Assembly: GCF_030378205.1 (NCBI RefSeq)
Contig: NZ_CP127385.1
Span: forward strand, 7,356,001-7,420,000
Length of the DNA: 64,000 nucleotides
Source: Bradyrhizobium sp. NP1
GTDB lineage: Bacteria > Pseudomonadota > Alphaproteobacteria > Rhizobiales > Xanthobacteraceae
Direction: 5' to 3'
Position 1 is the first letter of the stretch, and each line of letters starts with the position of its first letter. The position numbers and the translations under genes are program-made. A model generated the notes under the pieces. It had not been told where the DNA came from, ran no database searches, and saw only the letters and a program-made list of their open reading frames with translations. Positions 1-64,000 of this stretch are shown one piece after another.

Positions 1-1008
1 TTCGTTGGTGCGGCGCTTCATGTAGGAATGGCCGGTCTTCCAGTAGGTCGTCTTCGCACCCTGCTTTTGCAGGACGGGATCGGTGATGAAAAGCCCGGTC
101 GATTTCACGTCGACGACGAATAGCGCGTCCTTGTGGATCGCCGACATGTCGCGCGCCAGCATGACGCCGACCTTGTCGGCGAAGATCTCCTCGCCCGTAT
201 TGTCGACGACGCCGCAGCGGTCGCCGTCACCGTCAAACCCCAGGCCCACATCGGCCTTGTTCGCGAGCACGGCATCGCGGATCGCGTGCAGCATCTCGAG
301 GTCTTCGGGGTTCGGATTGTATTTCGGGAAGGTGTAGTCGAGCTCGGTGTCGAGCGGGACCACCTCGCAGCCGATCTTTTCCATCACCTGCGGAGCGAAC
401 GCGCCCGCGGTGCCGTTGCCGCAGGCGACCACGGCCTTCAGCTTGCGCTTCAGCTTCGGCCGGTTGGTGAGATCGGCGATGTAGCGCGCCGGAAAATTCT
501 CGTGGAATTGATAGGAGCCGCCGGTCGTGGACTTGAACGCGGCATTGAGCACGATCTCCTTCAGCCGCGTCATCTCGTCGGGGCCGAAGGTGAGCGGGCG
601 GTTGGCGCCCATCTTCACGCCGGTCCAGCCGTTGTCGTTGTGCGAAGCCGTCACCATGGCGACGCAGGGCACGTCGAGATCGAATTGCGCGAAATAGGCC
701 ATCGGCGTCACCGCAAGGCCGATGTCGTGCACCTTGCAGCCCGAGGCCATCAGGCCGGAGATCAGCGCATATTTGATCGAGGCGGAATAACTACGGAAAT
801 CGTGCCCGGTGACGATTTCCTGCTTGACGCCCAGTTCCTTGATCAGCGTGCCCAGCCCCATGCCGAGCGCCTGCACGCCCATCAGGTTGATTTCCTTGTT
901 GAACAGCCAGCGCGCGTCGTATTCGCGAAAGCCGGTCGCCTTCACCATCGGCTCGGATTCAAAGGCATAGGTATTGGGAACCAGTACGGATTTCGGCTTT
1001 GGAAACAT
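1..1008 (-). CDS. Phosphomannomutase/phosphoglucomutase, N-terminal two thirds (cut by window edge)
   Basis: Member of the alpha-D-phosphohexomutase family, which moves a phosphate between C6 and C1 of mannose or glucose and feeds nucleotide-sugar and polysaccharide synthesis. The reverse strand reads open from an ATG at 1006-1008 to base 1 (336 codons); family members have about 460-500 residues, so the C-terminal domain lies outside. The phosphoserine loop TASHNDNGWTG and the metal-binding loop DGDGDRCGVVD are both intact. The TASHND form, where TASHNP is more usual, matches a subgroup seen in alphaproteobacteria. UDP-glucose dehydrogenase lies 5 kb away, which fits a role in surface polysaccharides, but the two are not in one operon. 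Substrate preference between mannose and glucose cannot be read from the sequence. Confidence 0.93.
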   Translation of the reverse strand, partial: MFPKPKSVLVPNTYAFESEPMVKATGFREYDARWLFNKEINLMGVQALGMGLGTLIKELGVKQEIVTGHDFRSYSASIKYALISGLMASGCKVHDIGLAVTPMAYFAQFDLDVPCVAMVTASHNDNGWTGVKMGANRPLTFGPDEMTRLKEIVLNAAFKSTTGGSYQFHENFPARYIADLTNRPKLKRKLKAVVACGNGTAGAFAPQVMEKIGCEVVPLDTELDYTFPKYNPNPEDLEMLHAIRDAVLANKADVGLGFDGDGDRCGVVDNTGEEIFADKVGVMLARDMSAIHKDALFVVDVKSTGLFITDPVLQKQGAKTTYWKTGHSYMKRRTNE

Positions 1009-1104
1009 GAGGATTGGCCTCGTCGGGGGTACAGCAATGATCCGCAGCCATAGCGAATGCGAAGGCCGAGCGGAAGGCGGGACAGCGGTTTTGTGGCGAT
1101 TAAA

Positions 1105-1180
1105 TTAGGGTGGATGGGCGAAGCGTCATCCACCCATCTTTGCACAGCGGCGCAATACGCCACGCTATTGCGCCCTACGA
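1105..1180. repeat. Interspersed palindromic repeat, TAGGGTGG type (diverged copy)
   Basis: Two adjacent hairpins: GGTGGAT pairs with ATCCACC (about 1110-1135), and GGCGCAATA pairs exactly with TATTGCGCC (1148-1173). The edges TTAGGGTGG and GCGCCCTACGAG match the outer ends of the copies at 16465 and 34639. This looks like an extragenic repeat of the REP type, common in Bradyrhizobium as far as I recall. No coding role. Confidence 0.6.
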
Positions 1181-1356
1181 GTTGCCTAACCGCCATCACT
1201 CCGACCCAGCATGGTTTCCGCAGGGGTGGCGCTAGGCATGGACAGGCATTGCCGCGCGGTTGTTATTTCAGCCGCTCCCGGCGCTCTGCAATCTCCGCGT
1301 CAAATAATTTGACACGTCGGGCAAATCACCGGCATATCATCATCGTCGCAAGAATT

Positions 1357-1390
1357 AAGCCCGCGCTGGAAAGTCCGCCGCGGGCTTTTT
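1357..1390 (+). terminator. Rho-independent terminator-like hairpin
   Basis: AAGCCCGCG (1357-1365) pairs perfectly with CGCGGGCTT (1379-1387), and the stem runs into TTTTT on the plus strand. No plus-strand gene ends just before it; a TTGACA element lies about 45 bases upstream, so it may end a very short transcript. Confidence 0.6.
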
Positions 1391-1676
1391 GAATCAGACA
1401 AAACGCTGTCAGGCAATACGCTGCCGAGCGCGCCGAACCTGGCCGCCACAGCGAACCGAATGGGCTGACAGCCAAGGCCGACCCCGCAGACAGACGTGCG
1501 CCCGGCGAAAACGATGGGCAAGCCGAACCGGACTCGACGCTCCCGCGCCTTTGCGCAAGCCATCCTTCAAGCACTTGCCTTCAAACACTTAAAACCAACC
1601 CAGCCCTCTCCGCGAGGGCGCGGTCACATCACGGGCCCATCCGAAAGTGTCCGCAAATAACTGTAGGTGATTCATC

Positions 1677-2195
1677 ATGCCTGATTACTCTCTGGTGCCG
1701 GTGGACCATCAGCCGGATTTCGATGACTACTCGCTCGTTCCCGTTGACCACAATCCGTTCGCCGCGGGTGTCCCTGCTCAGCAGGCGCAGATTCAACAGA
1801 CCCAGGCCCAGGTCCCGCCGCAAGGCTCGCCGCAGCAACCGCCAGCAACGGGAGCCGGTCAACCCGATGCCGGTGCACCGGCTACAGGCGGTGGCCTAAC
1901 TTTCTTGCGTGAAAATGGTATGGTTGACAGCTACGTTTATGCAAAAAACTCGACTGGCACCCCACCAGCAGGCCCTCAGGTTACTACTGCCAACCGTAAT
2001 CTCACAATCACTGCCACTGACAACGCCAAACCCACGAATTTCGGTGGGGTTTACGGACATACACTGACGTTCTCAGAACCCGGTAGCAATAATTTGAGAA
2101 CAATCGCCGCTGCCGACCCGACTGGTTTGTTGGTAGCTATCCCGGTTGAAGGAGATCCAAACTTCCTGAGTGTCAGAGAGTACAAGGGCTACTAG
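1677..2195 (+). CDS. Hypothetical protein with duplicated N-terminal DYSLVPVDH motif
   Basis: 172 residues, function unknown. The first 28 residues contain the nonapeptide DYSLVPVDH twice (residues 3-11 and 17-25), each followed by a proline-containing spacer (QPDF, NPF). A Gln/Pro/Ala-rich linker (about 29-75) follows, then a 95-residue domain rich in Thr, Asn and Gly that I do not recognise. Seven of the nine codons differ synonymously between the two motif copies, so the motif is kept as protein. The start is supported by TAGGTGA eight bases before the ATG. Base composition is more AT-rich than the neighbours, which suggests transfer. There is no signal peptide or membrane segment. I remember similar N-termini on rhizobial proteins with varied C-terminal domains, but this is unverified. 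Confidence 0.75.
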   Translation: MPDYSLVPVDHQPDFDDYSLVPVDHNPFAAGVPAQQAQIQQTQAQVPPQGSPQQPPATGAGQPDAGAPATGGGLTFLRENGMVDSYVYAKNSTGTPPAGPQVTTANRNLTITATDNAKPTNFGGVYGHTLTFSEPGSNNLRTIAAADPTGLLVAIPVEGDPNFLSVREYKGY

Positions 2196-2350
2196 GCCGT
2201 GTACTCATAAGCTTGGAGGTCTGCCCTATTGCCGACCAAGGCAATGCGGCAACGGGATATGTCGCCAAGGGCCACAATCTGAAATTCGCCTCCATTTCTG
2301 CCGGCCTGAGGATATGGTCCGCATCACAGGGGGAAGACATCGAGAGTTCT

Positions 2351-2746
2351 ATGAAACTTCTGAAGACCGGAATACTCGCGCTTCCGCTAACCGTGACGGC
2401 GACCGCTGGGCTGGCTGCGGATTACGAAATTGTCGCTGACATTGCGACTGTGGAGACCGGGGTAAACCATTATGCTGCCGAGCGCCTCGACCACAAGAAC
2501 AAGAAGCTCTATCACTGCACCGCAGTCCTCGACGCCAGGACTGAGCAACTGACCGGTCAATGCACCGAGAGACCCGGCTTTCCCGAGAATCCGATCAGCA
2601 AAGGACCGAACGTGCAGGGAGGGATGTCAAACAGGTTTGGCGGATTGCCGGTGTTCGGCTCTTGGAAAATCGACCAGAGTTCGGGAAAAACTGAGTTCTG
2701 TATTTCAGGCACTGCTCAGTGCGTGGAGGTAACTCCGCAACCCTAA
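2351..2746 (+). CDS. Small secreted cysteine-containing protein, unknown function
   Basis: 131 residues. The ATG at 2351 gives a clean signal peptide (MKLLKTGILALPLTVTATAGLAA, cleavage after about residue 23), which is why the 46-residue upstream extension of the frame is rejected. The mature part has four cysteines (in YHCTAV, GQCTERP, EFCISG and AQCVEV), enough for two periplasmic disulfides. No domain recognised. It lies 155 bases downstream of the DYSLVPVDH protein on the same strand and shares its lower GC, so the two may have arrived together. The motif FCISGTAQC near the C-terminus could help a profile search. Confidence 0.7.
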   Translation: MKLLKTGILALPLTVTATAGLAADYEIVADIATVETGVNHYAAERLDHKNKKLYHCTAVLDARTEQLTGQCTERPGFPENPISKGPNVQGGMSNRFGGLPVFGSWKIDQSSGKTEFCISGTAQCVEVTPQP

Positions 2747-2838
2747 TCCAAACTTTGATCGAGAATCCCGAACGCGAATTTTCCACGAAAAACGTTTAAG
2801 GCCTTCAGAGCATGTAGGTGGATTGGCAACCAAGGGCC

Positions 2839-3357
2839 TTACTGCTCCAGCACCATCTGCCCGTTGGCATATTCGAAGCGCTTCAGCTTCGACAGGAAGG
2901 ACAGCCCGAGCAGGTTTTCCGACAGCGCCTCGTCAGGCAGCACCATGGCGTCGACATCGCGCACGACGATGCCGCCGAGATCGACCATGGCAAGATGGGC
3001 AGGCGCCGCCTTGATGGTGCCGTTGGCGGTCGAGACGCTCGCCTTGTACTCGCTGGGCGCAGGCCGCAGGCCGAAGCGCGCCGCCGAGGTCTCGTTCAGC
3101 GCCACCACGGAAGCGCCGGTATCGACCATGAAGGCGATACGCTGACCGTCGATCCGACCGTCGACCCTGAAATGGCCACGCGCATCACGCGGAATGTTGA
3201 GGCTGCGGACGTCGGCCGGCGCCGCAGTGGCGGCCATGGCAATCTTTTTCGGTGCAACGGTGGCGGCAGCCGGCGCGGGCGACAGCTTGTCCGCGACCTG
3301 CGCCATGAAGACGCCAAGCCCCGTCATGACGGCCGCAGTGATCATGATGGTACGCAT
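2839..3357 (-). CDS. Retropepsin-like aspartic protease, membrane-anchored (clan AA)
   Basis: 172 residues. A single hydrophobic segment (residues about 4-22) anchors it in the inner membrane with the catalytic part in the periplasm. After an Ala/Pro-rich linker the protease domain carries the catalytic triplet in FMVDTGASVVALN, the single Asp of a half-size, homodimeric aspartic protease; a second family motif is seen in ENLLGLSFLSKLKRFEY. This matches the TIGR02281 type of clan AA proteases in alphaproteobacteria, whose physiological substrates are not established. It is transcribed toward the secreted protein gene and lies 171 bases from hrpB, in the same direction. The length is normal for the family. 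Confidence 0.85.
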   Translation of the reverse strand: MRTIMITAAVMTGLGVFMAQVADKLSPAPAAATVAPKKIAMAATAAPADVRSLNIPRDARGHFRVDGRIDGQRIAFMVDTGASVVALNETSAARFGLRPAPSEYKASVSTANGTIKAAPAHLAMVDLGGIVVRDVDAMVLPDEALSENLLGLSFLSKLKRFEYANGQMVLEQ

Positions 3358-3528
3358 ACGCTACTCGCTACGCTGACACTCAATTCCACCATAGTCGCGG
3401 CCAAACCGCGACAAAGGGCTACCGGTCGAGGCCGCCATTTTCGCGAAAAGGATGAGCGAAGCGTTAACGGGCGGGCTGAAAGCGAAAAAGCGGACGCCAA
3501 TTGCCGATTTGGCCGAAGCCGCGACGCC

Positions 3529-6015
3529 TTACGTGCCGCGCGGCTTGACCCGCCGGGTTGGCGGTGCGGTCGCCGGATCCTCCGGCCAGGGGTGGCGCGG
3601 ATAACGGCCGCGCAGGTCGGAACGCACCGCTGCATAGCTGCCGCGCCAGAATCCCGGCAGGTCGCGCGTCACCTGCACCGGGCGGTGCGCCGGCGACAGC
3701 AGTTCCAGCACCAGCGGCACCTTGCCCGTTGCGATCGACGGATGCGTGGTGAGGCCAAACAGCTCCTGCAGCCGGACCGCGATCGTCGGGCCCTGCTCGG
3801 CTTCATAGTCGATCGCAAGCTGGGTGCCGGTCGGCGCCTCGAAATGCGTGGGCGCCTCGCGTTCGAGCCGGCCGCGCAGCTCCCAGGGCAGGAGCGCCAG
3901 CAGCGCATCCGACAGATCGCCGGCGGAAATCTCCTTCAGCGAGGTCTTGTCGTAGAGCGCCGGCACCAGCCAGTCTTCACGTCGCGCGGCGAGCGCATCG
4001 TCGGACAGATCGGGCCAGCTCTCGCCTTGAACTTGCCCCTGCGCCTTGCGCAGGAACATGACGCGGTCGCGCCACTGCTTGGCGGCCTTCGACCACGGCA
4101 ATTTGTCGAGACCCGCGGCAAGCAGCCCATCGGCCAGGACGCGCGCGGTTTCCGCTGACGGCGTCAGCGCCAGCGGCGCTTCGGAAAGCGTGATCGCGTG
4201 CAGGGTGCGTTTGCGGCGGGCCCGCAGCGCCATCGCGCCACGATCGAACGAAATCTCGTCCGTGGTTTCGATCTGCTCGGCAAAACGCCGCTCGATCTCG
4301 TCCGCCGAGATCGGCGCCGCCAGCAGGATCCGGCCGTTCGCCGCCGTACCGGTCAATTCCGCAACCGCGATGGTAGGCGTGCGCGCCAGGGCCGAGGTCT
4401 GCTCCACCGCGGCACCGCGCCCGTTGGCCAGCACGAAGCTGCCATTGCCGCGGTTCTTCGCGATGCGGTCGGGGAAGGCAAAGGCCAGCATGACGCCGGT
4501 GCTAATCTCCTCTCCCGCTTGCGGGGAGGGAGGAGATGCCACCTGCTGCGCCCAGCGGCGGGCGAGGTCGCGCGCGGCTGTCGCGCGCGGCGAGCGATCG
4601 CGCCGGAACTGGTCGAGCCTGACGTCGAGGTCGACGCTGTCGCCGCCGAGCCCGCGTTCGGTGAGAACAGCGGCGATCTCGGCGGCCGCCTCGGCCGCGC
4701 CGAGCCGCTGCGAGTCGACGATCATGCGCGCGAGCCGCGGCGGCAGCGCCAGCGCGCGCAACGCCTGGCCTTCAGCGGTGATGCGGCCGTCGGCGTCGAG
4801 CGCGCCGAGTTCGCGCAGCAGGCTTTTCGCCTCCTTCAGCGCGGGCGCCGGCGGCGGATCGAGAAAGGCAAGCCCGGCCGGATCGGTGACGCCCCATTGC
4901 GCGAGATCGAGCACCAGCGACGACAGGTCGGCGCTGAGGATCTCGGGCTGCGTGAACGGCGCCAGCGAAGCGGTCTGCGGCTCGTCCCATAACCGGTAGC
5001 AGATGCCGGGTGAGGTGCGGCCGGCACGGCCGCGGCGCTGGTCGACGGCGGCGCGCGAGGCTCGCACGGTCTCGAGCCGCGTCAGCGCGATGTCCGGCTC
5101 GTAGCGCGGCACGCGCGCCAGCCCCGAATCGACCACGATGCGCACGCCCTCGATGGTCAGCGAGGTCTCGGCGATCGAGGTGGCGAGCACGACCTTGCGA
5201 TGCCCGTTCGGCGCTGGCGCGATCGCACGATCCTGCACGGCGGCATCCAGCGCGCCGAACAGCGGCACGATCTCGATCCGGTCATCATGGATACGCTCGG
5301 CGAGGAAATTCTGGGTGCGGCGGATTTCGGCGGCGCCAGGCAGAAACGCGAGCACCGAGCCGGGATCGGCGCGCAGACCGCCGGCGATCGCCTCCGCCAT
5401 CTGCCGTTCGACAGGCGCGTCGGTCTTGCGGCCGAGATAGCGCGTTTCGACCGGAAAGGCGCGGCCCTCGCTCTCGATCACCGGCGCCTCGCCAAGCAGC
5501 CTGGCGATCCGCGCGCCGTCCAGCGTTGCCGACATCACGAGGATGCGCAGGTCCTCGCGCAAGCCGGTCTGCGCGTCGCGCGCCAGCGCGAGCCCCAGAT
5601 CGGCATCGAGCGAGCGCTCGTGGAATTCGTCGAACAGCACGGCCGCGACGCCGGTCAGTTCGGGATCATCGAGGATCTGGCGCGAAAAGATCCCCTCGGT
5701 CACCACCTCGATCCGGGTCGCGCGCGAGACCTTCGAGCCGAAGCGGACGCGATAGCCGACCGTCTCGCCGGCGCGCTCGCCCAGGGTTTTGGCCATGCGC
5801 TCGGCGCTGGCGCGGGCCGCGATGCGGCGCGGCTCCAGCACGATGATCTTCTTGTCCCTGGCCCAGGGCGCATCGAGCAGCGCCAGCGGCACGCGCGTGG
5901 TCTTGCCGGCGCCGGGCGGCGCGACCAGCACGGCGGTGTTGCTTTTTTCCAGCGTGCGCGCCAGCTCGTCGAGGACGGCATCGATCGGAAGCGGCGTGTC
6001 GAAGCTGCGGGGCAC
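3529..6015 (-). CDS. hrpB: ATP-dependent RNA helicase HrpB
   Basis: 828 residues from a GTG at 6013-6015. DEAH-family helicase: Walker A APPGAGKTT (about 31-39), the box LFDEFHERSLDADL with DEFH in place of DEAH as usual in HrpB, motif V SIAETSLTIEGV, motif VI QRRGRAGRTSPG, and a long HrpB C-terminal domain. The frame stays open 13 codons further upstream, but that part lies in an interspersed repeat and encodes a low-complexity peptide; the GTG gives PRSFDTPLPIDAVLDEL, which matches the family start. In many proteobacteria HrpB acts in mRNA processing or is dispensable. A palindromic repeat interrupts the C-terminal half in frame (see 4505-4537). It stands alone, with no operon partner. Confidence 0.93.
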   Translation of the reverse strand: MPRSFDTPLPIDAVLDELARTLEKSNTAVLVAPPGAGKTTRVPLALLDAPWARDKKIIVLEPRRIAARASAERMAKTLGERAGETVGYRVRFGSKVSRATRIEVVTEGIFSRQILDDPELTGVAAVLFDEFHERSLDADLGLALARDAQTGLREDLRILVMSATLDGARIARLLGEAPVIESEGRAFPVETRYLGRKTDAPVERQMAEAIAGGLRADPGSVLAFLPGAAEIRRTQNFLAERIHDDRIEIVPLFGALDAAVQDRAIAPAPNGHRKVVLATSIAETSLTIEGVRIVVDSGLARVPRYEPDIALTRLETVRASRAAVDQRRGRAGRTSPGICYRLWDEPQTASLAPFTQPEILSADLSSLVLDLAQWGVTDPAGLAFLDPPPAPALKEAKSLLRELGALDADGRITAEGQALRALALPPRLARMIVDSQRLGAAEAAAEIAAVLTERGLGGDSVDLDVRLDQFRRDRSPRATAARDLARRWAQQVASPPSPQAGEEISTGVMLAFAFPDRIAKNRGNGSFVLANGRGAAVEQTSALARTPTIAVAELTGTAANGRILLAAPISADEIERRFAEQIETTDEISFDRGAMALRARRKRTLHAITLSEAPLALTPSAETARVLADGLLAAGLDKLPWSKAAKQWRDRVMFLRKAQGQVQGESWPDLSDDALAARREDWLVPALYDKTSLKEISAGDLSDALLALLPWELRGRLEREAPTHFEAPTGTQLAIDYEAEQGPTIAVRLQELFGLTTHPSIATGKVPLVLELLSPAHRPVQVTRDLPGFWRGSYAAVRSDLRGRYPRHPWPEDPATAPPTRRVKPRGT
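4505..4537. repeat. Palindromic repeat inserted in frame inside hrpB
   Basis: ATCTCCTCTCCCGC (4505-4518) is followed at once by its near complement GCGGGGAGGGAGGAGAT (4521-4537). On the coding strand it reads as SPPSPQAGEEIS, a low-complexity peptide between the conserved blocks ARRWAQQ and GVMLAFAFPDRIA. The sequence has the look of a dispersed GC-rich repeat that normally lies between genes, here tolerated in a loop of the helicase C-terminal region. Confidence 0.6.
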
Positions 6016-6032
6016 TATTTCACCACTCGTCG

Positions 6033-6117
6033 TGCCCGGGCTTGACCCGGGCATCCACGTCTTTCCCTAGCTGAAGAAAACAAGACGTGGATGGCCGTGA
6101 CAAGCACGGCCATGACG
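6033..6117. repeat. Interspersed repeat with three nested palindromes
   Basis: TGCCCGGGCTTGACCCGGGCA (6033-6053) is itself a hairpin; ATCCACGTCTT (6053-6063) pairs with AAGACGTGGAT (6083-6093); and GGCCGTGACAAGCACGGCC (6095-6113) forms a third hairpin. This is the layout of an extragenic repeat found often between Bradyrhizobium genes, from memory. It fills nearly the whole gap between ugd and hrpB, both on the minus strand, and may also end or protect the ugd transcript. Confidence 0.65.
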
Positions 6118-6131
6118 GAACGAGCACAGAT

Positions 6132-7448
6132 TCACCGCCGCCGCGGCGGCCGGCCGACGCTCTCATAGACAAAGCCGTGCGCCACCATCTCTTCGGGGCG
6201 ATAGATGTTGCGCAGATCGATCACCACCGGTTGCGCCATCGCGCTCTTGAGGCGTTCGAGGTCGAGCGCGCGGAATTGCGCCCATTCGGTCACGATCACC
6301 ATGGCGTCGGCGCCGTTCACGCAAGTGTAGGGATCGTCGCAATAGTCGATCTCGGGCAATTCCTTCCGCGCCTGCTCGATACCGACAGGATCATGCGCGC
6401 GCACTTTCGCGCCCATGTCGAGCAGCCCCGTCACCAACGGGATCGACGGCGCCTCGCGCATGTCGTCGGTATCAGGCTTGAAGGTCAGCCCGAGCACGGC
6501 CACCGTCTTGCCGCGCAGGCTGCCGCCGGCCGCAACGGCCACCTTGCGCGCCATTGCACGCTTGCGATTGTCGTTGACCCCGAGCACGGCCTCGACGATG
6601 CGCAGTTGCACGTCATGGTCCTGCGCGATCTTGACCAGCGCACGCGTATCCTTCGGAAAGCAGGAGCCGCCGAAGCCCGGACCCGCATGCAGGAATTTCG
6701 AACCTATCCGGTTGTCCAGCCCGATGCCGCGCGCGACTTCCTGCACGTCGGCGCCAACTTTTTCGGCGAGATCGGCGATCTCGTTGATGAAGGTGATCTT
6801 GGTCGCGAGGAACGCGTTCGCGGCGTATTTGATCAGCTCCGCGGTGCGCCGCGCGGTGTACATCAGCGGCGCCTGGTTGAGCGACAGCGGCCGGTAGACT
6901 TCGCCGAGCACCTTGCGGCCGCGCTCGTCCGCGGTGCCGACCACGATCCGGTCGGGGAACTTGAAATCGCGGATCGCCGCGCCCTCGCGCAGGAATTCCG
7001 GATTGGAAGCCACCACCACGTCGGCGGATGGATTGACCTCGCGGATGATGCGCTCGACCTCGTCGCCGGTGCCGACGGGAACGGTCGACTTGGTGACGAC
7101 GACCGTGAAGCCCTTGAGCGCGGCGGCGATCTCGCGCGCGGCGGCATAGACGTAAGTAAGGTCGGCATGGCCATCGCCGCGCCGCGACGGCGTGCCGACC
7201 GCGATGAACACCGCATCGGCTTCCGCGACCGGATCCTTGAGGTCGGTCGCGAAATCGAGCCGCCCCGCCTTCACATTGCCGGCGACCAGCGCGTCAAGCC
7301 CCGGCTCGAAGATCGGAATCTCGCCGCGCCGCAGGCTTTCGATCTTCTCACGGTCCTTGTCGACACAGGTCACTTGATGACCGAAATCCGCAAAACAGGC
7401 ACCGGAAACCAGTCCCACATAGCCCGTGCCAATCATGGCAATCCGCAT
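6132..7448 (-). CDS. ugd: UDP-glucose 6-dehydrogenase
   Basis: 438 residues. Oxidises UDP-glucose to UDP-glucuronate with two NAD+ in the cytoplasm, a precursor for exopolysaccharide, capsule and LPS sugars. The N-terminal Rossmann site is MRIAMIGTGYVGLVSGACFADFG, the first 20 residues of which are typical; the substrate-binding FLREGAAI and the catalytic cysteine block GFGGSCFPKD (Cys near 260) are intact. The last residues, GRPPRRR, are basic. Length equals the usual 435-440. The rhizobial name rkpK has been used for this enzyme. It is divergent from the acyltransferase gene that starts 175 bases away, which could decorate the same kind of surface polymer. Confidence 0.95.
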   Translation of the reverse strand: MRIAMIGTGYVGLVSGACFADFGHQVTCVDKDREKIESLRRGEIPIFEPGLDALVAGNVKAGRLDFATDLKDPVAEADAVFIAVGTPSRRGDGHADLTYVYAAAREIAAALKGFTVVVTKSTVPVGTGDEVERIIREVNPSADVVVASNPEFLREGAAIRDFKFPDRIVVGTADERGRKVLGEVYRPLSLNQAPLMYTARRTAELIKYAANAFLATKITFINEIADLAEKVGADVQEVARGIGLDNRIGSKFLHAGPGFGGSCFPKDTRALVKIAQDHDVQLRIVEAVLGVNDNRKRAMARKVAVAAGGSLRGKTVAVLGLTFKPDTDDMREAPSIPLVTGLLDMGAKVRAHDPVGIEQARKELPEIDYCDDPYTCVNGADAMVIVTEWAQFRALDLERLKSAMAQPVVIDLRNIYRPEEMVAHGFVYESVGRPPRRR

Positions 7449-7623
7449 GAAACAACCCGCATCTCTATGGTTAACGATCCTATTTCCGGGGCGGTCTTAG
7501 ATGATTTTCGGCGCCGGGGAAACGGTCCGCCGGCGATAAAGCGGCATGCTGTTTGAATGAATAAAGGAGAAAGAAACCACCGGGGCCGAAGATGCCGCGT
7601 CCGCACAGCAAAACAACACACCA

Positions 7624-8694
7624 ATGATAGCAAACGGCACATCCAGGCTGATTACCCCTTCCGCGCCATCGCCCGCCGAGGCCCGGGTCGACTGGGTCGA
7701 CTACGCCAAGGGCATCTGCATCGTCATGGTGGTGATGATGCATTCGGTGCTGGGGGTCGAACTGGCCGCCGGCCAGACCGGCTTCATGCACCCCTTCGTG
7801 GCGTTCGCAAAACCGTTCCGGATGCCGGATTTCTTCCTGATTTCAGGGCTTTTCCTGCCGCTCGTGATCGATCGCGGCTGGCGCACCTACCTCGATCGCA
7901 AGGTGGTGCATTTCGCCTATTTCTATGTGCTCTGGGTGACGATCCAGTTCGGCTTCAAGGCGCCCGCTTTCGCCGCCGAATCGGGCTGGCCCCATGTCGG
8001 CTATCTGTATCTGGAATCCTTCATCGAGCCGTTCGGCACGCTGTGGTTCATTTATCTGCTGCCCATATTCTTCGTTGTCACAAAACTGACACGCGGGCTC
8101 CCGCCGCTCGCGATCTGGGCGGTCGCAGCCAGCCTCGAGATGGCGCATGTCGCGACCGGCTGGACCGTGATCGACGAGTTCTGCGCACGCTTCGTCTATT
8201 TCTATTCCGGCTACCTGTTCGCCGATTGGGTGTTCGCACTGTCCAACCGGGCGCGAGCGCACCCCGTGCTTTCGCTCGCGGCGCTGATGCTGTGGGCGAT
8301 CATCGACGGCGGCCTCGTTGTGCTGGGCGCGAGCGAGTGGCCCCTGGTCTCGCTGATGCTCGGCGTTGCCGGCGCCTGCGCGATCGTCACGATCGCCGCG
8401 CTGCTTGCCAAAATGCGCTGGCTCAATTTCCTCCGCTTCTGCGGCGAGCATTCGATCGTGATCTACCTCGCCTTCTTCCTGCCGATGGCGACGACGCGGA
8501 CGGTGCTTTTGAAGACCGGGCTGATCCCTGACATCGGCGCGGTCTCGCTGGTGGTGACGCTGGTAGGCGTTGCCGGTGCGCTTCTGATCTGGCGGCTTGC
8601 ACTCGGCCTGCGCGCCAATTTCCTGTTCGAGCGGCCCGAGGCGTTCTGGATCGCGCCGAAAAAGGCTCGCCCCGTCCTGCAGGCAGCGGAATAG
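7624..8694 (+). CDS. Acyltransferase 3 family integral membrane protein
   Basis: 356 residues with about ten hydrophobic segments spread over the whole length. The start of the domain, DWVDYAKGICIVMVVMMHS (residues 19-37), carries the D-x-x-K-G-I and the M-M-H-S of acyltransferase 3 proteins, including the conserved histidine; WFIYLLPIFF and the C-terminal hydrophobic stretch also fit. Such enzymes transfer acetyl, succinyl or related groups to exported glycans at the membrane. A role in modifying exopolysaccharide or LPS is likely from the family and from the divergent ugd gene, but the acceptor is unknown. I see no clear Shine-Dalgarno before the ATG at 7624. Confidence 0.88.
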   Translation: MIANGTSRLITPSAPSPAEARVDWVDYAKGICIVMVVMMHSVLGVELAAGQTGFMHPFVAFAKPFRMPDFFLISGLFLPLVIDRGWRTYLDRKVVHFAYFYVLWVTIQFGFKAPAFAAESGWPHVGYLYLESFIEPFGTLWFIYLLPIFFVVTKLTRGLPPLAIWAVAASLEMAHVATGWTVIDEFCARFVYFYSGYLFADWVFALSNRARAHPVLSLAALMLWAIIDGGLVVLGASEWPLVSLMLGVAGACAIVTIAALLAKMRWLNFLRFCGEHSIVIYLAFFLPMATTRTVLLKTGLIPDIGAVSLVVTLVGVAGALLIWRLALGLRANFLFERPEAFWIAPKKARPVLQAAE

Positions 8695-8729
8695 CCTTCG
8701 CCTTGCTTGCCGTCCGCGTACGGGCCACG

Positions 8730-8761
8730 AAGGCGGATTTAGCTGTCCAAAATCCCGCCTT
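8730..8761 (+). terminator. Imperfect hairpin after the acyltransferase gene
   Basis: AAGGCGGATTT (8730-8740) pairs with AAATCCCGCCTT (8750-8761) with one bulged base, around a nine-base loop. There is no run of T after it, so a terminator role is likely only from its place between the acyltransferase stop and polA. Confidence 0.4.
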
Positions 8762-8801
8762 CTAGGCTGTCAATCGCCGCAAAAGTTCTTAAATTGCGGC
8801 C

Positions 8802-11800
8802 ATGCCGAAATCCCCCCAGAAGGCCGCCGCGAAGCCGGCCGCGACCAAGCCCGCCCCCGCCAAAGCCCCTGCCAAACAGCCTGGCAAGGGCGACCATGTT
8901 TTCCTGGTCGACGGTTCCTCCTACATTTTTCGCGCCTATCACGCGCTGCCGCCGCTGAACCGCAAGTCCGACGGGCTGCAGGTCAATGCCGTGCTCGGCT
9001 TCTGCAACATGCTGTGGAAGCTCTTGCGCGACATGCCGGAAACCGACCGGCCGACGCATCTTGCGATCGTCTTCGACAAGTCCGAAATCACCTTCCGCAA
9101 CAAGCTCTATCCCGACTACAAGGCGCACCGGCCGCCGGCGCCCGACGACCTGATCCCGCAATTCGGGTTGATCCGCGACGCCGTGCGCGCCTTCGACCTG
9201 CCCTGCCTGGAACAGAACGGCTTCGAGGCCGACGATCTGATCGCGACCTATGCGCGGCTTGCGACCGCGCGCGGCGCAACCACGACCATCGTCTCCTCGG
9301 ACAAGGACCTGATGCAGCTCGTGACCGACAAGGTCACGATGTACGACACCATGAAGGATCGCCGCATCGGCATCCCCGAGGTGATCGAGAAGTTTGGCGT
9401 GCCGCCGGAAAAGGTGGTCGAGGTTCAGGCGCTCGCCGGCGATTCCACCGACAACGTACCCGGCGTACCTGGCATCGGCGTCAAGACCGCTGCGCAACTG
9501 ATCGTGGAATATGGCGATCTGGAACAGCTCCTGTTCCGTGCCACCGAGATCAAGCAGCCGAAGCGGCGCGAGGCCCTGATCGAGAACGCCGAGAAGGCAC
9601 GCATCTCGCGGCAGCTCGTGCTGCTCGACGACAAGGTCGATCTCGAAGTGCCGCTCGACGACCTCGCGGTGCACGAACCCGACGCGCGCAAGCTGATCGC
9701 GTTCCTGAAAGCGATGGAATTTTCCACGCTGACCAAGCGCGTCGCCGAATATTCCGAGATCGATCCCGCAGACGTGACGGCGGATGCCGGTGGCAAGAGC
9801 GCCGCGTCGGCCCCTGCTCCTTCGAAGGCCGAATCAAGCAGTGGCACAGCCGATCTCTTTGCCGGCAGCGCGCCCGCACCCGCCAAGACCGGCACGGGAG
9901 GCAAGGAAGACAAGACCTCCAGCCTCAAGGGTACGCCAATCTCGCTCGCCGAGGCGCGCAAGGAAGCCGCGCGGAAATTGCCGTTCGACCGCTCCAAATA
10001 TCAGATCATCGGCGCGGCAGACGAACTGAAAGCCTGGGTGGCGCGCGCGCGCGACACCGGCCGGTTTGCGATCGAAGCCAAGGCCAGCTCGATCGACCCG
10101 ATGCAGGCCGATATCTGCGGCATCGCGCTGGCGCTGGCGCCAGGCGATGCCTGCTACATCCCGCTGGCGCACAAGCGCTCAGGTGACGGCGTCGGGCTGT
10201 TCGACGCCGGGCTGGCGCCCGGCCAGATCAAGGAAGGCGAAGCGCTGGAGGCGTTGAAGCCGCTCCTGGAATCGGCCGGTATTCTCAAGATCGGCTTCAA
10301 CGTCAAATTCAACGCGGTGATGTTCGCGCAGGCCGGAATCACCCTGCGCAACATCGACGATGCCCAGCTCATGAGCTATGCGCTCGATGCCGGCCGCAAC
10401 GGCCATGGCCTGGAGACGCTTTCCGAGCTCTGGCTCGGCCACACCACGATCGCCCATGGCGATCTCATCGGCAGCGGCAAGGGCAGGCTGACCTTCGATC
10501 AGGTCGCGATCGACAGGGCGACCGAATATTCCGCCGAGAGCGCCGACGTGATCCTGCGGCTATGGCGGCTGTTGAAGCCCCGGCTGGTCGCCGAGCGCAT
10601 GACCGCCGTCTACGAGACGCTGGAGCGGCCGCTGGTTTCGGTGCTGGCGCGAATGGAGCGGCGCGGCATCTCGATCGACCGGCAGGTGCTGTCGCGGCTG
10701 TCGGGCGAGTTCGCGCAGACCGCCGCGCGCGTCGAGGCCGAGCTGCAGGAGCTCGCTGGCGAGCCGATCAATGTCGGCAGCCCGAAGCAGATCGGCGACA
10801 TCATCTTCGGCAAGATGGGGATTCCCGGCGGCACCAAGACCAAGACCGGCGCCTGGTCCACCTCGGCGCAGATCCTCGACGAGCTTGCCGAGCAGGGCCA
10901 CGAGTTCCCGAAGAAGATCCTGGAATGGCGCCAGGTGTCGAAGCTGAAGTCGACCTATACCGACGCGCTGCCGACCTACGTCAATCCGCAGACCCATCGC
11001 GTGCATACCACCTACGCGCTGGCGGCGACGACGACGGGGCGGCTGTCGTCGAACGAGCCCAATTTGCAGAACATCCCGGTGCGTACCGAGGACGGCCGCA
11101 AGATTCGCCGTGCCTTCATCGCCACGCCGGGCCACAAGCTGGTGTCGGCGGACTATTCTCAAATCGAGTTGCGGCTGCTCGCGGAGATCGCCGACGTGCC
11201 GGTGCTGCGCCAGGCGTTCCGCGACAAGCTCGACATCCACGCCATGACCGCGTCCGAGATGTTCGGCGTCCCGATCAAGGACATGCCGAGCGAGATCCGC
11301 CGCCGGGCTAAGGCGGTCAATTTCGGCATTATCTACGGCATCTCGGCCTTTGGTCTGGCCAACCAGCTCGGCATCGCGCGCGAGGAGGCGTCCGCCTATA
11401 TCAAGAAGTATTTCGAGCGCTTCCCGGGCATCCGCGCCTATATGGACGAGACAAGGGAGTTTTGCCGCAAGAACGGCTACGTCGCCACGCTGTTCGGCCG
11501 CAAATGCTACTATCCCGACATCAAGGCCTCCAACGCCTCGGTCCGCTCCTTCAACGAGCGCGCCGCGATCAACGCGCGATTGCAGGGCTCGGCCGCGGAC
11601 ATCATTCGCCGCGCCATGACCCGCATGGAGGACGCCCTCGCCGAGAAGAAGCTGTCGGCACAGATGCTGTTGCAGGTGCATGACGAATTGATCTTCGAGG
11701 TGCCGGACGAGGAGGTTGCGGCGACGCTTCCCGTCGTGCAGCGCGTGATGCAGGACGCGCCGTTCCCGGCCGTGCTGCTGTCGCTGCCGCTGCAGGTCGA

Positions 11801-11837
11801 TGCCCGCGCGGCCAACAACTGGGACGAGGCGCATTAG
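8802..11837 (+). CDS. polA: DNA polymerase I with degenerate proofreading site
   Basis: 1011 residues. Fills gaps in repair and removes RNA primers of Okazaki fragments. A Lys/Ala/Pro-rich tail (1-27) precedes the 5'-3' nuclease domain (VFLVDGSSYIFRAYHALP, about 30-310); a linker of low complexity (about 325-370) leads to the 3'-5' exonuclease-like domain (about 395-600) and the polymerase domain with motif A DYSQIELR (Asp784), motif B RRRAKAVNFGIIYG and motif C QVHDEL. In the exonuclease domain the four E. coli metal ligands are replaced: Asp355 by Glu425, Glu357 by Lys427, Asp424 by Asn504 and Asp501 by Ser580. Proofreading is therefore probably lost, as in Taq polymerase, while the fold is kept. 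Confidence 0.97.
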   Translation: MPKSPQKAAAKPAATKPAPAKAPAKQPGKGDHVFLVDGSSYIFRAYHALPPLNRKSDGLQVNAVLGFCNMLWKLLRDMPETDRPTHLAIVFDKSEITFRNKLYPDYKAHRPPAPDDLIPQFGLIRDAVRAFDLPCLEQNGFEADDLIATYARLATARGATTTIVSSDKDLMQLVTDKVTMYDTMKDRRIGIPEVIEKFGVPPEKVVEVQALAGDSTDNVPGVPGIGVKTAAQLIVEYGDLEQLLFRATEIKQPKRREALIENAEKARISRQLVLLDDKVDLEVPLDDLAVHEPDARKLIAFLKAMEFSTLTKRVAEYSEIDPADVTADAGGKSAASAPAPSKAESSSGTADLFAGSAPAPAKTGTGGKEDKTSSLKGTPISLAEARKEAARKLPFDRSKYQIIGAADELKAWVARARDTGRFAIEAKASSIDPMQADICGIALALAPGDACYIPLAHKRSGDGVGLFDAGLAPGQIKEGEALEALKPLLESAGILKIGFNVKFNAVMFAQAGITLRNIDDAQLMSYALDAGRNGHGLETLSELWLGHTTIAHGDLIGSGKGRLTFDQVAIDRATEYSAESADVILRLWRLLKPRLVAERMTAVYETLERPLVSVLARMERRGISIDRQVLSRLSGEFAQTAARVEAELQELAGEPINVGSPKQIGDIIFGKMGIPGGTKTKTGAWSTSAQILDELAEQGHEFPKKILEWRQVSKLKSTYTDALPTYVNPQTHRVHTTYALAATTTGRLSSNEPNLQNIPVRTEDGRKIRRAFIATPGHKLVSADYSQIELRLLAEIADVPVLRQAFRDKLDIHAMTASEMFGVPIKDMPSEIRRRAKAVNFGIIYGISAFGLANQLGIAREEASAYIKKYFERFPGIRAYMDETREFCRKNGYVATLFGRKCYYPDIKASNASVRSFNERAAINARLQGSAADIIRRAMTRMEDALAEKKLSAQMLLQVHDELIFEVPDEEVAATLPVVQRVMQDAPFPAVLLSLPLQVDARAANNWDEAH

Positions 11838-11869
11838 AGCGCGGGACGTCAGGGAGCACCGCCGCTGAA

Positions 11870-12508
11870 GTGGTCGACATCAATCCGGTTCTCGCATTCG
11901 CGCTGACCGCGCTGATCATTGAGATCACGCCCGGCCCCAACATGACCTATCTCGCGGCGCTGTCGCTCTCGAGCGGCGCGCGCACCGGCTTTGCCGCCGT
12001 GGCCGGCATTGCGCTCGGGCTTCTGGTCTACGGCGTCGCGGCCGCGGTCGGCCTGGCAGCGCTGGTCGACCGCCTGCCCTGGCTGTATGAGCTTCTGCGC
12101 TGGGGCGGCGTGGCGTATCTCGTGTACCTGGCGTGGGAAAGCTGGACCAGCGAGCGAGAGGCTGCGCCTGAAGCGACGGATGGGCCCGACGTGCGGCCAT
12201 GGCTTGCGTTCCGGCGCGGGCTCATCACCAATCTGCTCAATCCCAAGGCGGCCGTTTTCTATCTCGCCGTGCTGCCGGATTTCGTTCAGCCGAACGGCGT
12301 GCCCGTGATGACGCAGACGATGCTGCTGATCGCGGTCTACGTGGCAATCGCGACCCTCATCCATAGCGGGATCGTCGCGCTCGCCAGCGCGCTGCAACCG
12401 ACACTGGCCGCGTCGGGACGTCGTCGCGTGATCCGGCGTGTGCTGGCGCTCGTCTTGCTCGGCATCGCTGTCTGGTTTGCGGCATCGACCGGCCGATCGG
12501 CCGCCTGA
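11870..12508 (+). CDS. LysE family exporter
   Basis: 212 residues with about six membrane segments. The family signature EITPGPNMTYLAALSLSSG stands at residues 21-39 and the second conserved block GLITNLLNPKAAVFYLAVLPDF near residue 115 carries the NLLNPK motif. Such proteins export amino acids such as lysine, threonine or homoserine lactones by proton antiport; the substrate cannot be predicted. The start is a GTG at 11870, 32 bases after the polA stop, because every later ATG would cut into the signature. A second LysE gene follows after 126 bases on the same strand. Confidence 0.88.
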   Translation: MVDINPVLAFALTALIIEITPGPNMTYLAALSLSSGARTGFAAVAGIALGLLVYGVAAAVGLAALVDRLPWLYELLRWGGVAYLVYLAWESWTSEREAAPEATDGPDVRPWLAFRRGLITNLLNPKAAVFYLAVLPDFVQPNGVPVMTQTMLLIAVYVAIATLIHSGIVALASALQPTLAASGRRRVIRRVLALVLLGIAVWFAASTGRSAA

Positions 12509-12634
12509 ATTTGCCCGCCTTGTCCGACCGCCGAATGCTCCGAGTTTTCGGGCGATGTCGGAGCAATCGCGAAATGGCGGCGCCGAAGCGGGCAGGCTAG
12601 AAGGTGCACGATCACCCCTGCTTGCGAGTTGGAA

Positions 12635-13270
12635 ATGCCTCAGGCGACTTCCCTCATCGGTTTTGCGCTGGTTTCGCTCGGCATCGTGCTGACGCCGGGG
12701 CCGAACATGATCTATCTGATCTCGCGCTCGATCACGCAGGGGCCTGCGGCCGGAATCGTATCGCTTGGCGGTGTGGCGCTCGGCTTCGTCTTCTACATGC
12801 TTGCCGCGGCGTTCGGCATCACCGCGCTGCTGCTCGCGGTGCCCTATGCCTACGATGCGCTGCGCCTTGCCGGCGCGGCGTATCTCATGTGGCTCGCCTG
12901 GCAGGCGGTGAGGCCCGGCGGCCGCTCGCCGTTTCAGGTGAAGAAGCTCGCCGTCGACGGCCCGCGCAAGCTGTTCGCGATGGGTTTCGTCACCAATCTG
13001 CTCAACCCGAAGATCGCGATGCTGTATCTGGCGTTGCTGCCGCAGTTCATCGACCCCACCGCCGGCCCCGTGCTCGCGCAATCGCTGGTGCTGGGCTCGA
13101 TCCAGATCGCCATCAGCGTCAGCGTCAATGCGATGATCGCGCTCGCGGCCGGCTCGATCGCGCTGTTCCTGGGGACGCGGCCGAGCTGGCTGCTCGTGCA
13201 GCGCTACCTGATGGGAACGGTGCTTGCCGGCCTCGCGCTGCGGATGGCGTTCGAGGCGCGGCGAGCTTGA
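12635..13270 (+). CDS. LysE family exporter (second, tandem copy)
   Basis: 211 residues from the ATG at 12635; a TTG two codons upstream is also possible. It has six hydrophobic segments, the signature VLTPGPNMIYLISRSITQG at about residue 19, and GFVTNLLNPKIAMLYLALLPQF near residue 124. It aligns along its whole length with the protein encoded just upstream, yet the two differ at most positions outside these blocks, so the duplication is old or the second copy came from elsewhere. Export of an amino acid or derivative across the inner membrane is the family role; the substrate is unknown. The downstream neighbour, a GST, converges on it with only 12 bases between the stops. Confidence 0.88.
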   Translation: MPQATSLIGFALVSLGIVLTPGPNMIYLISRSITQGPAAGIVSLGGVALGFVFYMLAAAFGITALLLAVPYAYDALRLAGAAYLMWLAWQAVRPGGRSPFQVKKLAVDGPRKLFAMGFVTNLLNPKIAMLYLALLPQFIDPTAGPVLAQSLVLGSIQIAISVSVNAMIALAAGSIALFLGTRPSWLLVQRYLMGTVLAGLALRMAFEARRA

Positions 13271-13282
13271 TCCCGGAAAAAC

Positions 13283-13909
13283 TCAATCCAGCTTCGCCTC
13301 CATGCCGCGCTTGACCGCAGGCCGCGCCATCAGCGCGTTGTACCAGCGCTCGACGTTCGGAAAATCCTTCAGCTCGACCTTGTGGCGCGGATGCCGCCAG
13401 GCCCATCCGAGGATTGCGAAATCGGCGACCGACAGCGCGCCTGCCACGAATTCATGGTCCGCGAGGCGGCGGTCGAGCACGCCGTAAAGCCGGCGCGTCT
13501 CGGCCATGAAGCGCTTCAGCCCGTAGGCGCGCTCCTGCTCGTTTTCCAGCGCGATGAAATGATGGACCTGGCCGGGCATCGGGCCGAAGCCGCCCATCTG
13601 CCACATCAGCCACTCATAGACCGGGATGCGTCCGGCAAGCGGTTTTGGCAGGAATTTTCCGGTCTTCTCGCCGAGATAGAGCAGGATCGCGCCGGACTCG
13701 AAGATGCTGACGCGCTTGCCCTCGGGCCCCTCGGGATCGACGATTGCCGGGATCTTGTTGTTGGGGCTGATCGCCAGGAACGACGGCGCCATCTGCTCGC
13801 CCTTGGTGATGTTCACCGGGATCACCTTGTAAGGCAGACCCATTTCCTCCAGCGCGACCGAGATCTTGCGGCCATTCGGCGTGTTCCAGGTGTGCAGCTC
13901 GATGGTCAT
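13283..13909 (-). CDS. Glutathione S-transferase family protein, YfcG/YghU-like
   Basis: 208 residues from the ATG at 13907-13909, which follows a strong GGGAGGACCG. The N-terminal thioredoxin-fold domain begins [20 protein letters not shown]; the TPNG stretch is where the YfcG/YghU (nu-class) enzymes bind glutathione, and [15 protein letters not shown] holds the cis-proline and the glutathione-contacting turn. The all-helical C-terminal domain follows. Family members act as disulfide reductases or peroxidases that use glutathione in the cytoplasm. The frame continues 41 codons upstream of this start but with no homology-like content. No operon partner. Confidence 0.88.
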
Positions 13910-14091
13910 CGGTCCTCCCGAAAGGTTTTTTATCCCGTAGCGGGAAGCCGCCGGCCTTACAACCCTCGCTGTCGCAACCCCCCGGCGGCCGAATCCGCAG
14001 GCGCTGCGCTGTTGATAACGACAAGGCGCTGGCATGTGCGGAAAACCGCCGATACATTGCGCGCCACCCCAAAACCAGCCGAGAAGCCGCC

Positions 14092-14655
14092 TTGTCCAAA
14101 TCAGCCTCCCGTGCCCGCCTTCACGAGATCATCCGCAAGCGCTCGTTCGGCCGCGGCGAGGTGACGCTCGCCTCGGGACGCAAAAGCGATTTCTACTTCA
14201 ACCTCAAGCCGACCATGCTCGATCCCGAAGGCGCAGCCCTGCTCGCCGAGCTCACCTATGAGGCGCTGAAGGACGACAACCTCGACTATGTCGGCGGGCT
14301 CGAGATGGGCGCGGTGCCGCTTGCCGGGGCGATCGCGCAACTGTCCTGGATCAAGGGCCACCCGATCGCCGCCTTCTTCGTGCGCAAGAAGCCGAAGGAG
14401 CACGGCGCGCGCCTTGCCGTGGAGGGGCTCGCCAAGGGCGAGAGCCTGAAAGGCAAGCGCGTCGTGATCGTCGAGGACGTCACTACGACCGGCGGCTCGG
14501 CGCTGAAGGCGGTCGAGGCGGTGCGCGAGGAAGGCGCCGACGTCGCGCTGGTGCTCACCATGGTTGACCGCGAGGAAGGCGCCGACGAGACCTTCGCGAG
14601 CGCCGGACTGCCGTTCCGCTCGATCTACAAGGCGGCCGAGTTCCTGAAGAGCTGA
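14092..14655 (+). CDS. pyrE: Orotate phosphoribosyltransferase
   Basis: 187 residues. Joins orotate to PRPP to make OMP in pyrimidine synthesis. The PRPP-binding motif [15 protein letters not shown] (about 123-137) is complete, and the flexible loop [17 protein letters not shown] (about 98-114) carries the catalytic lysines and histidine. The initiator appears to be TTG at 14092: the preceding bases offer no in-frame ATG or GTG that keeps homology, and [23 protein letters not shown] is the expected beginning. The rare start may lower expression. It stands alone, unlike the pyrE-pyrC or pyrE-rph clusters of other bacteria. Confidence 0.95.
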
Positions 14656-14790
14656 CGGCTTTCGCCTCCCGCCTTTCTTGGCCCCCGGACGCGCTCCGCT
14701 CACCGCTCGTTTACCATCCGCGTTTAAGGTGAATCCGAGGCTAAGGCGCCAGCCGCCCTGGCCGTGGCTTCGCGTCAGGTGGAGTAAGCG

Positions 14791-15558
14791 TTGCGTAAAG
14801 AGTTGCCTTGCCTGCGGATACGGCGCCGCGCGCTCCTTGCCGCCGTCCTCGCCCTCACCGGATCGCTCGCGATCCTGCCGGGCAGCGCCTGCGCCGAAAA
14901 CCTGTTCGACTTTTTCTTCGGCGGCTTCAAGCAACAGCAGCAGACGCCGCAGGCGGGCTTTTTCGCCGACCCGATGAATCCCGACCCGCAAGGCGCGCCG
15001 CCGCAGCAACGCATGGCGGTCGCGGGCTCCGGCCCGGCCTTCTGCGTGCGGAGCTGCGACGGCCGCTATTTCCCGCTGATGCGCGGCGCTGCCTCCCCGG
15101 TGCAGATGTGCCAGGCGTTCTGCCCGGCGAGCCCGACCAAGGTGTTTTACGGCTCCAGCATCGACGGCGCCTATGCCACGAACGGCGAGCGCTATGCGGA
15201 CAGCGAGAATGCCTTCGCCTATCGCAAGGCGCTGCGCGCCGACTGCACCTGCAACGGCCGCGATCCGGCAGGCCTCGCCCCTGTCGACCTCGCGCTCGAC
15301 AGTTCGCTGCGTCCGGGCGACGTGATTGCGACCACCGACGGGCTCGTCGCCTATTCCGGCACACGCGCCGACGGCCAGGCCGCCGAATTCACGCCGGTGG
15401 CATCCTATCCGGGCCTCACCGCCGCGGTGCGCGCACGGCTCGGCGAGATGAAGGTCGCCCCCGCCAGCGCCGAGCTGGGCGATGCGTCGATCACCTCCTC
15501 GATAACGCCGCTGCCGCCAAAGCCCGGCCCCAGGGCCAAGCGCGCGGATTTGAACTGA
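14791..15558 (+). CDS. DUF2865 domain secreted protein
   Basis: 255 residues. The start is a TTG at 14791 with GGAG seven bases upstream. A signal peptide with a basic head (RKELPCLRIRRRALLAAVL) and cleavage near residue 35 (GSACAEN) sends it to the periplasm. The conserved part (about 78-185) holds the cysteine pattern FCVRSCDGRYFPL, MCQAFCPA and DCTCNGRDP typical of DUF2865, a family restricted largely to Rhizobiales with unknown function. A Gln-rich stretch (KQQQQTPQ) lies between the signal and the domain. The six cysteines probably form disulfides. No neighbour suggests a role. Confidence 0.85.
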   Translation: MRKELPCLRIRRRALLAAVLALTGSLAILPGSACAENLFDFFFGGFKQQQQTPQAGFFADPMNPDPQGAPPQQRMAVAGSGPAFCVRSCDGRYFPLMRGAASPVQMCQAFCPASPTKVFYGSSIDGAYATNGERYADSENAFAYRKALRADCTCNGRDPAGLAPVDLALDSSLRPGDVIATTDGLVAYSGTRADGQAAEFTPVASYPGLTAAVRARLGEMKVAPASAELGDASITSSITPLPPKPGPRAKRADLN

Positions 15559-15620
15559 TCGCGGCCGGCGAAAAGCGCGGTGGCTCAAATTGAACGCCCT
15601 CGCGCTTCAGCTCTTTGTTC

Positions 15621-15670
15621 GAGCATGATCTCCGTCGGAAAACCGGTCCCCACTTTTCCGGATCATGCTC
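15621..15670. repeat. GAGCATGATC palindromic repeat, copy 1
   Basis: GAGCATGATC (15621-15630) and its exact complement GATCATGCTC (15661-15670) enclose an inner pairing of GGAAAA with TTTTCC. It is the compact form of a dispersed repeat that I know from Bradyrhizobium and Rhodopseudomonas. Its last bases supply part of the stop codon of the minus-strand gene that ends at 15669. A longer copy lies at 47644-47720 in the same position relative to a gene. Confidence 0.75.
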
Positions 15671-16100
15671 AGCGCCCGACAATCACACCGATCACGTTGG
15701 GCGCCGCGCGATAGCGTTCCTCGATCTCGGCGCGCGCGGCGGTGCGGTTTTCCGGCGTCAGGAGCCCGCGCTTCTCGGCCAGGATCATCCAGCAGAAACC
15801 CCACCAGTCCGTCAGCATGCCCTGGTCGTCGACGAGGTCGTAGCCCTGCTCGGCGGCGAAGATGCGCGCATGCGCCTCGTCGAGCGAATCGAGGAAGGCG
15901 TGATCCTCATTCGAGAACAGCGCGTCGCTGATGTCGTCGACGGTGTAGCCCCAGATCGAGGAGCAGACCACGTTGAACTCGCGGTCGATCTGGTCGTCGT
16001 CGACGGCGCGGCGGCGCGAGGCCTGGTGCAGGCGCGACAGCGTGCGCGCGAAGTCGGCGATGCGGGTGAGCGCGAATTGATCGAAGGCGATGGTGGACAT
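15669..16100 (-). CDS. Conserved-looking hypothetical protein, acidic, cytoplasmic
   Basis: 143 residues from the ATG at 16098-16100, preceded by GAGGA at proper spacing. There is no signal peptide and no membrane segment. The composition is acidic with many aromatic residues in the second half (WGYTVDDISDALF, DWWGFCWMILAEKRG). I do not recognise the fold; it looks mainly helical. Its coding quality (clean third-position GC bias) makes it a real gene. The stop codon overlaps the edge of a palindromic repeat. Nothing in the surroundings, DUF2865 on one side and small membrane proteins on the other, indicates a role. Confidence 0.75.
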   Translation of the reverse strand: MSTIAFDQFALTRIADFARTLSRLHQASRRRAVDDDQIDREFNVVCSSIWGYTVDDISDALFSNEDHAFLDSLDEAHARIFAAEQGYDLVDDQGMLTDWWGFCWMILAEKRGLLTPENRTAARAEIEERYRAAPNVIGVIVGR

Positions 16101-16218
16101 GTAGTCCTCGCAGAGGCTGACAGACCATAGATATTGTGTCGGCACGACGCCGAATCATAATGATATATCAAAGACTTGCTAAAGTGTTCTTAATCTGTTC
16201 CGATGACAATGAACTTTG

Positions 16219-16449
16219 ATGCCGCGCCTTCAGACCAATTATTTCGAGGCTTTTTGCGATCGTCCCATGTCGATCAAAAAGATTGCGGACGGACTGGAAG
16301 TTGCGGCTGAGACCGCAATCGCCTTGATATGCCTTTGCGTTTGGATCGCGAGGGACCCTTCAGGCTTTCTTGTGGCCATTGTCTGCGTCTGCGCAGGCTT
16401 CGCCGCCGTCCGCATTTATCGCTGGTACCTGGTGTCCTCCCGACCGTGA
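16219..16449 (+). CDS. Possible small membrane protein
   Basis: 76 residues from the ATG at 16219, or 60 from the ATG at 16267 (SIKKIADGLEVAAETAIAL). The second half has two hydrophobic stretches, AIALICLCVWIA and FLVAIVCVCAGFAAV, divided by a short polar turn RDPSG, and ends in a basic segment RIYRWYLVSSRP, so it could be a hairpin in the inner membrane. No strong Shine-Dalgarno is visible for either start. The gene call is uncertain and rests on the membrane pattern and the absence of any better frame. Confidence 0.4.
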   Translation: MPRLQTNYFEAFCDRPMSIKKIADGLEVAAETAIALICLCVWIARDPSGFLVAIVCVCAGFAAVRIYRWYLVSSRP

Positions 16450-16464
16450 AGTCTTTTCGCGGGT

Positions 16465-16559
16465 TAGTAGGGTGGGCAAAGCGTCAGCGTGCCCACCAAG
16501 ACAGTATTGCGCTTGAAGTTGGTGGGCACGGCGCAAACGCGCCTTTGCCCACCCTACAT
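16465..16559. repeat. Interspersed palindromic repeat, TAGGGTGGGC type
   Basis: GTAGGGTGGGCAAAGCG (from 16467) and GCGCCTTTGCCCACCCTAC (to 16557) are inverted copies of each other that enclose GTGCCCACC (from 16488) and GGTGGGCAC (from 16521). The whole can fold as a long hairpin or as two shorter ones. Related copies lie at 1105 and 34639. It begins 16 bases after the stop of the possible small membrane protein. The following 60 bases contain another GC-rich hairpin (GCCCCCGCCTTCGCCGGGGC). Confidence 0.75.
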
Positions 16560-16632
16560 TCCAAAGCCTGTGGCTATGGGCCCCCGCCTTCGCCGGGGCG
16601 ACTCGTCATGGGATGCGTTTGGACCCGCCGCC

Positions 16633-16878
16633 TCACCCCGCCGACGGCAGCCACTGGCCGCAGTAATTGGCAAAGAACTTTCCGCCGCACTGGCGCTTGA
16701 TCGCGGCGCAGCGCGCGGCCGGCGACGCATCCTGGGCGACATGGAAGGAGCAGGAAAGCCCGTCGGCGGTTCGGCCCGCCTTCTCCGCGGCAAAGGCCGC
16801 GCTACTGACGCTGATGCAGACCAGCAGCAGCACGGCGGCGATGATCTCGATGGTCAGCTTTTCGATCGTCAGTTTCAT
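16633..16878 (-). CDS. Small secreted cysteine-rich protein
   Basis: 81 residues from the ATG at 16876-16878, with GGAGAT seven bases upstream. The N-terminus KLTIEKLTIEIIAAVLLLV leads into a hydrophobic core and a signal-peptidase site near SSAAFAAEK (residue 31). The mature 50 residues contain four cysteines (LSCSFH, ARCAAI, RQCGGK, NYCGQW), likely two disulfides, giving a compact periplasmic domain. No family recognised. It faces away from glgP; the 396-base gap between them holds the paired palindromes. Its start region overlaps a larger upstream-open frame that shows no coding signal. Confidence 0.65.
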   Translation of the reverse strand: MKLTIEKLTIEIIAAVLLLVCISVSSAAFAAEKAGRTADGLSCSFHVAQDASPAARCAAIKRQCGGKFFANYCGQWLPSAG

Positions 16879-17013
16879 GGCGCGATCTCCCGGATGCTTC
16901 GTTCGTTTCTGCGTGCTTTTGCGTGTTTCTCCCGGCCGTTCCACCCCCACAATATCACCCAATTGCGGCCTGCTCGCGGTGGCAAATCGGCCCGGTCCTT
17001 GCATAATTTCATG

Positions 17014-17180
17014 GCCAGTGGTCCGATTCTAACATTCGCCCCCACTTTGGGAGCCACATTTGCGAATGTTAGAATCAAAGGACCACTGGCGGGTTGTTGA
17101 TGCTAATGGAGCTTTGGATTTGACGTTCGCATCAAGGAATCGCGGCAATCGGGTAGCGAACGTCAAATCCGCTCCACTAG
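17014..17180. repeat. Paired imperfect palindromes upstream of glgP (element A)
   Basis: Hairpin 1: the left arm is GCCAGTGGTCC plus GATTCTAACATTCGC (17014-17039); the right arm (17062-17090) is its exact complement except for three extra bases AAA at 17077-17079; the loop is 22 bases. Hairpin 2: the left arm is CTAATGGAGC, TTT, GGATTTGACGTTCGC (17103-17130); the right arm (17156-17180) complements it without the TTT and with one mismatch; the loop is 25 bases. So each hairpin has an outer stem of about 10 bp, a three-base bulge on one arm, and an inner stem of 15 bp that ends in TTCGC. The bulge is on the right arm in the first and on the left arm in the second. Confidence 0.85.
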
Positions 17181-17274
17181 CGCAGTGCACAACCGGCGGC
17201 TCGGGCCATTCCGGCGACGCCGCCAGGCGCGTATCGTTGCAAGTGAGTCTCACGATTTGAGGAATTTGCGGGAA

Positions 17275-19797
17275 GTGCCAGACCAAGCGTTTACAGGAAC
17301 TCACCCTTCTCCGGGGCAGCCGGTCGACGAACTGGCGCTGGCCGAGATCAAGGGCGCGATCCTCGGCAAGCTTCGCCTTGCGATCGGCAAGGATGCCGGC
17401 ATGGCGACCAGGCATGACTGGTACATGGCGACAGCGCTGGCGCTGCGCGACCGCATCGTGCATCGCTGGCTGAGCGTGGAAAAGCAGAGCTATGACGCCG
17501 GCCGCAAGCGCGTCTATTACCTCAGTCTCGAATTCCTGATTGGTCGCCTCTTCACCGACGCGCTGAACAATATGGGGCTTATGCCGGTGTTCGAGGCCGC
17601 GCTCGGCGACCTCGGCGTCGGCCTCTCGGACTTGCGCAAATGCGAGCCGGATGCAGCGCTGGGCAATGGCGGGCTTGGACGATTGGCGGCCTGCTTCATG
17701 GAGAGCATGGCCACGTTGTCGATCCCCGCGATCGGCTACGGCATCCGCTACCATTTCGGCCTGTTCCGCCAGATCATCAGCCATGGCTGGCAGCAGGAAT
17801 ATCCGGACGAATGGCTGCGGCTCGGCAATCCCTGGGAATTGCAGCGGCCGGAAGTGGTCTATCTCGTGCATTTTGGCGGCAGCGTCGAGCATGTCGACGA
17901 CAAGGGCCGCGACCGCGCGATCTGGCATCCCGGCGAGACCGTGCAGGCGATGGCCTATGACACCCCGATCGTCGGTTGGCGCGGCCAGTACGTCAATGCG
18001 CTGCGGCTGTGGTCGGCGCAGTCGCCCGACCCCCTCAACCTCGATGTCTTCAATTCCGGCGACTATCTCGGCGCCAGCGCCGAGCAGGCCCGCGCCGAGG
18101 CGATCTGCAAGTTCCTCTATCCCAATGACGAAAGCCCGGCGGGGCGCGAACTGCGGCTGCGCCAGGAATATTTCTTCGTCTCGGCCTCGCTGCAGGACCT
18201 GGTGAAGCGGCACCTCTCCTCCGACGGCCAGTTGCGCAGCCTCGCCATGAAGGCCGCGGTGCAGCTCAACGACACCCATCCCAGTCTCGCGGTCGCCGAG
18301 CTGATGCGCATCCTTGTCGATCTGCACAATTTCCGCTGGGAAGAGGCCTGGAAGATCACGGTCGCCACCCTGTCCTACACCAACCACACGCTGCTGCCGG
18401 AGGCGCTCGAGACCTGGCCGGTCGAACTGTTCGAGCGGCTGTTGCCGCGACACCTGGAGATCATCTACCGCATCAACAGCATCCATCTGGCGCTTGCGGA
18501 AGCACGCTACCCCGGCGACATCGATTTCCGCGCCTCGGTCTCGCTGATCGACGAGCGCAGCGGCCGAAGGGTGCGGATGGGACAGCTCGCTTTCGTCGGC
18601 TGCCATCGCATCAACGGCGTCTCGGCGATGCATTCCGAACTGATGCAGGACACCGTGTTCCACGATCTGCATCACCTCTATCCCGGCCGCATCACCAACA
18701 AGACCAACGGCATCACCTTCCGCCGCTGGCTGATGGTCGCCAACCCGAAGCTGACGGAGCTGTTGCGGGAGATCTGCGGCGAGGCCGTGCTCGACGATCC
18801 CTCGCGGCTCGAACTCCTGGAGGCGCGCGCCAGCGACCATGCCTTCCAGCAGCAGTTCCGCAAGGTCAAGCATCACAACAAGACCATGCTGGCGCGGCTG
18901 ATCAGCGAGCGGCTCGACGTGCTGGTGGATCCGGCGGCGCTGTTCGACGTGCAGATCAAGCGCATCCACGAATACAAGCGCCAGCTCCTCAACATCCTCG
19001 AAGCGATCGCGCTCTACCAGGCGATCCGGGACGAGCCGCAGAAGGACTGGGTGCCGCGGGTGAAGATCTTCGCCGGCAAGGCGGCGGCGAGCTATCGCTT
19101 CGCCAAGCTGATCATCAAGCTGATCAACGACGTCGCCGCGATCGTCAACAACGACCCCGTGGTCGCTGGGCGGCTGAAGATCGTGTTCCTGCCCGACTAC
19201 AATGTCAGCCTCGCGGAGGTGATCATCCCGGCGGCCGATCTCTCCGAGCAGATTTCGACCGCGGGCATGGAGGCCTCCGGCACCGGCAACATGAAGCTCG
19301 CGCTCAACGGCGCGATCACCATCGGTACGCTCGACGGCGCCAACATCGAGATTCGCGACCATGTCGGGGCGGACAACATCGCGATCTTCGGCATGGAGGC
19401 GATGGACGTGACGGTCCGCCGCAAGCAGGGACTGGATGCGACCGACGCAATCCGGCGCTCGCCGCGGCTCTCCCGCGCCATCAACGCGATCGGCGCCGGC
19501 GCGTTTTCCCCGGACGATCCCGACCGCTTCGCGTCGATCGCGCACGCGCTGCGCAACCTCGACTACTACATGGTGAGTGCCGATTTCGACAGCTATCACG
19601 CGGCGCAGCGTGGCATCGACGCACGCTGGCAGGTGCAGCCGGCCTGGACCCGCGCCTCGATCCTCAATGTCGCGCGCATGGCCTTCTTCTCCTCCGACCG
19701 CACCATCCGCGAATATGCCGAGGAGATCTGGAACGTGCCGGTGCGCCCCGCGCCGACACCGACGCTGTCCGCGCAGCGGGGTCTCGCCGGCGGCTGA
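17275..19797 (+). CDS. glgP: Glycogen/starch/alpha-glucan phosphorylase
   Basis: 840 residues from the GTG at 17275, chosen because AGGAA lies ten bases before it and the conserved part starts soon after (PVDELALAEIKGAILGKL); the frame is open to a GTG at 17185 and past it into the palindromic element. The enzyme releases glucose-1-phosphate from glycogen. Hallmarks are RKRVYYLSLEFLIGR near the N-terminus, LGNGGLGRLAACF, and the pyridoxal-phosphate lysine block EASGTGNMKLALNGAITIGT (close to the lysine near residue 673). Length is typical. No other glg gene is adjacent. The 94 bases between the palindromes and the start may form an mRNA leader. Confidence 0.95.
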   Translation: MPDQAFTGTHPSPGQPVDELALAEIKGAILGKLRLAIGKDAGMATRHDWYMATALALRDRIVHRWLSVEKQSYDAGRKRVYYLSLEFLIGRLFTDALNNMGLMPVFEAALGDLGVGLSDLRKCEPDAALGNGGLGRLAACFMESMATLSIPAIGYGIRYHFGLFRQIISHGWQQEYPDEWLRLGNPWELQRPEVVYLVHFGGSVEHVDDKGRDRAIWHPGETVQAMAYDTPIVGWRGQYVNALRLWSAQSPDPLNLDVFNSGDYLGASAEQARAEAICKFLYPNDESPAGRELRLRQEYFFVSASLQDLVKRHLSSDGQLRSLAMKAAVQLNDTHPSLAVAELMRILVDLHNFRWEEAWKITVATLSYTNHTLLPEALETWPVELFERLLPRHLEIIYRINSIHLALAEARYPGDIDFRASVSLIDERSGRRVRMGQLAFVGCHRINGVSAMHSELMQDTVFHDLHHLYPGRITNKTNGITFRRWLMVANPKLTELLREICGEAVLDDPSRLELLEARASDHAFQQQFRKVKHHNKTMLARLISERLDVLVDPAALFDVQIKRIHEYKRQLLNILEAIALYQAIRDEPQKDWVPRVKIFAGKAAASYRFAKLIIKLINDVAAIVNNDPVVAGRLKIVFLPDYNVSLAEVIIPAADLSEQISTAGMEASGTGNMKLALNGAITIGTLDGANIEIRDHVGADNIAIFGMEAMDVTVRRKQGLDATDAIRRSPRLSRAINAIGAGAFSPDDPDRFASIAHALRNLDYYMVSADFDSYHAAQRGIDARWQVQPAWTRASILNVARMAFFSSDRTIREYAEEIWNVPVRPAPTPTLSAQRGLAGG

Positions 19798-20585
19798 GTT
19801 TCCGCGTTCTCGCCGCGCAGATCGCGCCCGAGTTGTTCGCATCGTACCCTCGACAACAAGAGGGCGCAGGGAATGCCGGGTGCTTTGGCGCACCCGCAGC
19901 CTCGCGTGCAGCAAAGAAAAGCACACGAGTTAGTCACCACAGGTAGGCCGCAACATCACGGCATTCCCCGCGCGATTGGTTTTAACGGTTTCCTTCGTGC
20001 TCTCCCCGGTGATCGGGCTTTCTTGTCACCGTCGTCAGCGGGTCACTACCCGCGAACTTGATGCCAGCGTCGAGACGCCAGGACCACACGACTTCGCCGT
20101 CCGCGTTGGCATCGTTCGTCTTGCGATACCGATCGCGTCCATCGCATCCCGCACCCAACGTTCGTGACGATCGCGAAGCGCCCCTCTGGATCGAGCGCAG
20201 GACGGGCGGATTGGAGCCACTGATTTGCCCGACGGCTCAAGCGGAATATTTTTCGCTTGAGGACTGGACGGCCCAAATCAGTTTGAATCGGCTCGCGAAT
20301 TTCGATCTTACGCGCAGCCGATTTTCGATCCCTTCTGTAATCCGATCCCGGAGCTCAAGCCCCCTTAGCGGCTAACCGGCGTCCGGTCCGGGGGGAGAAG
20401 CGGACGTGTTTCGGCGAAGCGGCCATGTCGCAGTTTGACCCAACTGAGACATGGGCGGCTCAAGACTTTGCGGCGCAAGCCCATCGTCTGCCTTGCGCCT
20501 AAGCGTGGTATAAGTGCCTCTATTGTATGGATCCGACCTCCAGCCGCCCAACTAATTCAGCGCGGCGTAGGAAAGGAGACCAATC
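19798..20585. other. Gene-free stretch, probable multicopy non-coding element
   Basis: No open frame here has a signal peptide, domain or ribosome site that I can defend. The part from about 19850 to 20200 (starting GAGGGCGCAGGGAATGCC, including CGGTGATCGGGCTTTCTTGTC) strongly resembles a sequence I remember as recurring in Bradyrhizobium chromosomes, where it is often mistaken for short genes. The part 20230-20270 has an inverted pair, CGGCTCAAGCGG with CGCTTGAGGAC. The end (about 20398-20450: GGCGAAGCGG, then TTTGACCCA...GAGACATGGG) resembles 22342-22386. Confidence 0.5.
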
Positions 20586-21620
20586 ATGTGGCGCAAGAGA
20601 GTGTGGCTCGTCGCTGCCCTGACCCTCAGCATCTTCGTCGCGCCGATCGCCGCCAAAGAGGGCTGGGCACAGAATCCTGGAAAGGTATATCGAGTAGGCG
20701 TGGTGCTTGTCCTCCCGCCAAATCTTCTCCCGCCTAATGCTCCGCAGCCGTCGTTTCCAGGCGGTCCGCTTGCCCGCGCGCTTCTGGATCGGCTGGCCGA
20801 CCACGGCTACATCGAGGGAAAGAACCTCGTCATCGAAGCGCGGTTCGGAGGATACGAGCGATTGGCGGAACTTGCAGCGGAGTTAGTGCGCCTCCACGTT
20901 GACGTCATCTTCACTGGCGGCACGAAGGCGAGCCGGATCGTCAGCGACGCGGTGAAGGAGACGCCGCTGGTGATCCATTCTTGCGACCCGTTCGAGCACG
21001 TCACTCGGCTCGCGCGACCAGAGGGCAACCTTACCGGAGTGACCTGCATGACTACGGAGCTGAGCCCAAAGAGGCTCGAGTTGCTCAAAGAGGCGGTCCC
21101 GAACGCGGTCCGGGTGTCCTTCCTGTCCGACCCTGACGACGCCCCGCCCGGGCTCAAACTGACGCAGGACGCTGCTCCGCGCCTGGGAATCGATCTCCAC
21201 ATCACCGACGTGCAGGCCGCGGACCGCCTGCAGACCTGGGGCGACTCCGATCTTGGGACCGCCTTGATCGCGGTCGCGAAGGAGCACCCCGACGCGTTGT
21301 TCGTCTACCCCGACCCGATCCTCATAGCGGAGCGGAAGCGGATCGCGGAGTTCGCGGTGACGAACCGCTTGCCCACGATGTTCGCGTTCCGTGAGTTCGT
21401 CGACGCTGGCGGCCTCATGTCATACGGTTCCAGCCTCGGCGAGATGGGAGCCTCGGCCGGAGAGCTGATCGCGAAGATTCTGGCCGGCACCAGACCGAGT
21501 GAGCTGCCGGTGGAGCAAGCGACGCGGTTCGAGCTGGTGATTAACCTCAAGACCGCAAGAGCGCTCGGCCTCACTATTCCACCCTCGCTGCTCGCCCGCG
21601 CCGACAAGGTGATTGAATGA
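20586..21620 (+). CDS. Orphan ABC-type substrate-binding protein (ABC_sub_bind family)
   Basis: 344 residues, with AGGAGACC before the ATG. A signal peptide of about 28 residues (ending VAPIAAKEGWAQ) precedes a two-lobed periplasmic binding fold: the first lobe begins YRVGVVLVLPPN, DHGYIEGKNLVIEAR is the family block near residue 78, and the C-terminal block SYGSSLGEMGASAGELIAKIL is typical of pfam04392. Such proteins are very numerous in Bradyrhizobium, often without transport partners, and few have known ligands. No permease or ATPase lies nearby, so its role is uncertain; it may serve a distant transporter or a sensor. The surrounding stretch 20.4-24.4 kb looks accessory. Confidence 0.88.
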   Translation: MWRKRVWLVAALTLSIFVAPIAAKEGWAQNPGKVYRVGVVLVLPPNLLPPNAPQPSFPGGPLARALLDRLADHGYIEGKNLVIEARFGGYERLAELAAELVRLHVDVIFTGGTKASRIVSDAVKETPLVIHSCDPFEHVTRLARPEGNLTGVTCMTTELSPKRLELLKEAVPNAVRVSFLSDPDDAPPGLKLTQDAAPRLGIDLHITDVQAADRLQTWGDSDLGTALIAVAKEHPDALFVYPDPILIAERKRIAEFAVTNRLPTMFAFREFVDAGGLMSYGSSLGEMGASAGELIAKILAGTRPSELPVEQATRFELVINLKTARALGLTIPPSLLARADKVIE

Positions 21621-21720
21621 GTCCGCCTTTGGGTCCTTATGCAAAGTCCGGCAACGTCCGCTTTGGCGGCCACGCCCTAAAGCTGGTGCGCAATCGCAGA
21701 CAATATGATGGGAGGGAGCG

Positions 21721-22209
21721 ATGTTGAGCACACCCTACACCACTCTAGTGTTGGCTGCTGGAATAGGTTCTCTAGCAGCAGCGGCCAATGCCGCGGAGTC
21801 CTACGATATTACAAATTGTGGAGCAAGTACGGTGACCACCGTCTCGGCTACCGAGGAAGTGACCGTTATGAGCGCTAACACCAAGGGGATCACGCGCAGC
21901 AACTCGGCGAACAAAGCGTTCGATAACGCGACGTACGAGTGCGCCAGCGTCGTGAGCGTCGCTGGCGCCCAGCGGAACGGACTCGGCTACTGCAAGTTCA
22001 TGGTCCCAGACGGCGACTTCGTCGTCGGCGAGCAGGTGCTTGACTCGACTGGTGGCGGAAAATGGAAGTTCTTACAGGGTACGGGAAAGTGGAAGGGTAT
22101 CGCGGGCGGCGGCGAATTTGTCCCGCTGACGAGTGGAAAGCCGATTGTTGCCGGGACGGGGCAGGGTTGTGGCAGGGCGACCGGTACGTACGAACTCTCA
22201 AGTAAGTGA
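21721..22209 (+). CDS. Secreted protein, probably a small beta-barrel, unknown function
   Basis: 162 residues; GGGAGGGAGCG precedes the ATG. The signal peptide ends near AAAANAAES (residue 24). The mature part has four cysteines and a second half of alternating short strands with Gly turns, GGGKWKFLQGTGKWKGIAGGGEF, the kind of sequence found in eight-stranded barrels such as allene oxide cyclase-like proteins; this comparison is a guess from pattern alone. Codon use is more AT-rich than the core genes of the window. It lies 100 bases after the orphan binding protein on the same strand and could share its transcript. Confidence 0.7.
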   Translation: MLSTPYTTLVLAAGIGSLAAAANAAESYDITNCGASTVTTVSATEEVTVMSANTKGITRSNSANKAFDNATYECASVVSVAGAQRNGLGYCKFMVPDGDFVVGEQVLDSTGGGKWKFLQGTGKWKGIAGGGEFVPLTSGKPIVAGTGQGCGRATGTYELSSK

Positions 22210-22457
22210 GACGCGCGGCCATCGCTCACCGGCCACTGATATCGCCCGAGTGAAACTCCCCGGGAATGTCCGAGTCTGGCCCGTTTGAGACATGCCGACA
22301 ACATCGAGCAATGTCCGAGTTCGAGGGCGAAGCGGAAAACATCTGCTCGGGTTGAGCTTTACCGCTGTTGACCCATTTCAGACGTGGGGCATAGCCGGAC
22401 GTCGGCCCACAATTGTGCTATATGAACATTCAATTTCCCCGAGCCCGGGGGTACATC

Positions 22458-24245
22458 TTGAGCAGCGAGCACGTGGAGCGGCGACTGGCGGCTATTCTGG
22501 CGGCGGATGTCGCGGGCTCTTGCCGCTTGATAGGGATCGACGAAGAAGGCACGCTAGCGCGACTGAAAGCTCTTAGAAAGACGCTTTTTGATCCCAAAAT
22601 CATTGATCATCACGGACGCATCGTCAAGAATACCGGGGACGGCGCTCTCGTTGAGTTCGGCAGCGTCGTAGATGCCGTACGCTGCGCCATCGAAATTCAG
22701 CGCGACATGGCCGAACAAAATATCGATGTACCGCAGGTCAAGCGGATCGAATTTCGCATCGGCATTCACGTCGGTGATATTATCATCGAAGACGATGATA
22801 TCTTTGGTGATGGCGTCAATATTGCAGTGCGTCTCGAAGGGATCGCAGAACCGGGTGGTGTTAGCATTTCCGACGATGCTCATCGGCAGGTTCGGGGCAA
22901 GGTTGAGAGCACCTTAGAGGATATGGGTTCGCAATCCTTGAAGAATATCGCCGAACCAATGCGGGCTTGGCGCGTGCGCATCGGCCCAAGCTCTTCGCCA
23001 GCAACAAAACCGCCGACCGAGACTGCGCAGCCGCTCGCTCTCCCCGACAAACCCTCCATCGCTGTTCTGCCATTCACCAACATGAGCGGTGATCCGGAAC
23101 AGGACTACTTCGCCGATGGAATGGTGGAGGAGATCATTACCGCGCTGTCGCATTTCCGCCAGCTCTTCGTGATCGCCCGCAATTCGAGCTTCACATACAA
23201 AGGGCGCGCCGTCGACGTGAAGCAGATCGGGCGCGAGCTTGGGGTGCGCTACGTGTTGGAAGGTAGCGTTCGCAAATCGGCCAACCGGGTGCGCATCACG
23301 GGACAGCTTGTCGACACCGCCACTGGAGCCCATCTTTGGGCAGACCGGTTTGATGGTGGTCTCAGCGACATCTTCGATCTGCAGGACCAGGTGACTGAGA
23401 GCGTTGTCGGGGCGATCGCGCCAGCGGTGGAAAAAGCCGAGATCGAGCGTGCCAGGCGCAAGCCGACCGAGAGTCTCGACGCCTATGCCCTCTATTTACG
23501 CGGCTTGGCCGCGTTCTATCGGTTTGGCAACCGGCAAGCGAACGAGGAGGCATTGCGCCTGTTCAACAGCGCGATCGAGCTCGACCCGGATTTTGCCTCC
23601 GCCTACGGTCGTGCCGCCTCTTGCTACGTCATTGCCAGGAACAATGGCTGGTTTTCAGGCACTCCGAACGAGATTGCCGAAGTGACGAGGCTCGCCCAAC
23701 GGGCGGTTGAGTTGGGCAAGGATGACGCGATGGCGCTGGCCGCCAGCGGGTTTGCATTGGTGATTGTTGCTCGCGATCTCGAAGTAGGCGCCGCCTTGAT
23801 CGATCGCGCGCTTGTGCTCAATTCCAATTTGGCCGAGGCATGGAATTTCGGCGGCTGGGTAAAAATCTGGCTCGGCGAGCCGGAAACGGCGCTCGAGCGC
23901 TTCGCACGTGCCATGCGCCTGAGCCCACTTGGTCCGTGGGTGGCAGGGATGCGAGGCGGGACCGCGGTTGCACATTTCTTCCTGGGTCGCAATGACGAGG
24001 CGGCATCCTGGGCGGCAATGGCATTGCAGGACAATCCGGACGTTCCATTTGGATTACGCATCGCTGCCGCAAGCAATGCAATGGCCGGACGGCCGGAGCA
24101 AGCACATAAGGCAATGGCTCGACTGCGACAACTGAATCCCGCGCTGCGGATTTCCACTCTCAAAGACGTGGCGGGCCCTTATCGGCGTGCTGAAGACCTC
24201 TCGCGATTGGAAGAAGCATTGCGGCGAGCCGGGCTGCCCGAATGA
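22458..24245 (+). CDS. Class III adenylate/guanylate cyclase with TolB-like and TPR domains
   Basis: About 595 residues from the TTG at 22458, which follows CCGGGGG and gives the family start SSEHVERRLAAILAADVAG; an ATG at 22422 is the alternative. The cyclase domain (about 5-175) keeps the first metal Asp in AADVAG, the second in KNTGDGALVEF, and the Asn/Arg of DGVNIAVRLEG, so it is probably active. A TolB-N-like domain (SIAVLPFTNMSGDPEQDYFADGM at about 205, of which only the start is quoted) and TPR repeats up to the C-terminus follow. There is no membrane segment. Many paralogues of this architecture occur in Bradyrhizobium; the signals they sense are unknown. It makes cAMP or cGMP; which one cannot be told. 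Confidence 0.88.
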   Translation: MSSEHVERRLAAILAADVAGSCRLIGIDEEGTLARLKALRKTLFDPKIIDHHGRIVKNTGDGALVEFGSVVDAVRCAIEIQRDMAEQNIDVPQVKRIEFRIGIHVGDIIIEDDDIFGDGVNIAVRLEGIAEPGGVSISDDAHRQVRGKVESTLEDMGSQSLKNIAEPMRAWRVRIGPSSSPATKPPTETAQPLALPDKPSIAVLPFTNMSGDPEQDYFADGMVEEIITALSHFRQLFVIARNSSFTYKGRAVDVKQIGRELGVRYVLEGSVRKSANRVRITGQLVDTATGAHLWADRFDGGLSDIFDLQDQVTESVVGAIAPAVEKAEIERARRKPTESLDAYALYLRGLAAFYRFGNRQANEEALRLFNSAIELDPDFASAYGRAASCYVIARNNGWFSGTPNEIAEVTRLAQRAVELGKDDAMALAASGFALVIVARDLEVGAALIDRALVLNSNLAEAWNFGGWVKIWLGEPETALERFARAMRLSPLGPWVAGMRGGTAVAHFFLGRNDEAASWAAMALQDNPDVPFGLRIAAASNAMAGRPEQAHKAMARLRQLNPALRISTLKDVAGPYRRAEDLSRLEEALRRAGLPE

Positions 24246-24754
24246 CCATCGCAGCCAAGTGCCCGCCTGTGGCGACGAGGTGATCGAGCAGAGCGGCGAC
24301 TTCCGCTTATGGCCCTTCGCGACAGTCGGACCCTCGATGGGGAATGTCCGTTCCTGGTGTAGAAGGAGAAGTGTTTGTGGGCGGCTCCTCCCTCCGGTCG
24401 GCCATTGCGCGTCTCCTTTGCTGGGCCGAATCAATCCCAGAGTAGCGAGGGGCTGGGATCGGATTACCCCAGCTCGCGGACTGCGCATGGCACGACGAAA
24501 GGCAGAATCGCGCTGATGCGCTGCCGGCAAATCAGGCCGGATCGCGCAATGCTCTCATACCCCGCGAAATGCGGGGTATCCAGTACGCTGCGGCTCCTCA
24601 GTTCCAATGTCGGCGCCCCGGAATACCGGATCGCCCGCTTTCGCGGGCGATGACGCAAGCCCGCCTCAAATCCATTACCTCAGACATCATTGATTCTTCC
24701 GCGCCAGCGGCGATACTGGCGAAGCATGACGATTGACATATCAAACGAGTCCCA
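24246..24754. other. Gene-free stretch with hairpin repeats
   Basis: No credible gene. The first 170 bases look like a decayed sequence that often follows cyclase genes of the preceding type. The second half is a repeat with two strong hairpins (24557-24651). The bases just before 24755 contain GACATATCAAACGAG, with no clear Shine-Dalgarno for the following thioesterase. Confidence 0.5.
24557..24651. repeat. Interspersed repeat with two hairpins (ATACCCCGC type)
   Basis: ATACCCCGC (24557-24565) pairs with GCGGGGTAT (24571-24579) around GAAAT; ATCGCCCGC (24630-24638) pairs with GCGGGCGAT (24643-24651) around TTTC. About 50 bases with TCCAGTACGCTGCGGCTCC lie between them. This is the shape of a well-spread Bradyrhizobium extragenic repeat, named here from memory. 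Confidence 0.7.
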
Positions 24755-25567
24755 ATGCTGACGAGAACCGAGCATCTGTTCGACGAGGCGACGCGGGTGA
24801 GGGCCGGCGACAGCCGCTGGCATGGCCGCACCAGCCCGGACTACTGGGCGTTCGTCGGCCCGTTCGGCGGCATCACGGCGGCGACCATCCTGCGCGCGCT
24901 GATGGAGCACGCCGATCGCGCCGGCGATCCGGTGTCGCTGACCGTCAACTACTGCGCGGCGGTCGTGGAAGGCGAATTCGACCTCGACCTGCGTCTGGTC
25001 AGGGCCAACCGGTCGAGCCAGCACTGGGCGGTTGAGCTGACGCAGCGCGACGCGGTGATGGTGCTGGCGACCGCCGTCTTTGCCGAGCGCCGGCCGTCCT
25101 GGTCGCAAACCGTAGCGGCGTTTCCGCAAGCACCGCCGTTCGAGACGATCCCGCCTTACACGAAGGTCACGGTGCCCTGGGTCAAGCAATATGACTTCCG
25201 CTTCGTCGAGGGCGAGCCGAAGCTCGGCGGCGCCGACAAGACGCCCGGCAGCACCACGTCCAAATTCTGGATCGCCGACCGCGTGCCGCGGCCGATCGAC
25301 ATGCCGGCGCTCACCGCGATGTCGGACGCGTTCTTCGCGCGCATCTTCCATGCGAGGCGCGAGCTGGTGCCGTTCGGCACGGTGTCGCTGACGACCTATT
25401 TCCACAGCAGCGTCGAGGAGCTCAAGGCCGAGAACATCACGCGCGCGCTGGGCGCGGCCGATGCAAAGATCTTTCACAGGAGTTATGGCGACCAGTCGGG
25501 CGAATTGTGGTCGCCGAACGGGCGCCTGCTCGCAAGCACGACGCAGATCACCTATTTCAAGGCCTGA
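24755..25567 (+). CDS. Acyl-CoA thioesterase, double hotdog fold
   Basis: 270 residues, cytoplasmic. Splits acyl-CoA to the free acid and CoA. The sequence divides into two hotdog halves: the first with WHGRTSPDYWAFVGPFGGITAATILRALM (only the first residues needed: the FGG-ITAA helix start) and the second with MSDAFFARIFHARRELVPFGTVSLTTYFH. The general form is the TesB-like 4HBT_3 group of about 265 residues. The substrate range is unknown. It stands alone between repeats and the SLC13 gene, which starts 148 bases after it on the same strand but shows no functional link. Translation starts at an ATG without a clear ribosome site. Confidence 0.85.
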   Translation: MLTRTEHLFDEATRVRAGDSRWHGRTSPDYWAFVGPFGGITAATILRALMEHADRAGDPVSLTVNYCAAVVEGEFDLDLRLVRANRSSQHWAVELTQRDAVMVLATAVFAERRPSWSQTVAAFPQAPPFETIPPYTKVTVPWVKQYDFRFVEGEPKLGGADKTPGSTTSKFWIADRVPRPIDMPALTAMSDAFFARIFHARRELVPFGTVSLTTYFHSSVEELKAENITRALGAADAKIFHRSYGDQSGELWSPNGRLLASTTQITYFKA

Positions 25568-25715
25568 TCGGCGACGGCCGCAGCACAATGCTGCGCTGGC
25601 ATCCGCCGGCCATGCCGGCGCCGGCCCCGCGCACAGCATCGATAGGGGAACTCACACCGGATTCGCCGTGCTATCTACCCGCGACCGATAACGAGGCGTG
25701 TGAGAGAGCGCACGA

Positions 25716-26999
25716 ATGCTGGTCCTGACCTGTGCGATCGTGGCGATGACCATCGCCCTGTGGGCGACGCGCGCGCTGCCGGAATATCTCACCGGGCTGA
25801 TCTTCTTTGCGCTGGCGACGGTGACCGGCGTGGCGAGCCCCGCCACCGTGTTCTCCGGCTTCGCCTCCGCCGCCTTCTGGCTGGTGCTGAGCGGCTTCGT
25901 GCTGGGCGGCGCGATCCGCAAGACCGGGCTTGCCGATCGCATGGCGCGCGCCCTGGCCCACCGGCTGCGCGGCTCCTACCTGCGGTTGTTGTGCGGCGTG
26001 GTGCTGCTGACCTACGCCCTCGCCTTCATCATGCCCTCCAACATGGGCCGCATCGCGCTGCTGATGCCGGGCGTGATGGCGCTGGCCGACCGGGCAGGCC
26101 TGCGCGCGGGCAACCCCGGGCGCTATGGTCTCGGCCTTGCCGTCGGATTCGGCACCTTCATGCTGTCCTGCTCGATCCTGCCGTCGAACGTGCCCAACCA
26201 GGTGATGGCCGGTGCGATCGAGGCGAGCTACCAGATCCATCTGGCCTACCTGCCCTATCTGGTGCTGCACGCGCCCGTGCTCGGGCTTGCCAAGGCGGTG
26301 GCGCTGACCGGCTGCATCTACCTGCTCTGTCCGGCGACCGTGAAATTCGCCAGCCTCGAGGGCAGCGCCGCGCCGTTCTCGCCGGCCGAGCGGCGGCTGA
26401 TCGTGCTCCTCGGCGCCACGCTGGCGCTCTGGATGACCGACAGCCTGCACGGCATAGCGCCGGCCTGGGTCGGGCTCATCGCCGCCGTGATCTGCCTCAT
26501 GCCGCGCATCGGCGTGCTGTCCGCCGACGATTTCGCTGACAACGCCAACCTGCGCACGCTGATCTATATCGCCGCGATCCTCGGGCTTGCGGCGGTGGTG
26601 GCGAGGTCCGGCCTTGGCGAGCTCGTCGGCCGCGCCATCGTGGCGCTGGCGCCGTTCGACAAGGCATCGCCCTTTGCGAACTTCCTCATGCTGACGGGGA
26701 TCACGACGCTGTTCAATTTCATCGTCACCGCCAATGGCGTGCCGGCGCTCTACACGCCGCTGGCGCAGAGCTTTGCCGATGCCACCGGCCTGCCGCTCTT
26801 GACCGTGCTGATGATCCAGGTGATCGGCTTCTCAACCACCGTGCTGCCCTATCAGGCCGCCCCGATCGTGGTGGCGCTGGAGATGGGCGCGGTGCCGCCT
26901 GGCCTGGCGCTGCGCCTTTGTCTCGCGCTGGCGGCGATCACATTCGTGATCCTGCTGCCGCTCGATTTCGGCTGGTTCGCCTGGCTTGGCCGGCTGTGA
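25716..26999 (+). CDS. SLC13 (DASS) family anion permease
   Basis: 427 residues, about eleven membrane segments. The divalent anion:sodium symporter family takes up dicarboxylates, sulfate or similar anions. Two repeats are visible: the first holds MPSNMGRIALLMPG and SCSILPSNVPNQVMAG, the second TANGVPALYTPLAQSF and FSTTVLPYQAAPIVVAL, where the SNT-type substrate and sodium clamps lie. The clamp motifs differ from the strict SNT of VcINDY (SNV and TAN here), so the substrate may not be a C4 dicarboxylate. It would sit well with the nearby pckA if it carried C4 acids, but that is only suggestive. Confidence 0.83.
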   Translation: MLVLTCAIVAMTIALWATRALPEYLTGLIFFALATVTGVASPATVFSGFASAAFWLVLSGFVLGGAIRKTGLADRMARALAHRLRGSYLRLLCGVVLLTYALAFIMPSNMGRIALLMPGVMALADRAGLRAGNPGRYGLGLAVGFGTFMLSCSILPSNVPNQVMAGAIEASYQIHLAYLPYLVLHAPVLGLAKAVALTGCIYLLCPATVKFASLEGSAAPFSPAERRLIVLLGATLALWMTDSLHGIAPAWVGLIAAVICLMPRIGVLSADDFADNANLRTLIYIAAILGLAAVVARSGLGELVGRAIVALAPFDKASPFANFLMLTGITTLFNFIVTANGVPALYTPLAQSFADATGLPLLTVLMIQVIGFSTTVLPYQAAPIVVALEMGAVPPGLALRLCLALAAITFVILLPLDFGWFAWLGRL

Positions 27000-27017
27000 G
27001 GATTTCGGCCGCCCGGC

Positions 27018-27380
27018 TCAGGTGGCCTGCGTGGCGTTGCCCTTGACCAGGCTGGTCTGGCCGCTCACGGGGTCGGTGACGGCGTTGGCGACGGTCGCGG
27101 TGCCCGATCCCGTCAGCACGAATTTGGTGTCGCCGATCCGGAACGAGGAATTGCCGATCAGCACCTGCTGGTACTGAACGGTGCCGCCGCTCTGATACTT
27201 GACCTGGGCGCGGAAGCCGTTGACCTCGGAGATCGTCAGCTCGAACTTCTGATTGTTCGAGTAGGTGCCGCTCCAGCTCCCCTGATAGCTCTTGGCATCG
27301 ACCGGGGTGTATTTGACCGGAGGGCTCGCCGTCGGCGCCGACGAATAGGCACTCTGGAGAACGCTGAGAATATCACCCAT
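27018..27380 (-). CDS. Small hypothetical protein, beta-rich
   Basis: 120 residues from the ATG at 27378-27380. There is no signal peptide; the first 30 residues are Ser/Pro/Ala-rich, and the remainder alternates short strands: SWSGTYSNNQKFELTISEVNG, of which the W-S-G-T-Y-S pattern and the VLTGSGTATVANAV ending resemble small calycin- or carbohydrate-binding-like sheets. I do not recognise a named family. It converges on the SLC13 gene with 18 bases between stops. A collapsed copy of the paired-palindrome element lies 33 bases upstream of its start. Confidence 0.7.
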   Translation of the reverse strand: MGDILSVLQSAYSSAPTASPPVKYTPVDAKSYQGSWSGTYSNNQKFELTISEVNGFRAQVKYQSGGTVQYQQVLIGNSSFRIGDTKFVLTGSGTATVANAVTDPVSGQTSLVKGNATQAT

Positions 27381-27413
27381 GCCGTGCCCTTCCCCGACCA
27401 ACCGCGATCGCCA

Positions 27414-27469
27414 CCAGCGTGGCGGGTTCAGGCGTCCGCGAATTGCGAACTGCGGTATCAGGACACTAG
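27414..27469. repeat. Collapsed remnant of the paired-palindrome element (element D)
   Basis: The right part (27445-27469) matches the right arm of hairpin 2 of element B at 22 of 25 positions and ends in GGACACTAG. The left part (27414-27439, CCAGCGTGGCGGGTTCAGG onward) matches the hairpin-1 arm of element B almost as well, with one extra G and no TTT. Only a few bases lie between, so the inner arms and loops of a B-type pair appear to be deleted. It lies 33 bases upstream of the minus-strand gene that starts at 27380. Confidence 0.5.
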
Positions 27470-27506
27470 AGGCGATCTAGGTTGATGCGGAGTTAAGCGG
27501 GCGGCG

Positions 27507-27557
27507 CCGGCGGACAAAATGCACCGGCAGACAAAATGCACCGGCAGGCAAAACGCA
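27507..27557. repeat. Tandem repeat, three units of 17 bp
   Basis: CCGGCGGACAAAATGCA, CCGGCAGACAAAATGCA and CCGGCAGGCAAAACGCA follow each other without gap, with one to two changes per unit. It touches the terminator of pckA. No coding content. Confidence 0.8.
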
Positions 27558-27584
27558 AAAGGGCGGCCGAACGACCGCCCTTTT
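27557..27584 (-). terminator. Terminator of pckA (bidirectional shape)
   Basis: AAAAGGGCGG (27557-27566) pairs perfectly with CCGCCCTTTT (27575-27584) around eight bases. On the minus strand the stem is followed by the T side of the first arm. It lies 86 bases past the pckA stop and upstream of the next minus-strand gene, and the A/T ends make it usable in both directions. Confidence 0.75.
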
Positions 27585-27610
27585 CGATTTCCATCGCATC
27601 GAGATTCCCC

Positions 27611-27661
27611 GATGCGCAATGGCGCATCTGAGGTTCGTGCTGTCGCACGCCCCGGAATGAC
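27611..27661. repeat. Short interspersed repeat after pckA
   Basis: GATGCGC (27611-27617) pairs with GCGCATC (27622-27628) around AATG, followed by CTGAGGTTCGTG and CGCACGCCCCGGAATGACG. The ending CCCCGGAATGACG is a frequent border of Bradyrhizobium extragenic repeats, from memory. It fills the space between the terminator and the pckA stop. Confidence 0.55.
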
Positions 27662-27670
27662 GCTAACGCG

Positions 27671-29287
27671 TCACTCCGCCGCGAGCTTCACCTCGGGCGC
27701 GGCGGCGCGCACGTCGGCATCGACCGAGCTCTCGAACTTGGCAAAATTCTTCTGGAACATGCCGACCAGCGCACGCGCGGTCTTGTCGAACTCGGCCTTG
27801 TCGGCCCAGGTCTTGACGGGATCGAGCATGTGCGGCTCGACGCCGGGCAGCGAGGTCGGCACCGCAAAGCCGAAATACTTGTCGGTGCGGAAATCGGCAT
27901 TGCGCAAGCTGCCGTCCAGCGCCGCGGTCAAAAGCGCTCGCGTCACCTTGATCGGCATGCGCCGGCCAACGCCGTATTTTCCGCCGGTCCAGCCGGTGTT
28001 GACCAGCCAGCAATCGACATTGTGCTTCGCGATCAGGTCGCGCAGCAGGTTGCCGTAGACCGACGGATCGCGCGGCAGGAACGGCGAGCCGAAGCAGGTC
28101 GAGAATTCCGGCTGCGGCTCGTTGCCGAGGCCGCGCTCGGTGCCCGCGACCTTCGCGGTGTAGCCGGACAGGAAGTGATACATCGCCTGCGCCGGAGAGA
28201 GCTTGGCGATCGGCGGCATCACGCCGAAGGCGTCGGCCGCGAGCATCACCAGGTTCTTTGGATGCGGCGCCCGGCCGGTGCGCGAGGCGTTCGGGATGAA
28301 ATCGAGCGGATAAGCCGAGCGGGTGTTCTCGGTCTTCGAGCCGTCGTCGAAATCAGGCAGATGCGTCCGCCCGTCGAGCACGACGTTCTCCAGCACGGCG
28401 CCGAAGCGCTTCGACGCCGCATAGATCTCGGGCTCGGCCTCCTTCGACAGCTTGATGCACTTGGCGTAGCAGCCGCCCTCGAAATTGAAGATGCCGTCGG
28501 GACCCCAGCCATGCTCGTCGTCGCCGATCAGGGTGCGCTTCGGGTCGGCCGAGAGCGTGGTCTTGCCGGTGCCGGACAGGCCGAAGAAGATCGCGGTGTC
28601 GCCGTCGGGTCCGACATTGGCCGAGCAGTGCATCGGCATCACGCCGCGCTCGGGCAGATAATAGTTCAGCGTGGTGAACACGCTCTTCTTCATCTCGCCG
28701 GCATAATAAGACCCGCCGATCAGGACGATCTTGCGGGCGAAATCGATGGCCACGACGTTCTCCGAGCGCACGCCATGACGTTTGGGATCGGCACGGAAGC
28801 TCGGCAGGTCGACGATGGTGAGCTCCGGCGCGAAGCCGGAAAGCTCGCTCACGTCGGGGCGGATCAAGAGCGTGCGGATGAACAGCGAGTGCCACGCGAG
28901 CTCGGTGAAGACGCGCGTCCTGATGCGATAGGTCGGATCGGCGCCGCCATAGAGGTCCTGCGCGAACAGCGTCATGCCTTCGGCATGCTTGAGGAAGTCC
29001 TGATACAGCGCCTCGAACTGCGCTGCAGATATCGACTGGTTGCCGGCCCACCACATGTTCTTGTCGGTGGTCGCGTCGCGCACCGTGAACTTGTCCTTCG
29101 GGCTGCGGCCGGTGAACTCGCCGGTGTCGGCGCAGAGCGCGCCATCGCAGGAGAGCACGGCCTCGCCCGTGCGCAGCGCATGTTCATAGAGCTGCGGCGC
29201 GCCGAAATTCCAGTGCACCGCCTTGAGCTTTTTGAAGCCGAATTTGTCGGCGCCGAAAGCACCGTTATGCACGCCCGTCTCTTGCAC
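27671..29287 (-). CDS. pckA: Phosphoenolpyruvate carboxykinase (ATP)
   Basis: 538 residues from the GTG at 29285-29287, with GAGGAGGATCC just upstream and the family start [16 protein letters not shown] right after. Makes PEP from oxaloacetate and ATP, the first committed step of gluconeogenesis on C4 acids. The kinase-1a P-loop is [12 protein letters not shown], kinase-2 is LIGDDEHGW, and the PEP-carboxykinase-specific block [19 protein letters not shown] precedes them; the substrate arginine lies in [10 protein letters not shown]. Length is normal. The gene order pckA, then chvI-chvG-hprK on the other strand, is conserved in rhizobia, and the ChvGI system and a LacI-type regulator (PckR) control pckA in some of them. 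Confidence 0.97.
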
Positions 29288-29403
29288 GAAGGATCCTCCT
29301 CGAAGCCGCGTTTTCCTGGGTGCGAATGCCGCCAAACGCGCCCGCCGCCGCGGTGACCGTCAAACATAGCATAGCCCTGCGGGCCCGATCCGGCGACCTA
29401 TTA

Positions 29404-29427
29404 CTTGGCAACGTTGCGGTTGCCAAG
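29404..29427. promoter_or_regulatory. Operator-like palindrome upstream of pckA
   Basis: CTTGGCAAC (29404-29412) and GTTGCCAAG (29419-29427) are perfect inverted repeats with GTTGCG between. Within them GCAACGTTGC (29408-29417) is a 10-base palindrome with a central CG, the form of many LacI/GalR operators. It lies about 117 bases upstream of the pckA start. The rest of the 395-base gap 29288-29682 shows only a second weak palindrome (TGATGTTTTTCACATCA, near 29586) and no gene. Confidence 0.45.
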
Positions 29428-29682
29428 CCGATCCCGCATGTTTTGGTTTATTCTGCAGCAGTCCTTGATTTCGCTCAATGACTTGCCGCGGCGCATGCTG
29501 CCATGCACGGCCGGAGCGGCGCGACAACGGGCCGCGACGCCTTTGCCGGCCGTCTGCTGCGGCGCAAAAATTAAGCATGACGGCGTGATGTTTTTCACAT
29601 CATGACAAGACACGACCCTGCCCTGCGCAACCAGCGCGGATGCACGCGCGACACGCCGCGTCGAGCCCTTGTCATGCCACCC

Positions 29683-30414
29683 TCACTGCTCGCGCGCTTT
29701 CGCCGCCAGGTCGACCAGCATCTTGCGCAGCTCGCCCGGCGTCGTCACCGGATGCGGAAAATCGAGCCGCAGCGTGGCGCGGCCCGCCTGCATGTCCAGG
29801 CCTTCCGGATCGCAGCCGGTGCAGCGCCACTCCGCACGCTCGGCGCCGAGCAATCGGGTCGCGTAGAGATCGAGCGCCTCGCGATGGTCCTCGTTCATGT
29901 GCTCGACCGCGCCCTGCTCGGCCTCGACCAGCGCAGCGGCGTTGTTGATATCGGTGAGGAACTGCGCGGGCTCGAGGTCGATGATCCGCCCGAATCCCGC
30001 CACCAGATGGGCGCCGGACGGCCTGATCCGGAAGAAGGAGAAATCCGCGAAATCCGCAAATTCCGCGGCCGCGGGATGCGCGTTCAGATAGCGCCGGCGC
30101 AGGGTGTCCGCCTCCTCCGCAGCCGCCACCTCGGCGTGACCCGCCAGCATGATCCGGGCGCCTTCCAGGGGGTCGCCGGCGGCCCGCTCGTCCAGCATCA
30201 GCGAGACCCTGTTGTCGGCCAGGATGTTTCGCGTATGCACGGCAAGGCGCGAAATCAGCAGGATCGGCGAGCCGTCGGCATGGCTTGCGACATTGACCAG
30301 CGAGCAGTAGGGATCGCCCGTTCCGGTCATCAGGGTCCCAAGCGCGCCCTCGCGTCGGCGCCGCAGCAGCGATTTTGCAAGCCTTTTCGGGTCGAAATCA
30401 GCGGTCGGCTGCAT
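29683..30414 (-). CDS. hugZ: HugZ-like heme utilization / pyridoxamine phosphate oxidase-like protein
   Basis: 243 residues, cytoplasmic. The N-terminal split-barrel domain (about 15-150) contains GTLMTGTGDPYCSLVNVA and SRLAVHTRNILADNRVSL; the C-terminal DUF2470 domain (about 160-240) contains AVEHMNEDHREALDLYA, whose His-Met-Asn-Glu-Asp-His run is the hallmark. In Helicobacter HugZ this domain binds and degrades heme; in alphaproteobacteria, close relatives work in heme or iron handling, though a different flavin or heme substrate is possible. It is divergent from chvI with 220 bases between them, and follows pckA in the same direction without shared transcription being clear. Confidence 0.85.
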   Translation of the reverse strand: MQPTADFDPKRLAKSLLRRRREGALGTLMTGTGDPYCSLVNVASHADGSPILLISRLAVHTRNILADNRVSLMLDERAAGDPLEGARIMLAGHAEVAAAEEADTLRRRYLNAHPAAAEFADFADFSFFRIRPSGAHLVAGFGRIIDLEPAQFLTDINNAAALVEAEQGAVEHMNEDHREALDLYATRLLGAERAEWRCTGCDPEGLDMQAGRATLRLDFPHPVTTPGELRKMLVDLAAKAREQ

Positions 30415-30634
30415 GTTTTTTTACCTGTCATCCTGTTGCAATAAGGCCCTTTTCTCGGGTAAACGAGCGTCACGATGGGTCGGGACGTCCAGCCGGGTGC
30501 TAGGCGTTTTTATGGAACTCGGTCACACTTCAGCCCAGCTTGCATTGCTCGTTGGACCGCGTTCGAAGCCCTAATGTGCGGCGCATCGCTGGATAGTCCG
30601 CCGTTTCAGCAACTCTCTATCTGAAAGCAGGCTC

Positions 30635-31336
30635 ATGCCCACAATCGCTTTGGTCGACGACGACCGCAACATTCTGACATCCGTTTCGATCGCGCTGGAA
30701 GCCGAAGGCTACCGCATCATGACCTACACCGACGGCGCCTCGGCGCTCGACGGTTTTCGGACCAGCCAGCCCGATCTTGCGATCCTCGACATCAAGATGC
30801 CGCGCATGGACGGCATGGAGACGCTGCGCAGACTCCGGCAGAAGTCCGACCTGCCGGTGATCTTCCTGACCTCCAAGGATGAAGAGATCGACGAATTGTT
30901 CGGCCTCAAAATGGGCGCCGACGATTTCATCCGCAAGCCGTTCTCGCAGCGTCTCCTGGTCGAGCGCGTGAAGGCGGTGCTGCGCCGCTCGCAGCCGAAG
31001 GACCCGACCGCGGTGCCGAAGGAGAATGACGCCAAGGCGCTCGATCGCGGCCTCCTGCGCATGGATCCGGAGCGGCACACCTGCACCTGGAAGAACGAGC
31101 CGGTGACGCTGACCGTCACCGAATTTTTGATCCTGCAGGCGCTGGCGACGCGGCCCGGCGTGGTGAAGAGCCGCAACGCGCTGATGGACGCCGCCTATGA
31201 CGACCAGGTCTATGTCGACGACCGCACCATCGACAGCCACATCAAGCGGCTGCGCAAGAAGTTCAAGATGGTCGACGACGAGTTCGAGATGATCGAGACC
31301 CTGTACGGCGTCGGCTACCGGTTCAAGGAAACCTGA
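30635..31336 (+). CDS. chvI: Response regulator ChvI
   Basis: 233 residues. OmpR-type regulator: receiver domain (1-118) with the acidic pocket VDDD at 7-10, phosphorylation Asp52 in [12 protein letters not shown], and Lys in [10 protein letters not shown]; a winged-helix domain (about 135-230) ends YGVGYRFKE. The long match to rhizobial ChvI, including [18 protein letters not shown] at the start, makes the identification firm. Together with ChvG it responds to acid and envelope stress or host entry, and controls exopolysaccharide, motility and central carbon genes in rhizobia and Agrobacterium. It starts the operon chvI-chvG-hprK-EIIA-HPr. Confidence 0.97.
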
Positions 31337-31360
31337 TTGCATTCCGCCGATGCGGGTTTG

Positions 31361-31384
31361 CAGACTGACGGCACCGTCAGTCTG
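31361..31384. promoter_or_regulatory. Perfect hairpin between chvI and chvG
   Basis: CAGACTGACG (31361-31370) and CGTCAGTCTG (31375-31384) are exact complements around GCAC. No T run follows, so it is not a standard terminator. It lies in the 89-base gap 42 bases before the chvG start. It could be an RNA processing or stability site that tunes the ratio of regulator to kinase, or a symmetric DNA site; the sequence does not tell which. Confidence 0.5.
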
Positions 31385-31425
31385 AGGTAGGGTGTGACGG
31401 CAGCGCACATCGCGGGACCTTTATC

Positions 31426-33231
31426 TTGCTTGATCGAACGCAGCCTGATCCGGGCGTAAGCAGCGAGGACGCCTCGACGTCGCTCGTGCTCGAAAGTCCG
31501 GTCGCCGACAGCCCGAAGGTTACGGGCTGGCGGCCGCTGCGCTGGCTGAGCCGCGCCGGGCAGTTCCTCTTCACGCTCTCGTTTTCGAGCCTGACGCGCC
31601 GCATCGTCTCGCTGAACATCGCGGGTCTCCTCGCGCTGGTGGCGAGCGTGCTCTATCTGTCGCAGTTTCGCGCCGGCCTGATCGACGCGCGGGCGCAGAG
31701 CCTGCTGGTACAGGCCGAGATCATCGCGGGCGCGATCGCGGCTTCCGCCACCGTGCAGACCAACGCCATCACCATCGATCCCGACCGGCTGCTCGACCTG
31801 AAGCCCGGCGAAACCTACACCGCGCCGGACGAATCCTCCGGCCTCGACTTCCCGATCAACCCCGAACGCGTCGCGCCGGTGCTGCGCACGCTGATCTCGC
31901 CGACCAAGACCCGGGCGCGCATCTATGATCCGGGCGGCGGGATGCTGCTCGACAGCCGCAATCTCGAAAACGTGCTGCGCTTCGACTTGCCGACCCCGGC
32001 CTCGCAGCAGCCGAACGTCGCCGAGCGCGCGATGATCGCAATCCGCACCTGGCTGAACCGCGGCGACCTGCCGCTGTACCGCGAGCTCGGGCCGGAGAAC
32101 GGCAACGGCTATCAGGAGGTCGCCGACGCGCTCAAGGGGCAGAAGCGCTCCATGGTACGCGTGAATTCGCGCGGCGAGGTGATCGTCTCGGTCGCCGTGC
32201 CCGTGCTGCGTTCACGCGCGATCCACGGCGCGCTGATGCTCTCCACGCAGGGCGACGACATCGACCAGATGGTGACCGCCGAGCGGCTCGCGATCCTGAA
32301 GGTCGGCGGCGTCGCCTCCGCCGTGATGATCGTGCTGTCGCTGCTGCTCGCCTCGACCATCGCCGGTCCCGTGCGCCGGCTCGCCGATTCCGCCGAGCGC
32401 GTCCGCCGCCGCATCAAGACCCGCGTCGAGATCCCCGACTTCACCCGCCGCCGCGACGAGATCGGCCATCTCTCCGGCGCGCTGCGCGACATGACGGATG
32501 CGCTCTACAACCGCATCGAGGCGATCGAGATGTTCGCCGCCGACGTGGCGCACGAATTGAAGAACCCGCTGACCTCGCTGCGCTCGGCGGTGGAGACGCT
32601 GCCGCTGGCGCGTACCGACAACAGCCGAGCGCGCCTGCTCGCCGTGATCGAGCACGACGTCAAGCGGCTCGATCGGCTGATCTCGGACATTTCCGACGCC
32701 AGCCGGCTCGACGCCGAGCTGCAGCGCCAGGACATGGCGCCGGTCGATCTGCGCCGCCTCCTGACCACGCTGACCTCGGTCGCCAACGAGACCCGGCTCG
32801 GCCACGACGTCGCCGTCGAGGCGCGCTTCGAGGGCCGCAGCCCGCTCGACGCCTTCTCGGTGCCAGGCCATGATTCGCGGCTCGGCCAGGTGATCTCGAA
32901 CCTGCTCTCCAACGCGCAGTCGTTCTCCGATCCCGGCGGCAAGGTGCGCATCCATTGCCGCCGCCTGCGCGCCGAGATCGAGATCGTGGTCGACGACGAC
33001 GGCCCGGGCATCCGTCCCGATGCGCTGGAGCGCATCTTCGAGCGCTTCTACACCGATCGGCCGCATCAGGGCTTTGGCCAGAATTCGGGCCTCGGCCTAT
33101 CGATCTCCAAGCAGATCATCGAGGCCCATGGCGGGCGCATCTGGGCCGAGAACCGGGTCGGGCCGCTGAACGCCGACGGCGAGACCACCGTGGCGGGCGC
33201 CCGCTTCGTGGTCAGGCTGCCGGCGCTATGA
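31426..33231 (+). CDS. chvG: Sensor histidine kinase ChvG
   Basis: 601 residues from a TTG at 31426, the only start that keeps the N-terminal region LDRTQPDPGVSSEDASTSLV in frame after the hairpin. Two membrane segments (about 65-88 and 288-312) flank a periplasmic sensor domain of some 200 residues. A HAMP domain follows, then the dimerisation helix with His376 in DVAHELKNPLTSLRS and the ATPase core with N box SNLLSNAQSFSD, G1 VDDDGPGIRPD, F box ERIFERFYTDRP and G2 NSGLGLSISKQI. It phosphorylates ChvI. Its stop overlaps the hprK start (ATGA), so kinase and HPr kinase are translated together. Confidence 0.96.
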   Translation: MLDRTQPDPGVSSEDASTSLVLESPVADSPKVTGWRPLRWLSRAGQFLFTLSFSSLTRRIVSLNIAGLLALVASVLYLSQFRAGLIDARAQSLLVQAEIIAGAIAASATVQTNAITIDPDRLLDLKPGETYTAPDESSGLDFPINPERVAPVLRTLISPTKTRARIYDPGGGMLLDSRNLENVLRFDLPTPASQQPNVAERAMIAIRTWLNRGDLPLYRELGPENGNGYQEVADALKGQKRSMVRVNSRGEVIVSVAVPVLRSRAIHGALMLSTQGDDIDQMVTAERLAILKVGGVASAVMIVLSLLLASTIAGPVRRLADSAERVRRRIKTRVEIPDFTRRRDEIGHLSGALRDMTDALYNRIEAIEMFAADVAHELKNPLTSLRSAVETLPLARTDNSRARLLAVIEHDVKRLDRLISDISDASRLDAELQRQDMAPVDLRRLLTTLTSVANETRLGHDVAVEARFEGRSPLDAFSVPGHDSRLGQVISNLLSNAQSFSDPGGKVRIHCRRLRAEIEIVVDDDGPGIRPDALERIFERFYTDRPHQGFGQNSGLGLSISKQIIEAHGGRIWAENRVGPLNADGETTVAGARFVVRLPAL

Positions 33232-33767
33232 GCGGGACCGCCGGTGGGGGCACTGGCCCCACCATCCACGCTTCCGCTGTCCTGGTCGGCGCACGCGCCG
33301 TGCTGATCCGCGGCCCCTCGGGAGCCGGCAAATCGCGCCTCGCCTTCGACCTGATCCTGGCCGGCCGGTCCGGCCAGATCCCGCCGACCGTCCTGGTCGG
33401 CGACGACCGGCTCCATGTCGATGCGCGGGGCGATGTGCTGGTCGCCCGGCCCGCGCGCGAACTCGAAAGCCTGATCGAGATCCGCGGGCTCGGCATCCGC
33501 CGCTGCGACTTTGTGGCCGAGGCGACAATCGGCCTCGTGGTTGATCTCGCCGCACCCGATGCCGAACGGCTGCCGCCGCGGCACGCCCTTGTCACCACCA
33601 TGTTCGGTGTCAAAATACCGCGAATCCCGGTGCCATCAGGCTTCGCACCCCTTCCGCTGGTTGTCGCGGCGCTGACGACAACCGAAAGTTCATCTTCCGT
33701 TAACCTTTCAGGCGATTGCTTGAAGGGAATTGGTAACCATATGAGCCCCACTATCGCCACCGAATAG
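33228..33767 (+). CDS. hprK: HPr kinase/phosphorylase, short alphaproteobacterial form
   Basis: 179 residues; only the C-terminal catalytic domain of the classic 310-residue HPrK, as is usual in alphaproteobacteria. Walker A is RGPSGAGKSRLAFDL (about 28-42), followed by the base-recognition VGDDRLHVDARGDVL and the HPrK signature IEIRGLGIRRCDF. It phosphorylates and dephosphorylates a serine of HPr. The ATG overlaps the chvG stop by four bases, so expression is tied to the two-component system. A 60-residue N-terminal region seen in firmicutes is absent. The last 25 residues (SSSSVNLSGDCLKG) are poorly conserved. The known link is control of carbon metabolism, including pckA, in rhizobia. Confidence 0.95.
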   Translation: MSGTAGGGTGPTIHASAVLVGARAVLIRGPSGAGKSRLAFDLILAGRSGQIPPTVLVGDDRLHVDARGDVLVARPARELESLIEIRGLGIRRCDFVAEATIGLVVDLAAPDAERLPPRHALVTTMFGVKIPRIPVPSGFAPLPLVVAALTTTESSSSVNLSGDCLKGIGNHMSPTIATE

Positions 33768-33896
33768 ACCGGCGCCACTCCCTCTTCTCAGGTCAGATTC
33801 CGGGAGAAACGCGAAGATCCCCTCTTGCGCGGGGGCTCTGGATGGTCAAAGTGGCGCGTTCGTGCGGTGCACCAAAGCACCCGCGAGGAGTTTCCG

Positions 33897-34298
33897 ATGA
33901 TTGGCCTAGTACTGGTGACCCATGGGCGCCTTGCCGACGAGTTCAAGGCCGCGCTCGAACACGTCATGGGTCCACAGAAACAAATTGAAGCAATTACGAT
34001 CGGAGCTGAAGACGACGCCGATCTCTGCCGCAGCGATATCATCGAGGCGGTCAACCGCGTCGATTCCGGCGACGGCGTTGCCATCCTGACCGACATGTTC
34101 GGCGGCACGCCGTCCAACCTCGCGATCTCCTGCATGAGCCGCCCCAAGGTCGAGGTGCTCGCAGGCATCAACCTTCCCATGCTGGTCAAGCTCGCCAAGG
34201 TGCGCGAGGAGCGCTCGCTGCCCGACGCCATCGCGATGGCGCAGGAGGCGGGCCGCAAATACGTCACGATCGCAAGCCGAGTCCTTGCCGGCAAATGA
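33897..34298 (+). CDS. PTS system EIIA component, mannose family
   Basis: 133 residues from the ATG at 33897, behind GCGAGGAG. The phosphorylation site is His9 in LVLVTHGRLADEF; TDMFGGTPSNLAIS is the second typical block of EIIA-Man, and the fold ends VTIASRVLAGK. No EIIB, EIIC or EIID is present in the window, so it is a regulatory rather than a sugar-transport protein, the normal case in alphaproteobacteria with an incomplete PTS. It receives phosphate from HPr; its targets probably include enzymes or regulators of carbon metabolism. It overlaps the HPr gene by four bases. Confidence 0.95.
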   Translation: MIGLVLVTHGRLADEFKAALEHVMGPQKQIEAITIGAEDDADLCRSDIIEAVNRVDSGDGVAILTDMFGGTPSNLAISCMSRPKVEVLAGINLPMLVKLAKVREERSLPDAIAMAQEAGRKYVTIASRVLAGK

Positions 34299-34624
34299 AC
34301 GACGACGACGCCTCGCCCGAGCATATTCCCGGGCCGAGCGTGCCCGCCGGCGCCGTCTCCCGTGAGCTTCTCATCGTCAACAAGCGCGGCCTGCATGCGC
34401 GGGCCTCCGCCAAGTTCGTGCAGACCGTCGAGCGCTTCAACGCCGAGGTCTGGGTGACGCGCGGCAGCGAAACCGTCGGCGGCACCTCGATCATGGGGCT
34501 GATGATGCTGGCGGCGGCGCCCGGCACCACCATCGTGGTGTCGGCGATCGGCCCGGACGCCGAAGCCGCGATCAGCGCCATCACCGAGCTCGTCGCCAGC
34601 AAGTTCAACGAGGAAGGCACGTAG
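34295..34624 (+). CDS. ptsH: HPr phosphocarrier protein
   Basis: 109 residues: a 22-residue Asp/Pro-rich extension, then a normal HPr domain. The EI-dependent site is His34 in NKRGLHARASAKF and the HPrK-dependent site is Ser65 in GGTSIMGLMML; the 31-residue spacing equals that of His15 and Ser46 in classic HPr. Both sites being intact fits the presence of hprK two genes upstream. Its ATG overlaps the EIIA stop (ATGA). Enzyme I (ptsP or ptsI) is not in this window. The repeat that starts 15 bases past its stop may end the operon transcript. Confidence 0.96.
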   Translation: MNDDDASPEHIPGPSVPAGAVSRELLIVNKRGLHARASAKFVQTVERFNAEVWVTRGSETVGGTSIMGLMMLAAAPGTTIVVSAIGPDAEAAISAITELVASKFNEEGT

Positions 34625-34638
34625 GCCTTCCGCCGCGC

Positions 34639-34725
34639 AGGGTGGGCAAAGGCGCGCTTGCGCCGTGCCTAGCGTCAATACCCGACGGCTCAAATGGTGG
34701 GCGCGCTTTCGCTTTGCCCACCCTC
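34639..34725. repeat. Interspersed palindromic repeat, TAGGGTGGGC type
   Basis: AGGGTGGGCAAAGGCGCGC (from 34639) faces GCGCGCTTTCGCTTTGCCCACCCT (to 34725, 20 of its bases pair), with GGCGCGCTTGCGCC as an inner hairpin. Same family as 16465-16559 and 1105-1180. It follows the HPr stop by 15 bases and precedes the 3' end of the convergent glycosyltransferase gene, so it may work as a shared transcript end. Confidence 0.72.
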
Positions 34726-34755
34726 TCGTCTCTCGCTTGTCCGGGTCGGTGCGAG

Positions 34756-36348
34756 CTACTTCGCCGGCGGCACGATGTAGATCTTCCAGTTGATCGCGGG
34801 CCCCGGATGGCCGCGGAAGAAGCGCTGCGTTGTCATCACGAGCTGTTCGGCATCCTTGCCGTTCTTCGCCATCCAGTCCTCGCAAATGTGCAGGCGCCCG
34901 TCGGTGGTGTCGCAGACGCCGATGAAGCCGAGCCGCTTGGCCTCCTCAAGCGAGGTCAGGCCGGACGACCAGATCTCGCCCGGCGTGAGCGGCGCCGGAT
35001 GGTCGGGGCTGTAGAAGGTCATGGGCTCGCCGACCTCGGTGGTGCCGGCGACGACCGCCCAGCGCGAGCCGAAGCGGTCGCGCCAGACCTGCGTCAGCTC
35101 GCGCGCGAGTTGCGAGCGCGCGCCGTAACTGTTGGCGCCGTTCGGGTTGGTCGCGATCTCGTGCTCGGCGATCCATGGCGCGGCCGCCAGTGTCACGAGC
35201 GTCGCCACCAGCCAGATCGCGGTCAGGCGAAACAGCGCCCAGCGATGCACGCGCAGCCGCGGCAGCGCGACCAGCGCCAGCGGCACCAGGAAGAACAGCG
35301 ATATCCCCCAGTCGGTCTTCATGTAGATCGCAAACGCGAGCCCGCCGAGCGGCGGACCGACGGCGACGATGGCCTGGATCAGCCAGACATTGAGCGCCTG
35401 CGACGCGTTGACGCCCGGGTTGGCACCGGCGTACCAGGCCTGCGAGAGCCGCGGCTTGAACCAGAACAGCGCGAGCCCGGCGAGCGCGACCGGCAGCGCC
35501 AGCAGCGCGAGGTTGTGACCGACATAGCCGAGCACGAGCCGCGCGCTCAGGCTCCGATCGGACAGGCCATAGACGTCGCCGGCATAGGTGAAGGGCAGGA
35601 AGTCGACGCTGTAGACCCAGAGGAAATGCGGGATCATCGCCACCAGCATGGTTGCGATCGCAATCCATGGCGCCGGCGAGGCCAGGAATTTGGCCCGATC
35701 CGGGTGGATCAGCGCGGCAAGGCCGATGGCGCCGATCATGGTCAGCACCCAGTATTTGGTCATCAGCGCAGCCGCGCCCGCAAGCCCAAGCCAGACGCCG
35801 CTCAGCGCGCTGCGTCTCCTGAACGCATGCAGATAGGCCAGCACCACCAGCGGCAGCGTGACGAGCTGCAACAGGTCAGGGTTGTACTTGAAGCCCTTGA
35901 AATTGAAGATCGGGTAGAGCGCGAGCATCACCACGACGAAGAATGCGCGGCGGCGGTCGACGACCTGGCGCGCGATGAACCAGCAGAGCACCAGGCCGAT
36001 GCCGAGCGTGGTCATCGCCAGCGCATAGGTCGCCCAGTCCGTGACCGGAAAGAAGTCGAACCAGAGCCCGGCGATCCAGCCTGAGAGCGGCGGATGCTTG
36101 CCGTAGCCGAGCTGGAATTTCTGGCCCCAGGCGAAGGCTTCCGCGACATCCATGTGGACGTCCTGCGCGGCCTTCAGCTCGGTCAGGATCCGCGTCCACA
36201 ACACGCCGTGCAGAAGCGCAAAGCTGACCACCAGCCAGAAATCGGTGGCCGGGTCGGTGGCGCGCTGGACCAGCCACGCCGCCAGCCGCCGGAAGCTCAG
36301 ACGCCTGCGGCGGCGCGCGATGGCCGGAACAAGTGACGCTGTCGACAT
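34756..36348 (-). CDS. Glycosyltransferase family 39 (ArnT/PMT-like) membrane protein
   Basis: 530 residues from the ATG at 36346-36348, with GGAAAG nine bases before it. About eleven membrane segments. The first periplasmic loop has the motif [22 protein letters not shown] and [15 protein letters not shown]; the acidic pair and the H-P-P-L-S are the hallmarks of lipid-linked sugar transferases of the GT-C fold, such as those that use undecaprenyl-phosphate sugars. The soluble C-terminal part (about 400-530) is periplasmic, [16 protein letters not shown]. The acceptor is unknown: lipid A, a polysaccharide or a protein. It is divergent from lepA with 149 bases between. Confidence 0.87.
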
Positions 36349-36497
36349 GGTGCTTTCCGAGCCTCGCAGAACCTCATCCCGCGCCCCCGTGCGTAGCGCG
36401 TTTTCGGCGCAAGTGGAATCAGCTTGGCGTGAGGAAACCCGGCCAAACGTGGGCAATAAGGTTGCCGCGCCACAGCGCGAATGCTATCCCGCGCCCC

Positions 36498-38309
36498 ATG
36501 ACGACCACCCCCATTTCCAACATCCGAAACTTCGCCATTGTCGCCCATATCGACCATGGCAAATCGACGCTGGCCGACCGCCTGATCCAGATGACGGGCG
36601 GGCTTTCGGACCGCGAAATGGCGGGCAAGGAGCAGGTGCTCGATTCCATGGATATCGAGCGCGAGCGCGGCATCACCATCAAGGCGCAGACGGTGCGGCT
36701 GAACTACCGCGCCAAGGACGGCAAGGACTACATCTTCAACCTGATGGACACGCCGGGCCATGTCGACTTCGCCTACGAGGTCTCGCGCTCGCTGGCGGCC
36801 TGCGAAGGTTCCCTGCTGGTGGTCGATGCGAGCCAGGGCGTCGAGGCGCAGACGCTCGCCAACGTCTATCAGGCGCTCGACAACAACCACGAGATCGTGC
36901 CGGTCCTCAACAAGATCGACCTGCCCGCGGCCGAGCCGGACAAGATCAAGCAGCAGATCGAGGACGTGATCGGGATCGACGCTTCCGACGCGGTCATGAT
37001 CTCGGCCAAGACCGGCCAGGGCATTCCCGACGTGCTGGAGGCGATCGTCACCCGCCTGCCGCCGCCGAAGGGCGACCGCGACGGCAAGCTGAAGGCGCTG
37101 CTCGTCGACAGCTGGTACGACGTCTATCTCGGGGTCGTGGTCCTGATCCGCGTCGTCGACGGGGTGATGAAGAAGGGCAGCCGCATCCGCATGATGGGCA
37201 CGAAGGCGGCCTACGACGTCGAGCGCGTCGGCTTCTTCACGCCGAAGATGCAGCAGGTCGACGAGCTCGGCCCCGGCGAGATCGGCTTCATCACCGCCGC
37301 GATCAAGGAGGTTGCCGACACCCGCGTCGGCGACACCATCACCGACGACAAGAACCCGGTTTCGGAAATGCTGTCGGGCTTCAAGCCGGCGATTCCGGTG
37401 GTGTTCTGCGGCCTGTTCCCGGTCGACGCCGACGACTTCGAATCGCTGCGCGCCGCGATGGGCAAGCTCAGGCTGAACGACGCCAGCTTCTCCTTCGAGA
37501 TGGAGACCTCGGCTGCACTCGGCTTCGGCTTCCGCTGCGGCTTCCTCGGGCTTCTGCACCTGGAAATCATCCAGGAGCGGCTGTCGCGCGAGTTCGACCT
37601 CAATCTGATCGCGACCGCGCCGAGCGTGATCTACAAGATGCACCTCACCGACGGCTCGATGATCGAGATCCACAATCCGGTCGACATGCCCGACGTGGTC
37701 AAGATCGCCGAGATCGAGGAGCCCTGGATCGAGGCGACCATCCTCACGCCCGACGAATATCTCGGCAGCGTGCTGAAACTGTGCCAGGACCGCCGCGGCG
37801 CGCAGAAGGAGCTCACCTATGTCGGCTCGCGCGCGATGGTGAAATACGACCTGCCGCTCAACGAAGTCGTGTTCGACTTCTACGACCGCCTGAAGTCGGT
37901 CTCCAAGGGCTACGCCTCGTTCGACTATCACCTCACCGACTACAAGCCGGCCGATCTCGTGAAGATGCAGATCCTGGTCAATGGCGAGCCGGTCGATGCG
38001 CTGTCGATGCTGGTGCATCGCACCCGCGCCGAAGGCCGCGGCCGCGCCATGGTCGAGAAGATGAAGGAATTGATTCCGCCGCACATGTTCCAGATCCCGA
38101 TCCAGGCGGCGATCGGCGGCAAGGTGATCGCGCGCGAAACCGTGCGCGCGCTGCGCAAGGACGTCACGGCCAAGTGCTATGGCGGCGACATCACGCGCAA
38201 GCGCAAGCTTCTGGAGAAGCAGAAGGAAGGCAAGAAGAAGATGCGGCAGTTCGGCAAGGTCGACATCCCGCAGGAAGCCTTCATTGCCGCGCTCAAGGTG
38301 GATAGCTGA
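36498..38309 (+). CDS. lepA: Elongation factor 4 (LepA)
   Basis: 603 residues, the exact length usual for LepA in this group. A ribosomal GTPase that helps assembly of the small subunit and back-translocates stalled ribosomes. G1 [14 protein letters not shown]2 [11 protein letters not shown]3 DTPGHVDF, G4 [11 protein letters not shown] and G5 (SAKTGQG) are complete; domains II, III and V and the LepA-specific C-terminal domain follow, ending [20 protein letters not shown]. The ATG at 36498 is chosen since homology begins at once ([20 protein letters not shown]); the frame is open far upstream but lies over the divergent gene. Monocistronic. Confidence 0.98.
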
Positions 38310-38418
38310 GGCATCGACCTGCGTCCGGCGCGCGTGATGCCGTCATCGCCTCGGCGATCCCGAAACGCCTTTTCGATATTAAGTCGTGTTTGAACGGCAG
38401 GCCGGCTATATTGTGACG

Positions 38419-38745
38419 ATGTCGCGCATATTGTCTGCATCGATCGTCATCATCCTGCTGTGGCCTGCCATGACGTCGGGCCGGCCCGCTCACAAGCGGC
38501 CCGTCTCCGCCTGGCATGGCTATGGCTTCCTGCCCGGCTATCACCAACCGCCCAATAATGCCGTTCCGGTTTTTGGCCCGAAGGGTGCCGCGCGGGGCAT
38601 GCCGGATTATTCCCCCTCCTATTGGTACAATGGCGACCGATACTATTTCGGCGAACCCGGGTTTTTCCGCGGCCGCTATAACGGCGGCAGCTTCGGTCCG
38701 TGCTGGACCTGGACGCCGATCGGGCCCGTCTGGAATTGCGGGTAG
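38419..38745 (+). CDS. Small secreted Gly/Tyr/Trp/Pro-rich protein
   Basis: 108 residues from the ATG at 38419; a GTG at 38386 would add eleven residues. A signal peptide (SRILSASIVIILLWPAM, cleavage about residue 20) is followed by a mature part rich in aromatics and glycine: WHGYGFLPGYHQPP, SPSYWYNGDRYYFGEPGFFRG, of which only the first 20 are quoted in pattern, and GPCWTWTPIGPVWNCG at the end. The two cysteines at the C-terminus may form a disulfide. Small proteins with such C-terminal W-G-P-C-W motifs recur in Bradyrhizobium; none has a known function to me. It stands alone between lepA and the acyl-CoA dehydrogenase gene. Confidence 0.7.
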   Translation: MSRILSASIVIILLWPAMTSGRPAHKRPVSAWHGYGFLPGYHQPPNNAVPVFGPKGAARGMPDYSPSYWYNGDRYYFGEPGFFRGRYNGGSFGPCWTWTPIGPVWNCG

Positions 38746-38862
38746 ACGCCCTTCGGACGCCGCAAAATTGACCAACGGGTTGCACCCGCCCCCCACCTTG
38801 CCCTCTTTCGCCAGATAGACGACCATCGCGCTTCCAACAGACCCAGAAAGGGCAGGAAACGC

Positions 38863-40035
38863 ATGAACAGGCAGGCCGGTCTTGACGTCGTCGAGCGCGC
38901 GCGGGCGCTGGCGCCGCTGATTGCAAGCGAAGCCGACGAGATCGAGCGGACACGGCGACTAACGCCTTCAGTCACCTCAGGCCTGATCGAGAACGGCCTC
39001 TACCGGGCGCTGCTGCCGCAGAGCTTTGGCGGCATCGAGGCCCCGCTCGAGACCTTCATGCAGATGCAGGAGGAAATCGCCAAGGCCGACGCCTCCACGG
39101 CCTGGTGCCTCGGCCAGTGCTCGGTCTGCGCCATGACAGCCGCCTATCTCGATCACGATGCCGCCAACGAGATCTTCAACACGCCGCCCGGCATTTTGGC
39201 CTGGGGCGCGATCGCCCATGAGGTGAAGGCGGTGCCCGGCGGCTACCTCGCCAATGCGCGCTGGGATTTCGCCTCGGGCTCGCGGCAGGCGAGCTGGCTC
39301 GGCGCGCATGTCCGCGTCGTGGAGGCCGACGGCAGCCCGCGCAAGAAGAAGGACGGCTCGCCGGAAATCCGCACCATCCTGTTCCCGATGGCCAGCGCCA
39401 CCATGCACGACGTCTGGAACGTGATCGGGCTGAAGGGAACGGCGACCGATTCCTATTCGGTGGAGAACCTCTTCATCCCGGAGAAGTTCGCCGCACTCCG
39501 CGACGACCCCGCGGCGCTGCGCGAGCACGGACCGCTGTACAAGCTCTCGACCAACATGGTGTTCAGCATGGGCTTTGCCGCGACCGCGCTCGGGGTGGCA
39601 CGCGCCACCCTCGATGCGGCGATCGAGCTTGCGCGCAGCAAGCAGCCGCAGGGCCTGTCGGCGATGCGCGAGAACTCCGCGGTGCAGGGCCTGATCGGGC
39701 GCACCGAGGCGAGCCTGCGCGCCGCGCGCGCCTATCTCTACGGCACGGCCGCGGAGGTGTGGCGCGATCTCGCGAGCGGCCAGCCGATCAGCGAAGCGCA
39801 CCGTGTCGCGTTGCGCATCGCCGCGACATGGACCATCCATCAGGCGAGCGCAGTGGTCGACACCGCATATCACATGTCAGGGGCGACCGCGATCTTCGCC
39901 GCCAATCCGTTCGAGCGGCGCTTTCGCGACATCCACGCCATCAACCAGCAGATCCAGGCCCGCGACACCCATTACGAGGATGCCGGCAAGGCGATCCTGT
40001 CGGCAAAGCTCGCGACACCGCCAACGTCGCGGTGA
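38863..40035 (+). CDS. Acyl-CoA dehydrogenase-like flavoprotein (group D monooxygenase type)
   Basis: 390 residues; AGGAAACGC precedes the ATG. The N-terminal helical domain (ALAPLIASEADEIERTRRL, LIENGLYRALLPQSFGG), middle beta domain (GYLANARWDFASG, GLKGTATDSYSVENLFIP) and C-terminal helical domain (about 245-390) follow the acyl-CoA dehydrogenase fold. The catalytic glutamate block of true dehydrogenases is missing, and the S-G-S and T-A-T-D-S-Y features resemble HsaA-type and related flavin-dependent monooxygenases that use reduced FMN/FAD from a partner. A reductase is not visible near it. The substrate cannot be inferred. The downstream DUF1801 gene starts 12 bases after its stop and may be co-transcribed. 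Confidence 0.82.
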   Translation: MNRQAGLDVVERARALAPLIASEADEIERTRRLTPSVTSGLIENGLYRALLPQSFGGIEAPLETFMQMQEEIAKADASTAWCLGQCSVCAMTAAYLDHDAANEIFNTPPGILAWGAIAHEVKAVPGGYLANARWDFASGSRQASWLGAHVRVVEADGSPRKKKDGSPEIRTILFPMASATMHDVWNVIGLKGTATDSYSVENLFIPEKFAALRDDPAALREHGPLYKLSTNMVFSMGFAATALGVARATLDAAIELARSKQPQGLSAMRENSAVQGLIGRTEASLRAARAYLYGTAAEVWRDLASGQPISEAHRVALRIAATWTIHQASAVVDTAYHMSGATAIFAANPFERRFRDIHAINQQIQARDTHYEDAGKAILSAKLATPPTSR

Positions 40036-40047
40036 AAGGCCTATTCC

Positions 40048-40575
40048 GTGAGGAAACGCCAGCGCGCGATCGGCGATCCCGCGGTCGCAGCCGTCTTCGC
40101 TGCCTGTCCGGAGCCGGTGCGCAGCCGGCTCTTGGCGCTGCGCCGGCTGATCCTCGATACCGCGCAGCGGACCGACGGCGTCGGCGCGATCGAGGAAACG
40201 CTGAAATGGGGACAACCGAGCTATCTGACCAGCGCGAGCAAGAGCGGCAGCACGGTCCGCATCGACGGGGTCAAATCCGTCCCCAACCAATACGCGATCT
40301 ATTTTCACTGCCAGACCAGTCTGGTCGAAACGTTCCGCGAGCTCTATCCGGAGCTAAGTTATGGCGGCAATCGCAGCATTCTGCTCGATGCCGGCGACGA
40401 GCTGCCCGAAGCGGCGCTGCGCCACTGCGTGGCGCTGGCGCTGACCTATCATTTGAACAAGGCACGCGGCGGCGTCTCCACGAAGCCTGAGCGCCGGCAC
40501 TCGCGCCTCACGCCACCATCGCGGCCTCAAGATCGGCCGCGGCGTCGGCGCCGCACTGCGCCTCCAGGAGCTTGA
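40048..40575 (+). CDS. DUF1801 domain protein
   Basis: 175 residues from a GTG at 40048. The DUF1801 (YdhG-like) domain spans about 10-140: VRSRLLALRRLILDTAQ, EETLKWGQPSYLT and YAIYFHCQTSLVETFREL hold the conserved W-G-x-P-x-Y. Function of the family is unknown; some members bind iron or act near DNA repair. The last 30 residues (PERRHSRLTPPSRPQDRPRRRRR in composition) are basic, not conserved, and overlap the 3' end of the convergent EAL gene by 68 bases, so the natural stop may have been lost. A second DUF1801 gene lies at 52562. Confidence 0.78.
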   Translation: MRKRQRAIGDPAVAAVFAACPEPVRSRLLALRRLILDTAQRTDGVGAIEETLKWGQPSYLTSASKSGSTVRIDGVKSVPNQYAIYFHCQTSLVETFRELYPELSYGGNRSILLDAGDELPEAALRHCVALALTYHLNKARGGVSTKPERRHSRLTPPSRPQDRPRRRRRTAPPGA

Positions 40576-42739
40576 CGATGTCGGCGTTCGGCCGCGCGGC
40601 GCTGAACAGGAAACCCTGACCCTCCTGGCAGCCCTCGGCGCGCAGGCACTTCAGCTCGGCCTCGGTCTCGACGCCTTCGGCGGTGATGATGACGCCGAGC
40701 CCCTTGCCGAGGCTGACGATCGAGCGGATGATCGCCTGCGCCTCGCGGTTGGCGGCGAGGCCGCGCACGAAGGACTGGTCGATCTTGATCTTGTCGAACG
40801 GGAAGCTGCGCAGATAGCTCAGGCTGGAATAGCCGGTGCCGAAATCGTCCATCGAGATGTGGACGCCGAGCGTGCGCAGGGCATGCAGGGCCGCGAGCAC
40901 CTGGCTGCTCTTTTCCAGCAGCAAGGTTTCGGTGATCTCGAGCTCGAGCCGTCCCGGCGACAGGCCCGATCGCTTCAGCGCGTCCATCACGGTCGGCAGC
41001 AAATTGCCGTTGCGGAACTGCAGCGGCGACAGGTTGACCGCGACGCGAACCTCGTCGGGCCAGTTGGCCGCGTCCATGCAGGCCTGCCGCAGCATCAGCC
41101 CGCCGAGCGCGTTGATCAGGCCGGTGTCCTCAGCGACCGGGATGAACTCCGCCGGCGAAACCATGCCCCGCTCCGGATGCGGCCAGCGCACCAGCGCCTC
41201 GAGCCCGGTGATGCGGCCGCTCGAAAGATCGATCAGCGGCTGGTAGTGCGGCCGGAGCACGTCGCGCTGGATCGCCTCGCGCAGCTCGACCTCGATCTTG
41301 CGCCGGCTCTGGGCGCGCGCGTCCATGCCCGCCTCGAAGAAGGAGAAGCCGCCGCGCGAATCGTTCTTGGCGCGCGACAGCGCCATATGAGCGTTCTTCA
41401 GGAGCCGTTCGGAATCCTCGCCGTCGACCGGCGCCAGCACGACGCCGATCGAAGCGCCGATGACCACCGAATGGCCGTCGAGCAGGAACGGCTCACCGAT
41501 CGCATCCAGCAGCCGCCGTGACAGCTGCGCGGCGTCATCGGGGCGCGCGATGCCGCTCTGCACGACCGCGAACTCGTCGGAATTGAGCCGCGCCACCACG
41601 TCCTCGTCGCGCAACGTCGACCGCAGCCGCCTGCCGACGCTGCGCAAGAGCTTGTCGCCGACGCCGTGGCCGAGCGAATCGTTGACCGACTTGAAGTTGT
41701 CGAGCCCCAGCACCAGGACCGCGACATTGTCGGTCGAGCGCTTGGAATGCAAAAGCAGCTCATCGAGCTGCTGGCGCAGCAGCGTGCGGTTCGGCAGGCT
41801 GGTGAGCCCGTCATGCTGGGCCATGAAGGCGAGCCGCGCCTCGGCGCGCTTGCGCTCGGTAATGTCCATCAGCGACAACAGCATCGCGGGCTTGCCGGCA
41901 TAGACGAGCTCGCGCGAATAGATCGCAAGGTCGATCAGGCTGCCGTCGGCCTTCACATGCTTCCAGGTCCGCGCCGCCTGCTCGTCGCAGGACGCCGCCT
42001 CGGCCCAGGGCGGATCGCTGTCATAGGCCTGCAGGCCACGGATGGTCAGCGTCTCGAAGCCGGCGCGACTGTAGCCATAATGCTCCACCGCGGCGTCGTT
42101 GACCGCAAGGATGCGCTGATCGTCGAGCGCGCAGACAATCATCGGAATCGGATTGCTGTCGAACAGCAGCCGGAACGAGGCCTCGCGCTGCTTCAGCTCG
42201 GTGATGTCGACGCGCAGGCCCACAATGCCGCCATCGGCGGTCAGCCGCTCCTCGATCAGGATCACGCGTCCGTCGGCGAGCGTCTGCTCGTGGCGCTCGC
42301 CGGGCTGATAGAGCTTCGCCAGCCGCTCGGCGATCCATTCCTCTTCGCGGCCAACTGCTTCCGGATAGTCTCCGCGCGCGACGCCGATGCGGATGGTGTC
42401 CTCCAGCCGCGCGCCGGGCTCGAACAGGTCGGCGCTGCGGCTGTAGATCTCGGCATATTCCTTGTTCCAGAGGATGTAGCGCCCCTCGGAATCCAGGAAC
42501 ACGATGCCCTGCGGCAGGATGTCGATCGCCTGGCGCAGCCGCTCGTGCGACTTGCGCGCCTCGGCAACAGCGGCCTCTGTTTCCGCGCGACGGCGCTCGA
42601 TCTCGCCCGCCTCGACCTCGGCGCGCCGCGGGACCGCGCGGAGCTTCGGGTTCGGCCGCGCCGGCCGGCCAGTCCTGCGGAGGATCGGCGCGTGTTTCTT
42701 GTTCTTCTGCTTTTGCGGCCTCATCGCCGGCATTCCCAT
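40508..42739 (-). CDS. PAS-GGDEF-EAL protein, probable c-di-GMP phosphodiesterase
   Basis: 743 residues from the ATG at 42737-42739; an ATG at 42904 would add 55 Arg/Ala-rich residues of no recognisable kind. A basic N-terminus and coiled coil (RRAEVEAGEIERRRAETEAAV) lead into two PAS domains (about 70-185 and 190-305), a GGDEF domain whose active site reads LNSDEFAV and is therefore probably dead, and an EAL domain with intact LEALVRW, NLSPLQF, DDFGTGYSSL and KIDQSFVR motifs. No membrane segment is present, so it senses a cytoplasmic signal through PAS. It should lower c-di-GMP and favour motility. Confidence 0.9.
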   Translation of the reverse strand: MGMPAMRPQKQKNKKHAPILRRTGRPARPNPKLRAVPRRAEVEAGEIERRRAETEAAVAEARKSHERLRQAIDILPQGIVFLDSEGRYILWNKEYAEIYSRSADLFEPGARLEDTIRIGVARGDYPEAVGREEEWIAERLAKLYQPGERHEQTLADGRVILIEERLTADGGIVGLRVDITELKQREASFRLLFDSNPIPMIVCALDDQRILAVNDAAVEHYGYSRAGFETLTIRGLQAYDSDPPWAEAASCDEQAARTWKHVKADGSLIDLAIYSRELVYAGKPAMLLSLMDITERKRAEARLAFMAQHDGLTSLPNRTLLRQQLDELLLHSKRSTDNVAVLVLGLDNFKSVNDSLGHGVGDKLLRSVGRRLRSTLRDEDVVARLNSDEFAVVQSGIARPDDAAQLSRRLLDAIGEPFLLDGHSVVIGASIGVVLAPVDGEDSERLLKNAHMALSRAKNDSRGGFSFFEAGMDARAQSRRKIEVELREAIQRDVLRPHYQPLIDLSSGRITGLEALVRWPHPERGMVSPAEFIPVAEDTGLINALGGLMLRQACMDAANWPDEVRVAVNLSPLQFRNGNLLPTVMDALKRSGLSPGRLELEITETLLLEKSSQVLAALHALRTLGVHISMDDFGTGYSSLSYLRSFPFDKIKIDQSFVRGLAANREAQAIIRSIVSLGKGLGVIITAEGVETEAELKCLRAEGCQEGQGFLFSAARPNADIVKLLEAQCGADAAADLEAAMVA

Positions 42740-43168
42740 CGCACTCGCGTTCTGCGTGCTCTGTTCTCCCCAATGTGTCTGAACAATTGGTAATCTCGAT
42801 TTTCCGGGTGCGCGCGCCCGCGCGAGCGTCCGCGCGGCCGGTTCCCGCGCGCCGGGCACCGATATCGCGCCGGCACGGCATACAACTCCTGAATGCATGG
42901 ACAAACCCCAGCCAGCGCGCCCAATGGAGAGGCAACGGACCGCAATCCCGTGGCCGCAGCGCCTGAAATCTGCCCAATCGGCGTCAAGGTTATTCCACCG
43001 TTAACATCGCGGCTTAACGCAATGTTTGCCTTGCCGACGATTGCCATGACCTGAACGCGCAGCCGGCGCGACGCGCGGGCGCATCGCAGTGGACGACGGA
43101 CGCAACCCGATCGCTGCCAGGTTGTGGGCGGTCAACGGCGGCCGGTTCGTCTTGCGTCCGATTTCGTG
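42740..43168. other. Gap between the EAL gene and the paired palindromes
   Basis: About 430 bases. The first 165 are the possible N-terminal extension of the EAL protein. The rest has no convincing frame or repeat; a run near 42990-43015 (ATTCCACCGTTAACATCGCG) is AT-richer and could hold the promoter of the EAL gene. Confidence 0.4.
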
Positions 43169-43326
43169 CTAGTGTGGCGGTTCGGAAGTTCGCGCCATTG
43201 TCGCCGCGAGTTCGTCATGCGGACTTCTGAACCAAAGCCACACTAGTTCAATAGGTGTCCCTTCGATTCCGAAGTTCGCAAACGAGGGGCCGCAGAATGA
43301 TGCGAACTTCGGAATCGGGACACTAG
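43169..43326. repeat. Paired imperfect palindromes upstream of mepA (element B)
   Basis: Hairpin 1: the left arm is CTAGTGTGGC plus GGTTCGGAAGTTCGC (43169-43193); the right arm (43219-43246) complements it with AAA inserted at 43234-43236 and two transitions. Hairpin 2: the left arm is TAGGTGTCCC, TTC, GATTCCGAAGTTCGC (43252-43279); the right arm (43302-43326) complements it without the TTC. The two are five bases apart. The layout equals that of element A: about 10 bp outer stem, three-base bulge on the right arm of the first and the left arm of the second, 15 bp inner stem ending in TTCGC. It ends 23 bases before the mepA start. Confidence 0.88.
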
Positions 43327-43349
43327 TCTTTTGCTCCCAGAGTGATCCG

Positions 43350-44321
43350 ATGACGCCTCGTCTCAGCCTGATCTCCCTGCTGCTCGCTGTCGTGCTTGCC
43401 CACACCGTGCCGGCGCTGGCGCAGGACAAGGGCAGCCTCGAGCCGAAGCCGTTGCCGCCGCTCGCCAATCCGAACGACCCCAAGCTCCCCGCCAAGCAGT
43501 TGTTCGCCCGCAGGCTGTTGCCGGCGGCGATGCCGGCGCGCGCGATCGGCTCATACTCGAAGGGCTGTCTCGCCGGCGCCGACCAGATGCCGTTCGACGG
43601 CGACACCTGGCAGGTGATGCGGCTGTCGCGCAACCGCTACTGGGGCCATCCCGCGATGATCGCGCTGCTGAAGCGGCTCGCGGCCAAAGCGCACAAGGAT
43701 GCCGGCTGGCCCGGCATCCTGGTCGGCGACATCGGCCAGCCGCGCGGGGGACCCGCGCTGTCGGGCCATGCCAGCCACCAGATCGGGCTCGATGCCGACA
43801 TCTGGCTGACGCCGATGCCCGACCATCGGCTGTCGCGCGAGCAGCGCGAGGAGATGTCGGCGACCATGATGGTGCGCGAGGACCGGCTCGACATCGATCC
43901 GAAAGTGTTCACGCCGGGACATCTCGCGGTGCTGCGCGCGGCGGCGCAGGAGGCGGGCGTGCAGCGCATCTTCGTCAATGCCGCGATCAAGAAGGCACTG
44001 TGCCGCGAGGCCAGGGGCGACCGCAGCTGGCTCTACAAGATCCGGCCGTGGTGGGGCCACGACTACCACTTCCACATCCGCATGGCCTGTCCGTCCGGCA
44101 GTGCCGAATGCGAGGGCCAGCCGTCGCAATCCGGCGACGAAGGCTGCGCGGAGTCCGAGCTCGGCTACTGGTTCAAGGATTCCGTCCTGCATCCGCCGCC
44201 GCCGAAGGAGCCGCCCAAGCCGAAACCCGCCATCACGCTGGCGCAACTGCCCGCGGCCTGCAAGCAGGTCTTGAACGCGCCGGACGCGAAGAACGGCGCC
44301 AGGAGCGAGGCCAGGAAATAG
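43350..44321 (+). CDS. mepA: Penicillin-insensitive murein endopeptidase MepA
   Basis: 323 residues. A signal peptide (TPRLSLISLLLAVVLAHTV, cleavage after PALAQ at about 25) leads to the periplasm. It cuts D-alanyl-meso-DAP cross-links of peptidoglycan as an LAS metallopeptidase: the zinc ligands lie in SGHASHQIGLDADIW (His and Asp) and WWGHDYHFHIRM (His). Six cysteines, as in E. coli MepA, occur in KGCLAG, KALCREA, MACPSG, AECEG, EGCAES and AACKQV. The C-terminal 50 residues are Pro/Lys-rich. Its start follows the paired palindromes so closely that they may be part of the mRNA leader. Confidence 0.95.
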   Translation: MTPRLSLISLLLAVVLAHTVPALAQDKGSLEPKPLPPLANPNDPKLPAKQLFARRLLPAAMPARAIGSYSKGCLAGADQMPFDGDTWQVMRLSRNRYWGHPAMIALLKRLAAKAHKDAGWPGILVGDIGQPRGGPALSGHASHQIGLDADIWLTPMPDHRLSREQREEMSATMMVREDRLDIDPKVFTPGHLAVLRAAAQEAGVQRIFVNAAIKKALCREARGDRSWLYKIRPWWGHDYHFHIRMACPSGSAECEGQPSQSGDEGCAESELGYWFKDSVLHPPPPKEPPKPKPAITLAQLPAACKQVLNAPDAKNGARSEARK

Positions 44322-44511
44322 GCAAGGAAACAGGCCGGCAAATAGGCGCATCGCGCGCATTTTATTTCGGTCACAAACGGCGCTACAATAATCCGGCGCG
44401 GCGCCGTAAGCGCCCCTCTCGACCGGGACGATGGTCCCGAAATGCTTTCACCGCCATCCCAGCCGGCCCGCGCGGCGCGTGTCACGCGGCCCAACCTCGC
44501 GAGGAAGACTC

Positions 44512-44721
44512 ATGCGCATCAGTGCACGCAACCAGATCAAGGGCACCGTCATCGACGTGAAGAAGGGCGCGACCACGGCGCATGTCCGCGTCGACATCGG
44601 CGGCGGCCAGACCGTGACCTCGGCGATCACCAACGAGGCGGTCGACGAGCTCGGCATCAAGGCCAAGGATCACGTCGTCGTGGTCATCAAGGCCTCCGAC
44701 GTGATGATCGCGGTGGACTGA
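44512..44721 (+). CDS. Stand-alone molybdate-binding protein (Mop/TOBE)
   Basis: 69 residues, one Mop (TOBE) domain: RISARNQIKGTVIDVKKGA, of which RNQIKGTV and the later IKASDVMIAVD are the anion-binding landmarks. GAGGAAGAC stands before the ATG. Such molbindins assemble as hexamers and store or buffer molybdate in the cytoplasm. It is the first gene of a molybdate locus: a secreted protein starts three bases after its stop and modABC follow. Because the ModC encoded downstream lacks its own C-terminal Mop domain, this protein may supply the missing sensing part in trans; that is inference. Confidence 0.92.
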   Translation: MRISARNQIKGTVIDVKKGATTAHVRVDIGGGQTVTSAITNEAVDELGIKAKDHVVVVIKASDVMIAVD

Positions 44722-44724
44722 AAG

Positions 44725-45234
44725 ATGCGCCGCGTTCTCCCGATCGCGCTGCTGCTCGCAGGCTCCGCATCCGCGCTCGCCGCGGAGGAGCCGAGCGGCT
44801 GCGACAAGTTCAAGTGGAATATCGAGCCGGCGCGCGCGGCGCTGACGGCGCCAAACCGCCCCGCGCTCGCCTCGGGCAGCGAACAGGCGGTGCTGCCTTC
44901 TTCGGCGATCACGCTGTCGCTGGTCGCCCCGCTCGATGCGAAGCTGCCGACCCCGCCGGAGCGCGCGCCAAAGGACGGCACCTTCGCCGGCTTTCTCGCG
45001 TTCAAGAATCCGCCCAAGGCCGGGCTTTACACCGTGAGCCTTTCGGCCGGCGCGTGGATCGACGTGGCGCAGGACGGGCATTTCCTCAAGCCCAAGGCTT
45101 TCAGCGGCGCCACCGACTGCGCGGGCATCCGCAAGACCATCAAGGTCGAGCTGGCGGCAAGCCCGTTCGTGCTGCAAGTCTCAAGCGTGCGGGAAGGCGC
45201 GATCTCGGTCGCCATCCTGCCCGCGGCAGAATGA
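44725..45234 (+). CDS. Periplasmic protein of unknown function in the molybdate locus
   Basis: 169 residues starting three bases after the mop stop. A signal peptide (RRVLPIALLLAGSASALAA, cleavage near residue 20) is clear. The mature part has two cysteines (SGCDKFKW and TDCAGIRKT), a Pro/Ala-rich first third and beta-rich rest (TFAGFLAFKNPPKAGLYTVS, SAGAWIDVAQDGHFL). I do not know the family. The close spacing argues that it is co-expressed with mop, and 169 bases separate it from modA. A role in molybdate acquisition is suggested by position only. Confidence 0.75.
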   Translation: MRRVLPIALLLAGSASALAAEEPSGCDKFKWNIEPARAALTAPNRPALASGSEQAVLPSSAITLSLVAPLDAKLPTPPERAPKDGTFAGFLAFKNPPKAGLYTVSLSAGAWIDVAQDGHFLKPKAFSGATDCAGIRKTIKVELAASPFVLQVSSVREGAISVAILPAAE

Positions 45235-45403
45235 GGGCTTTTGCCGGCTGAAGCGGCCTGTTATGGTTTTTCGCGCGACATTCCAACGGCCGTAAGCCTT
45301 AAAGGAATACCGGAACGGCGCTTCCGCCCGTCGCTTTCCGTTCAGCCAACGCCTGATTGGCGCGCAGCTCCTGCGCGCGCCGATCCGCATCGGAGCGCTT
45401 TTG

Positions 45404-46189
45404 ATGACCAGACTTGCCGGAATTGTTGCCGCCCTCGTGATCCTTTGCGGGTCCGCCGCGCCGCCTGCCCTCGCGCAGGACAAGACGCTGACCGTATTTG
45501 CCGCCGCCTCGATGAAAAACGCGCTGGACGAGATCGACAATGCTTTCACCGCCAGGACCGGCGTCAAGGTCAATGCGAGCTATGCCGCCAGCTCGACGCT
45601 TGCCAAGCAGATCGAGCAGGGCGCGCCGGCCGACATCTTCGTCTCCGCCGACACCGACTGGATGGACTATGCGGTTTCCAAGAAGACCATCAACGAGCCA
45701 ACGCGGGCGAACCTGCTCGGCAACAGCATCGTGCTGATCGCGCCGAAGGATTCGAAGATCGACAACGTCGCGATCGCTCCCGGCTTCGACCTCGCCAAGC
45801 TCGCCGGCGACGGCAGGATCGCGACCGGCGATGTCAAGTCGGTTCCGGTCGGCAAATACGCCAAGGCGGCGCTGGAAAAGCTCGGCGCGTGGCAAGCGGC
45901 CGAACCGAAATTCGCGATGGCCGAAAGCGTGCGCGCGGCGCTGACGCTGGTGGCGCGCGGCGAAGCCGGCCTCGGCATCGTCTATGCGACCGACGCCAAG
46001 GTCGAGCCCGGCGTCAAGATCGTCGGCACCTTCCCGGCCGATTCCCATCCTCCGATCATCTATCCGGTAGCGGCCACCACGACCGCAAAGCCCGAGGCAA
46101 AGGAATATCTCGACTATTTGCACTCGTCGGCGGCCAAGGCGGTGCTGGAGAAGTACGGCTTCAACTATCTCGTCAAGCCGTCGACCTGA
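45404..46189 (+). CDS. modA: Molybdate ABC transporter, substrate-binding protein
   Basis: 261 residues; GGAG lies eight bases before the ATG at 45404. A signal peptide (TRLAGIVAALVILCGSA, cleavage after PALAQ) exports it. The mature start DKTLTVFAAASMKNALDEI is that of ModA, where the Ser of AAAS and the second Ser of ASSTLAKQIEQGAP bind the oxyanion; the third block is FVSADTDWMDY. It captures molybdate (and tungstate) in the periplasm and hands it to ModB. Operon with modB and modC. No convincing ModE site was recognised in the 169 bases upstream. Confidence 0.96.
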   Translation: MTRLAGIVAALVILCGSAAPPALAQDKTLTVFAAASMKNALDEIDNAFTARTGVKVNASYAASSTLAKQIEQGAPADIFVSADTDWMDYAVSKKTINEPTRANLLGNSIVLIAPKDSKIDNVAIAPGFDLAKLAGDGRIATGDVKSVPVGKYAKAALEKLGAWQAAEPKFAMAESVRAALTLVARGEAGLGIVYATDAKVEPGVKIVGTFPADSHPPIIYPVAATTTAKPEAKEYLDYLHSSAAKAVLEKYGFNYLVKPST

Positions 46190-46199
46190 CCTCTCCGAC

Positions 46200-46895
46200 G
46201 TGTTCGATATCTCGCCCACGGAATGGACGGCGATCCTGCTCTCGCTCAAGGTCGCCGTCGTCGCAACGCTGGTGGCGACCCCCTTCGGCATCGCGCTCGC
46301 CTGGCTCCTGGCGCGGCGCAGCTTCTGGGGCAAGTCCGCGCTCGATGCGCTGGTGCATCTGCCGCTGGTGCTGCCGCCGGTCGTGACCGGCTACCTGCTG
46401 CTGCTCAACTTCGGCAGGCGCGGCGCGCTCGGCGCCTGGCTTGCGGAGCATCTCGGCATCGTGTTCGCGTTCCGCTGGACCGGCGCGGCGCTGGCCTGCG
46501 GCGTGATGGCGTTTCCGCTTCTGGTGCGCCCGATCCGGCTTTCGATCGAGGCGGTGGACCGACGGCTCGAGCAGGCCGCCGAGACGCTTGGCGCCGCGCC
46601 CTGGCAGGTGTTTGCCACCGTGACGCTGCCGCTGGCGCTGCCCGGCGTGCTCGCTGGCATGGTGCTCGGCTTTGCCAAGGCGATCGGCGAATTCGGCGCG
46701 ACCATCACCTTCGTCTCCAACATCCCCGGCGAGACGCAGACGATCTCGTCGGCGATCTATGCCCTGATCCAGACGCCGGATGGCGACGCGGCCGCGCTGC
46801 GGCTGGTGGTCGTCTCGATCGTGATCGCGATGGCCGCGCTGATCGCGTCCGAATGGTTCGCGCGGCGCGCGCTGTCGCGCATGCACGGAAACTAG
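46200..46895 (+). CDS. modB: Molybdate ABC transporter, permease
   Basis: 231 residues from a GTG ten bases after the modA stop. Five to six membrane segments. The EAA loop that docks with the ATPase is EQAAETLGAAPWQVFATVTLPLALPG (Glu-Gln-Ala-Ala ... Gly, first 20 residues suffice), and the start DISPTEWTAILLSLKVAVV is typical for ModB. The gate region FAKAIGEFGATITFVSNIPGETQT is conserved among molybdate and sulfate permeases. Two copies form the channel with two ModC. Confidence 0.95.
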   Translation: MFDISPTEWTAILLSLKVAVVATLVATPFGIALAWLLARRSFWGKSALDALVHLPLVLPPVVTGYLLLLNFGRRGALGAWLAEHLGIVFAFRWTGAALACGVMAFPLLVRPIRLSIEAVDRRLEQAAETLGAAPWQVFATVTLPLALPGVLAGMVLGFAKAIGEFGATITFVSNIPGETQTISSAIYALIQTPDGDAAALRLVVVSIVIAMAALIASEWFARRALSRMHGN

Positions 46896-46898
46896 GCG

Positions 46899-47576
46899 AT
46901 GCTGCGCGTCGACGTCGAGAAAGCGCTTGGTGAATTCTCGCTCGCGGCCTCCTTCGCGAGCGAAGGCCGCGTCACCGGGCTGTTCGGCGCCTCAGGCGCC
47001 GGCAAGACCTCGCTGGTCAACATGATCGCCGGGCTGCTGCGGCCCGATCGCGGGACCATCGTCGTCGACGGCGAGACGCTGGACGACACCGCGGCCGGCA
47101 TCCACGTGCCGCCCTATCGCCGCCGCATCGGCTATGTGTTCCAGGATGCGCGGCTGTTTCCGCATCTCGATGTCAGGCAGAACCTCGACTACGGGCGGCG
47201 CATGAACCGCCTTGCCGATGATCCCGCGCAGCGCAAGCGCGTCACCGAGCTGCTCGACATCGATCACCTGATGGATCGCCGGCCGGGCAAACTGTCCGGC
47301 GGCGAGCGCCAGCGCGTCGCGCTCGGCCGGGCGCTATTATCGAAACCGCGGCTGTTGCTGCTCGACGAGCCCCTGGGCTCGCTCGACGAGGGACGCAAGG
47401 TGGAAATCCTGCCCTACCTCGTGCGGCTGCGCGACGAGGGCGGCATTCCCATGGTCTATGTCAGCCATGACGCGGCCGAGCTACGCCAGCTCGCGACGCA
47501 GATCGTGCTGCTTCAGCGCGGACGCGTCACGTCCTTTGGCAGCGTCAAGGTGCTGCCGGGCACAGCGCCGCAGTAA
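46899..47576 (+). CDS. modC: Molybdate ABC transporter ATPase, short form without Mop domain
   Basis: 225 residues, three bases after modB. Walker A is GASGAGKTS, the Q-loop VFQDARLFPHLDV is ModC-like, the signature is LSGGERQRVALGRALL, Walker B is LLLLDEPLGSLDE, and the switch is YVSHDA. The protein ends soon after the ATPase domain (QRGRVTSFGSVKVLPGTAPQ). The well-known ModC of E. coli has about 350 residues because of a C-terminal Mop regulatory domain that binds molybdate and shuts transport; this part is missing and no reading-frame remnant follows. The free Mop at 44512 may take its place, or feedback may be absent. Confidence 0.94.
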   Translation: MLRVDVEKALGEFSLAASFASEGRVTGLFGASGAGKTSLVNMIAGLLRPDRGTIVVDGETLDDTAAGIHVPPYRRRIGYVFQDARLFPHLDVRQNLDYGRRMNRLADDPAQRKRVTELLDIDHLMDRRPGKLSGGERQRVALGRALLSKPRLLLLDEPLGSLDEGRKVEILPYLVRLRDEGGIPMVYVSHDAAELRQLATQIVLLQRGRVTSFGSVKVLPGTAPQ

Positions 47577-47643
47577 TCGCGGGCGCGGCCCAAAGCGCGA
47601 CGGGGATCGGGTTGAATCACGATTCGCGCTTTAGCTTTTGATT

Positions 47644-47720
47644 GAGCATGATCTCCGCGCAAACGCGTTTTCGCGTTTGTCGCGACGGAAAACCGCTGCA
47701 CACTTTTCCGGATCATGCGC
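47644..47720. repeat. GAGCATGATC palindromic repeat, copy 2 (long form)
   Basis: GAGCATGATC (47644-47653) and GATCATGCGC (47711-47720) enclose GGAAAA...TTTTCC as in copy 1, with an added hairpin GCGCAAACGCG / CGCGTTTGTCGC between. The last base is the last base of the stop codon of the minus-strand PepSY gene. Copy 1 at 15621-15670 has the same relation to a minus-strand gene. Confidence 0.72.
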
Positions 47721-47974
47721 TAGCGGTTGACCCACAGCACGTCGCCGGTCGCAGCATCGACCGCCACTTCCATCCAGCGGCCGGAACGGTCGCGCCCTTC
47801 GATCTCCCATTTGTCGCCTTCGAACTCGGTATGGGACACGCTCATCAGGCCGATATCGTTGGCGACATCGAGCGCGTCCTCCAGCGACAGCCGGCCGGCC
47901 GAATCATAGGCGCTGGCGGGCGCGGCGACGGCGAGCGCCACGGCGGCGAAGATCGGCAGGATATATTTTCGCAT
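47720..47974 (-). CDS. Small periplasmic PepSY-like protein
   Basis: 84 residues from the ATG at 47972-47974, with GGAGG seven bases upstream. A signal peptide (RKYILPIFAAVALAVAAPA, cleavage after ASA near residue 22) is followed by one PepSY-like domain: LSLEDALDVANDIGLM, HTEFEGDKWEIEGRDRSG and MEVAVDAATGDVLWV, where W-E-I-E-G and V-D-x-x-T-G-x-V are characteristic. Such proteins are thought to inhibit proteases or bind cations in the periplasm. The stop overlaps a palindromic repeat. No operon partner. Confidence 0.85.
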   Translation of the reverse strand: MRKYILPIFAAVALAVAAPASAYDSAGRLSLEDALDVANDIGLMSVSHTEFEGDKWEIEGRDRSGRWMEVAVDAATGDVLWVNR

Positions 47975-48159
47975 GGGAACCTCCTGGTCGAAGCCATTGT
48001 CGCGCGTCTGCACCGCGCAACGCTTCCTAAAACCCGTTGCGGCGCCGCGCGTTCCAGCCTGCGCGCACGGCAGGGTTGCCAAAAAACCTCGGCAATCGCG
48101 GCGGCTTCCTGGCCGCAATCGGGCATGCGCGCCGCAAATATGGCGAAACGGTCAGCGGC

Positions 48160-49953
48160 TCAGATGCCGGCCACCGACGCCCAGAGATCGGCGAGCTTGC
48201 GCCTGTACATCTGCATGCGCGTCTCGGGCTTGCGCGCCTCCTCGTCCTCCGGCAGGCGCAGGCCGACGACATTGACCCGGCCACCGCCAAGGCTGCGCGC
48301 CACCAGCACGATGGTGTCGAGGTCGACGGTGGCACCCTCCTTCGGCGCGTGATCGAGATGGATGTCGAAGTAATCCGACAGCGTCAGCTTGGCCTGTTCC
48401 GGATCGAGCTTCACGCCATAGATCTCGGCGAGCTCGCTCAGCGTATGCTCGCCGGACACCACGAAGTCGCCGAGCAGATGCGGGTCGGGCGCGGTGCTCG
48501 GCGGCATGTCGACGAAGAAGCGGTCCAGCGACTCGGCCTTTTCCGGCGGCGCCAGCAGATAGAGATAGTCGCCGGGCGCGATCGGATCGGCCTCCGCGGG
48601 CGAGAGAATGTTCTCGTTGCGGATCACCAGCGTCGGCTTCGACCAGGACGGGATCAGCCCGCGGCGGAAATACAGGCTCTTCGGCCGCACCGGATAGCCG
48701 ACCAGCTGCTGCTCGAGCTGGCCCGGCAGATCCAGCTCGACGCGGCGCGGACCGCGGTCGGTGCGCGGCAGCGCCACATGCAGCCGCCGCGCCGCCGGCC
48801 CCAGCGTCCAGCCCTGCAGCAGCAGCGAGATGATCACGACGACGAAGGCGACGTCGAAATAGAGATAGGCCTTGGACAGCCCGACCAGCATCGGGATCGA
48901 GGCAAGGAAGATCGCCACCGCGCCGCGCAGGCCGGTCCAGGCGATGAACAGCTTTTCCCGCCAGGAAAAGCGGAACGGCGCGAGGCAGACGAACACCGCG
49001 AGCGGCCGCGCCAGCAGCATCAGGACCAGCGCGACGAGGACCGCCGGTCCGACGCTCGAGCCGAGCCGCTGCGGCGACACCAACAGGCCGAGCAGCACGA
49101 ACATCACGATCTGCGCCAGCCAGGTCGCGGCGTCGAGGAAGGTCACCACCGAGTTGTGCGCGCGGGTCGGCCGGTTGCCGATGATGATGCCGGCGAGATA
49201 GACGGCGAGAAAGCCCGACGCGTGCACGATCTGCGCCGCGCCGAAGATCACGAGCGCCGCCGTCGCCACGAACGGTGCGTGCAGGCCCTGCGGCAGCGCC
49301 ACCTTGTTCAGCGCGAGCACCACCATGCGGCCGCCGATCACGCCGATGATCGCGCCCAGCACGGCTTCCTGCAGGAACTCCATCACCACATGGCCGGGCG
49401 TGCTGTTGCCGATCGAGATGAACTCGACCAGCATCAAGGTGAGGAAGATCGCGAACGGGTCGTTGGTGCCGGATTCCGCCTCCAGCGTCGCGCCGACGCG
49501 CGGCCGCAGCCGCAGGCCCTGGGTATGCACCAGAAGAAAGACCGCGGCGGCATCGGTCGAGGCCACCACCGCGCCGACCAGAAGCGCCTCGGACCAGTTC
49601 AGGTCGAGCGCCAGCTTCGCGAACGGCGCCGTGACCAGGGCGGTCAAGAGCACGCCGACGGTCGCCAGCACCATCGAAGGCGCCAGGACCGCGCGGATGC
49701 TCTGGAAGCGGGTGCGCAGCCCGCCATCGAACAGGATCAGCGCCAGCGCCACCGACCCCACCAGATAGGTGGTCCGCACGTCGTCGAACTGCAGGTGACC
49801 GGGCCCGGAATCGCCGGCCAGCATGCCGATCAGGAGGAAGACCAGCAGCAGGGGGGCGCCGAAGCGCAGCGCGAGCAGGCTCGACAGGATACCGGCCATG
49901 ACCAGTGCCGCCCCCAGGAGGATGGCTATGCTGACCGAATCAAGAGACGCCAT
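48160..49953 (-). CDS. Potassium/proton antiporter, NhaP2/CvrA type
   Basis: 597 residues from the ATG at 49951-49953; a TTG seven codons upstream is possible. The CPA1 transport domain (about 1-385) has twelve or more membrane segments with the essential Asp-Asp-like block LLVGAVVASTDAAAVFLLV and LEAESGTNDPFAIFLTLM; the second half is cytoplasmic with a TrkA-C domain (about 400-480) and a CorC_HlyC transporter-associated domain (about 500-590). This arrangement is that of NhaP2, which expels K+ and sometimes Na+ in exchange for protons and helps cells survive osmotic change. The divergent MscS gene, 207 bases away, has a complementary osmotic role. Confidence 0.92.
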   Translation of the reverse strand: MASLDSVSIAILLGAALVMAGILSSLLALRFGAPLLLVFLLIGMLAGDSGPGHLQFDDVRTTYLVGSVALALILFDGGLRTRFQSIRAVLAPSMVLATVGVLLTALVTAPFAKLALDLNWSEALLVGAVVASTDAAAVFLLVHTQGLRLRPRVGATLEAESGTNDPFAIFLTLMLVEFISIGNSTPGHVVMEFLQEAVLGAIIGVIGGRMVVLALNKVALPQGLHAPFVATAALVIFGAAQIVHASGFLAVYLAGIIIGNRPTRAHNSVVTFLDAATWLAQIVMFVLLGLLVSPQRLGSSVGPAVLVALVLMLLARPLAVFVCLAPFRFSWREKLFIAWTGLRGAVAIFLASIPMLVGLSKAYLYFDVAFVVVIISLLLQGWTLGPAARRLHVALPRTDRGPRRVELDLPGQLEQQLVGYPVRPKSLYFRRGLIPSWSKPTLVIRNENILSPAEADPIAPGDYLYLLAPPEKAESLDRFFVDMPPSTAPDPHLLGDFVVSGEHTLSELAEIYGVKLDPEQAKLTLSDYFDIHLDHAPKEGATVDLDTIVLVARSLGGGRVNVVGLRLPEDEEARKPETRMQMYRRKLADLWASVAGI

Positions 49954-50160
49954 GCACGTCGAAAATCCCTGCAAATCGCTGCAATTGCATCCTTATCGTC
50001 GCCACACTTCGACGCCAACCGATTTCTCGCCGGTTGTGGCAATGTGCCCGCATCGCCGGCCTCCACACCCGCCCCGGCGCATCGTATCGATGGCGCCAGC
50101 CCCATGATTGTGGGATTTTCCGCCCCGTTCCGCCCGTGCGAATCGCAACGAGACAGTGAG

Positions 50161-51474
50161 ATGGACATCGACCTCAAGGACGTCCTCGAATTCCTGCAGA
50201 TGGCCGCGCGCTCGGTCGGCGCCGAGGTAACCTCGCCATGGTTCTACCTGCAGGTCGGCATGGTGCTGGCCGGCGCCGGCCTCGCTTTTGCGATCAGCGC
50301 CGCCATCCGTGCCCGGATCGACCTCACGACCCTGGGGATGGGCTGGCCCACTGCGCTGCGGCGCTTCATGCGGGTGCTGGTCGACAGCGCCCCGACCGCG
50401 GTATTCGCGCTGCTGATGGCGCTGACGCGCATCATCATGGTGATGTCGACTTGGCCGAGCCGCAGCTATCTGCTGTCGGTCGCCGCGAACCTGGCGCTGG
50501 CCTGGCTCGCCATCGGGCTCGTGACCTCGGGCATCCGCAACGCCTTCATGGTCCGTGTCATCTCGCTGTCGGCCTGGCTGGTGGCGGCGCTCTCGATCCT
50601 CGGCCAGCTCGACCCGACCATCGAAGCACTCGATTCGGTTTCGGTGGTGCTTGGCGGCTTGCGGCTGACGCCGCTGCTCCTGATCAAGCTCGGCCTGCTG
50701 CTGATGGTGGCGCTGTGGCTGACCAACATCGTCTCCAATTTCCTGGAGAACCGGATCACGCGGTCCAGCGACCTGACGCCCTCGGTGCAGGTGCTGCTGA
50801 TCAAGATGATCCGCGTCGGCCTGATGATCTTCGCGGTCACGGTGGCCATGAGCGCGGTCGGCATCAACCTGTCGGCGCTGGCGATCTTCTCCGGCGCGGC
50901 CGGCGTCGGCATCGGTTTCGGCCTGCAGAAGATCGTCGCCAATTTCATCAGCGGCATCATCCTGCTCGCCGACAAGTCGGTGAAGCCGGGCGACCTCGTC
51001 ACCATCGGCGACAGCCAGGGGCGGATCAGCGCGATGAAGACGCGCTACATCTCGGTCGCCGCCGGCGACGGCCGCGAGTTCCTGATCCCCAACGAGGACC
51101 TGGTGACCCAGAAGGTCACCAACTGGACCTATACCGACAAGAACACGCTGGTGAAGATCGCCTTCGGCACCAACTACGACGCTGATCCCCGGCTGGTGTG
51201 CAAGCTGGCGGCAGGGGTTGCCGCCGCCGCGCCGCGCGCGATCAAGGGCAAGCCGCCGAACTGCATCCTCACCGAGTTCGCCGAGGCCGGCATGAAATTC
51301 TCGCTCACGTTCTGGATCGCCGACCCCGACGGTATGGACAACGTGAAGAGCGACGTGATGCTGGCGCTGTGGGACGCGTTCAAGCACGAGGGCATCCGCG
51401 TGCCCTATCCGGTGCGCGAGCTCAGGGTGCGGGGCGCGCTGCCGGTTGAGACCGTGGTGGAGGCTTCGAGCTGA
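50161..51474 (+). CDS. Mechanosensitive channel, MscS family (enlarged)
   Basis: 437 residues from the ATG at 50161; an ATG at 50104 would add 19 residues and cannot be excluded. About six membrane segments: four extra ones precede the three-segment MscS core. The pore helix is GAAGVGIGFGLQKIVANFISG, of which GVGIGFGLQ and the F-I-S-G end match family positions, followed by the beta domain DKSVKPGDLVTIGDSQGRI and REFLIPNEDLVTQKVTNWT. The channel opens under membrane tension and lets solutes out after hypo-osmotic shock. It is divergent from the K+/H+ antiporter, so shared control of the pair is possible. Confidence 0.92.
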   Translation: MDIDLKDVLEFLQMAARSVGAEVTSPWFYLQVGMVLAGAGLAFAISAAIRARIDLTTLGMGWPTALRRFMRVLVDSAPTAVFALLMALTRIIMVMSTWPSRSYLLSVAANLALAWLAIGLVTSGIRNAFMVRVISLSAWLVAALSILGQLDPTIEALDSVSVVLGGLRLTPLLLIKLGLLLMVALWLTNIVSNFLENRITRSSDLTPSVQVLLIKMIRVGLMIFAVTVAMSAVGINLSALAIFSGAAGVGIGFGLQKIVANFISGIILLADKSVKPGDLVTIGDSQGRISAMKTRYISVAAGDGREFLIPNEDLVTQKVTNWTYTDKNTLVKIAFGTNYDADPRLVCKLAAGVAAAAPRAIKGKPPNCILTEFAEAGMKFSLTFWIADPDGMDNVKSDVMLALWDAFKHEGIRVPYPVRELRVRGALPVETVVEASS

Positions 51475-51545
51475 AATACGGCAATTTACGGTGTTCCACT
51501 GCCGCAAGCCCGGCTTGCACTGGACGCCCCGATCATTAAATTAGG

Positions 51546-51660
51546 CGAGTGTGGCGGTTCGGAGCCCCACTGCATTAATAAGTTGCTAGTGTCCTTCGAT
51601 TCCGAAGTTCGCAAACGAGGTATCCGCAGAACGATGCGAACTTCGGAATCGGGACACTGG
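51546..51660. repeat. Paired palindromes upstream of map, first one truncated (element C)
   Basis: Only the left arm of hairpin 1 remains (51546-51564, CGAGTGTGGCGGTTCGGAG), equal to the same arm in element B; the right arm is lost. Hairpin 2 is complete: left arm CTAGTGTCC, TTC, GATTCCGAAGTTCGC (51586-51612), right arm (51636-51660) complementary without TTC and with one C more. Loop and arms match element B closely (AAACGAGG...CCGCAGAA.GAT). It ends 37 bases before the map start. Confidence 0.85.
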
Positions 51661-51697
51661 CAATGAAATCGTTCCCGCCGCGAACAAGAAACCCTTC

Positions 51698-52522
51698 ATG
51701 AGCTACGTGGAAGCCAGCGACATCTCACTGCGCAAGACCGGACAGATCAAGCTGCACGGCGAAAGCGCCTTTGCCGGCATGCGCAACGCCGGCCGCCTGG
51801 TGGCGAAATGCCTGGACGAACTGACCGACATCGTGAAGGCCGGTGTTCCGACCGCCAGAATCGATGAATTCGTCCGCGAATTCGCCTTCAGTCATGGCGC
51901 CTATCCGGCAACGCTGATGTATCGCGGCTACCGCTATTCGACCTGCACCTCGCTCAACCACGTGGTCTGCCACGGCATGCCCGGCGATCGCGCGCTGAAG
52001 GAAGGCGACATCGTCAATATCGACGTCACCTTCATCGTCGACGGCTGGTATGGCGATTCCAGCCGGATGTACGCGATCCATCCGATCGCGCGGAAGGCCG
52101 AGCGGCTGATCGAGGTGACCTACGAGGCGATGATGCGGGGAATCGCCGCGGTGAAGCCCGGCGCCACCACCGGCGACATCGGCCACGCGATCCAGAGCTT
52201 CGTCGAGCCGCAGGGCATGAGCGTGGTGCGCGATTTCTGCGGCCACGGCCTGGGCCGCCTGTTCCACGACGAGCCCAACATCATCCATGTCGGCCGGCCC
52301 GGCGAGGGCGTGCCGCTGAAGCCCGGCATGTTCTTCACCATCGAGCCGATGATCAATCTCGGCAAGCCGCATGTGAAGATCCTCTCGGACGGCTGGACCG
52401 CCGTCACCCGCGACCGCTCGCTGTCGGCGCAGTTCGAGCATTCGGTCGGCGTCACCGCTAATGGCGTCGAAATCTTCACGCTGTCGGAGCGTCACGGCGA
52501 GAAGCCGCTGGCCGCGCGCTGA
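51698..52522 (+). CDS. map: Methionine aminopeptidase, type I
   Basis: 274 residues. Removes the N-terminal methionine of new proteins. The pita-bread fold is complete, with metal ligands in VNIDVTFIVDGWYGDSSRMY (Asp, Asp), GHGLGRLFHDEP (His), FFTIEPMI (Glu) and QFEHSVGV (Glu). The start SYVEASDISLRKTGQIKLHGE is the usual one; no strong Shine-Dalgarno is visible. In many alphaproteobacteria map and radC are close neighbours; here 4 kb with five other genes lie between, which may be a later insertion. The hairpins of element C could fold in its mRNA leader. Confidence 0.97.
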   Translation: MSYVEASDISLRKTGQIKLHGESAFAGMRNAGRLVAKCLDELTDIVKAGVPTARIDEFVREFAFSHGAYPATLMYRGYRYSTCTSLNHVVCHGMPGDRALKEGDIVNIDVTFIVDGWYGDSSRMYAIHPIARKAERLIEVTYEAMMRGIAAVKPGATTGDIGHAIQSFVEPQGMSVVRDFCGHGLGRLFHDEPNIIHVGRPGEGVPLKPGMFFTIEPMINLGKPHVKILSDGWTAVTRDRSLSAQFEHSVGVTANGVEIFTLSERHGEKPLAAR

Positions 52523-52561
52523 TCCCGTCACCACCGCTCCAGGCGGAGGCTTCCCCGCGCA

Positions 52562-53032
52562 ATGGCCCGCAAAGCGTCCAGGAAGCCGGCAAAGGCCGAA
52601 AGCAAGGTCGCTGCCAAGCGCGGCGCGGCGAAGCCGTCTCTCCTCGCTGGCGGTAACCCGCAGATCGCAAAGGCCGAGGGCAACGCCCCTGTGCAGGCCT
52701 ACATCGCGGCGATGCCGGGCTGGAAAAGCGAGGTCGGACAGCGCCTCGACGCGCTCATCGAGCGCACCGTCCCCAGCGTGCGCAAGGCGGTCAAATGGAA
52801 TTCGCCGTTATACGGCGTGGAGGACCGAGGCTGGTTTCTCGGCGTCCACTGCTTCGCGAAATACGTCAAGGTCGCGTTCTTCCGCGGCACGTCACTGCGT
52901 CCCGTCCCTCCGGGTAAATCCAGGAGCAAGGACACGCGCTATGTCGACATCCACGAAGACGACGGTCTCGACGAAGCGCAATTCGTCGCCTGGGTGAAGC
53001 AAGCCAGCCAATTGCCCGGCGAGCGGATGTGA
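52562..53032 (+). CDS. DUF1801 domain protein (second copy)
   Basis: 156 residues. The first 35 residues are Lys/Ala-rich (ARKASRKPAKAESKVAAKRG), the kind of tail that binds nucleic acid; the DUF1801 domain (about 42-150) has VRKAVKWNSPLYGVEDRGWF and YVKVAFFRGTSLRPVPPG. The motif W-N-S-P-x-Y corresponds to W-G-Q-P-S-Y in the gene at 40048, with which it shares only the fold. The start is 39 bases after the map stop on the same strand. Function unknown. Confidence 0.8.
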   Translation: MARKASRKPAKAESKVAAKRGAAKPSLLAGGNPQIAKAEGNAPVQAYIAAMPGWKSEVGQRLDALIERTVPSVRKAVKWNSPLYGVEDRGWFLGVHCFAKYVKVAFFRGTSLRPVPPGKSRSKDTRYVDIHEDDGLDEAQFVAWVKQASQLPGERM

Positions 53033-53052
53033 CCCGCCAGGCGCAGGGACCG

Positions 53053-53331
53053 ATGATGAAAATGCTCCACTTCGTCGGACCAAACGGGCCCTACTCGGTT
53101 TCACTAGACGACGATCGGCCTTCTGTGGAGGACAAGTCGCTCGTCGTGGTTGCGAATGATGAAACGAGCCATTGGACAATTGAAGTGGACGATGACACAT
53201 CCGGTATTCGCGAACTCTCTGGAATGACAGGCGACGGGTCGGGTTTGTGGTTTGTGCTGCGGCTAGGAAGCTTCCCTGAGATGCAGTATTGGGGGGACCG
53301 GGTCCTCATTCGCGCCGATAAGACCGCATGA
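53053..53331 (+). CDS. Small hypothetical protein
   Basis: 92 residues from the ATG at 53053, chosen because CAGGGACC lies just before it; a GTG at 53029 is possible. Acidic, with no signal peptide. Strand-rich pattern (YSVSLDDDRPSVEDKSLVVV, HWTIEVDDDTSGIRELSGMT, WFVLRLGSFPEMQYWGDRVL). I do not recognise a family; it resembles small immunity-like or accessory proteins in size and charge only. Codon use is more AT-rich than its neighbours, which suggests recent arrival. Confidence 0.6.
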   Translation: MMKMLHFVGPNGPYSVSLDDDRPSVEDKSLVVVANDETSHWTIEVDDDTSGIRELSGMTGDGSGLWFVLRLGSFPEMQYWGDRVLIRADKTA

Positions 53332-53357
53332 TGGTATCGGCCAGCACAACGGCCTGA

Positions 53358-54077
53358 TTACTCGTCTCCGCCCATGCGGCGCATCAGCTCGTCGGCGCTG
53401 TAGTTGTTGCCGGCCGACAGGGCGCAGATCCGCGACAGCTGGACGTAAGGCAATCCCGTCTCCTTGGCCCAGGCGTTGAACTGCGCCTGCACCTTGGCGA
53501 GATCCTTCTTTGACTTGACCTCTTCGCCGATGTCGAGCCCGGCCTCGCGCAGGCAGGCGACGACGTCCTTCGAGGTGACAAAACCGTCCCAGCCGAGGAA
53601 GCGCAGCAGCATCTGGCCGGTATTGCCGCCGAGCCGGCTGCCGCGCTTGGCCAAGAGGTCCAACAACCCGACCTCATCGGACGACGGCCAGCTCGCGAGG
53701 AAGCGGCCGAAGCTGCCATGCTCCTTGGCAATCTCCTGCACGAAGCGGGTATTGTCGCGCACCGACATGATCTTGGCGCCGTTGCGCACGATGCGCGTGT
53801 CGGCGGTCAGCTTCTCCCAGAATTCGTCGGGCTTGAAGGCGAGCGCGGCCGGCGCAAAACCTGCAAAGGCCTCCTCGAACCCGTCCCATTTCGCCTCGAT
53901 CACGCTCCAGGCAAAGCCCGCGCAGAACACCCGCTTCGTCATCTCGGCGAGCGCGCGGTCATCGGTGAGTTTCGCAAGTGCGGCCGCGCGCGGCTTCGGC
54001 GGCAACAGTTTTTCCAGCGCCTTGGCGCCGCCCTTGCGCTTCTCGGCACGGGCGCGAATGGCCTTGAACGGCGTCAT
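53358..54077 (-). CDS. DNA-3-methyladenine glycosylase I-like protein
   Basis: 239 residues from the ATG at 54075-54077. Helical HhH-type glycosylase: KRVFCAGFAWSVIEAKWDGFEEAFAGF (first part FCAGFAWSVIEAKW) corresponds to the Tag core where TYHDxEWG-type proteins have QAGLSW; the later blocks are SRLGGNTGQMLLRFLGWDGF and LSRICALSAG. It should remove 3-methyladenine or a related alkylated base. The zinc-binding Cys and His of classical Tag are not evident, so it belongs to a divergent subgroup. It converges with the small gene at 53053 and lies next to a broken MFS gene. Confidence 0.8.
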   Translation of the reverse strand: MTPFKAIRARAEKRKGGAKALEKLLPPKPRAAALAKLTDDRALAEMTKRVFCAGFAWSVIEAKWDGFEEAFAGFAPAALAFKPDEFWEKLTADTRIVRNGAKIMSVRDNTRFVQEIAKEHGSFGRFLASWPSSDEVGLLDLLAKRGSRLGGNTGQMLLRFLGWDGFVTSKDVVACLREAGLDIGEEVKSKKDLAKVQAQFNAWAKETGLPYVQLSRICALSAGNNYSADELMRRMGGDE

Positions 54078-54204
54078 GACGGTCACCCCTGTTGCGCGAT
54101 CCGCAGCAGGCGGTCCGCGCACGGCGCGGCCCCGGCTTGCGGGCCCCTGTTCGCGCTTACCCGCCCGGTCGTGAAGGTGTCAAGAAGCCGTAACCGGCAC
54201 GGCG

Positions 54205-55525
54205 CTATCGATTGTCGATCGCCCGGCCGGTGTAGTCGGTCATCATCGCGGTCGCGATCAGGGTCAACACGGCGCAGAGCGCTATATAGGCCGCGATCGC
54301 GGTCGATGTCTGGTAGGTGCCGAACAGCCAGGTCGCGATCAGCGGCGCAGGCCCGCCGGCGATCACCGAGGCGAGCTGGTAGCCGAGCGACGAACCGCTG
54401 TAGCGCAGGCGTCCCGAGAAGCTTTCCGCGATCAGCGCGGCTTGCGGCCCGTACATCATGTCGTGCGGAATCAGCGACAGCACGATCGCGAGGAAGATGA
54501 CCGGCTCGCTCGCAGTGTTGAGCATGCCGAAATAGACGAAACCGAACAGGCCCGTCACCGCCGCGCCGATCATGTACATGTTCTTGCGGCCGATGCGATC
54601 GGACAGATGGCCGAAGAACGGGATCGAGAAGAAGGACAGCACCGAGGCGGACAGCACGGCGGTCAACAGGAAGTCGCGCGAGACGTGCAGGGCGCCGATG
54701 CCGTAGGAGAAGATGAAGGCGGTGAAGATATAGAACGGCGCCTGCTCCGCCATGCGCGCAAAGGCCGAGAGCAGGATTTCCTTTGGATGCTCCCTGATCA
54801 CTGCGAGGATCGGGGTGCGCTCGATCCTGTTCTCGGCGACAAGCTTCGAGAACACCGGCGTCTCCAGAATGCCGAGCCGGATGTAGAGCCCGACCGCGAC
54901 GAGCACGATGCTGAGCAGGAACGGCACCCGCCAGCCCCAAGGCCAGAAATTGCTCGCCCGACATCTGGCTGAAGGCGAGCACGGCCAGATTGGCGAGGAA
55001 AAGCCCGCAGGGCACCCCGAACTGGGGCCATGACGCGACCAGGCCACGCGAGTGATCGGAACGCGCCCACTCCATGGACATCAGGACCGAGCCGCCCCAC
55101 TCGCCGCCGACGCCGACGCCCTGGACGAAGCGCAGCACCGTCAACAGCACGGCGCCCCAGATGCCGATGCTTGCATAGGTCGGGACCAGCGCCACGGCGA
55201 AGGTCGCAAGTCCCATCAGGAGCAGCGTGGCGATCAGGGTCGATTTGCGTCCGATGCGATCGCCGTAGTGCCCGAAGATGGCCGCGCCGATCGGACGGGC
55301 AACGAAGCCGACCGCATAGATCGCGAAGGCTTCGAGCGTGCCGACCCAGGGATCGGAATGCGGGAAGTACAGCTTGGCGAAGACGAGGCCTGTGACCGTG
55401 CTGTACAGAAAGAAGTCGTACCATTCGATAGCGGTGCCGATGGTCGAGGCAATCACCGCGCGGCGGAGCTGGACGCTGTGATCGAAGGCGCCGCCGCCTT
55501 CGGCCGTGACATAGGACGTGGCCAT
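54205..55525 (-). pseudogene. MFS transporter of the metabolite:H+ symporter type, broken by a +1 frameshift
   Basis: Two frames together make one full-length transporter of about 439 residues. The N-terminal half starts at the ATG 55523-55525 (GAGGAA before it): ASTIGTAIEWYDFFLYSTVT and FGHYGDRIGRKSTL are typical of the shikimate/citrate/proline-betaine group. It is in frame up to GEQFLA near 54940. The continuation WGWRVPFLLSIVLVAVGLYI is in the next frame and runs to 54205. One extra base in the AA at 54939-54940 (plus strand CCCCAAGGCC) explains the change. About twelve membrane segments result if it is corrected. Either a true pseudogene or a sequencing error; the two halves are otherwise intact. 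Confidence 0.85.
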
Positions 55526-55634
55526 GCGCGTTCCTCTCAAAAAAATGTTTTTCGATGATAAAACTTCGCTAACCGCGCAGCCTTCAAGACTGAACGAAGG
55601 GCGCTCGATGTTGCGACGCAACACATCGCCGCAC

Positions 55635-56381
55635 TCACAGCAGCGGCCGCAGCAGCAGATCGAGGCCGAGCAGCACCAGGCAGATCAGGAACCAGCGACG
55701 GAAGGCCGGTGGGCTGATCCGGCCGCGGATCGCGGTGCCGAACCACATGCCCGCCAGCGCCGGCACGATCGCGAGCATGGAGGAAAGGATGCTGGTGGCA
55801 TGGAAAGCACCGCTTCCCGAGAGCCCAAGGCCGAGCGCAATCGTGGAGATCGTGAACGACAGGCCGAGCGCCTGGATCAGGTCGTCCCTGCCGAGCCCCA
55901 GCGACTGCAGATAGGGAACGGCGGGAATCACGAACACGCCGGTTCCGCCGGTGACAAGACCGGTCACGAGGCCAACGAGCGGCGAGGCCCAGCGCTCGAT
56001 TCGCGCCGGCACCGAGAAGGGCGGCGCCAGCAGGGCAAGCAGCGCATAGGCCGCCAGCGCCGCGCCCAGGGCGGCCGTGGTCCAGGCTGTGTTGACGCTG
56101 GTCAAAAGCCCGGCGCCGGCGACGGTGCCGACCACGATGCCTGACATCATTGGCCAGAGCCGCACCATCAGCGCCGCGAAGTTCGGCCCGGTGACGAGCT
56201 GCCAGATGTTGGTGACGAAGGACGGCATCAGCAACAGCGAGGCGGCTGATAGCGGCGACATGAACGCGCCCAATACCCCCATCGCGACCGTGGGAAGACC
56301 CATGCCGGTGACGCCCTTGACGATACCGGCGACGAAAAATGTCGCGGTGACCAGCGCAATGATGGTGGTCGACTGATCCAT
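55635..56381 (-). CDS. TauE/SafE family sulfite/organic anion exporter
   Basis: 248 residues from the ATG at 56379-56381, since AAGGAA lies just before it; ATGs upstream give only Ala-rich extension. Seven to eight membrane segments in two repeats, the first beginning TFFVAGIVKGVTGMGLPTVAMG and the second VGLVTGLVTGGTGVFVIPAVPYL (each read here only for the G-x-x-x-G and P-x-x pattern). The family exports sulfite, sulfoacetate or other small anions after sulfonate breakdown. No desulfonation genes are near. It follows the broken MFS gene in the same direction, and could be from the same imported segment. Confidence 0.88.
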   Translation of the reverse strand: MDQSTTIIALVTATFFVAGIVKGVTGMGLPTVAMGVLGAFMSPLSAASLLLMPSFVTNIWQLVTGPNFAALMVRLWPMMSGIVVGTVAGAGLLTSVNTAWTTAALGAALAAYALLALLAPPFSVPARIERWASPLVGLVTGLVTGGTGVFVIPAVPYLQSLGLGRDDLIQALGLSFTISTIALGLGLSGSGAFHATSILSSMLAIVPALAGMWFGTAIRGRISPPAFRRWFLICLVLLGLDLLLRPLL

Positions 56382-56547
56382 GGGCATTTCCTTCGCGCCG
56401 ATCGCGACCGGGCACAATGCGGAAGATTCGGCAATAGCCTTCGCTAAAACCGAAGGCTGATTCGATTGTGAAGCCGCGGCCGGGACGACGGCCGCCGCTC
56501 CTCCGGCCCTTGCAAAAGCCGCAACGCCGGGCATGCTGTGGCGCCCC

Positions 56548-57258
56548 ATGCCCACGCCGACAAAACCGCCGGACGAGGATCCCGAAAAGCCGCATTATCT
56601 CGGCCATCGGGAGCGGCTGCGCGAGCGCTTCCGCAGCGCAGGTCCGGATGCGCTGAGCGACTATGAGCTGTTGGAAATGGCGCTGTTCGCCGCGCTGCCC
56701 CGGCGCGACACCAAGCCGCTCGCCAAATCGCTGCTGAAGAAATTCGGCTCCTTTGCCGAGGTCATGCATGCGCCCGAGACGCTGTTGCGCGAGGTCGACG
56801 GCATCGGGGAAGCCTCGATCAACCAGATCAAGCTGATCGCGGCGGCGGCCACGCGCATCGCCAAGGGCGCGCTGCCCGAGCGGGTCTCGCTGTCATCGTG
56901 GAACGACGTGATCGGCTATTGCCGCACCTCGCAGGCGTTCGCGGACAAGGAGCAGTTCCGCATCCTGTTCCTCGACAAGCGCAACCGGCTGATCGCCGAC
57001 GAGGTGCAGCAGACCGGCACGATCGACCATACCCCGGTCTATCCGCGGGAGGTGATCAAGCGCGCGCTGGAGGTGTCGGCGACCGCGATCATCCTGGTGC
57101 ACAACCACCCCTCGGGCGATCCTTCGCCGTCGCAGGCCGACATCCAGATGACACGCGCGATCGTCGAGATCGCAAAGCCGCTCGGCATTGCCGTGCACGA
57201 CCACATCATTGTGGGCCGAGGCGGGCATGCCAGCCTGAAGGGGATGAAGCTGATCTAG
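56548..57258 (+). CDS. radC: RadC family JAB domain protein
   Basis: 236 residues from the ATG at 56548 ([20 protein letters not shown]); an ATG at 56533 would add five residues. An N-terminal HhH region (about 10-105, [39 protein letters not shown]) is followed by a JAB/MPN domain with the zinc motif [14 protein letters not shown] and a Glu upstream. The name comes from an old link with repair that was disproved; the true role is unknown. In many alphaproteobacteria it stands near map. A GC-rich hairpin follows its stop. Confidence 0.94.
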
Positions 57259-57278
57259 CGAAACAGCCCGGACAGCAC

Positions 57279-57303
57279 AACGGCGGCCACCAGGGCCGCC
57301 GTT
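57279..57303. terminator. Strong hairpin between convergent genes
   Basis: AACGGCGGCC (57279-57288) pairs exactly with GGCCGCCGTT (57294-57303) around ACCAG. It lies 21 bases past the radC stop and 24 bases past the stop of the convergent gene at 57327. No T run follows on either strand, so efficient termination is not certain. Confidence 0.55.
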
Positions 57304-57326
57304 GGTCGAAAAGAGATTTGCGCGCG

Positions 57327-57632
57327 TCAGTAGCAGTAGCGCGGCGAGACGCGGGTCCAGTAGCCGTCGCCGCGCTGGATGTAGCAACCGTCACGATAAT
57401 AGTAATAGCCGGCGCGACGCCGTTCGCCGTCGGCGGCGATGGCAGCTCCGGTCCCGGCTCCGACGACCGCGCCGATCGCGGCACCACGGCCTCCGCCGAG
57501 GGCCCCGCCGACGATCGCGCCACCGACGCCGCCGAGAAGCGCGCCGCCCAGCGCATCCTGTGCCGCCGCCTGCTGCGCCGACATCGCCAGCGCCAAAGCG
57601 AGCAATGACGCCATTCCAAAGGTTCGAACCAT
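57327..57632 (-). CDS. Glycine-zipper secreted protein
   Basis: 101 residues from the ATG at 57630-57632, with GGAGAGG before it. A signal peptide (VRTFGMASLLALALAMSAQQ, cleavage after AAAQ) leads to a glycine-zipper segment GGALLGGVGGAIVGGALGGG that continues in GAAIGAVVGAGTGAAIA, and a Tyr/Arg-rich tail (RRRAGYYYYRDG, YIQRGDGYWTRVSPRYCY). Such proteins sit in or at the outer membrane. The two cysteines near the end (GCYIQ and RYCY) may form a disulfide. Function unknown. The direction is opposite to radC. Confidence 0.8.
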   Translation of the reverse strand: MVRTFGMASLLALALAMSAQQAAAQDALGGALLGGVGGAIVGGALGGGRGAAIGAVVGAGTGAAIAADGERRRAGYYYYRDGCYIQRGDGYWTRVSPRYCY

Positions 57633-57901
57633 TCCCTGCCTCTCCATTTGATTCGCCGCGCGAGCTTCCTTGGCGTTCCGCCGTTGGTCAAGCCACCAAG
57701 GCCCGGACGATGACCGCAAACGATGGGATCATATGGACAAAATTCGGGCAAAACGGGGCGGCCAGGGCCAAAAGCGGATCGGCAATGACCGGCAAAACAC
57801 ATCGTTTCCCGGTGAAAATGAACGAATTGGCACGATGCTGGGGCGCGGCAGCGCCCGGGCGGCCGGGACCGGCCGTTATTCGCTGTCACGACGGTTGGTT
57901 G

Positions 57902-58276
57902 TCAGGGCGCGACCCAGCGCTGCACCGCTTCCACGGTGTCGCCCGGATTGGTGTTGAAGCAGATCCTGGCGTCGCGTGCGTGGATGTGAACGAGGTTGAT
58001 GACCTTCTCGAACAACAGCAGAAGCGCCGGCGGCAGCCGCAGGCCAGCGCCGATCACGACGCAGTCATAGCGCCTCGATCGCAGCGCCGCCGTCACCACG
58101 TCCTCGGCGGTTTCGCCGAGATCGATCAGGCAGCTCTCGACCTCATAACCGAGCGCGCGCAACTGGTCGAACTGGCGGTTGATGTAGTCGCGGATCAGTT
58201 GAGGGGTGAGACCCGGCATGCCTGAGACGTCGGCAAGCGCGGGTTCGATACCGATCGCGAGAACGGCTTTCGCCAT
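57902..58276 (-). CDS. Hypothetical cytoplasmic protein with Rossmann-like pattern
   Basis: 124 residues from the ATG at 58274-58276 behind GGAGCACG. No signal peptide. A pattern of strand-helix-strand is visible: KAVLAIGIEPALADV, DQLRALGYEVESCLIDLG, YDCVVIGAGLRLPPALLLLFE, VHIHARDARICFNTNPGDTV (each shown for its hydrophobic strand). It could be a small nucleotide- or flavodoxin-like domain, perhaps related to receiver-like or universal-stress folds, but I cannot name the family. Its expression direction is opposite to the tautomerase, 227 bases away. Confidence 0.72.
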   Translation of the reverse strand: MAKAVLAIGIEPALADVSGMPGLTPQLIRDYINRQFDQLRALGYEVESCLIDLGETAEDVVTAALRSRRYDCVVIGAGLRLPPALLLLFEKVINLVHIHARDARICFNTNPGDTVEAVQRWVAP

Positions 58277-58503
58277 GAAGCGTGCTCCGATTGCTGTGCT
58301 TCGATCGCAGGATCGCCCGGCAACGCCGTTCACGGCGTATCCGTTCCTTCGGGGATGATGCGGAAAGGTGGCTACCGGCTTTTTCCGGAAGCTGTGTGCC
58401 CTCAGGAGCCGGGATAAGCGATGCTTATCTCTGATATCCGCCAGACGGTGGTTTTTCGGGAACGATGCCGTGCTTACCTCTGCCGCAACAGGAGGACCAT
58501 GCC

Positions 58504-58887
58504 ATGCCCTTCGTTCGCATCGATCTCATCGCGGGAAAACCCGCCGAGTTCCGCAAGACCCTCGGCGAGATCGTCTATCAGGCCATGCGGGAGACCATCA
58601 ACGTTCCCGAGAACGACAAATTCCAGGTCATCACCGAACATCCGGCCGGCGATCTCAACATCGCCGGGAGCTATCTCGGCAATCAGTACAGCAAGGACAT
58701 CGTGCTGATCCAGATCACGCTGAACACGGGCCGCACCGTCGCGATGAAGAAGGCGTTCTTCAAGCGCGTCGCCGACGACATTCATGCCCGATTGGGGTTG
58801 CGGCGCGATGACGTGTTCATCAACCTCGTCGAGGTCGCCAAGGAGAACTGGTCGTTCGGCGGCGGCATCGCGCAATACGCCGAGTAG
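58504..58887 (+). CDS. Tautomerase (4-oxalocrotonate tautomerase/MIF superfamily)
   Basis: 127 residues from the ATG at 58504 (AGGAGG eight bases before). After methionine removal Pro1 becomes the catalytic base: PFVRIDLIAGKPAEF. About twice the length of classical 4-OT (62), so two beta-alpha-beta halves are fused in one chain, as in the CaaD/MSAD branch and related 'tautomerase_2' proteins. A second ATG five bases upstream is out of frame. Substrate unknown. It converges with the sigma-factor gene with four bases between the stops. Confidence 0.85.
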   Translation: MPFVRIDLIAGKPAEFRKTLGEIVYQAMRETINVPENDKFQVITEHPAGDLNIAGSYLGNQYSKDIVLIQITLNTGRTVAMKKAFFKRVADDIHARLGLRRDDVFINLVEVAKENWSFGGGIAQYAE

Positions 58888-58891
58888 CGCA

Positions 58892-60163
58892 TCACCGCTC
58901 CGAGGCCGTTGCGGCGGCAGCCGCACGGCGCATCAAGAGATCGCGCTCGCGCCGGTTGCCGGCGAGCGCCGCGGCCCCGGCGAAGGCGTCGCGCGCCTCG
59001 GCGTGACGGCCAAGCTTCTCGAGCAGGTCGCCGCGCACGCTTCCCAGCAGATGGTAGGTCTTGAGCGCCGGCTCGCTCATGAGACCGTCGACGATGGCAA
59101 GCGCCGCTTCCGGACCTTCCGCCATGCCGACCGCAACCGCGCGATTGAGCTCGATCACGGGCGAGCGCACCAGCTCCGCCAGCTGCCCGTACAGCATGCA
59201 GATGCGCGACCAGTCGGTCTGGCCCGCCGTTGCAGATCGCGCATGGCAGGCGACGATCTCGGCCTGCAGCGCGTAGAATCCGATGCCGCCGCCAAGCTGA
59301 TGGGCGCGCATCAGCGCCTGCAGGCCGCGCCGGATCTGGATCTTGTCCCAGCGCGCGCGGTCCTGCTCCATCAGCAGGATCGGCTCGCCCTGATCGTCCG
59401 TGCGCGCCGCCATGCGCGAGGCGTTCAATTCCATCAGGGCGAGCAGGCCGTGCGTCTCCGGCTCGAAAGGCGCAACCGAGGTCAGCATGCGGCCGAGCCG
59501 CAATGCCTCGTGGCAGAGCTGCGGGCGCAGCCATTCGTCGCCGCTGGCCGCGGCATAGCCCTCGTTGAAGATCAGGTAGACGACCTCGAGCACCGAGGCG
59601 AGCCGCTGCGACAGCTCCTCGCCGCGCGGCGTCTCATAGGCAAGGCCGGATTCGGACAGCGTGCGCTTGGCACGGACGATGCGCTGGGACACTGTCGGCT
59701 CCGCGATCAGGAACGACCGGGCGATCTCCTCGGTGGTCAGGCCGCAGATCATGCGCAGCGCCAGCGCGGCGCGCGCCTCGCGCGACAACAGCGGGTGGCA
59801 GGCCGTGAAGATCAGCCGCAGCATCTCGTCGCCGATGTCGTCGTCAAGCGCGGCGTCGAAATCGGGCATCGTCTCCTGCTCCTGCTCGAGCTCGCGCGCA
59901 AGCACGTCATGCTTGCGCGCGAGCATCTGGCGGCGGCGCAGATGATCGAGCGCGCGGCGCTTGGCGGTGGCAAGCAGCCAGGCACCGGGCCGCTCCGGCA
60001 CGCCACTGACAGGCCAGTGCTCGAGCGCCGCGAGCAGCGCCTCCTGGGTGAGATCCTCAGCCAGCGGCACGTCGCGCAGCATCCGGGACAGACTCGTGAT
60101 GAGGCGCGGCTGCTCGACGCGCCACACCGCAAGGATGGTGCGTTCGGCGTCGGCGGCCGTCAT
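58892..60163 (-). CDS. ECF sigma factor, SigJ/ECF42-like with C-terminal extension
   Basis: 423 residues. Sigma-2 (about 10-75, LAEDLTQEALLAALEHWPV) and sigma-4 (about 120-170, ARAALALRMICGLTTEEIAR and TVSQRIVRAKR) are followed by a long helical C-terminal domain (DUF6596/TPR-like) with LASVLEVVYLIFNEGYAA and SPVIELNRAVAVGMAEGPEAAL, which marks the ECF42 group. Such factors lack an anti-sigma factor; the extension controls activity. They are typically next to DGPF (YCII-like) genes, one of which lies 32 bases upstream here. The upstream frame is open and rich in Ala/Arg but not homologous, so the ATG at 60161-60163 was chosen. Confidence 0.9.
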   Translation of the reverse strand: MTAADAERTILAVWRVEQPRLITSLSRMLRDVPLAEDLTQEALLAALEHWPVSGVPERPGAWLLATAKRRALDHLRRRQMLARKHDVLARELEQEQETMPDFDAALDDDIGDEMLRLIFTACHPLLSREARAALALRMICGLTTEEIARSFLIAEPTVSQRIVRAKRTLSESGLAYETPRGEELSQRLASVLEVVYLIFNEGYAAASGDEWLRPQLCHEALRLGRMLTSVAPFEPETHGLLALMELNASRMAARTDDQGEPILLMEQDRARWDKIQIRRGLQALMRAHQLGGGIGFYALQAEIVACHARSATAGQTDWSRICMLYGQLAELVRSPVIELNRAVAVGMAEGPEAALAIVDGLMSEPALKTYHLLGSVRGDLLEKLGRHAEARDAFAGAAALAGNRRERDLLMRRAAAAATASER

Positions 60164-60194
60164 GGCCGCCGGCCCCGTTGACGCCGGCGGCGCA

Positions 60195-60590
60195 TCAGGC
60201 CTTCGCGCGCACGTCGACCTCGCAGGCGCCGTCGACCCCCGGCGTCGCGAAGGCACGAACCTCGCAGATGCCGTCCCAGCCCGGCATGTGGTCGACGTGG
60301 AGCTGCATGAACTCCCTGGCCATGGCGAGCGCTTCCGCCTTGTCGCGCAGCTCGAAAATCGCGTAGCCGCCAACCATTTCCTTGCTCTCCACGAAGGGGC
60401 CGTCGATGACGCTGAGCTTGCCGTCGGCAATGCGTACCTGGGCGCCCATCTGCACCGGCATCAGCCCGCCGGTGTCGATCATGCGGCCCGCCCTGATCTC
60501 GCGGTCGGCAAGCTTGCCCATGGCCTCCATCAGGGCTGGCGTCGGCGAGACGGAAGGCTGGGACGACTTGACGAGATACATGAAGCGCAT
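60195..60590 (-). CDS. DGPF (YCII-like) domain protein, partner of the ECF42 sigma factor
   Basis: 131 residues. Ferredoxin-like fold of the YCII superfamily: RFMYLVKSSQPSVSPTPALM, the signature IDGPFVESKEMVGGY (about residues 63-77) and the ending MPGWDGICEVRAFAT. The gene is transcribed first, then the sigma factor follows after 32 bases, the usual pair. DGPF proteins are the most common targets and partners of ECF42 factors; their enzymatic role is unknown. The C-terminal 15 residues (DGACEVDVRAKA) are less conserved. No transmembrane segment. Confidence 0.88.
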   Translation of the reverse strand: MRFMYLVKSSQPSVSPTPALMEAMGKLADREIRAGRMIDTGGLMPVQMGAQVRIADGKLSVIDGPFVESKEMVGGYAIFELRDKAEALAMAREFMQLHVDHMPGWDGICEVRAFATPGVDGACEVDVRAKA

Positions 60591-60726
60591 CGTGAAACTC
60601 CTGTTGGGCGAGCCTGCGGCCTTATTGCCACAAATCCGTCTCGCTATGGAGTCGACGATCGGCGGGCGGCCGGATCGACAAGGATCTCAATTCTTTTTTT
60701 GAGCCCGCGACCGAGCGCAAACCGGA

Positions 60727-61419
60727 CTATTGCCGCAGCATGATCAGGGGATCGGCGCTGTCGGGGACCTTGCGCCATTGCGCGTTGTCGTCGGCCTCGA
60801 ACTGCCAGGTCTCGCCGGCCTTCGACATCAGCAGGATCTGGCCATGCTCGAGCCGCCACTGGGTCGGCGCGAAGGCGGCGACCGCCGGGTCGCATTTCGG
60901 CTTGAGGAAGACCTGGAAATTATCCTGCCCGGCCTCGGTGTTGGTGAGGGTCAGCCCGCAGATCGCCTGGCCGTTGCCGCGCACCATGGACCAGTCGCCG
61001 ATCATCTGGTCCATCGACTTGGCGAGCGAGCGCGCCGCGGCGAGGTTTTGCAGGATATAGACGCCCTCGCCCTGCCGCAGACCCTCGAAAATGCCGGTCT
61101 CGACCTCGGTGAAGTCGATCACGGCTTCGCCCGCGGCATCCTGCAGCCGCACGATATCCAATCCCCTGACGTTCCAGGCGACGATGTCCTTGGTGAAGGG
61201 CAACGCCTTGGAACAGGCCGGCTCAAGCTCGAGCTTCAAGCCCTGCGGCCCGGTATCCGGCTTCAATGTGATGACGCAGGTCTTGCTGCGTTCGGTGGTG
61301 GCAAGCTCCCACTGCCCGATCATGTCCTTCTTCAGGCTGCTCGCGTCCTGCGACCACGCGAGCGAGACGGCGCCGAGCACCGCCAATCCCGCCAGCGCGA
61401 TCGCGGAACGAAAGCTCAT
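60727..61419 (-). CDS. Secreted AprI/Inh-like protein with two tandem domains
   Basis: 230 residues. A signal peptide (SFRSAIALAGLAVLGAVSLA, cleavage near AWSQ) is followed by two similar domains: MIGQWELATTERSKTCVITL ... CSKALPF ... WNVRGLDIVRLQDA (about 34-125) and MIGDWSMVRGNGQAICGLTL ... KCDPAVAAF ... WRLEHGQILLMSKA (about 137-225). Each has two cysteines and the M-I-G-x-W opening of the AprI/Inh metalloprotease inhibitor family, which blocks serralysin-type enzymes in the periplasm. No protease gene is visible nearby. Its start overlaps the stop of the dehydrogenase gene (TGATG), so it is the last gene of the operon. Confidence 0.82.
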   Translation of the reverse strand: MSFRSAIALAGLAVLGAVSLAWSQDASSLKKDMIGQWELATTERSKTCVITLKPDTGPQGLKLELEPACSKALPFTKDIVAWNVRGLDIVRLQDAAGEAVIDFTEVETGIFEGLRQGEGVYILQNLAAARSLAKSMDQMIGDWSMVRGNGQAICGLTLTNTEAGQDNFQVFLKPKCDPAVAAFAPTQWRLEHGQILLMSKAGETWQFEADDNAQWRKVPDSADPLIMLRQ

Positions 61420-62408
61420 CAGCGCCCCTTCACCGGCGTCTCGGCAACCGGGGTCAGCGGCGGCTTGCCGGCGAACCAGGCTTTCAGGTTGTCGACGACC
61501 AGCTGATCCATGGCGTTGCGCGTTACCACGGAAGCCGAGCCGATATGTGGCAGCAGCACGACGTTCTGCATCGACTTCAACTCGTCCGGCACGTTCGGCT
61601 CGGCGGCGAACACGTCGAGCCCTGCGGCGAGGATGGTGCCCGATTTCAGCGCGGCGATCAGCGCCGGCTCGTCGACCACGGAGCCGCGCGCGACGTTGAC
61701 CAGGACGCCGCGCGGCCCGAGCGCCTTCAGCACCTCGGCATTGATCATCTTCGCGGTCGAGGCGCCGCCCGGCACGATCACCATCAGCGTGTCGACCGCC
61801 TTCGCCATCTCGATCAGGTCGCCATAGTGCTTGTAGGAGACCTCGGCGGACGGCTTGCGCGAGTGATAGACGACCGGCACCCTGGAGGCCTCGAGCCGGC
61901 GCGCGATCGCCTGCCCGATCCGGCCCATGCCGACGATGCCGACCTTGCGGTCGCGCAGCGAGCCGACGCTTAAGGGATAGTTCTGCGTCTGCCACAGCCC
62001 GGAACGCACATAGCGGTCGGCCTTGACGAATTCGCGCAACGTCGCGATCAAGAGCCCCATGGCGACATCGGCGACCTCCTCGGTCAGCACGTCGGGGGTG
62101 TTGGTGACGACAATGTTGTGCTCGCGCGCGTAAGCCGAATCGACGTGGTCGTAGCCGACGCCGAAGCTCGACACGATCTCGAGCCTGGGGAATTGTGACA
62201 GCGCCTTTCTGTCCGCCGGCACCGAATGATAGGTCACGGCCATGCCGCGGATCTTCGCGACCGTCTCCGCCGTCAGGCGCTCGAGGTCGGCGCGGGTCTC
62301 GGCCGTGTGCCGGACGAACTGGTCGGGAAAGCCGTTTTCGAGGATCGGCCTGATCGGCCCGTAGATCAGGAGATCGATCTTTTCAGAAGAAATATTCCCG
62401 GACGCCAT
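61419..62408 (-). CDS. 2-hydroxyacid dehydrogenase (NAD(P)-dependent)
   Basis: 329 residues from the ATG at 62406-62408, behind AAAGGAAAACTG; the frame runs a further eleven codons upstream into the permease gene. D-isomer-specific family: Rossmann motif VGIVGMGRIGQAIARRLEA (about 157-175), catalytic Arg in VNVARGSVVDE, Glu in DVFAAEPNVP, and His in VVLLPHIGSASVVT. It reduces glyoxylate, hydroxypyruvate or a similar 2-oxoacid, as in GhrB. Its start overlaps the permease stop by one base. The operon context suggests that the imported substrate or its product is a hydroxy- or oxoacid, which is an inference. Confidence 0.9.
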   Translation of the reverse strand: MASGNISSEKIDLLIYGPIRPILENGFPDQFVRHTAETRADLERLTAETVAKIRGMAVTYHSVPADRKALSQFPRLEIVSSFGVGYDHVDSAYAREHNIVVTNTPDVLTEEVADVAMGLLIATLREFVKADRYVRSGLWQTQNYPLSVGSLRDRKVGIVGMGRIGQAIARRLEASRVPVVYHSRKPSAEVSYKHYGDLIEMAKAVDTLMVIVPGGASTAKMINAEVLKALGPRGVLVNVARGSVVDEPALIAALKSGTILAAGLDVFAAEPNVPDELKSMQNVVLLPHIGSASVVTRNAMDQLVVDNLKAWFAGKPPLTPVAETPVKGR

Positions 62409-63220
62409 CAGTTTTCCTTTCCGAGCGCACTTTCGTGCCAACGCCGCAAAACGAGGTGGGAAGTTAGCGCCAGCAAGGCGTAGATGACAATCCCGGCAGC
62501 CGAAAGCAGCAGCAATGCGGCGAACATTCGGGGAATGTTGAGGCGGTAGCCGGATTCCGCAATTCTGTAGGCAAGCCCCGAACCGGCGCCGGCGGTGCCG
62601 GCGGCGATCTCCGCGACCACGGCGCCGATCAGCGACAGCCCGCCCGCAATCCTCAAGCCCCCCAGGATATAGGGCAGCGCCGACGGCAGCTTGAGCAGGC
62701 GCAGTGTCTGCGAGGGCGAAGCGCCATAAAGCTGAAACAGGCCGGCGAGGTTGCGGTCGACCGAATTCAGCCCCAGCGCGGTGTTGGACAGCACCGGGAA
62801 GAACGCGACGATCCAGGCGCAGACGATCACGGCGGTCTCCTGCGGCAGGTAGATCAGCAGCAATGGCGCAATCGCGATGACGGGCGTCACCTGCAGGATC
62901 ACCGCATAGGGAAAAAGCGCGTATTCAAGCCATTTTGATTGATTGAACAGCAGCGCGAGCCCGATGCCGCCGACGGCTGCCGCCACAAAACCTTCGAGCG
63001 TGGTCAGCAGCGTGACGCCCAGGGATTGCGACAGCACGCCCCAGTCGGCAATCAGGGTCGTGAACACCGCGACCGGACCGGGCAGCACGTAAGGCGGAAT
63101 GTGGTTGAGCCGGACCACGAGCTCCCAGAGAACCGTGCCGGCCGCCAGCACGGCAAGCGGCAGCAGGATGCGAACGAAGCGCATCGGATCGGAGCCTGCC
63201 TGGGGTTGCGGGGCGCTCAT
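62408..63220 (-). CDS. ABC transporter permease, nitrate/sulfonate/taurine type
   Basis: 270 residues. Six membrane segments with the family features of SsuC/TauC/NrtB: an N-terminal segment ILLPLAVLAAGTVLWELVV, IPPYVLPGPVAVFTTL, and the cytoplasmic EAA-like loop FQLYGASPSQTLRLLKLPSALPYI (Gly-Ala-Ser ... Leu-Pro). The C-terminal segment ends LVLRRWHESALGKEN. The ATG at 63218-63220 overlaps the ATPase stop (ATGA), and its own stop overlaps the dehydrogenase start (TGATG). The ligand is not known since the substrate-binding protein is outside the window. Confidence 0.9.
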   Translation of the reverse strand: MSAPQPQAGSDPMRFVRILLPLAVLAAGTVLWELVVRLNHIPPYVLPGPVAVFTTLIADWGVLSQSLGVTLLTTLEGFVAAAVGGIGLALLFNQSKWLEYALFPYAVILQVTPVIAIAPLLLIYLPQETAVIVCAWIVAFFPVLSNTALGLNSVDRNLAGLFQLYGASPSQTLRLLKLPSALPYILGGLRIAGGLSLIGAVVAEIAAGTAGAGSGLAYRIAESGYRLNIPRMFAALLLLSAAGIVIYALLALTSHLVLRRWHESALGKEN

Positions 63221-64000
63221 AGTGCTGACTGCCCGGCATAGGATGGCGCCAGCGCGGCCGAGACCTCGCGGCAGAATGCGGCATAGCCGGCGGAGGTGCG
63301 GAATTCCTCGCTGCGCGGCTCCTCGGCTGTGATGCGGATTTCCGCGCCGATCCGGCCGGGTCTCGCCGTCATCACGATCACGTGCTGCGACAGGTAGACG
63401 GATTCGAACACCGAATGGGTGACGAAGATGACGGTCTTGCCGAGCTTGCGCCAGAGCGCGAGCAGATCGTTGTTGAGGCGGAAGCGCGTGATCTCGTCGA
63501 GCGCGGCAAACGGTTCGTCCATCAGCAGGATGTCGGGATCGGTGACCAGCGCGCGCGCCAGCGACACCCGCATCTTCATGCCACCCGACAATTCGCGCGG
63601 ATAGGCACGGGCGAAGTCCGCGAGCCCAACCCTGGCCAGCGCCTCCTCGACGCGCGCGTCGGCGTCGGCAGATGCGACATGCGCAAGCTTGAGCGGCAGG
63701 CGGACGTTTTCCCGCACGCTGGTCCATGGCATCAGCGTCGGCTCCTGGAATACGAAGCCGATCGATTGCCCCGGCCGCGTCGCGCCCGGATGATGGATGA
63801 CCTCGACCGTGCCCGAACTCGGGGGGCTCAGGCCAGCGATCAGGCGCAGCGCCGTCGACTTGCCGCAGCCGGAGGGCCCGAGCAGCGAGACGAACTCGCC
63901 CCTCTGCACCGAAAGATCCAGCGGGCCGAGCGCCATCACGCCGTTGTCATAGGTCTTGGTCACGCCGCGCAAGCTGACGGCGAGGTCCGTGCTGCCGCTG
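63217..64000 (-). CDS. ABC transporter ATPase, nitrate/sulfonate/taurine type (cut by window edge)
   Basis: At least 260 residues; the frame is open at base 64000, so the start lies outside, though only about ten residues should be missing. Walker A is LLGPSGCGKSTALRL, the Q-loop VFQEPTLMPWTSV, the signature LSGGMKMRVSLARAL, Walker B DILLMDEPFAALDE, and the switch VTHSV. The signature reads LSGGMKMRVSL, a common variant of the SsuB/TauB/NrtD group. The C-terminal part includes VIVMTARPGRIGAEIRITA, also typical of that group. It drives the permease encoded just downstream. Confidence 0.93.
   Translation of the reverse strand, partial: SGSTDLAVSLRGVTKTYDNGVMALGPLDLSVQRGEFVSLLGPSGCGKSTALRLIAGLSPPSSGTVEVIHHPGATRPGQSIGFVFQEPTLMPWTSVRENVRLPLKLAHVASADADARVEEALARVGLADFARAYPRELSGGMKMRVSLARALVTDPDILLMDEPFAALDEITRFRLNNDLLALWRKLGKTVIFVTHSVFESVYLSQHVIVMTARPGRIGAEIRITAEEPRSEEFRTSAGYAAFCREVSAALAPSYAGQSAL

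Follow-up and report, generated by a model that had tools for sequence, protein, structure and literature searches.

What are the paired, bulged hairpins that recur in a stretch of 64,000 nucleotides (the window) from Bradyrhizobium sp. NP1 (NZ_CP127385.1)? A sequence-only reading had noticed three such elements, A, B and C, and had taken their covarying stems as a sign of selection on a folded form, as RNA or single-stranded DNA, recalling the REP doublets mobilised by RAYT transposases. Our analysis confirmed the hairpins themselves by sequence, by folding against shuffles and by covariance-model matches, and points to another mobiliser: judged from their ends, the hairpin pairs are very probably non-autonomous, MITE-like elements that are moved in trans by IS630 (Tc1/mariner) transposases.

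Table 1. Hairpin elements and related features, in positions of the window
Feature	Position	Strand	Details and basis
Element A, left hairpin	17015..17089	+	Outer arm CCAGTGGTCC-GATTCTAACATTCGC; inner arm with extra AAA at 17077-17079 (right arm)
Element A, linker, 13 bp	17090..17102	+	Sequence reading
Element A, right hairpin	17103..17180	+	Inner arm CTAATGGAGC-TTT-GGATTTGACGTTCGC; TTT at 17113-17115 (left arm); outer arm ends in CTAG
Element B, right-type hairpin	43169..43246	-	Extra AAA at 43234-43236 on inner arm (right arm as read)
Element B, left-type hairpin	43252..43326	-	Three extra bases on inner arm (left arm as read); outer end CTAG at 43323-43326
Element C, right-type hairpin remnant (middle lost) and linker	51546..51585	-	Sequence, fold
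Element C, intact left-type hairpin	51586..51660	-	Two extra bases on inner arm (fold)
Single arm, CTAGTGTCCTGATACCGCAGTTCGC on - strand	27445..27469	-	Left over from a related element or from an IS630-type end

Elements A and B each consist of two hairpins and span about 165 bp, B lying in reversed orientation to A with a shortened linker and with G.U pairs in one of its stems, and C is a damaged element (Table 1). The folding z-scores were -8.8, -9.3 and -6.0 for A, B and C, with 0 of 200 shuffles folding as well in each case, and a covariance model detected all five intact hairpins (5/5), its 27 sequences including related copies and none of these five. A search of the window against Rfam at gathering scores gave 0 matches. 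For element C, a lone surviving hairpin with a three-base bulge on its left arm had been described; the intact hairpin and the side of its bulge hold good, the bulge is of two bases by fold, and a remnant of the partner hairpin is present from 51546.

The plan shared by the three elements is not a product of chance, since the window genome contains at least 150 hairpins built on it (150 of 150 scored candidates match the model, from 3404 candidates); earlier genome counts scored 40 of 184 and 40 of 151 candidates, and all of these counts are lower bounds. The covariance-model search over the genus that had been suggested as a check was run and gave matches in at least 167 of 265 genomes, with 18 candidates taken per genome under stricter filters, as against 80 per genome in an earlier round, the only one in which G028 was matched. 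The repeat is also found in Afipia, Hyphomicrobium, Caulobacter, Phenylobacterium and others besides Bradyrhizobium (at least 80 loci, from 115 stretches, all containing the searched left end by construction). Its general form is CTAG...CTAG, about 165 bp, with two hairpins and without a transposase gene, each hairpin having CTAG or a decayed form of it at both sides of its foot; by eye, most aligned copies have a GANTC site in the left stem, next to the bulge. The mirror-image placement of the bulges proved general: in 247 of 250 hairpins the inner arm has, on balance, more bases than the outer, and in 227 of the 250 it has 2-4 extra bases. These 250 comprise 118 hairpins of alignment A1 (59 of 60 fetched loci, L055 being dropped as partial), 118 from GTDB (60 of 81 matches could be delimited, two of which share one name, leaving 59 pairs) and 14 from G010. 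Nested and tandem copies placed in the CTAGs of older copies were also seen. Those single ends of the window genome that were inspected resembled copies that had decayed or lost internal sequence. When plasmids were searched with whole elements, there was no match, or only two records carrying relatives of the element, and one plasmid match of the element sits under an annotated gene. A phage search for the element found none; an element end is carried by five viral contigs.

The mobiliser is suggested by the outer arms. A hairpin from Caulobacter ginsengisoli, searched against 72,556 plasmids, matched one record at E 0.1, weak alone, with its first 25 bases (24 identical) lying precisely where an IS630 transposase gene ends. 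IS630-family insertion sequences with the same outer 25-bp ends, and with CTAG flanks in most copies, come mainly from Alphaproteobacteria (plasmids of Bradyrhizobium sp. CB82, B. guangxiense, B. barranii, Roseomonas and Komagataeibacter; also of the betaproteobacterium Acidovorax) and occur in Bradyrhizobium-type genomes as well; they are about 1.2 kb long and carry a transposase gene (1196-1214 bp in five copies measured), whereas the element has 165 bp, two hairpins and no gene. Among 11 plasmid copies (L341-L351), eight have CTAG at both ends, with ends of the form CTAG-N12-GAAGTTCG or a variant; the B. barranii copy has CTAA/CTAG ends, and for R. mucosa and R. gilardii the 3' end alone was found. 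The transposases belong to IS630 by NCBIfam NF033545 (two, E 2e-81 and 1e-81) and by Pfam DDE_3 (a third). When 11 outer arms, chosen by hand from the lineages seen, were compared with the best of 19 hand-chosen IS ends, nearly all of the TGTCC type and leaving out the IS630 groups with ends TCACC, TCATC, TGTTC and TACCC, they matched at 18-25 of 25 bases, as against a shuffled mean of 11-12 for the best match and a top of 17-19 in 2000 shuffles. Nine arms (20-25/25) lie above their top shuffle and the two A-type arms (18/25) equal it or fall one short, these arms, which are the ones that element A has, giving the weakest IS630 match. The 12-base spacing from CTAG to the GAAGTTCG core is common to the outer ends of the element and the IS630 ends, so that a match to known insertion-sequence ends, named beforehand by the sequence-only reading as refuting it, was found here and in register.

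Partner transposases in the same genomes were sought with the CB82 IS630 transposase. No relative at E 1e-30 was found in the element-rich window genome or in G186, G260, G261 and G156, and G002, G009, G014 and G021 contain such relatives though the model found no element in them; where element-rich genomes do have a relative, the copies are intact in G015, there is a single partial close copy in G025, and G203 has pieces. The intact IS630 copies of G010 all belong to other groups (with ends like TCATC) and are accompanied by a decayed TGTCC-end copy, and the outer end of its seven element copies was found nowhere else at up to 3 mismatches, hence no autonomous copy with the same ends. Inspection by eye of the 45 largest clusters of open reading frames within 1.2 kb of elements recognised no shared neighbouring transposase gene. 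A 1.25-kb candidate for an autonomous copy in G186 (4448213 to 4449461) resolved into two separate elements flanking a 311-codon frame.

The element has spread recently in at least one species. The seven copies in G010 differ by 1-3 of 165 bases and have unrelated flanks, and four of the seven sites are empty in one or more relatives, whose sequence can be aligned over both flanks and has just one CTAG there. At the site of element B, 8 of 29 relatives align across, all eight without the element, with CTAG in five and TTAG in three. Empty sites have a single CTAG, with TTAG, CTAA or TTAA in some relatives, and filled sites have CTAG on both sides, a pattern in which duplications of TA and of CTAG look alike.

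Our data suggest a mechanism in which an IS630 transposase would cut at the outer ends of the element, which would then be pasted into the TA inside a CTAG, a cut-and-paste reaction duplicating TA. Cut-and-paste transposition with TA duplication has reportedly been shown by others for ISY100. The extra bases of the inner arms would displace the transposase-binding core of the inner end from the inner CTAG and may thereby disable the inner ends; if these are not cut, the two hairpins would travel as one unit. The stems remain paired and conserved at two old sites, which suggests that after insertion the host may tolerate them or use them as 3'-end structures.

The covariation of the stem arms, as claimed from the window, is real. 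In the family, 97.7% of cells are paired and 25 of 50 pairs changed on both sides, a value as high being reached by 0 of 500 shuffles, which ignore relatedness. Within the 27 hairpins of model R1, hand-picked from 118 for diversity and intactness, 32 of 500 shuffles reached one of the five measures of covariation, that of further pair types. Covariation is seen too at two orthologous sites in different species. At one of them, 2 of 47 shared pairs changed on both sides and 0 on one side only, as against changes at 15-17 of 71-72 unpaired sites; at the other, 50 pairs show 2 one-sided and 2 two-sided changes, as against 20 of 75 unpaired sites. Only pairs that fold in every row entered this comparison, a restriction in favour of conservation. 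A folded form acting as RNA is not indicated, since mismatch cells show no strand preference (45 G.T against 34 A.C), as would be expected without selection on a single RNA strand.

That the structure is kept for the host, as a transcription end, a stabiliser of mRNA 3' ends or a DNA-protein site, with dispersal secondary, would agree with the low rate of change in stems relative to unpaired positions at the two orthologous sites and with the linker, which resembles an IHF site in 41 of 71 loci with at most one mismatch, as against 1.2% in shuffles (71 of 80 loci had a delimitable linker; that of element A has 3 mismatches). It would also agree with the TAG stop codon found at 48 of 85 boundaries with one open frame (of 182 boundaries, 69 were without a long frame and 28 had more than one), the control of all window CTAGs on both strands giving 6, 5 and 5 in the three frames. 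This excess may, however, only reflect the rarity of CTAG and the harm of insertion inside genes, and the recent spread and empty sites show a mobile element whose mismatches lack strand preference, so we consider host use as the primary explanation unlikely. Palindrome repair, by template switching between the arms, could also have produced the covariation in place of selection for folding. Single subfamilies do contain two-sided changes that yield a standard pair (subfamily A, 16 of 54 changed cells; subfamily B, 32 of 107), and variants with both arms made equal exist, for example the hairpin at 2732068 in G186; repair alone, however, would not lower the rate of change, and among copies the stems differ by 2-5% as against 12-20% for loops and linker, which leaves this explanation doubtful.

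Two other mobilisers could be considered in place of IS630. REP/BIME-like doublets, moved as single-stranded hairpins by RAYT or IS200/IS605 (Y1) transposases with the bulge marking the strand, share with the element the mirror-image pairs, the bulged stems, a tetranucleotide at the foot and many copies, and bulges matter for TnpA-REP in the available text of PMC8266576. Y1 genes are present in four of six other genomes searched, and there are two in the window genome; the search for a linked Y1 transposase, which had been proposed as a check, found that these two are flanked by a GTAG-type repeat instead, their loci (L061, L062) giving no model match. Moreover, G010 and G186, complete genomes with recent and with many copies respectively, have 0 Y1 transposases, and at the hairpin foot the GTAG or CGTC tag is absent, the outer ends matching IS630, all of which makes the likeness to RAYT-moved doublets a highly improbable guide to how the element moves. 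The elements might also be passengers of a family with a 4-bp CTAG duplication, of the IS5 type, comparable to MITEPsy1, which according to the available part of PMC3189936 inserts at CTAG or YTAA; the single CTAG at empty sites, and the TTAG, CTAA or TTAA of some relatives, would fit. We regard this as very unlikely, as IS630 is the only annotated element with these ends that the plasmid searches turned up. Tenzen and Ohtsubo, in 1991, are said to have found that IS630 itself prefers the TA within CTAG.

With IS630 as the probable mobiliser, the closest known counterparts of the element are the CIR repeats, a likeness judged by descriptions rather than by sequences. In the parts of the sources available (PMC2229807, PMC10969869), these Caulobacter CcrM-associated intergenic repeats of Chen and Shapiro (2003) are likewise alphaproteobacterial and two-armed, have a linker between the arms and a GANTC site, and end in TA, but measure about 110 bp and carry GANTC at a loop, where the element has 165 bp and GANTC in the stem next to the bulge; there, their duplication is marked unknown and their mobility unclear. 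The TA-targeting MITEs Correia, RUP and ERIC are likewise small, with inverted ends and TA at the termini as far as PMC2229807 describes them, but form one stem from the two ends, whereas each half of the element folds alone. YPAL/RU-2 of Yersinia is also palindromic, of about 168 bp and with known empty sites, but in the same partial account is enterobacterial, lacks TA at the termini and has duplications of 3-26 bp. REP/BIME with RAYT shares the inverted pairs of bulged hairpins in many copies, and differs by its GTAG tag and linked Y1 transposase, neither of which was found for the element. The Br-REP1, Br-REP2, GTAG and CGTC repeats are palindromic repeats of Bradyrhizobium too, described in the available portions of PMC5082802 and PMC3733652 as short units of other sequence. 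The full-text papers searched contained neither a description of the element nor an IS630 link for two-armed repeats; as subscription papers lie mostly outside that set, the element may already be in print.

We tentatively propose, with rather less than even confidence, that the element is a composite passenger carrying its own lock: of two minimal IS630 passengers lying side by side, each would have its inner end put out of register by an insert of a few bases, so that only the outer ends would be in use and the pair would spread as one, their hairpins then being kept by selection at the 3' ends of genes, and the same design may underlie the CIR repeats. One rule, extra bases on the inner ends only, would explain the odd mirror-image bulge. 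For the interpretation of such structures, the case is a warning that hairpins whose covariation is statistically strong may turn out to be transposon ends and not RNAs. A widespread repeat of the Alphaproteobacteria, for which no name was found in the papers searched, thereby gains a likely mobiliser, and the mobility of CIR-type two-armed repeats becomes directly testable.

Direct reading of the window bore out the common plan that the sequence-only reading had described for elements A, B and C. The full element runs CTAG, hairpin, linker, hairpin, CTAG. Within a hairpin, an outer stem of about 10 pairs is followed by a few additional bases on one of the arms, then by an inner stem of about 15 pairs, and a loop of about 22–26 bases closes the structure. 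A, B and C fold far more strongly than shuffles, and a covariance model detected every one of the five intact hairpins in the window. This model, the search proposed earlier, gave at least 150 hairpin matches (150/150 scored) when run on the host genome, whose chromosome containing the window is 7.71 Mb. DNA searches of the genome with A and B yielded at least 55 and at least 53 matches (40 candidates scored for each). A-type and B-type elements have plan and linker in common but differ in their stems, and the A-type outer end by itself occurs 135 times in the genome at ≤1 mismatch (reversed control 0).

Features in the window and in fetched loci (L), with genome handles (G) where available
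Location	Positions	Feature
Window	17015-17180	Element A
Window	43169-43326	Element B
Window	51546-51660	Element C, one intact hairpin
Window	27445-27469	Lone outer arm plus CTAG, without partner; remnant of either an element or an IS630 end
Window	63287-63359	Weak covariance-model match (23 bits, E 0.004, GC 0.73); probably chance
Window	16469-16555, 34639-34724	Repeat GGGTGGGCAAAG...GTGCCCACC, copies of the GTAG-type REP by which the host genome's two Y1 (RAYT-like) genes are flanked
Window	6028-6117	Long imperfect palindrome beginning CGTCGTGCCCGGGC; probably a CGTC-type repeat of Bradyrhizobium; many similar copies in relatives (flank query 1832-1917)
L316 (G186:C1:4448213-4448369)	2214-2370	Hybrid, A-type left hairpin with unrelated right hairpin CAGTGCCGC-TTT-CCATTTGAGGTTCCT, exactly on a TAG stop codon
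L073 (G018)	2522-2688, 3471-3636	Full elements flanking an apparent fliR in a flagellar gene cluster; in the first, CTAG lost and both outer stems paired through new sequence
L334	G000:C1:43000-43800	Three elements in tandem array
L335	G000:C1:2255800-2256800	Three elements in tandem array

The plan had been matched to no nameable family, a reading that was overturned by the agreement of the outer arms with the ends of a known insertion sequence, IS630. Among plasmids, a hairpin from Caulobacter ginsengisoli matched one record at E 0.1, weak alone, in which its first 25 bases (24 identical) lie at the end of an IS630 transposase gene of Roseomonas mucosa; the opposite end of this copy resembles the element no further than AGTGTCC. 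At E 1e-40, 629 plasmid records contain relatives of this transposase; ten were fetched, which together with that of R. mucosa gave 11 copies, 8 of them with CTAG at both ends. The ends in Bradyrhizobium sp. CB82 are CTAGTGTCCCGAGTCACAAGTTCGC and CTAGTGTCCTGAACCAGAAGTTCGC, the right end in B. barranii (CTAGTGTGGTGGACCAGAAGTTCGC) is close to the B-type right arm, and ends from Rhodovastum, Komagataeibacter and Acidovorax are similar to these; Sphingobium and S. meliloti have CTAGTCACCTG or a near variant instead. The same ends are found on Bradyrhizobium-type chromosomes, for example in three copies in genome G015, two of which have both ends, measure 1196 bp and differ in their flanks. Outer arms and IS630 ends align in register, with 12 bases from CTAG to the GAAGTTCG core, and 11 chosen arms, each set against its closest match among 19 chosen IS ends, agreed at 18–25 of 25 positions (A-type arms weakest, at 18), against a mean of 11–12 and a top of 17–19 in 2000 shuffles. 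Passages of the ISY100 study (PMC2170065) support TA targeting by IS630. The family is real and explained in kind, as twin-hairpin MITE-like elements with IS630 ends. No description of this arrangement was found in the literature searched; among described repeats the two-armed CIR repeats come nearest, and might be kin.

The net base excess lies on the inner arm in 247 of 250 hairpins (2–4 bases in 227), on the outer arm in one and on neither in two. The spacing of IS630 ends is that of the outer arm, and the insert would shift the inner ends out of register.

Seven copies in genome G010 show 1–3 differences per 165 bases and have unrelated flanks. Their flanks, joined with CTAG at the joint, were compared with five relatives (about 90% identity in a single gene), in which the letters at the site are the relatives' own. 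Alignments spanning both flanks showed a single CTAG at four of the seven sites: L076 (three relatives; TTAG in two more), L077 (one relative), L079 (two; CTAA in a third) and L080 (one; CTAA, TTAA or TTAG in four). One flank plus CTAG matched at L074, and likewise at L078 in one relative, with TAG or GTCAG across the site in four; L075 gave no clear reading. Element B is missing in all eight relatives aligning across its site (29 examined, 71–75% identity), where CTAG stands in five and TTAG in three. CTAG is scarce in the window (23 vs. 67.3 expected). Exactly one long open frame is met by 85 of 182 element boundaries, and in 48 of the 85 that frame has the TAG of CTAG as its stop codon, the other two frames accounting for 15 and 22. 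The tandem arrays at L334 and L335 are what would arise if elements inserted at the CTAG of copies already in place.

At least 18 of 60 genomes searched matched, host included, with at least 17 of 35 other genomes of the host genus and none of 24 from other families of the same order; a whole-genus search matched at least 167 of 265. Exact matching of a 25-base end pattern, with 24 of its bases fixed, gave at least 115 stretches of GTDB genomes, and the 80 matches listed were all alphaproteobacterial or labelled Proteobacteria only, including Bradyrhizobium, Afipia, Nitrobacter, Rhodoplanes, Pseudolabrys, Hyphomicrobium, Caulobacter, Phenylobacterium, a Rhizobium and an Acetobacteraceae MAG and others. 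Two hairpins could be delimited in 60 of 81 listed matches, some matches running into contig ends, and four of the 81 (L188, L205, L214, L230) resemble short forms retaining both outer ends. The partner hairpin varies by lineage, with both arms changed. In L202, L206 and L215 (Hyphomicrobium and Hyphomicrobiaceae MAGs) the linker is inverted relative to the hairpins as compared with Bradyrhizobium, so that the hairpins seem to have exchanged positions; after the L316 hybrid, they seem to be exchangeable modules. Five IMG/VR viral contigs (L336-L340) carry an end of the element and are possibly vehicles, or host DNA misassigned.

The covariation of the stems held up across 59 aligned full elements: pairing holds in 97.7% of stem cells, both sides have changed in 25 of 50 pairs (390 cells with double changes), the values were equalled by 0 of 500 shuffles, and sliding the arms destroys the signal. 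Most of it is divergence between the two subfamilies; inside A-type there are 16 double changes to standard pairs vs. 37 one-sided, and inside B-type 32 vs. 74. Copies diverge by 2–5% in stems and 12–20% in loops and linker, with outer and inner arms conserved equally (2.1 vs. 2.6% in A, 4.8 vs. 5.0% in B). Selection on the fold as RNA, suggested earlier, finds no support in the mismatches, since G.T (45) and A.C (34) are nearly equal and a single RNA strand is therefore not favoured. At an orthologous site shared by three species, G015 differs from either other by no one-sided and 2 two-sided changes in 47 shared pairs, with 15–17 of 71–72 unpaired sites changed; between the other two there is no stem change, with 8 of 76 unpaired sites changed. 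At a two-species site, which from the look of the frames we take to be fliQ/fliR, 2 one-sided and 2 two-sided changes fall in 50 pairs and 20 of 75 unpaired sites changed; the outer stems are by now unlike the IS end, with pairing kept. Stem conservation reflects either selection for folding or repair combined with constraint, and two loci are too few for a choice. The IHF consensus is WATCAANNNNTTR, and at ≤1 mismatch it is present in 41 of 71 GTDB linkers (shuffles 1.2%) and 31 of 59 linkers of the host genome (shuffles 2%), counts that are a lead only because the copies are related.

As to the enzyme, a likeness to RAYT/REP systems with a linked Y1 gene had been suggested, and it did not survive the searches: Y1 matches were present in 4 of 6 genomes but absent from G010 and G186, and RAYT was rejected for the host, whose two Y1 genes are flanked by repeats of a different family (GTAGGGTGGGC...GTGCCCACC). 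For IS630, a simple partner-passenger account fits poorly, as transposase and element do not coincide consistently. At E 1e-30 no relative of the CB82 transposase was found in the host genome, G186, G260, G261 or G156, all element-rich; such relatives are present in G002, G009, G014 and G021, none of which gave an element match with the model, and both relative and element are missing from G001, G003, G008 and G022. G010 holds intact IS630 copies of other-end groups and one decayed TGTCC-end copy. Each burst may have been followed by loss of the IS630 partner, or the active enzyme may be a more distant one.
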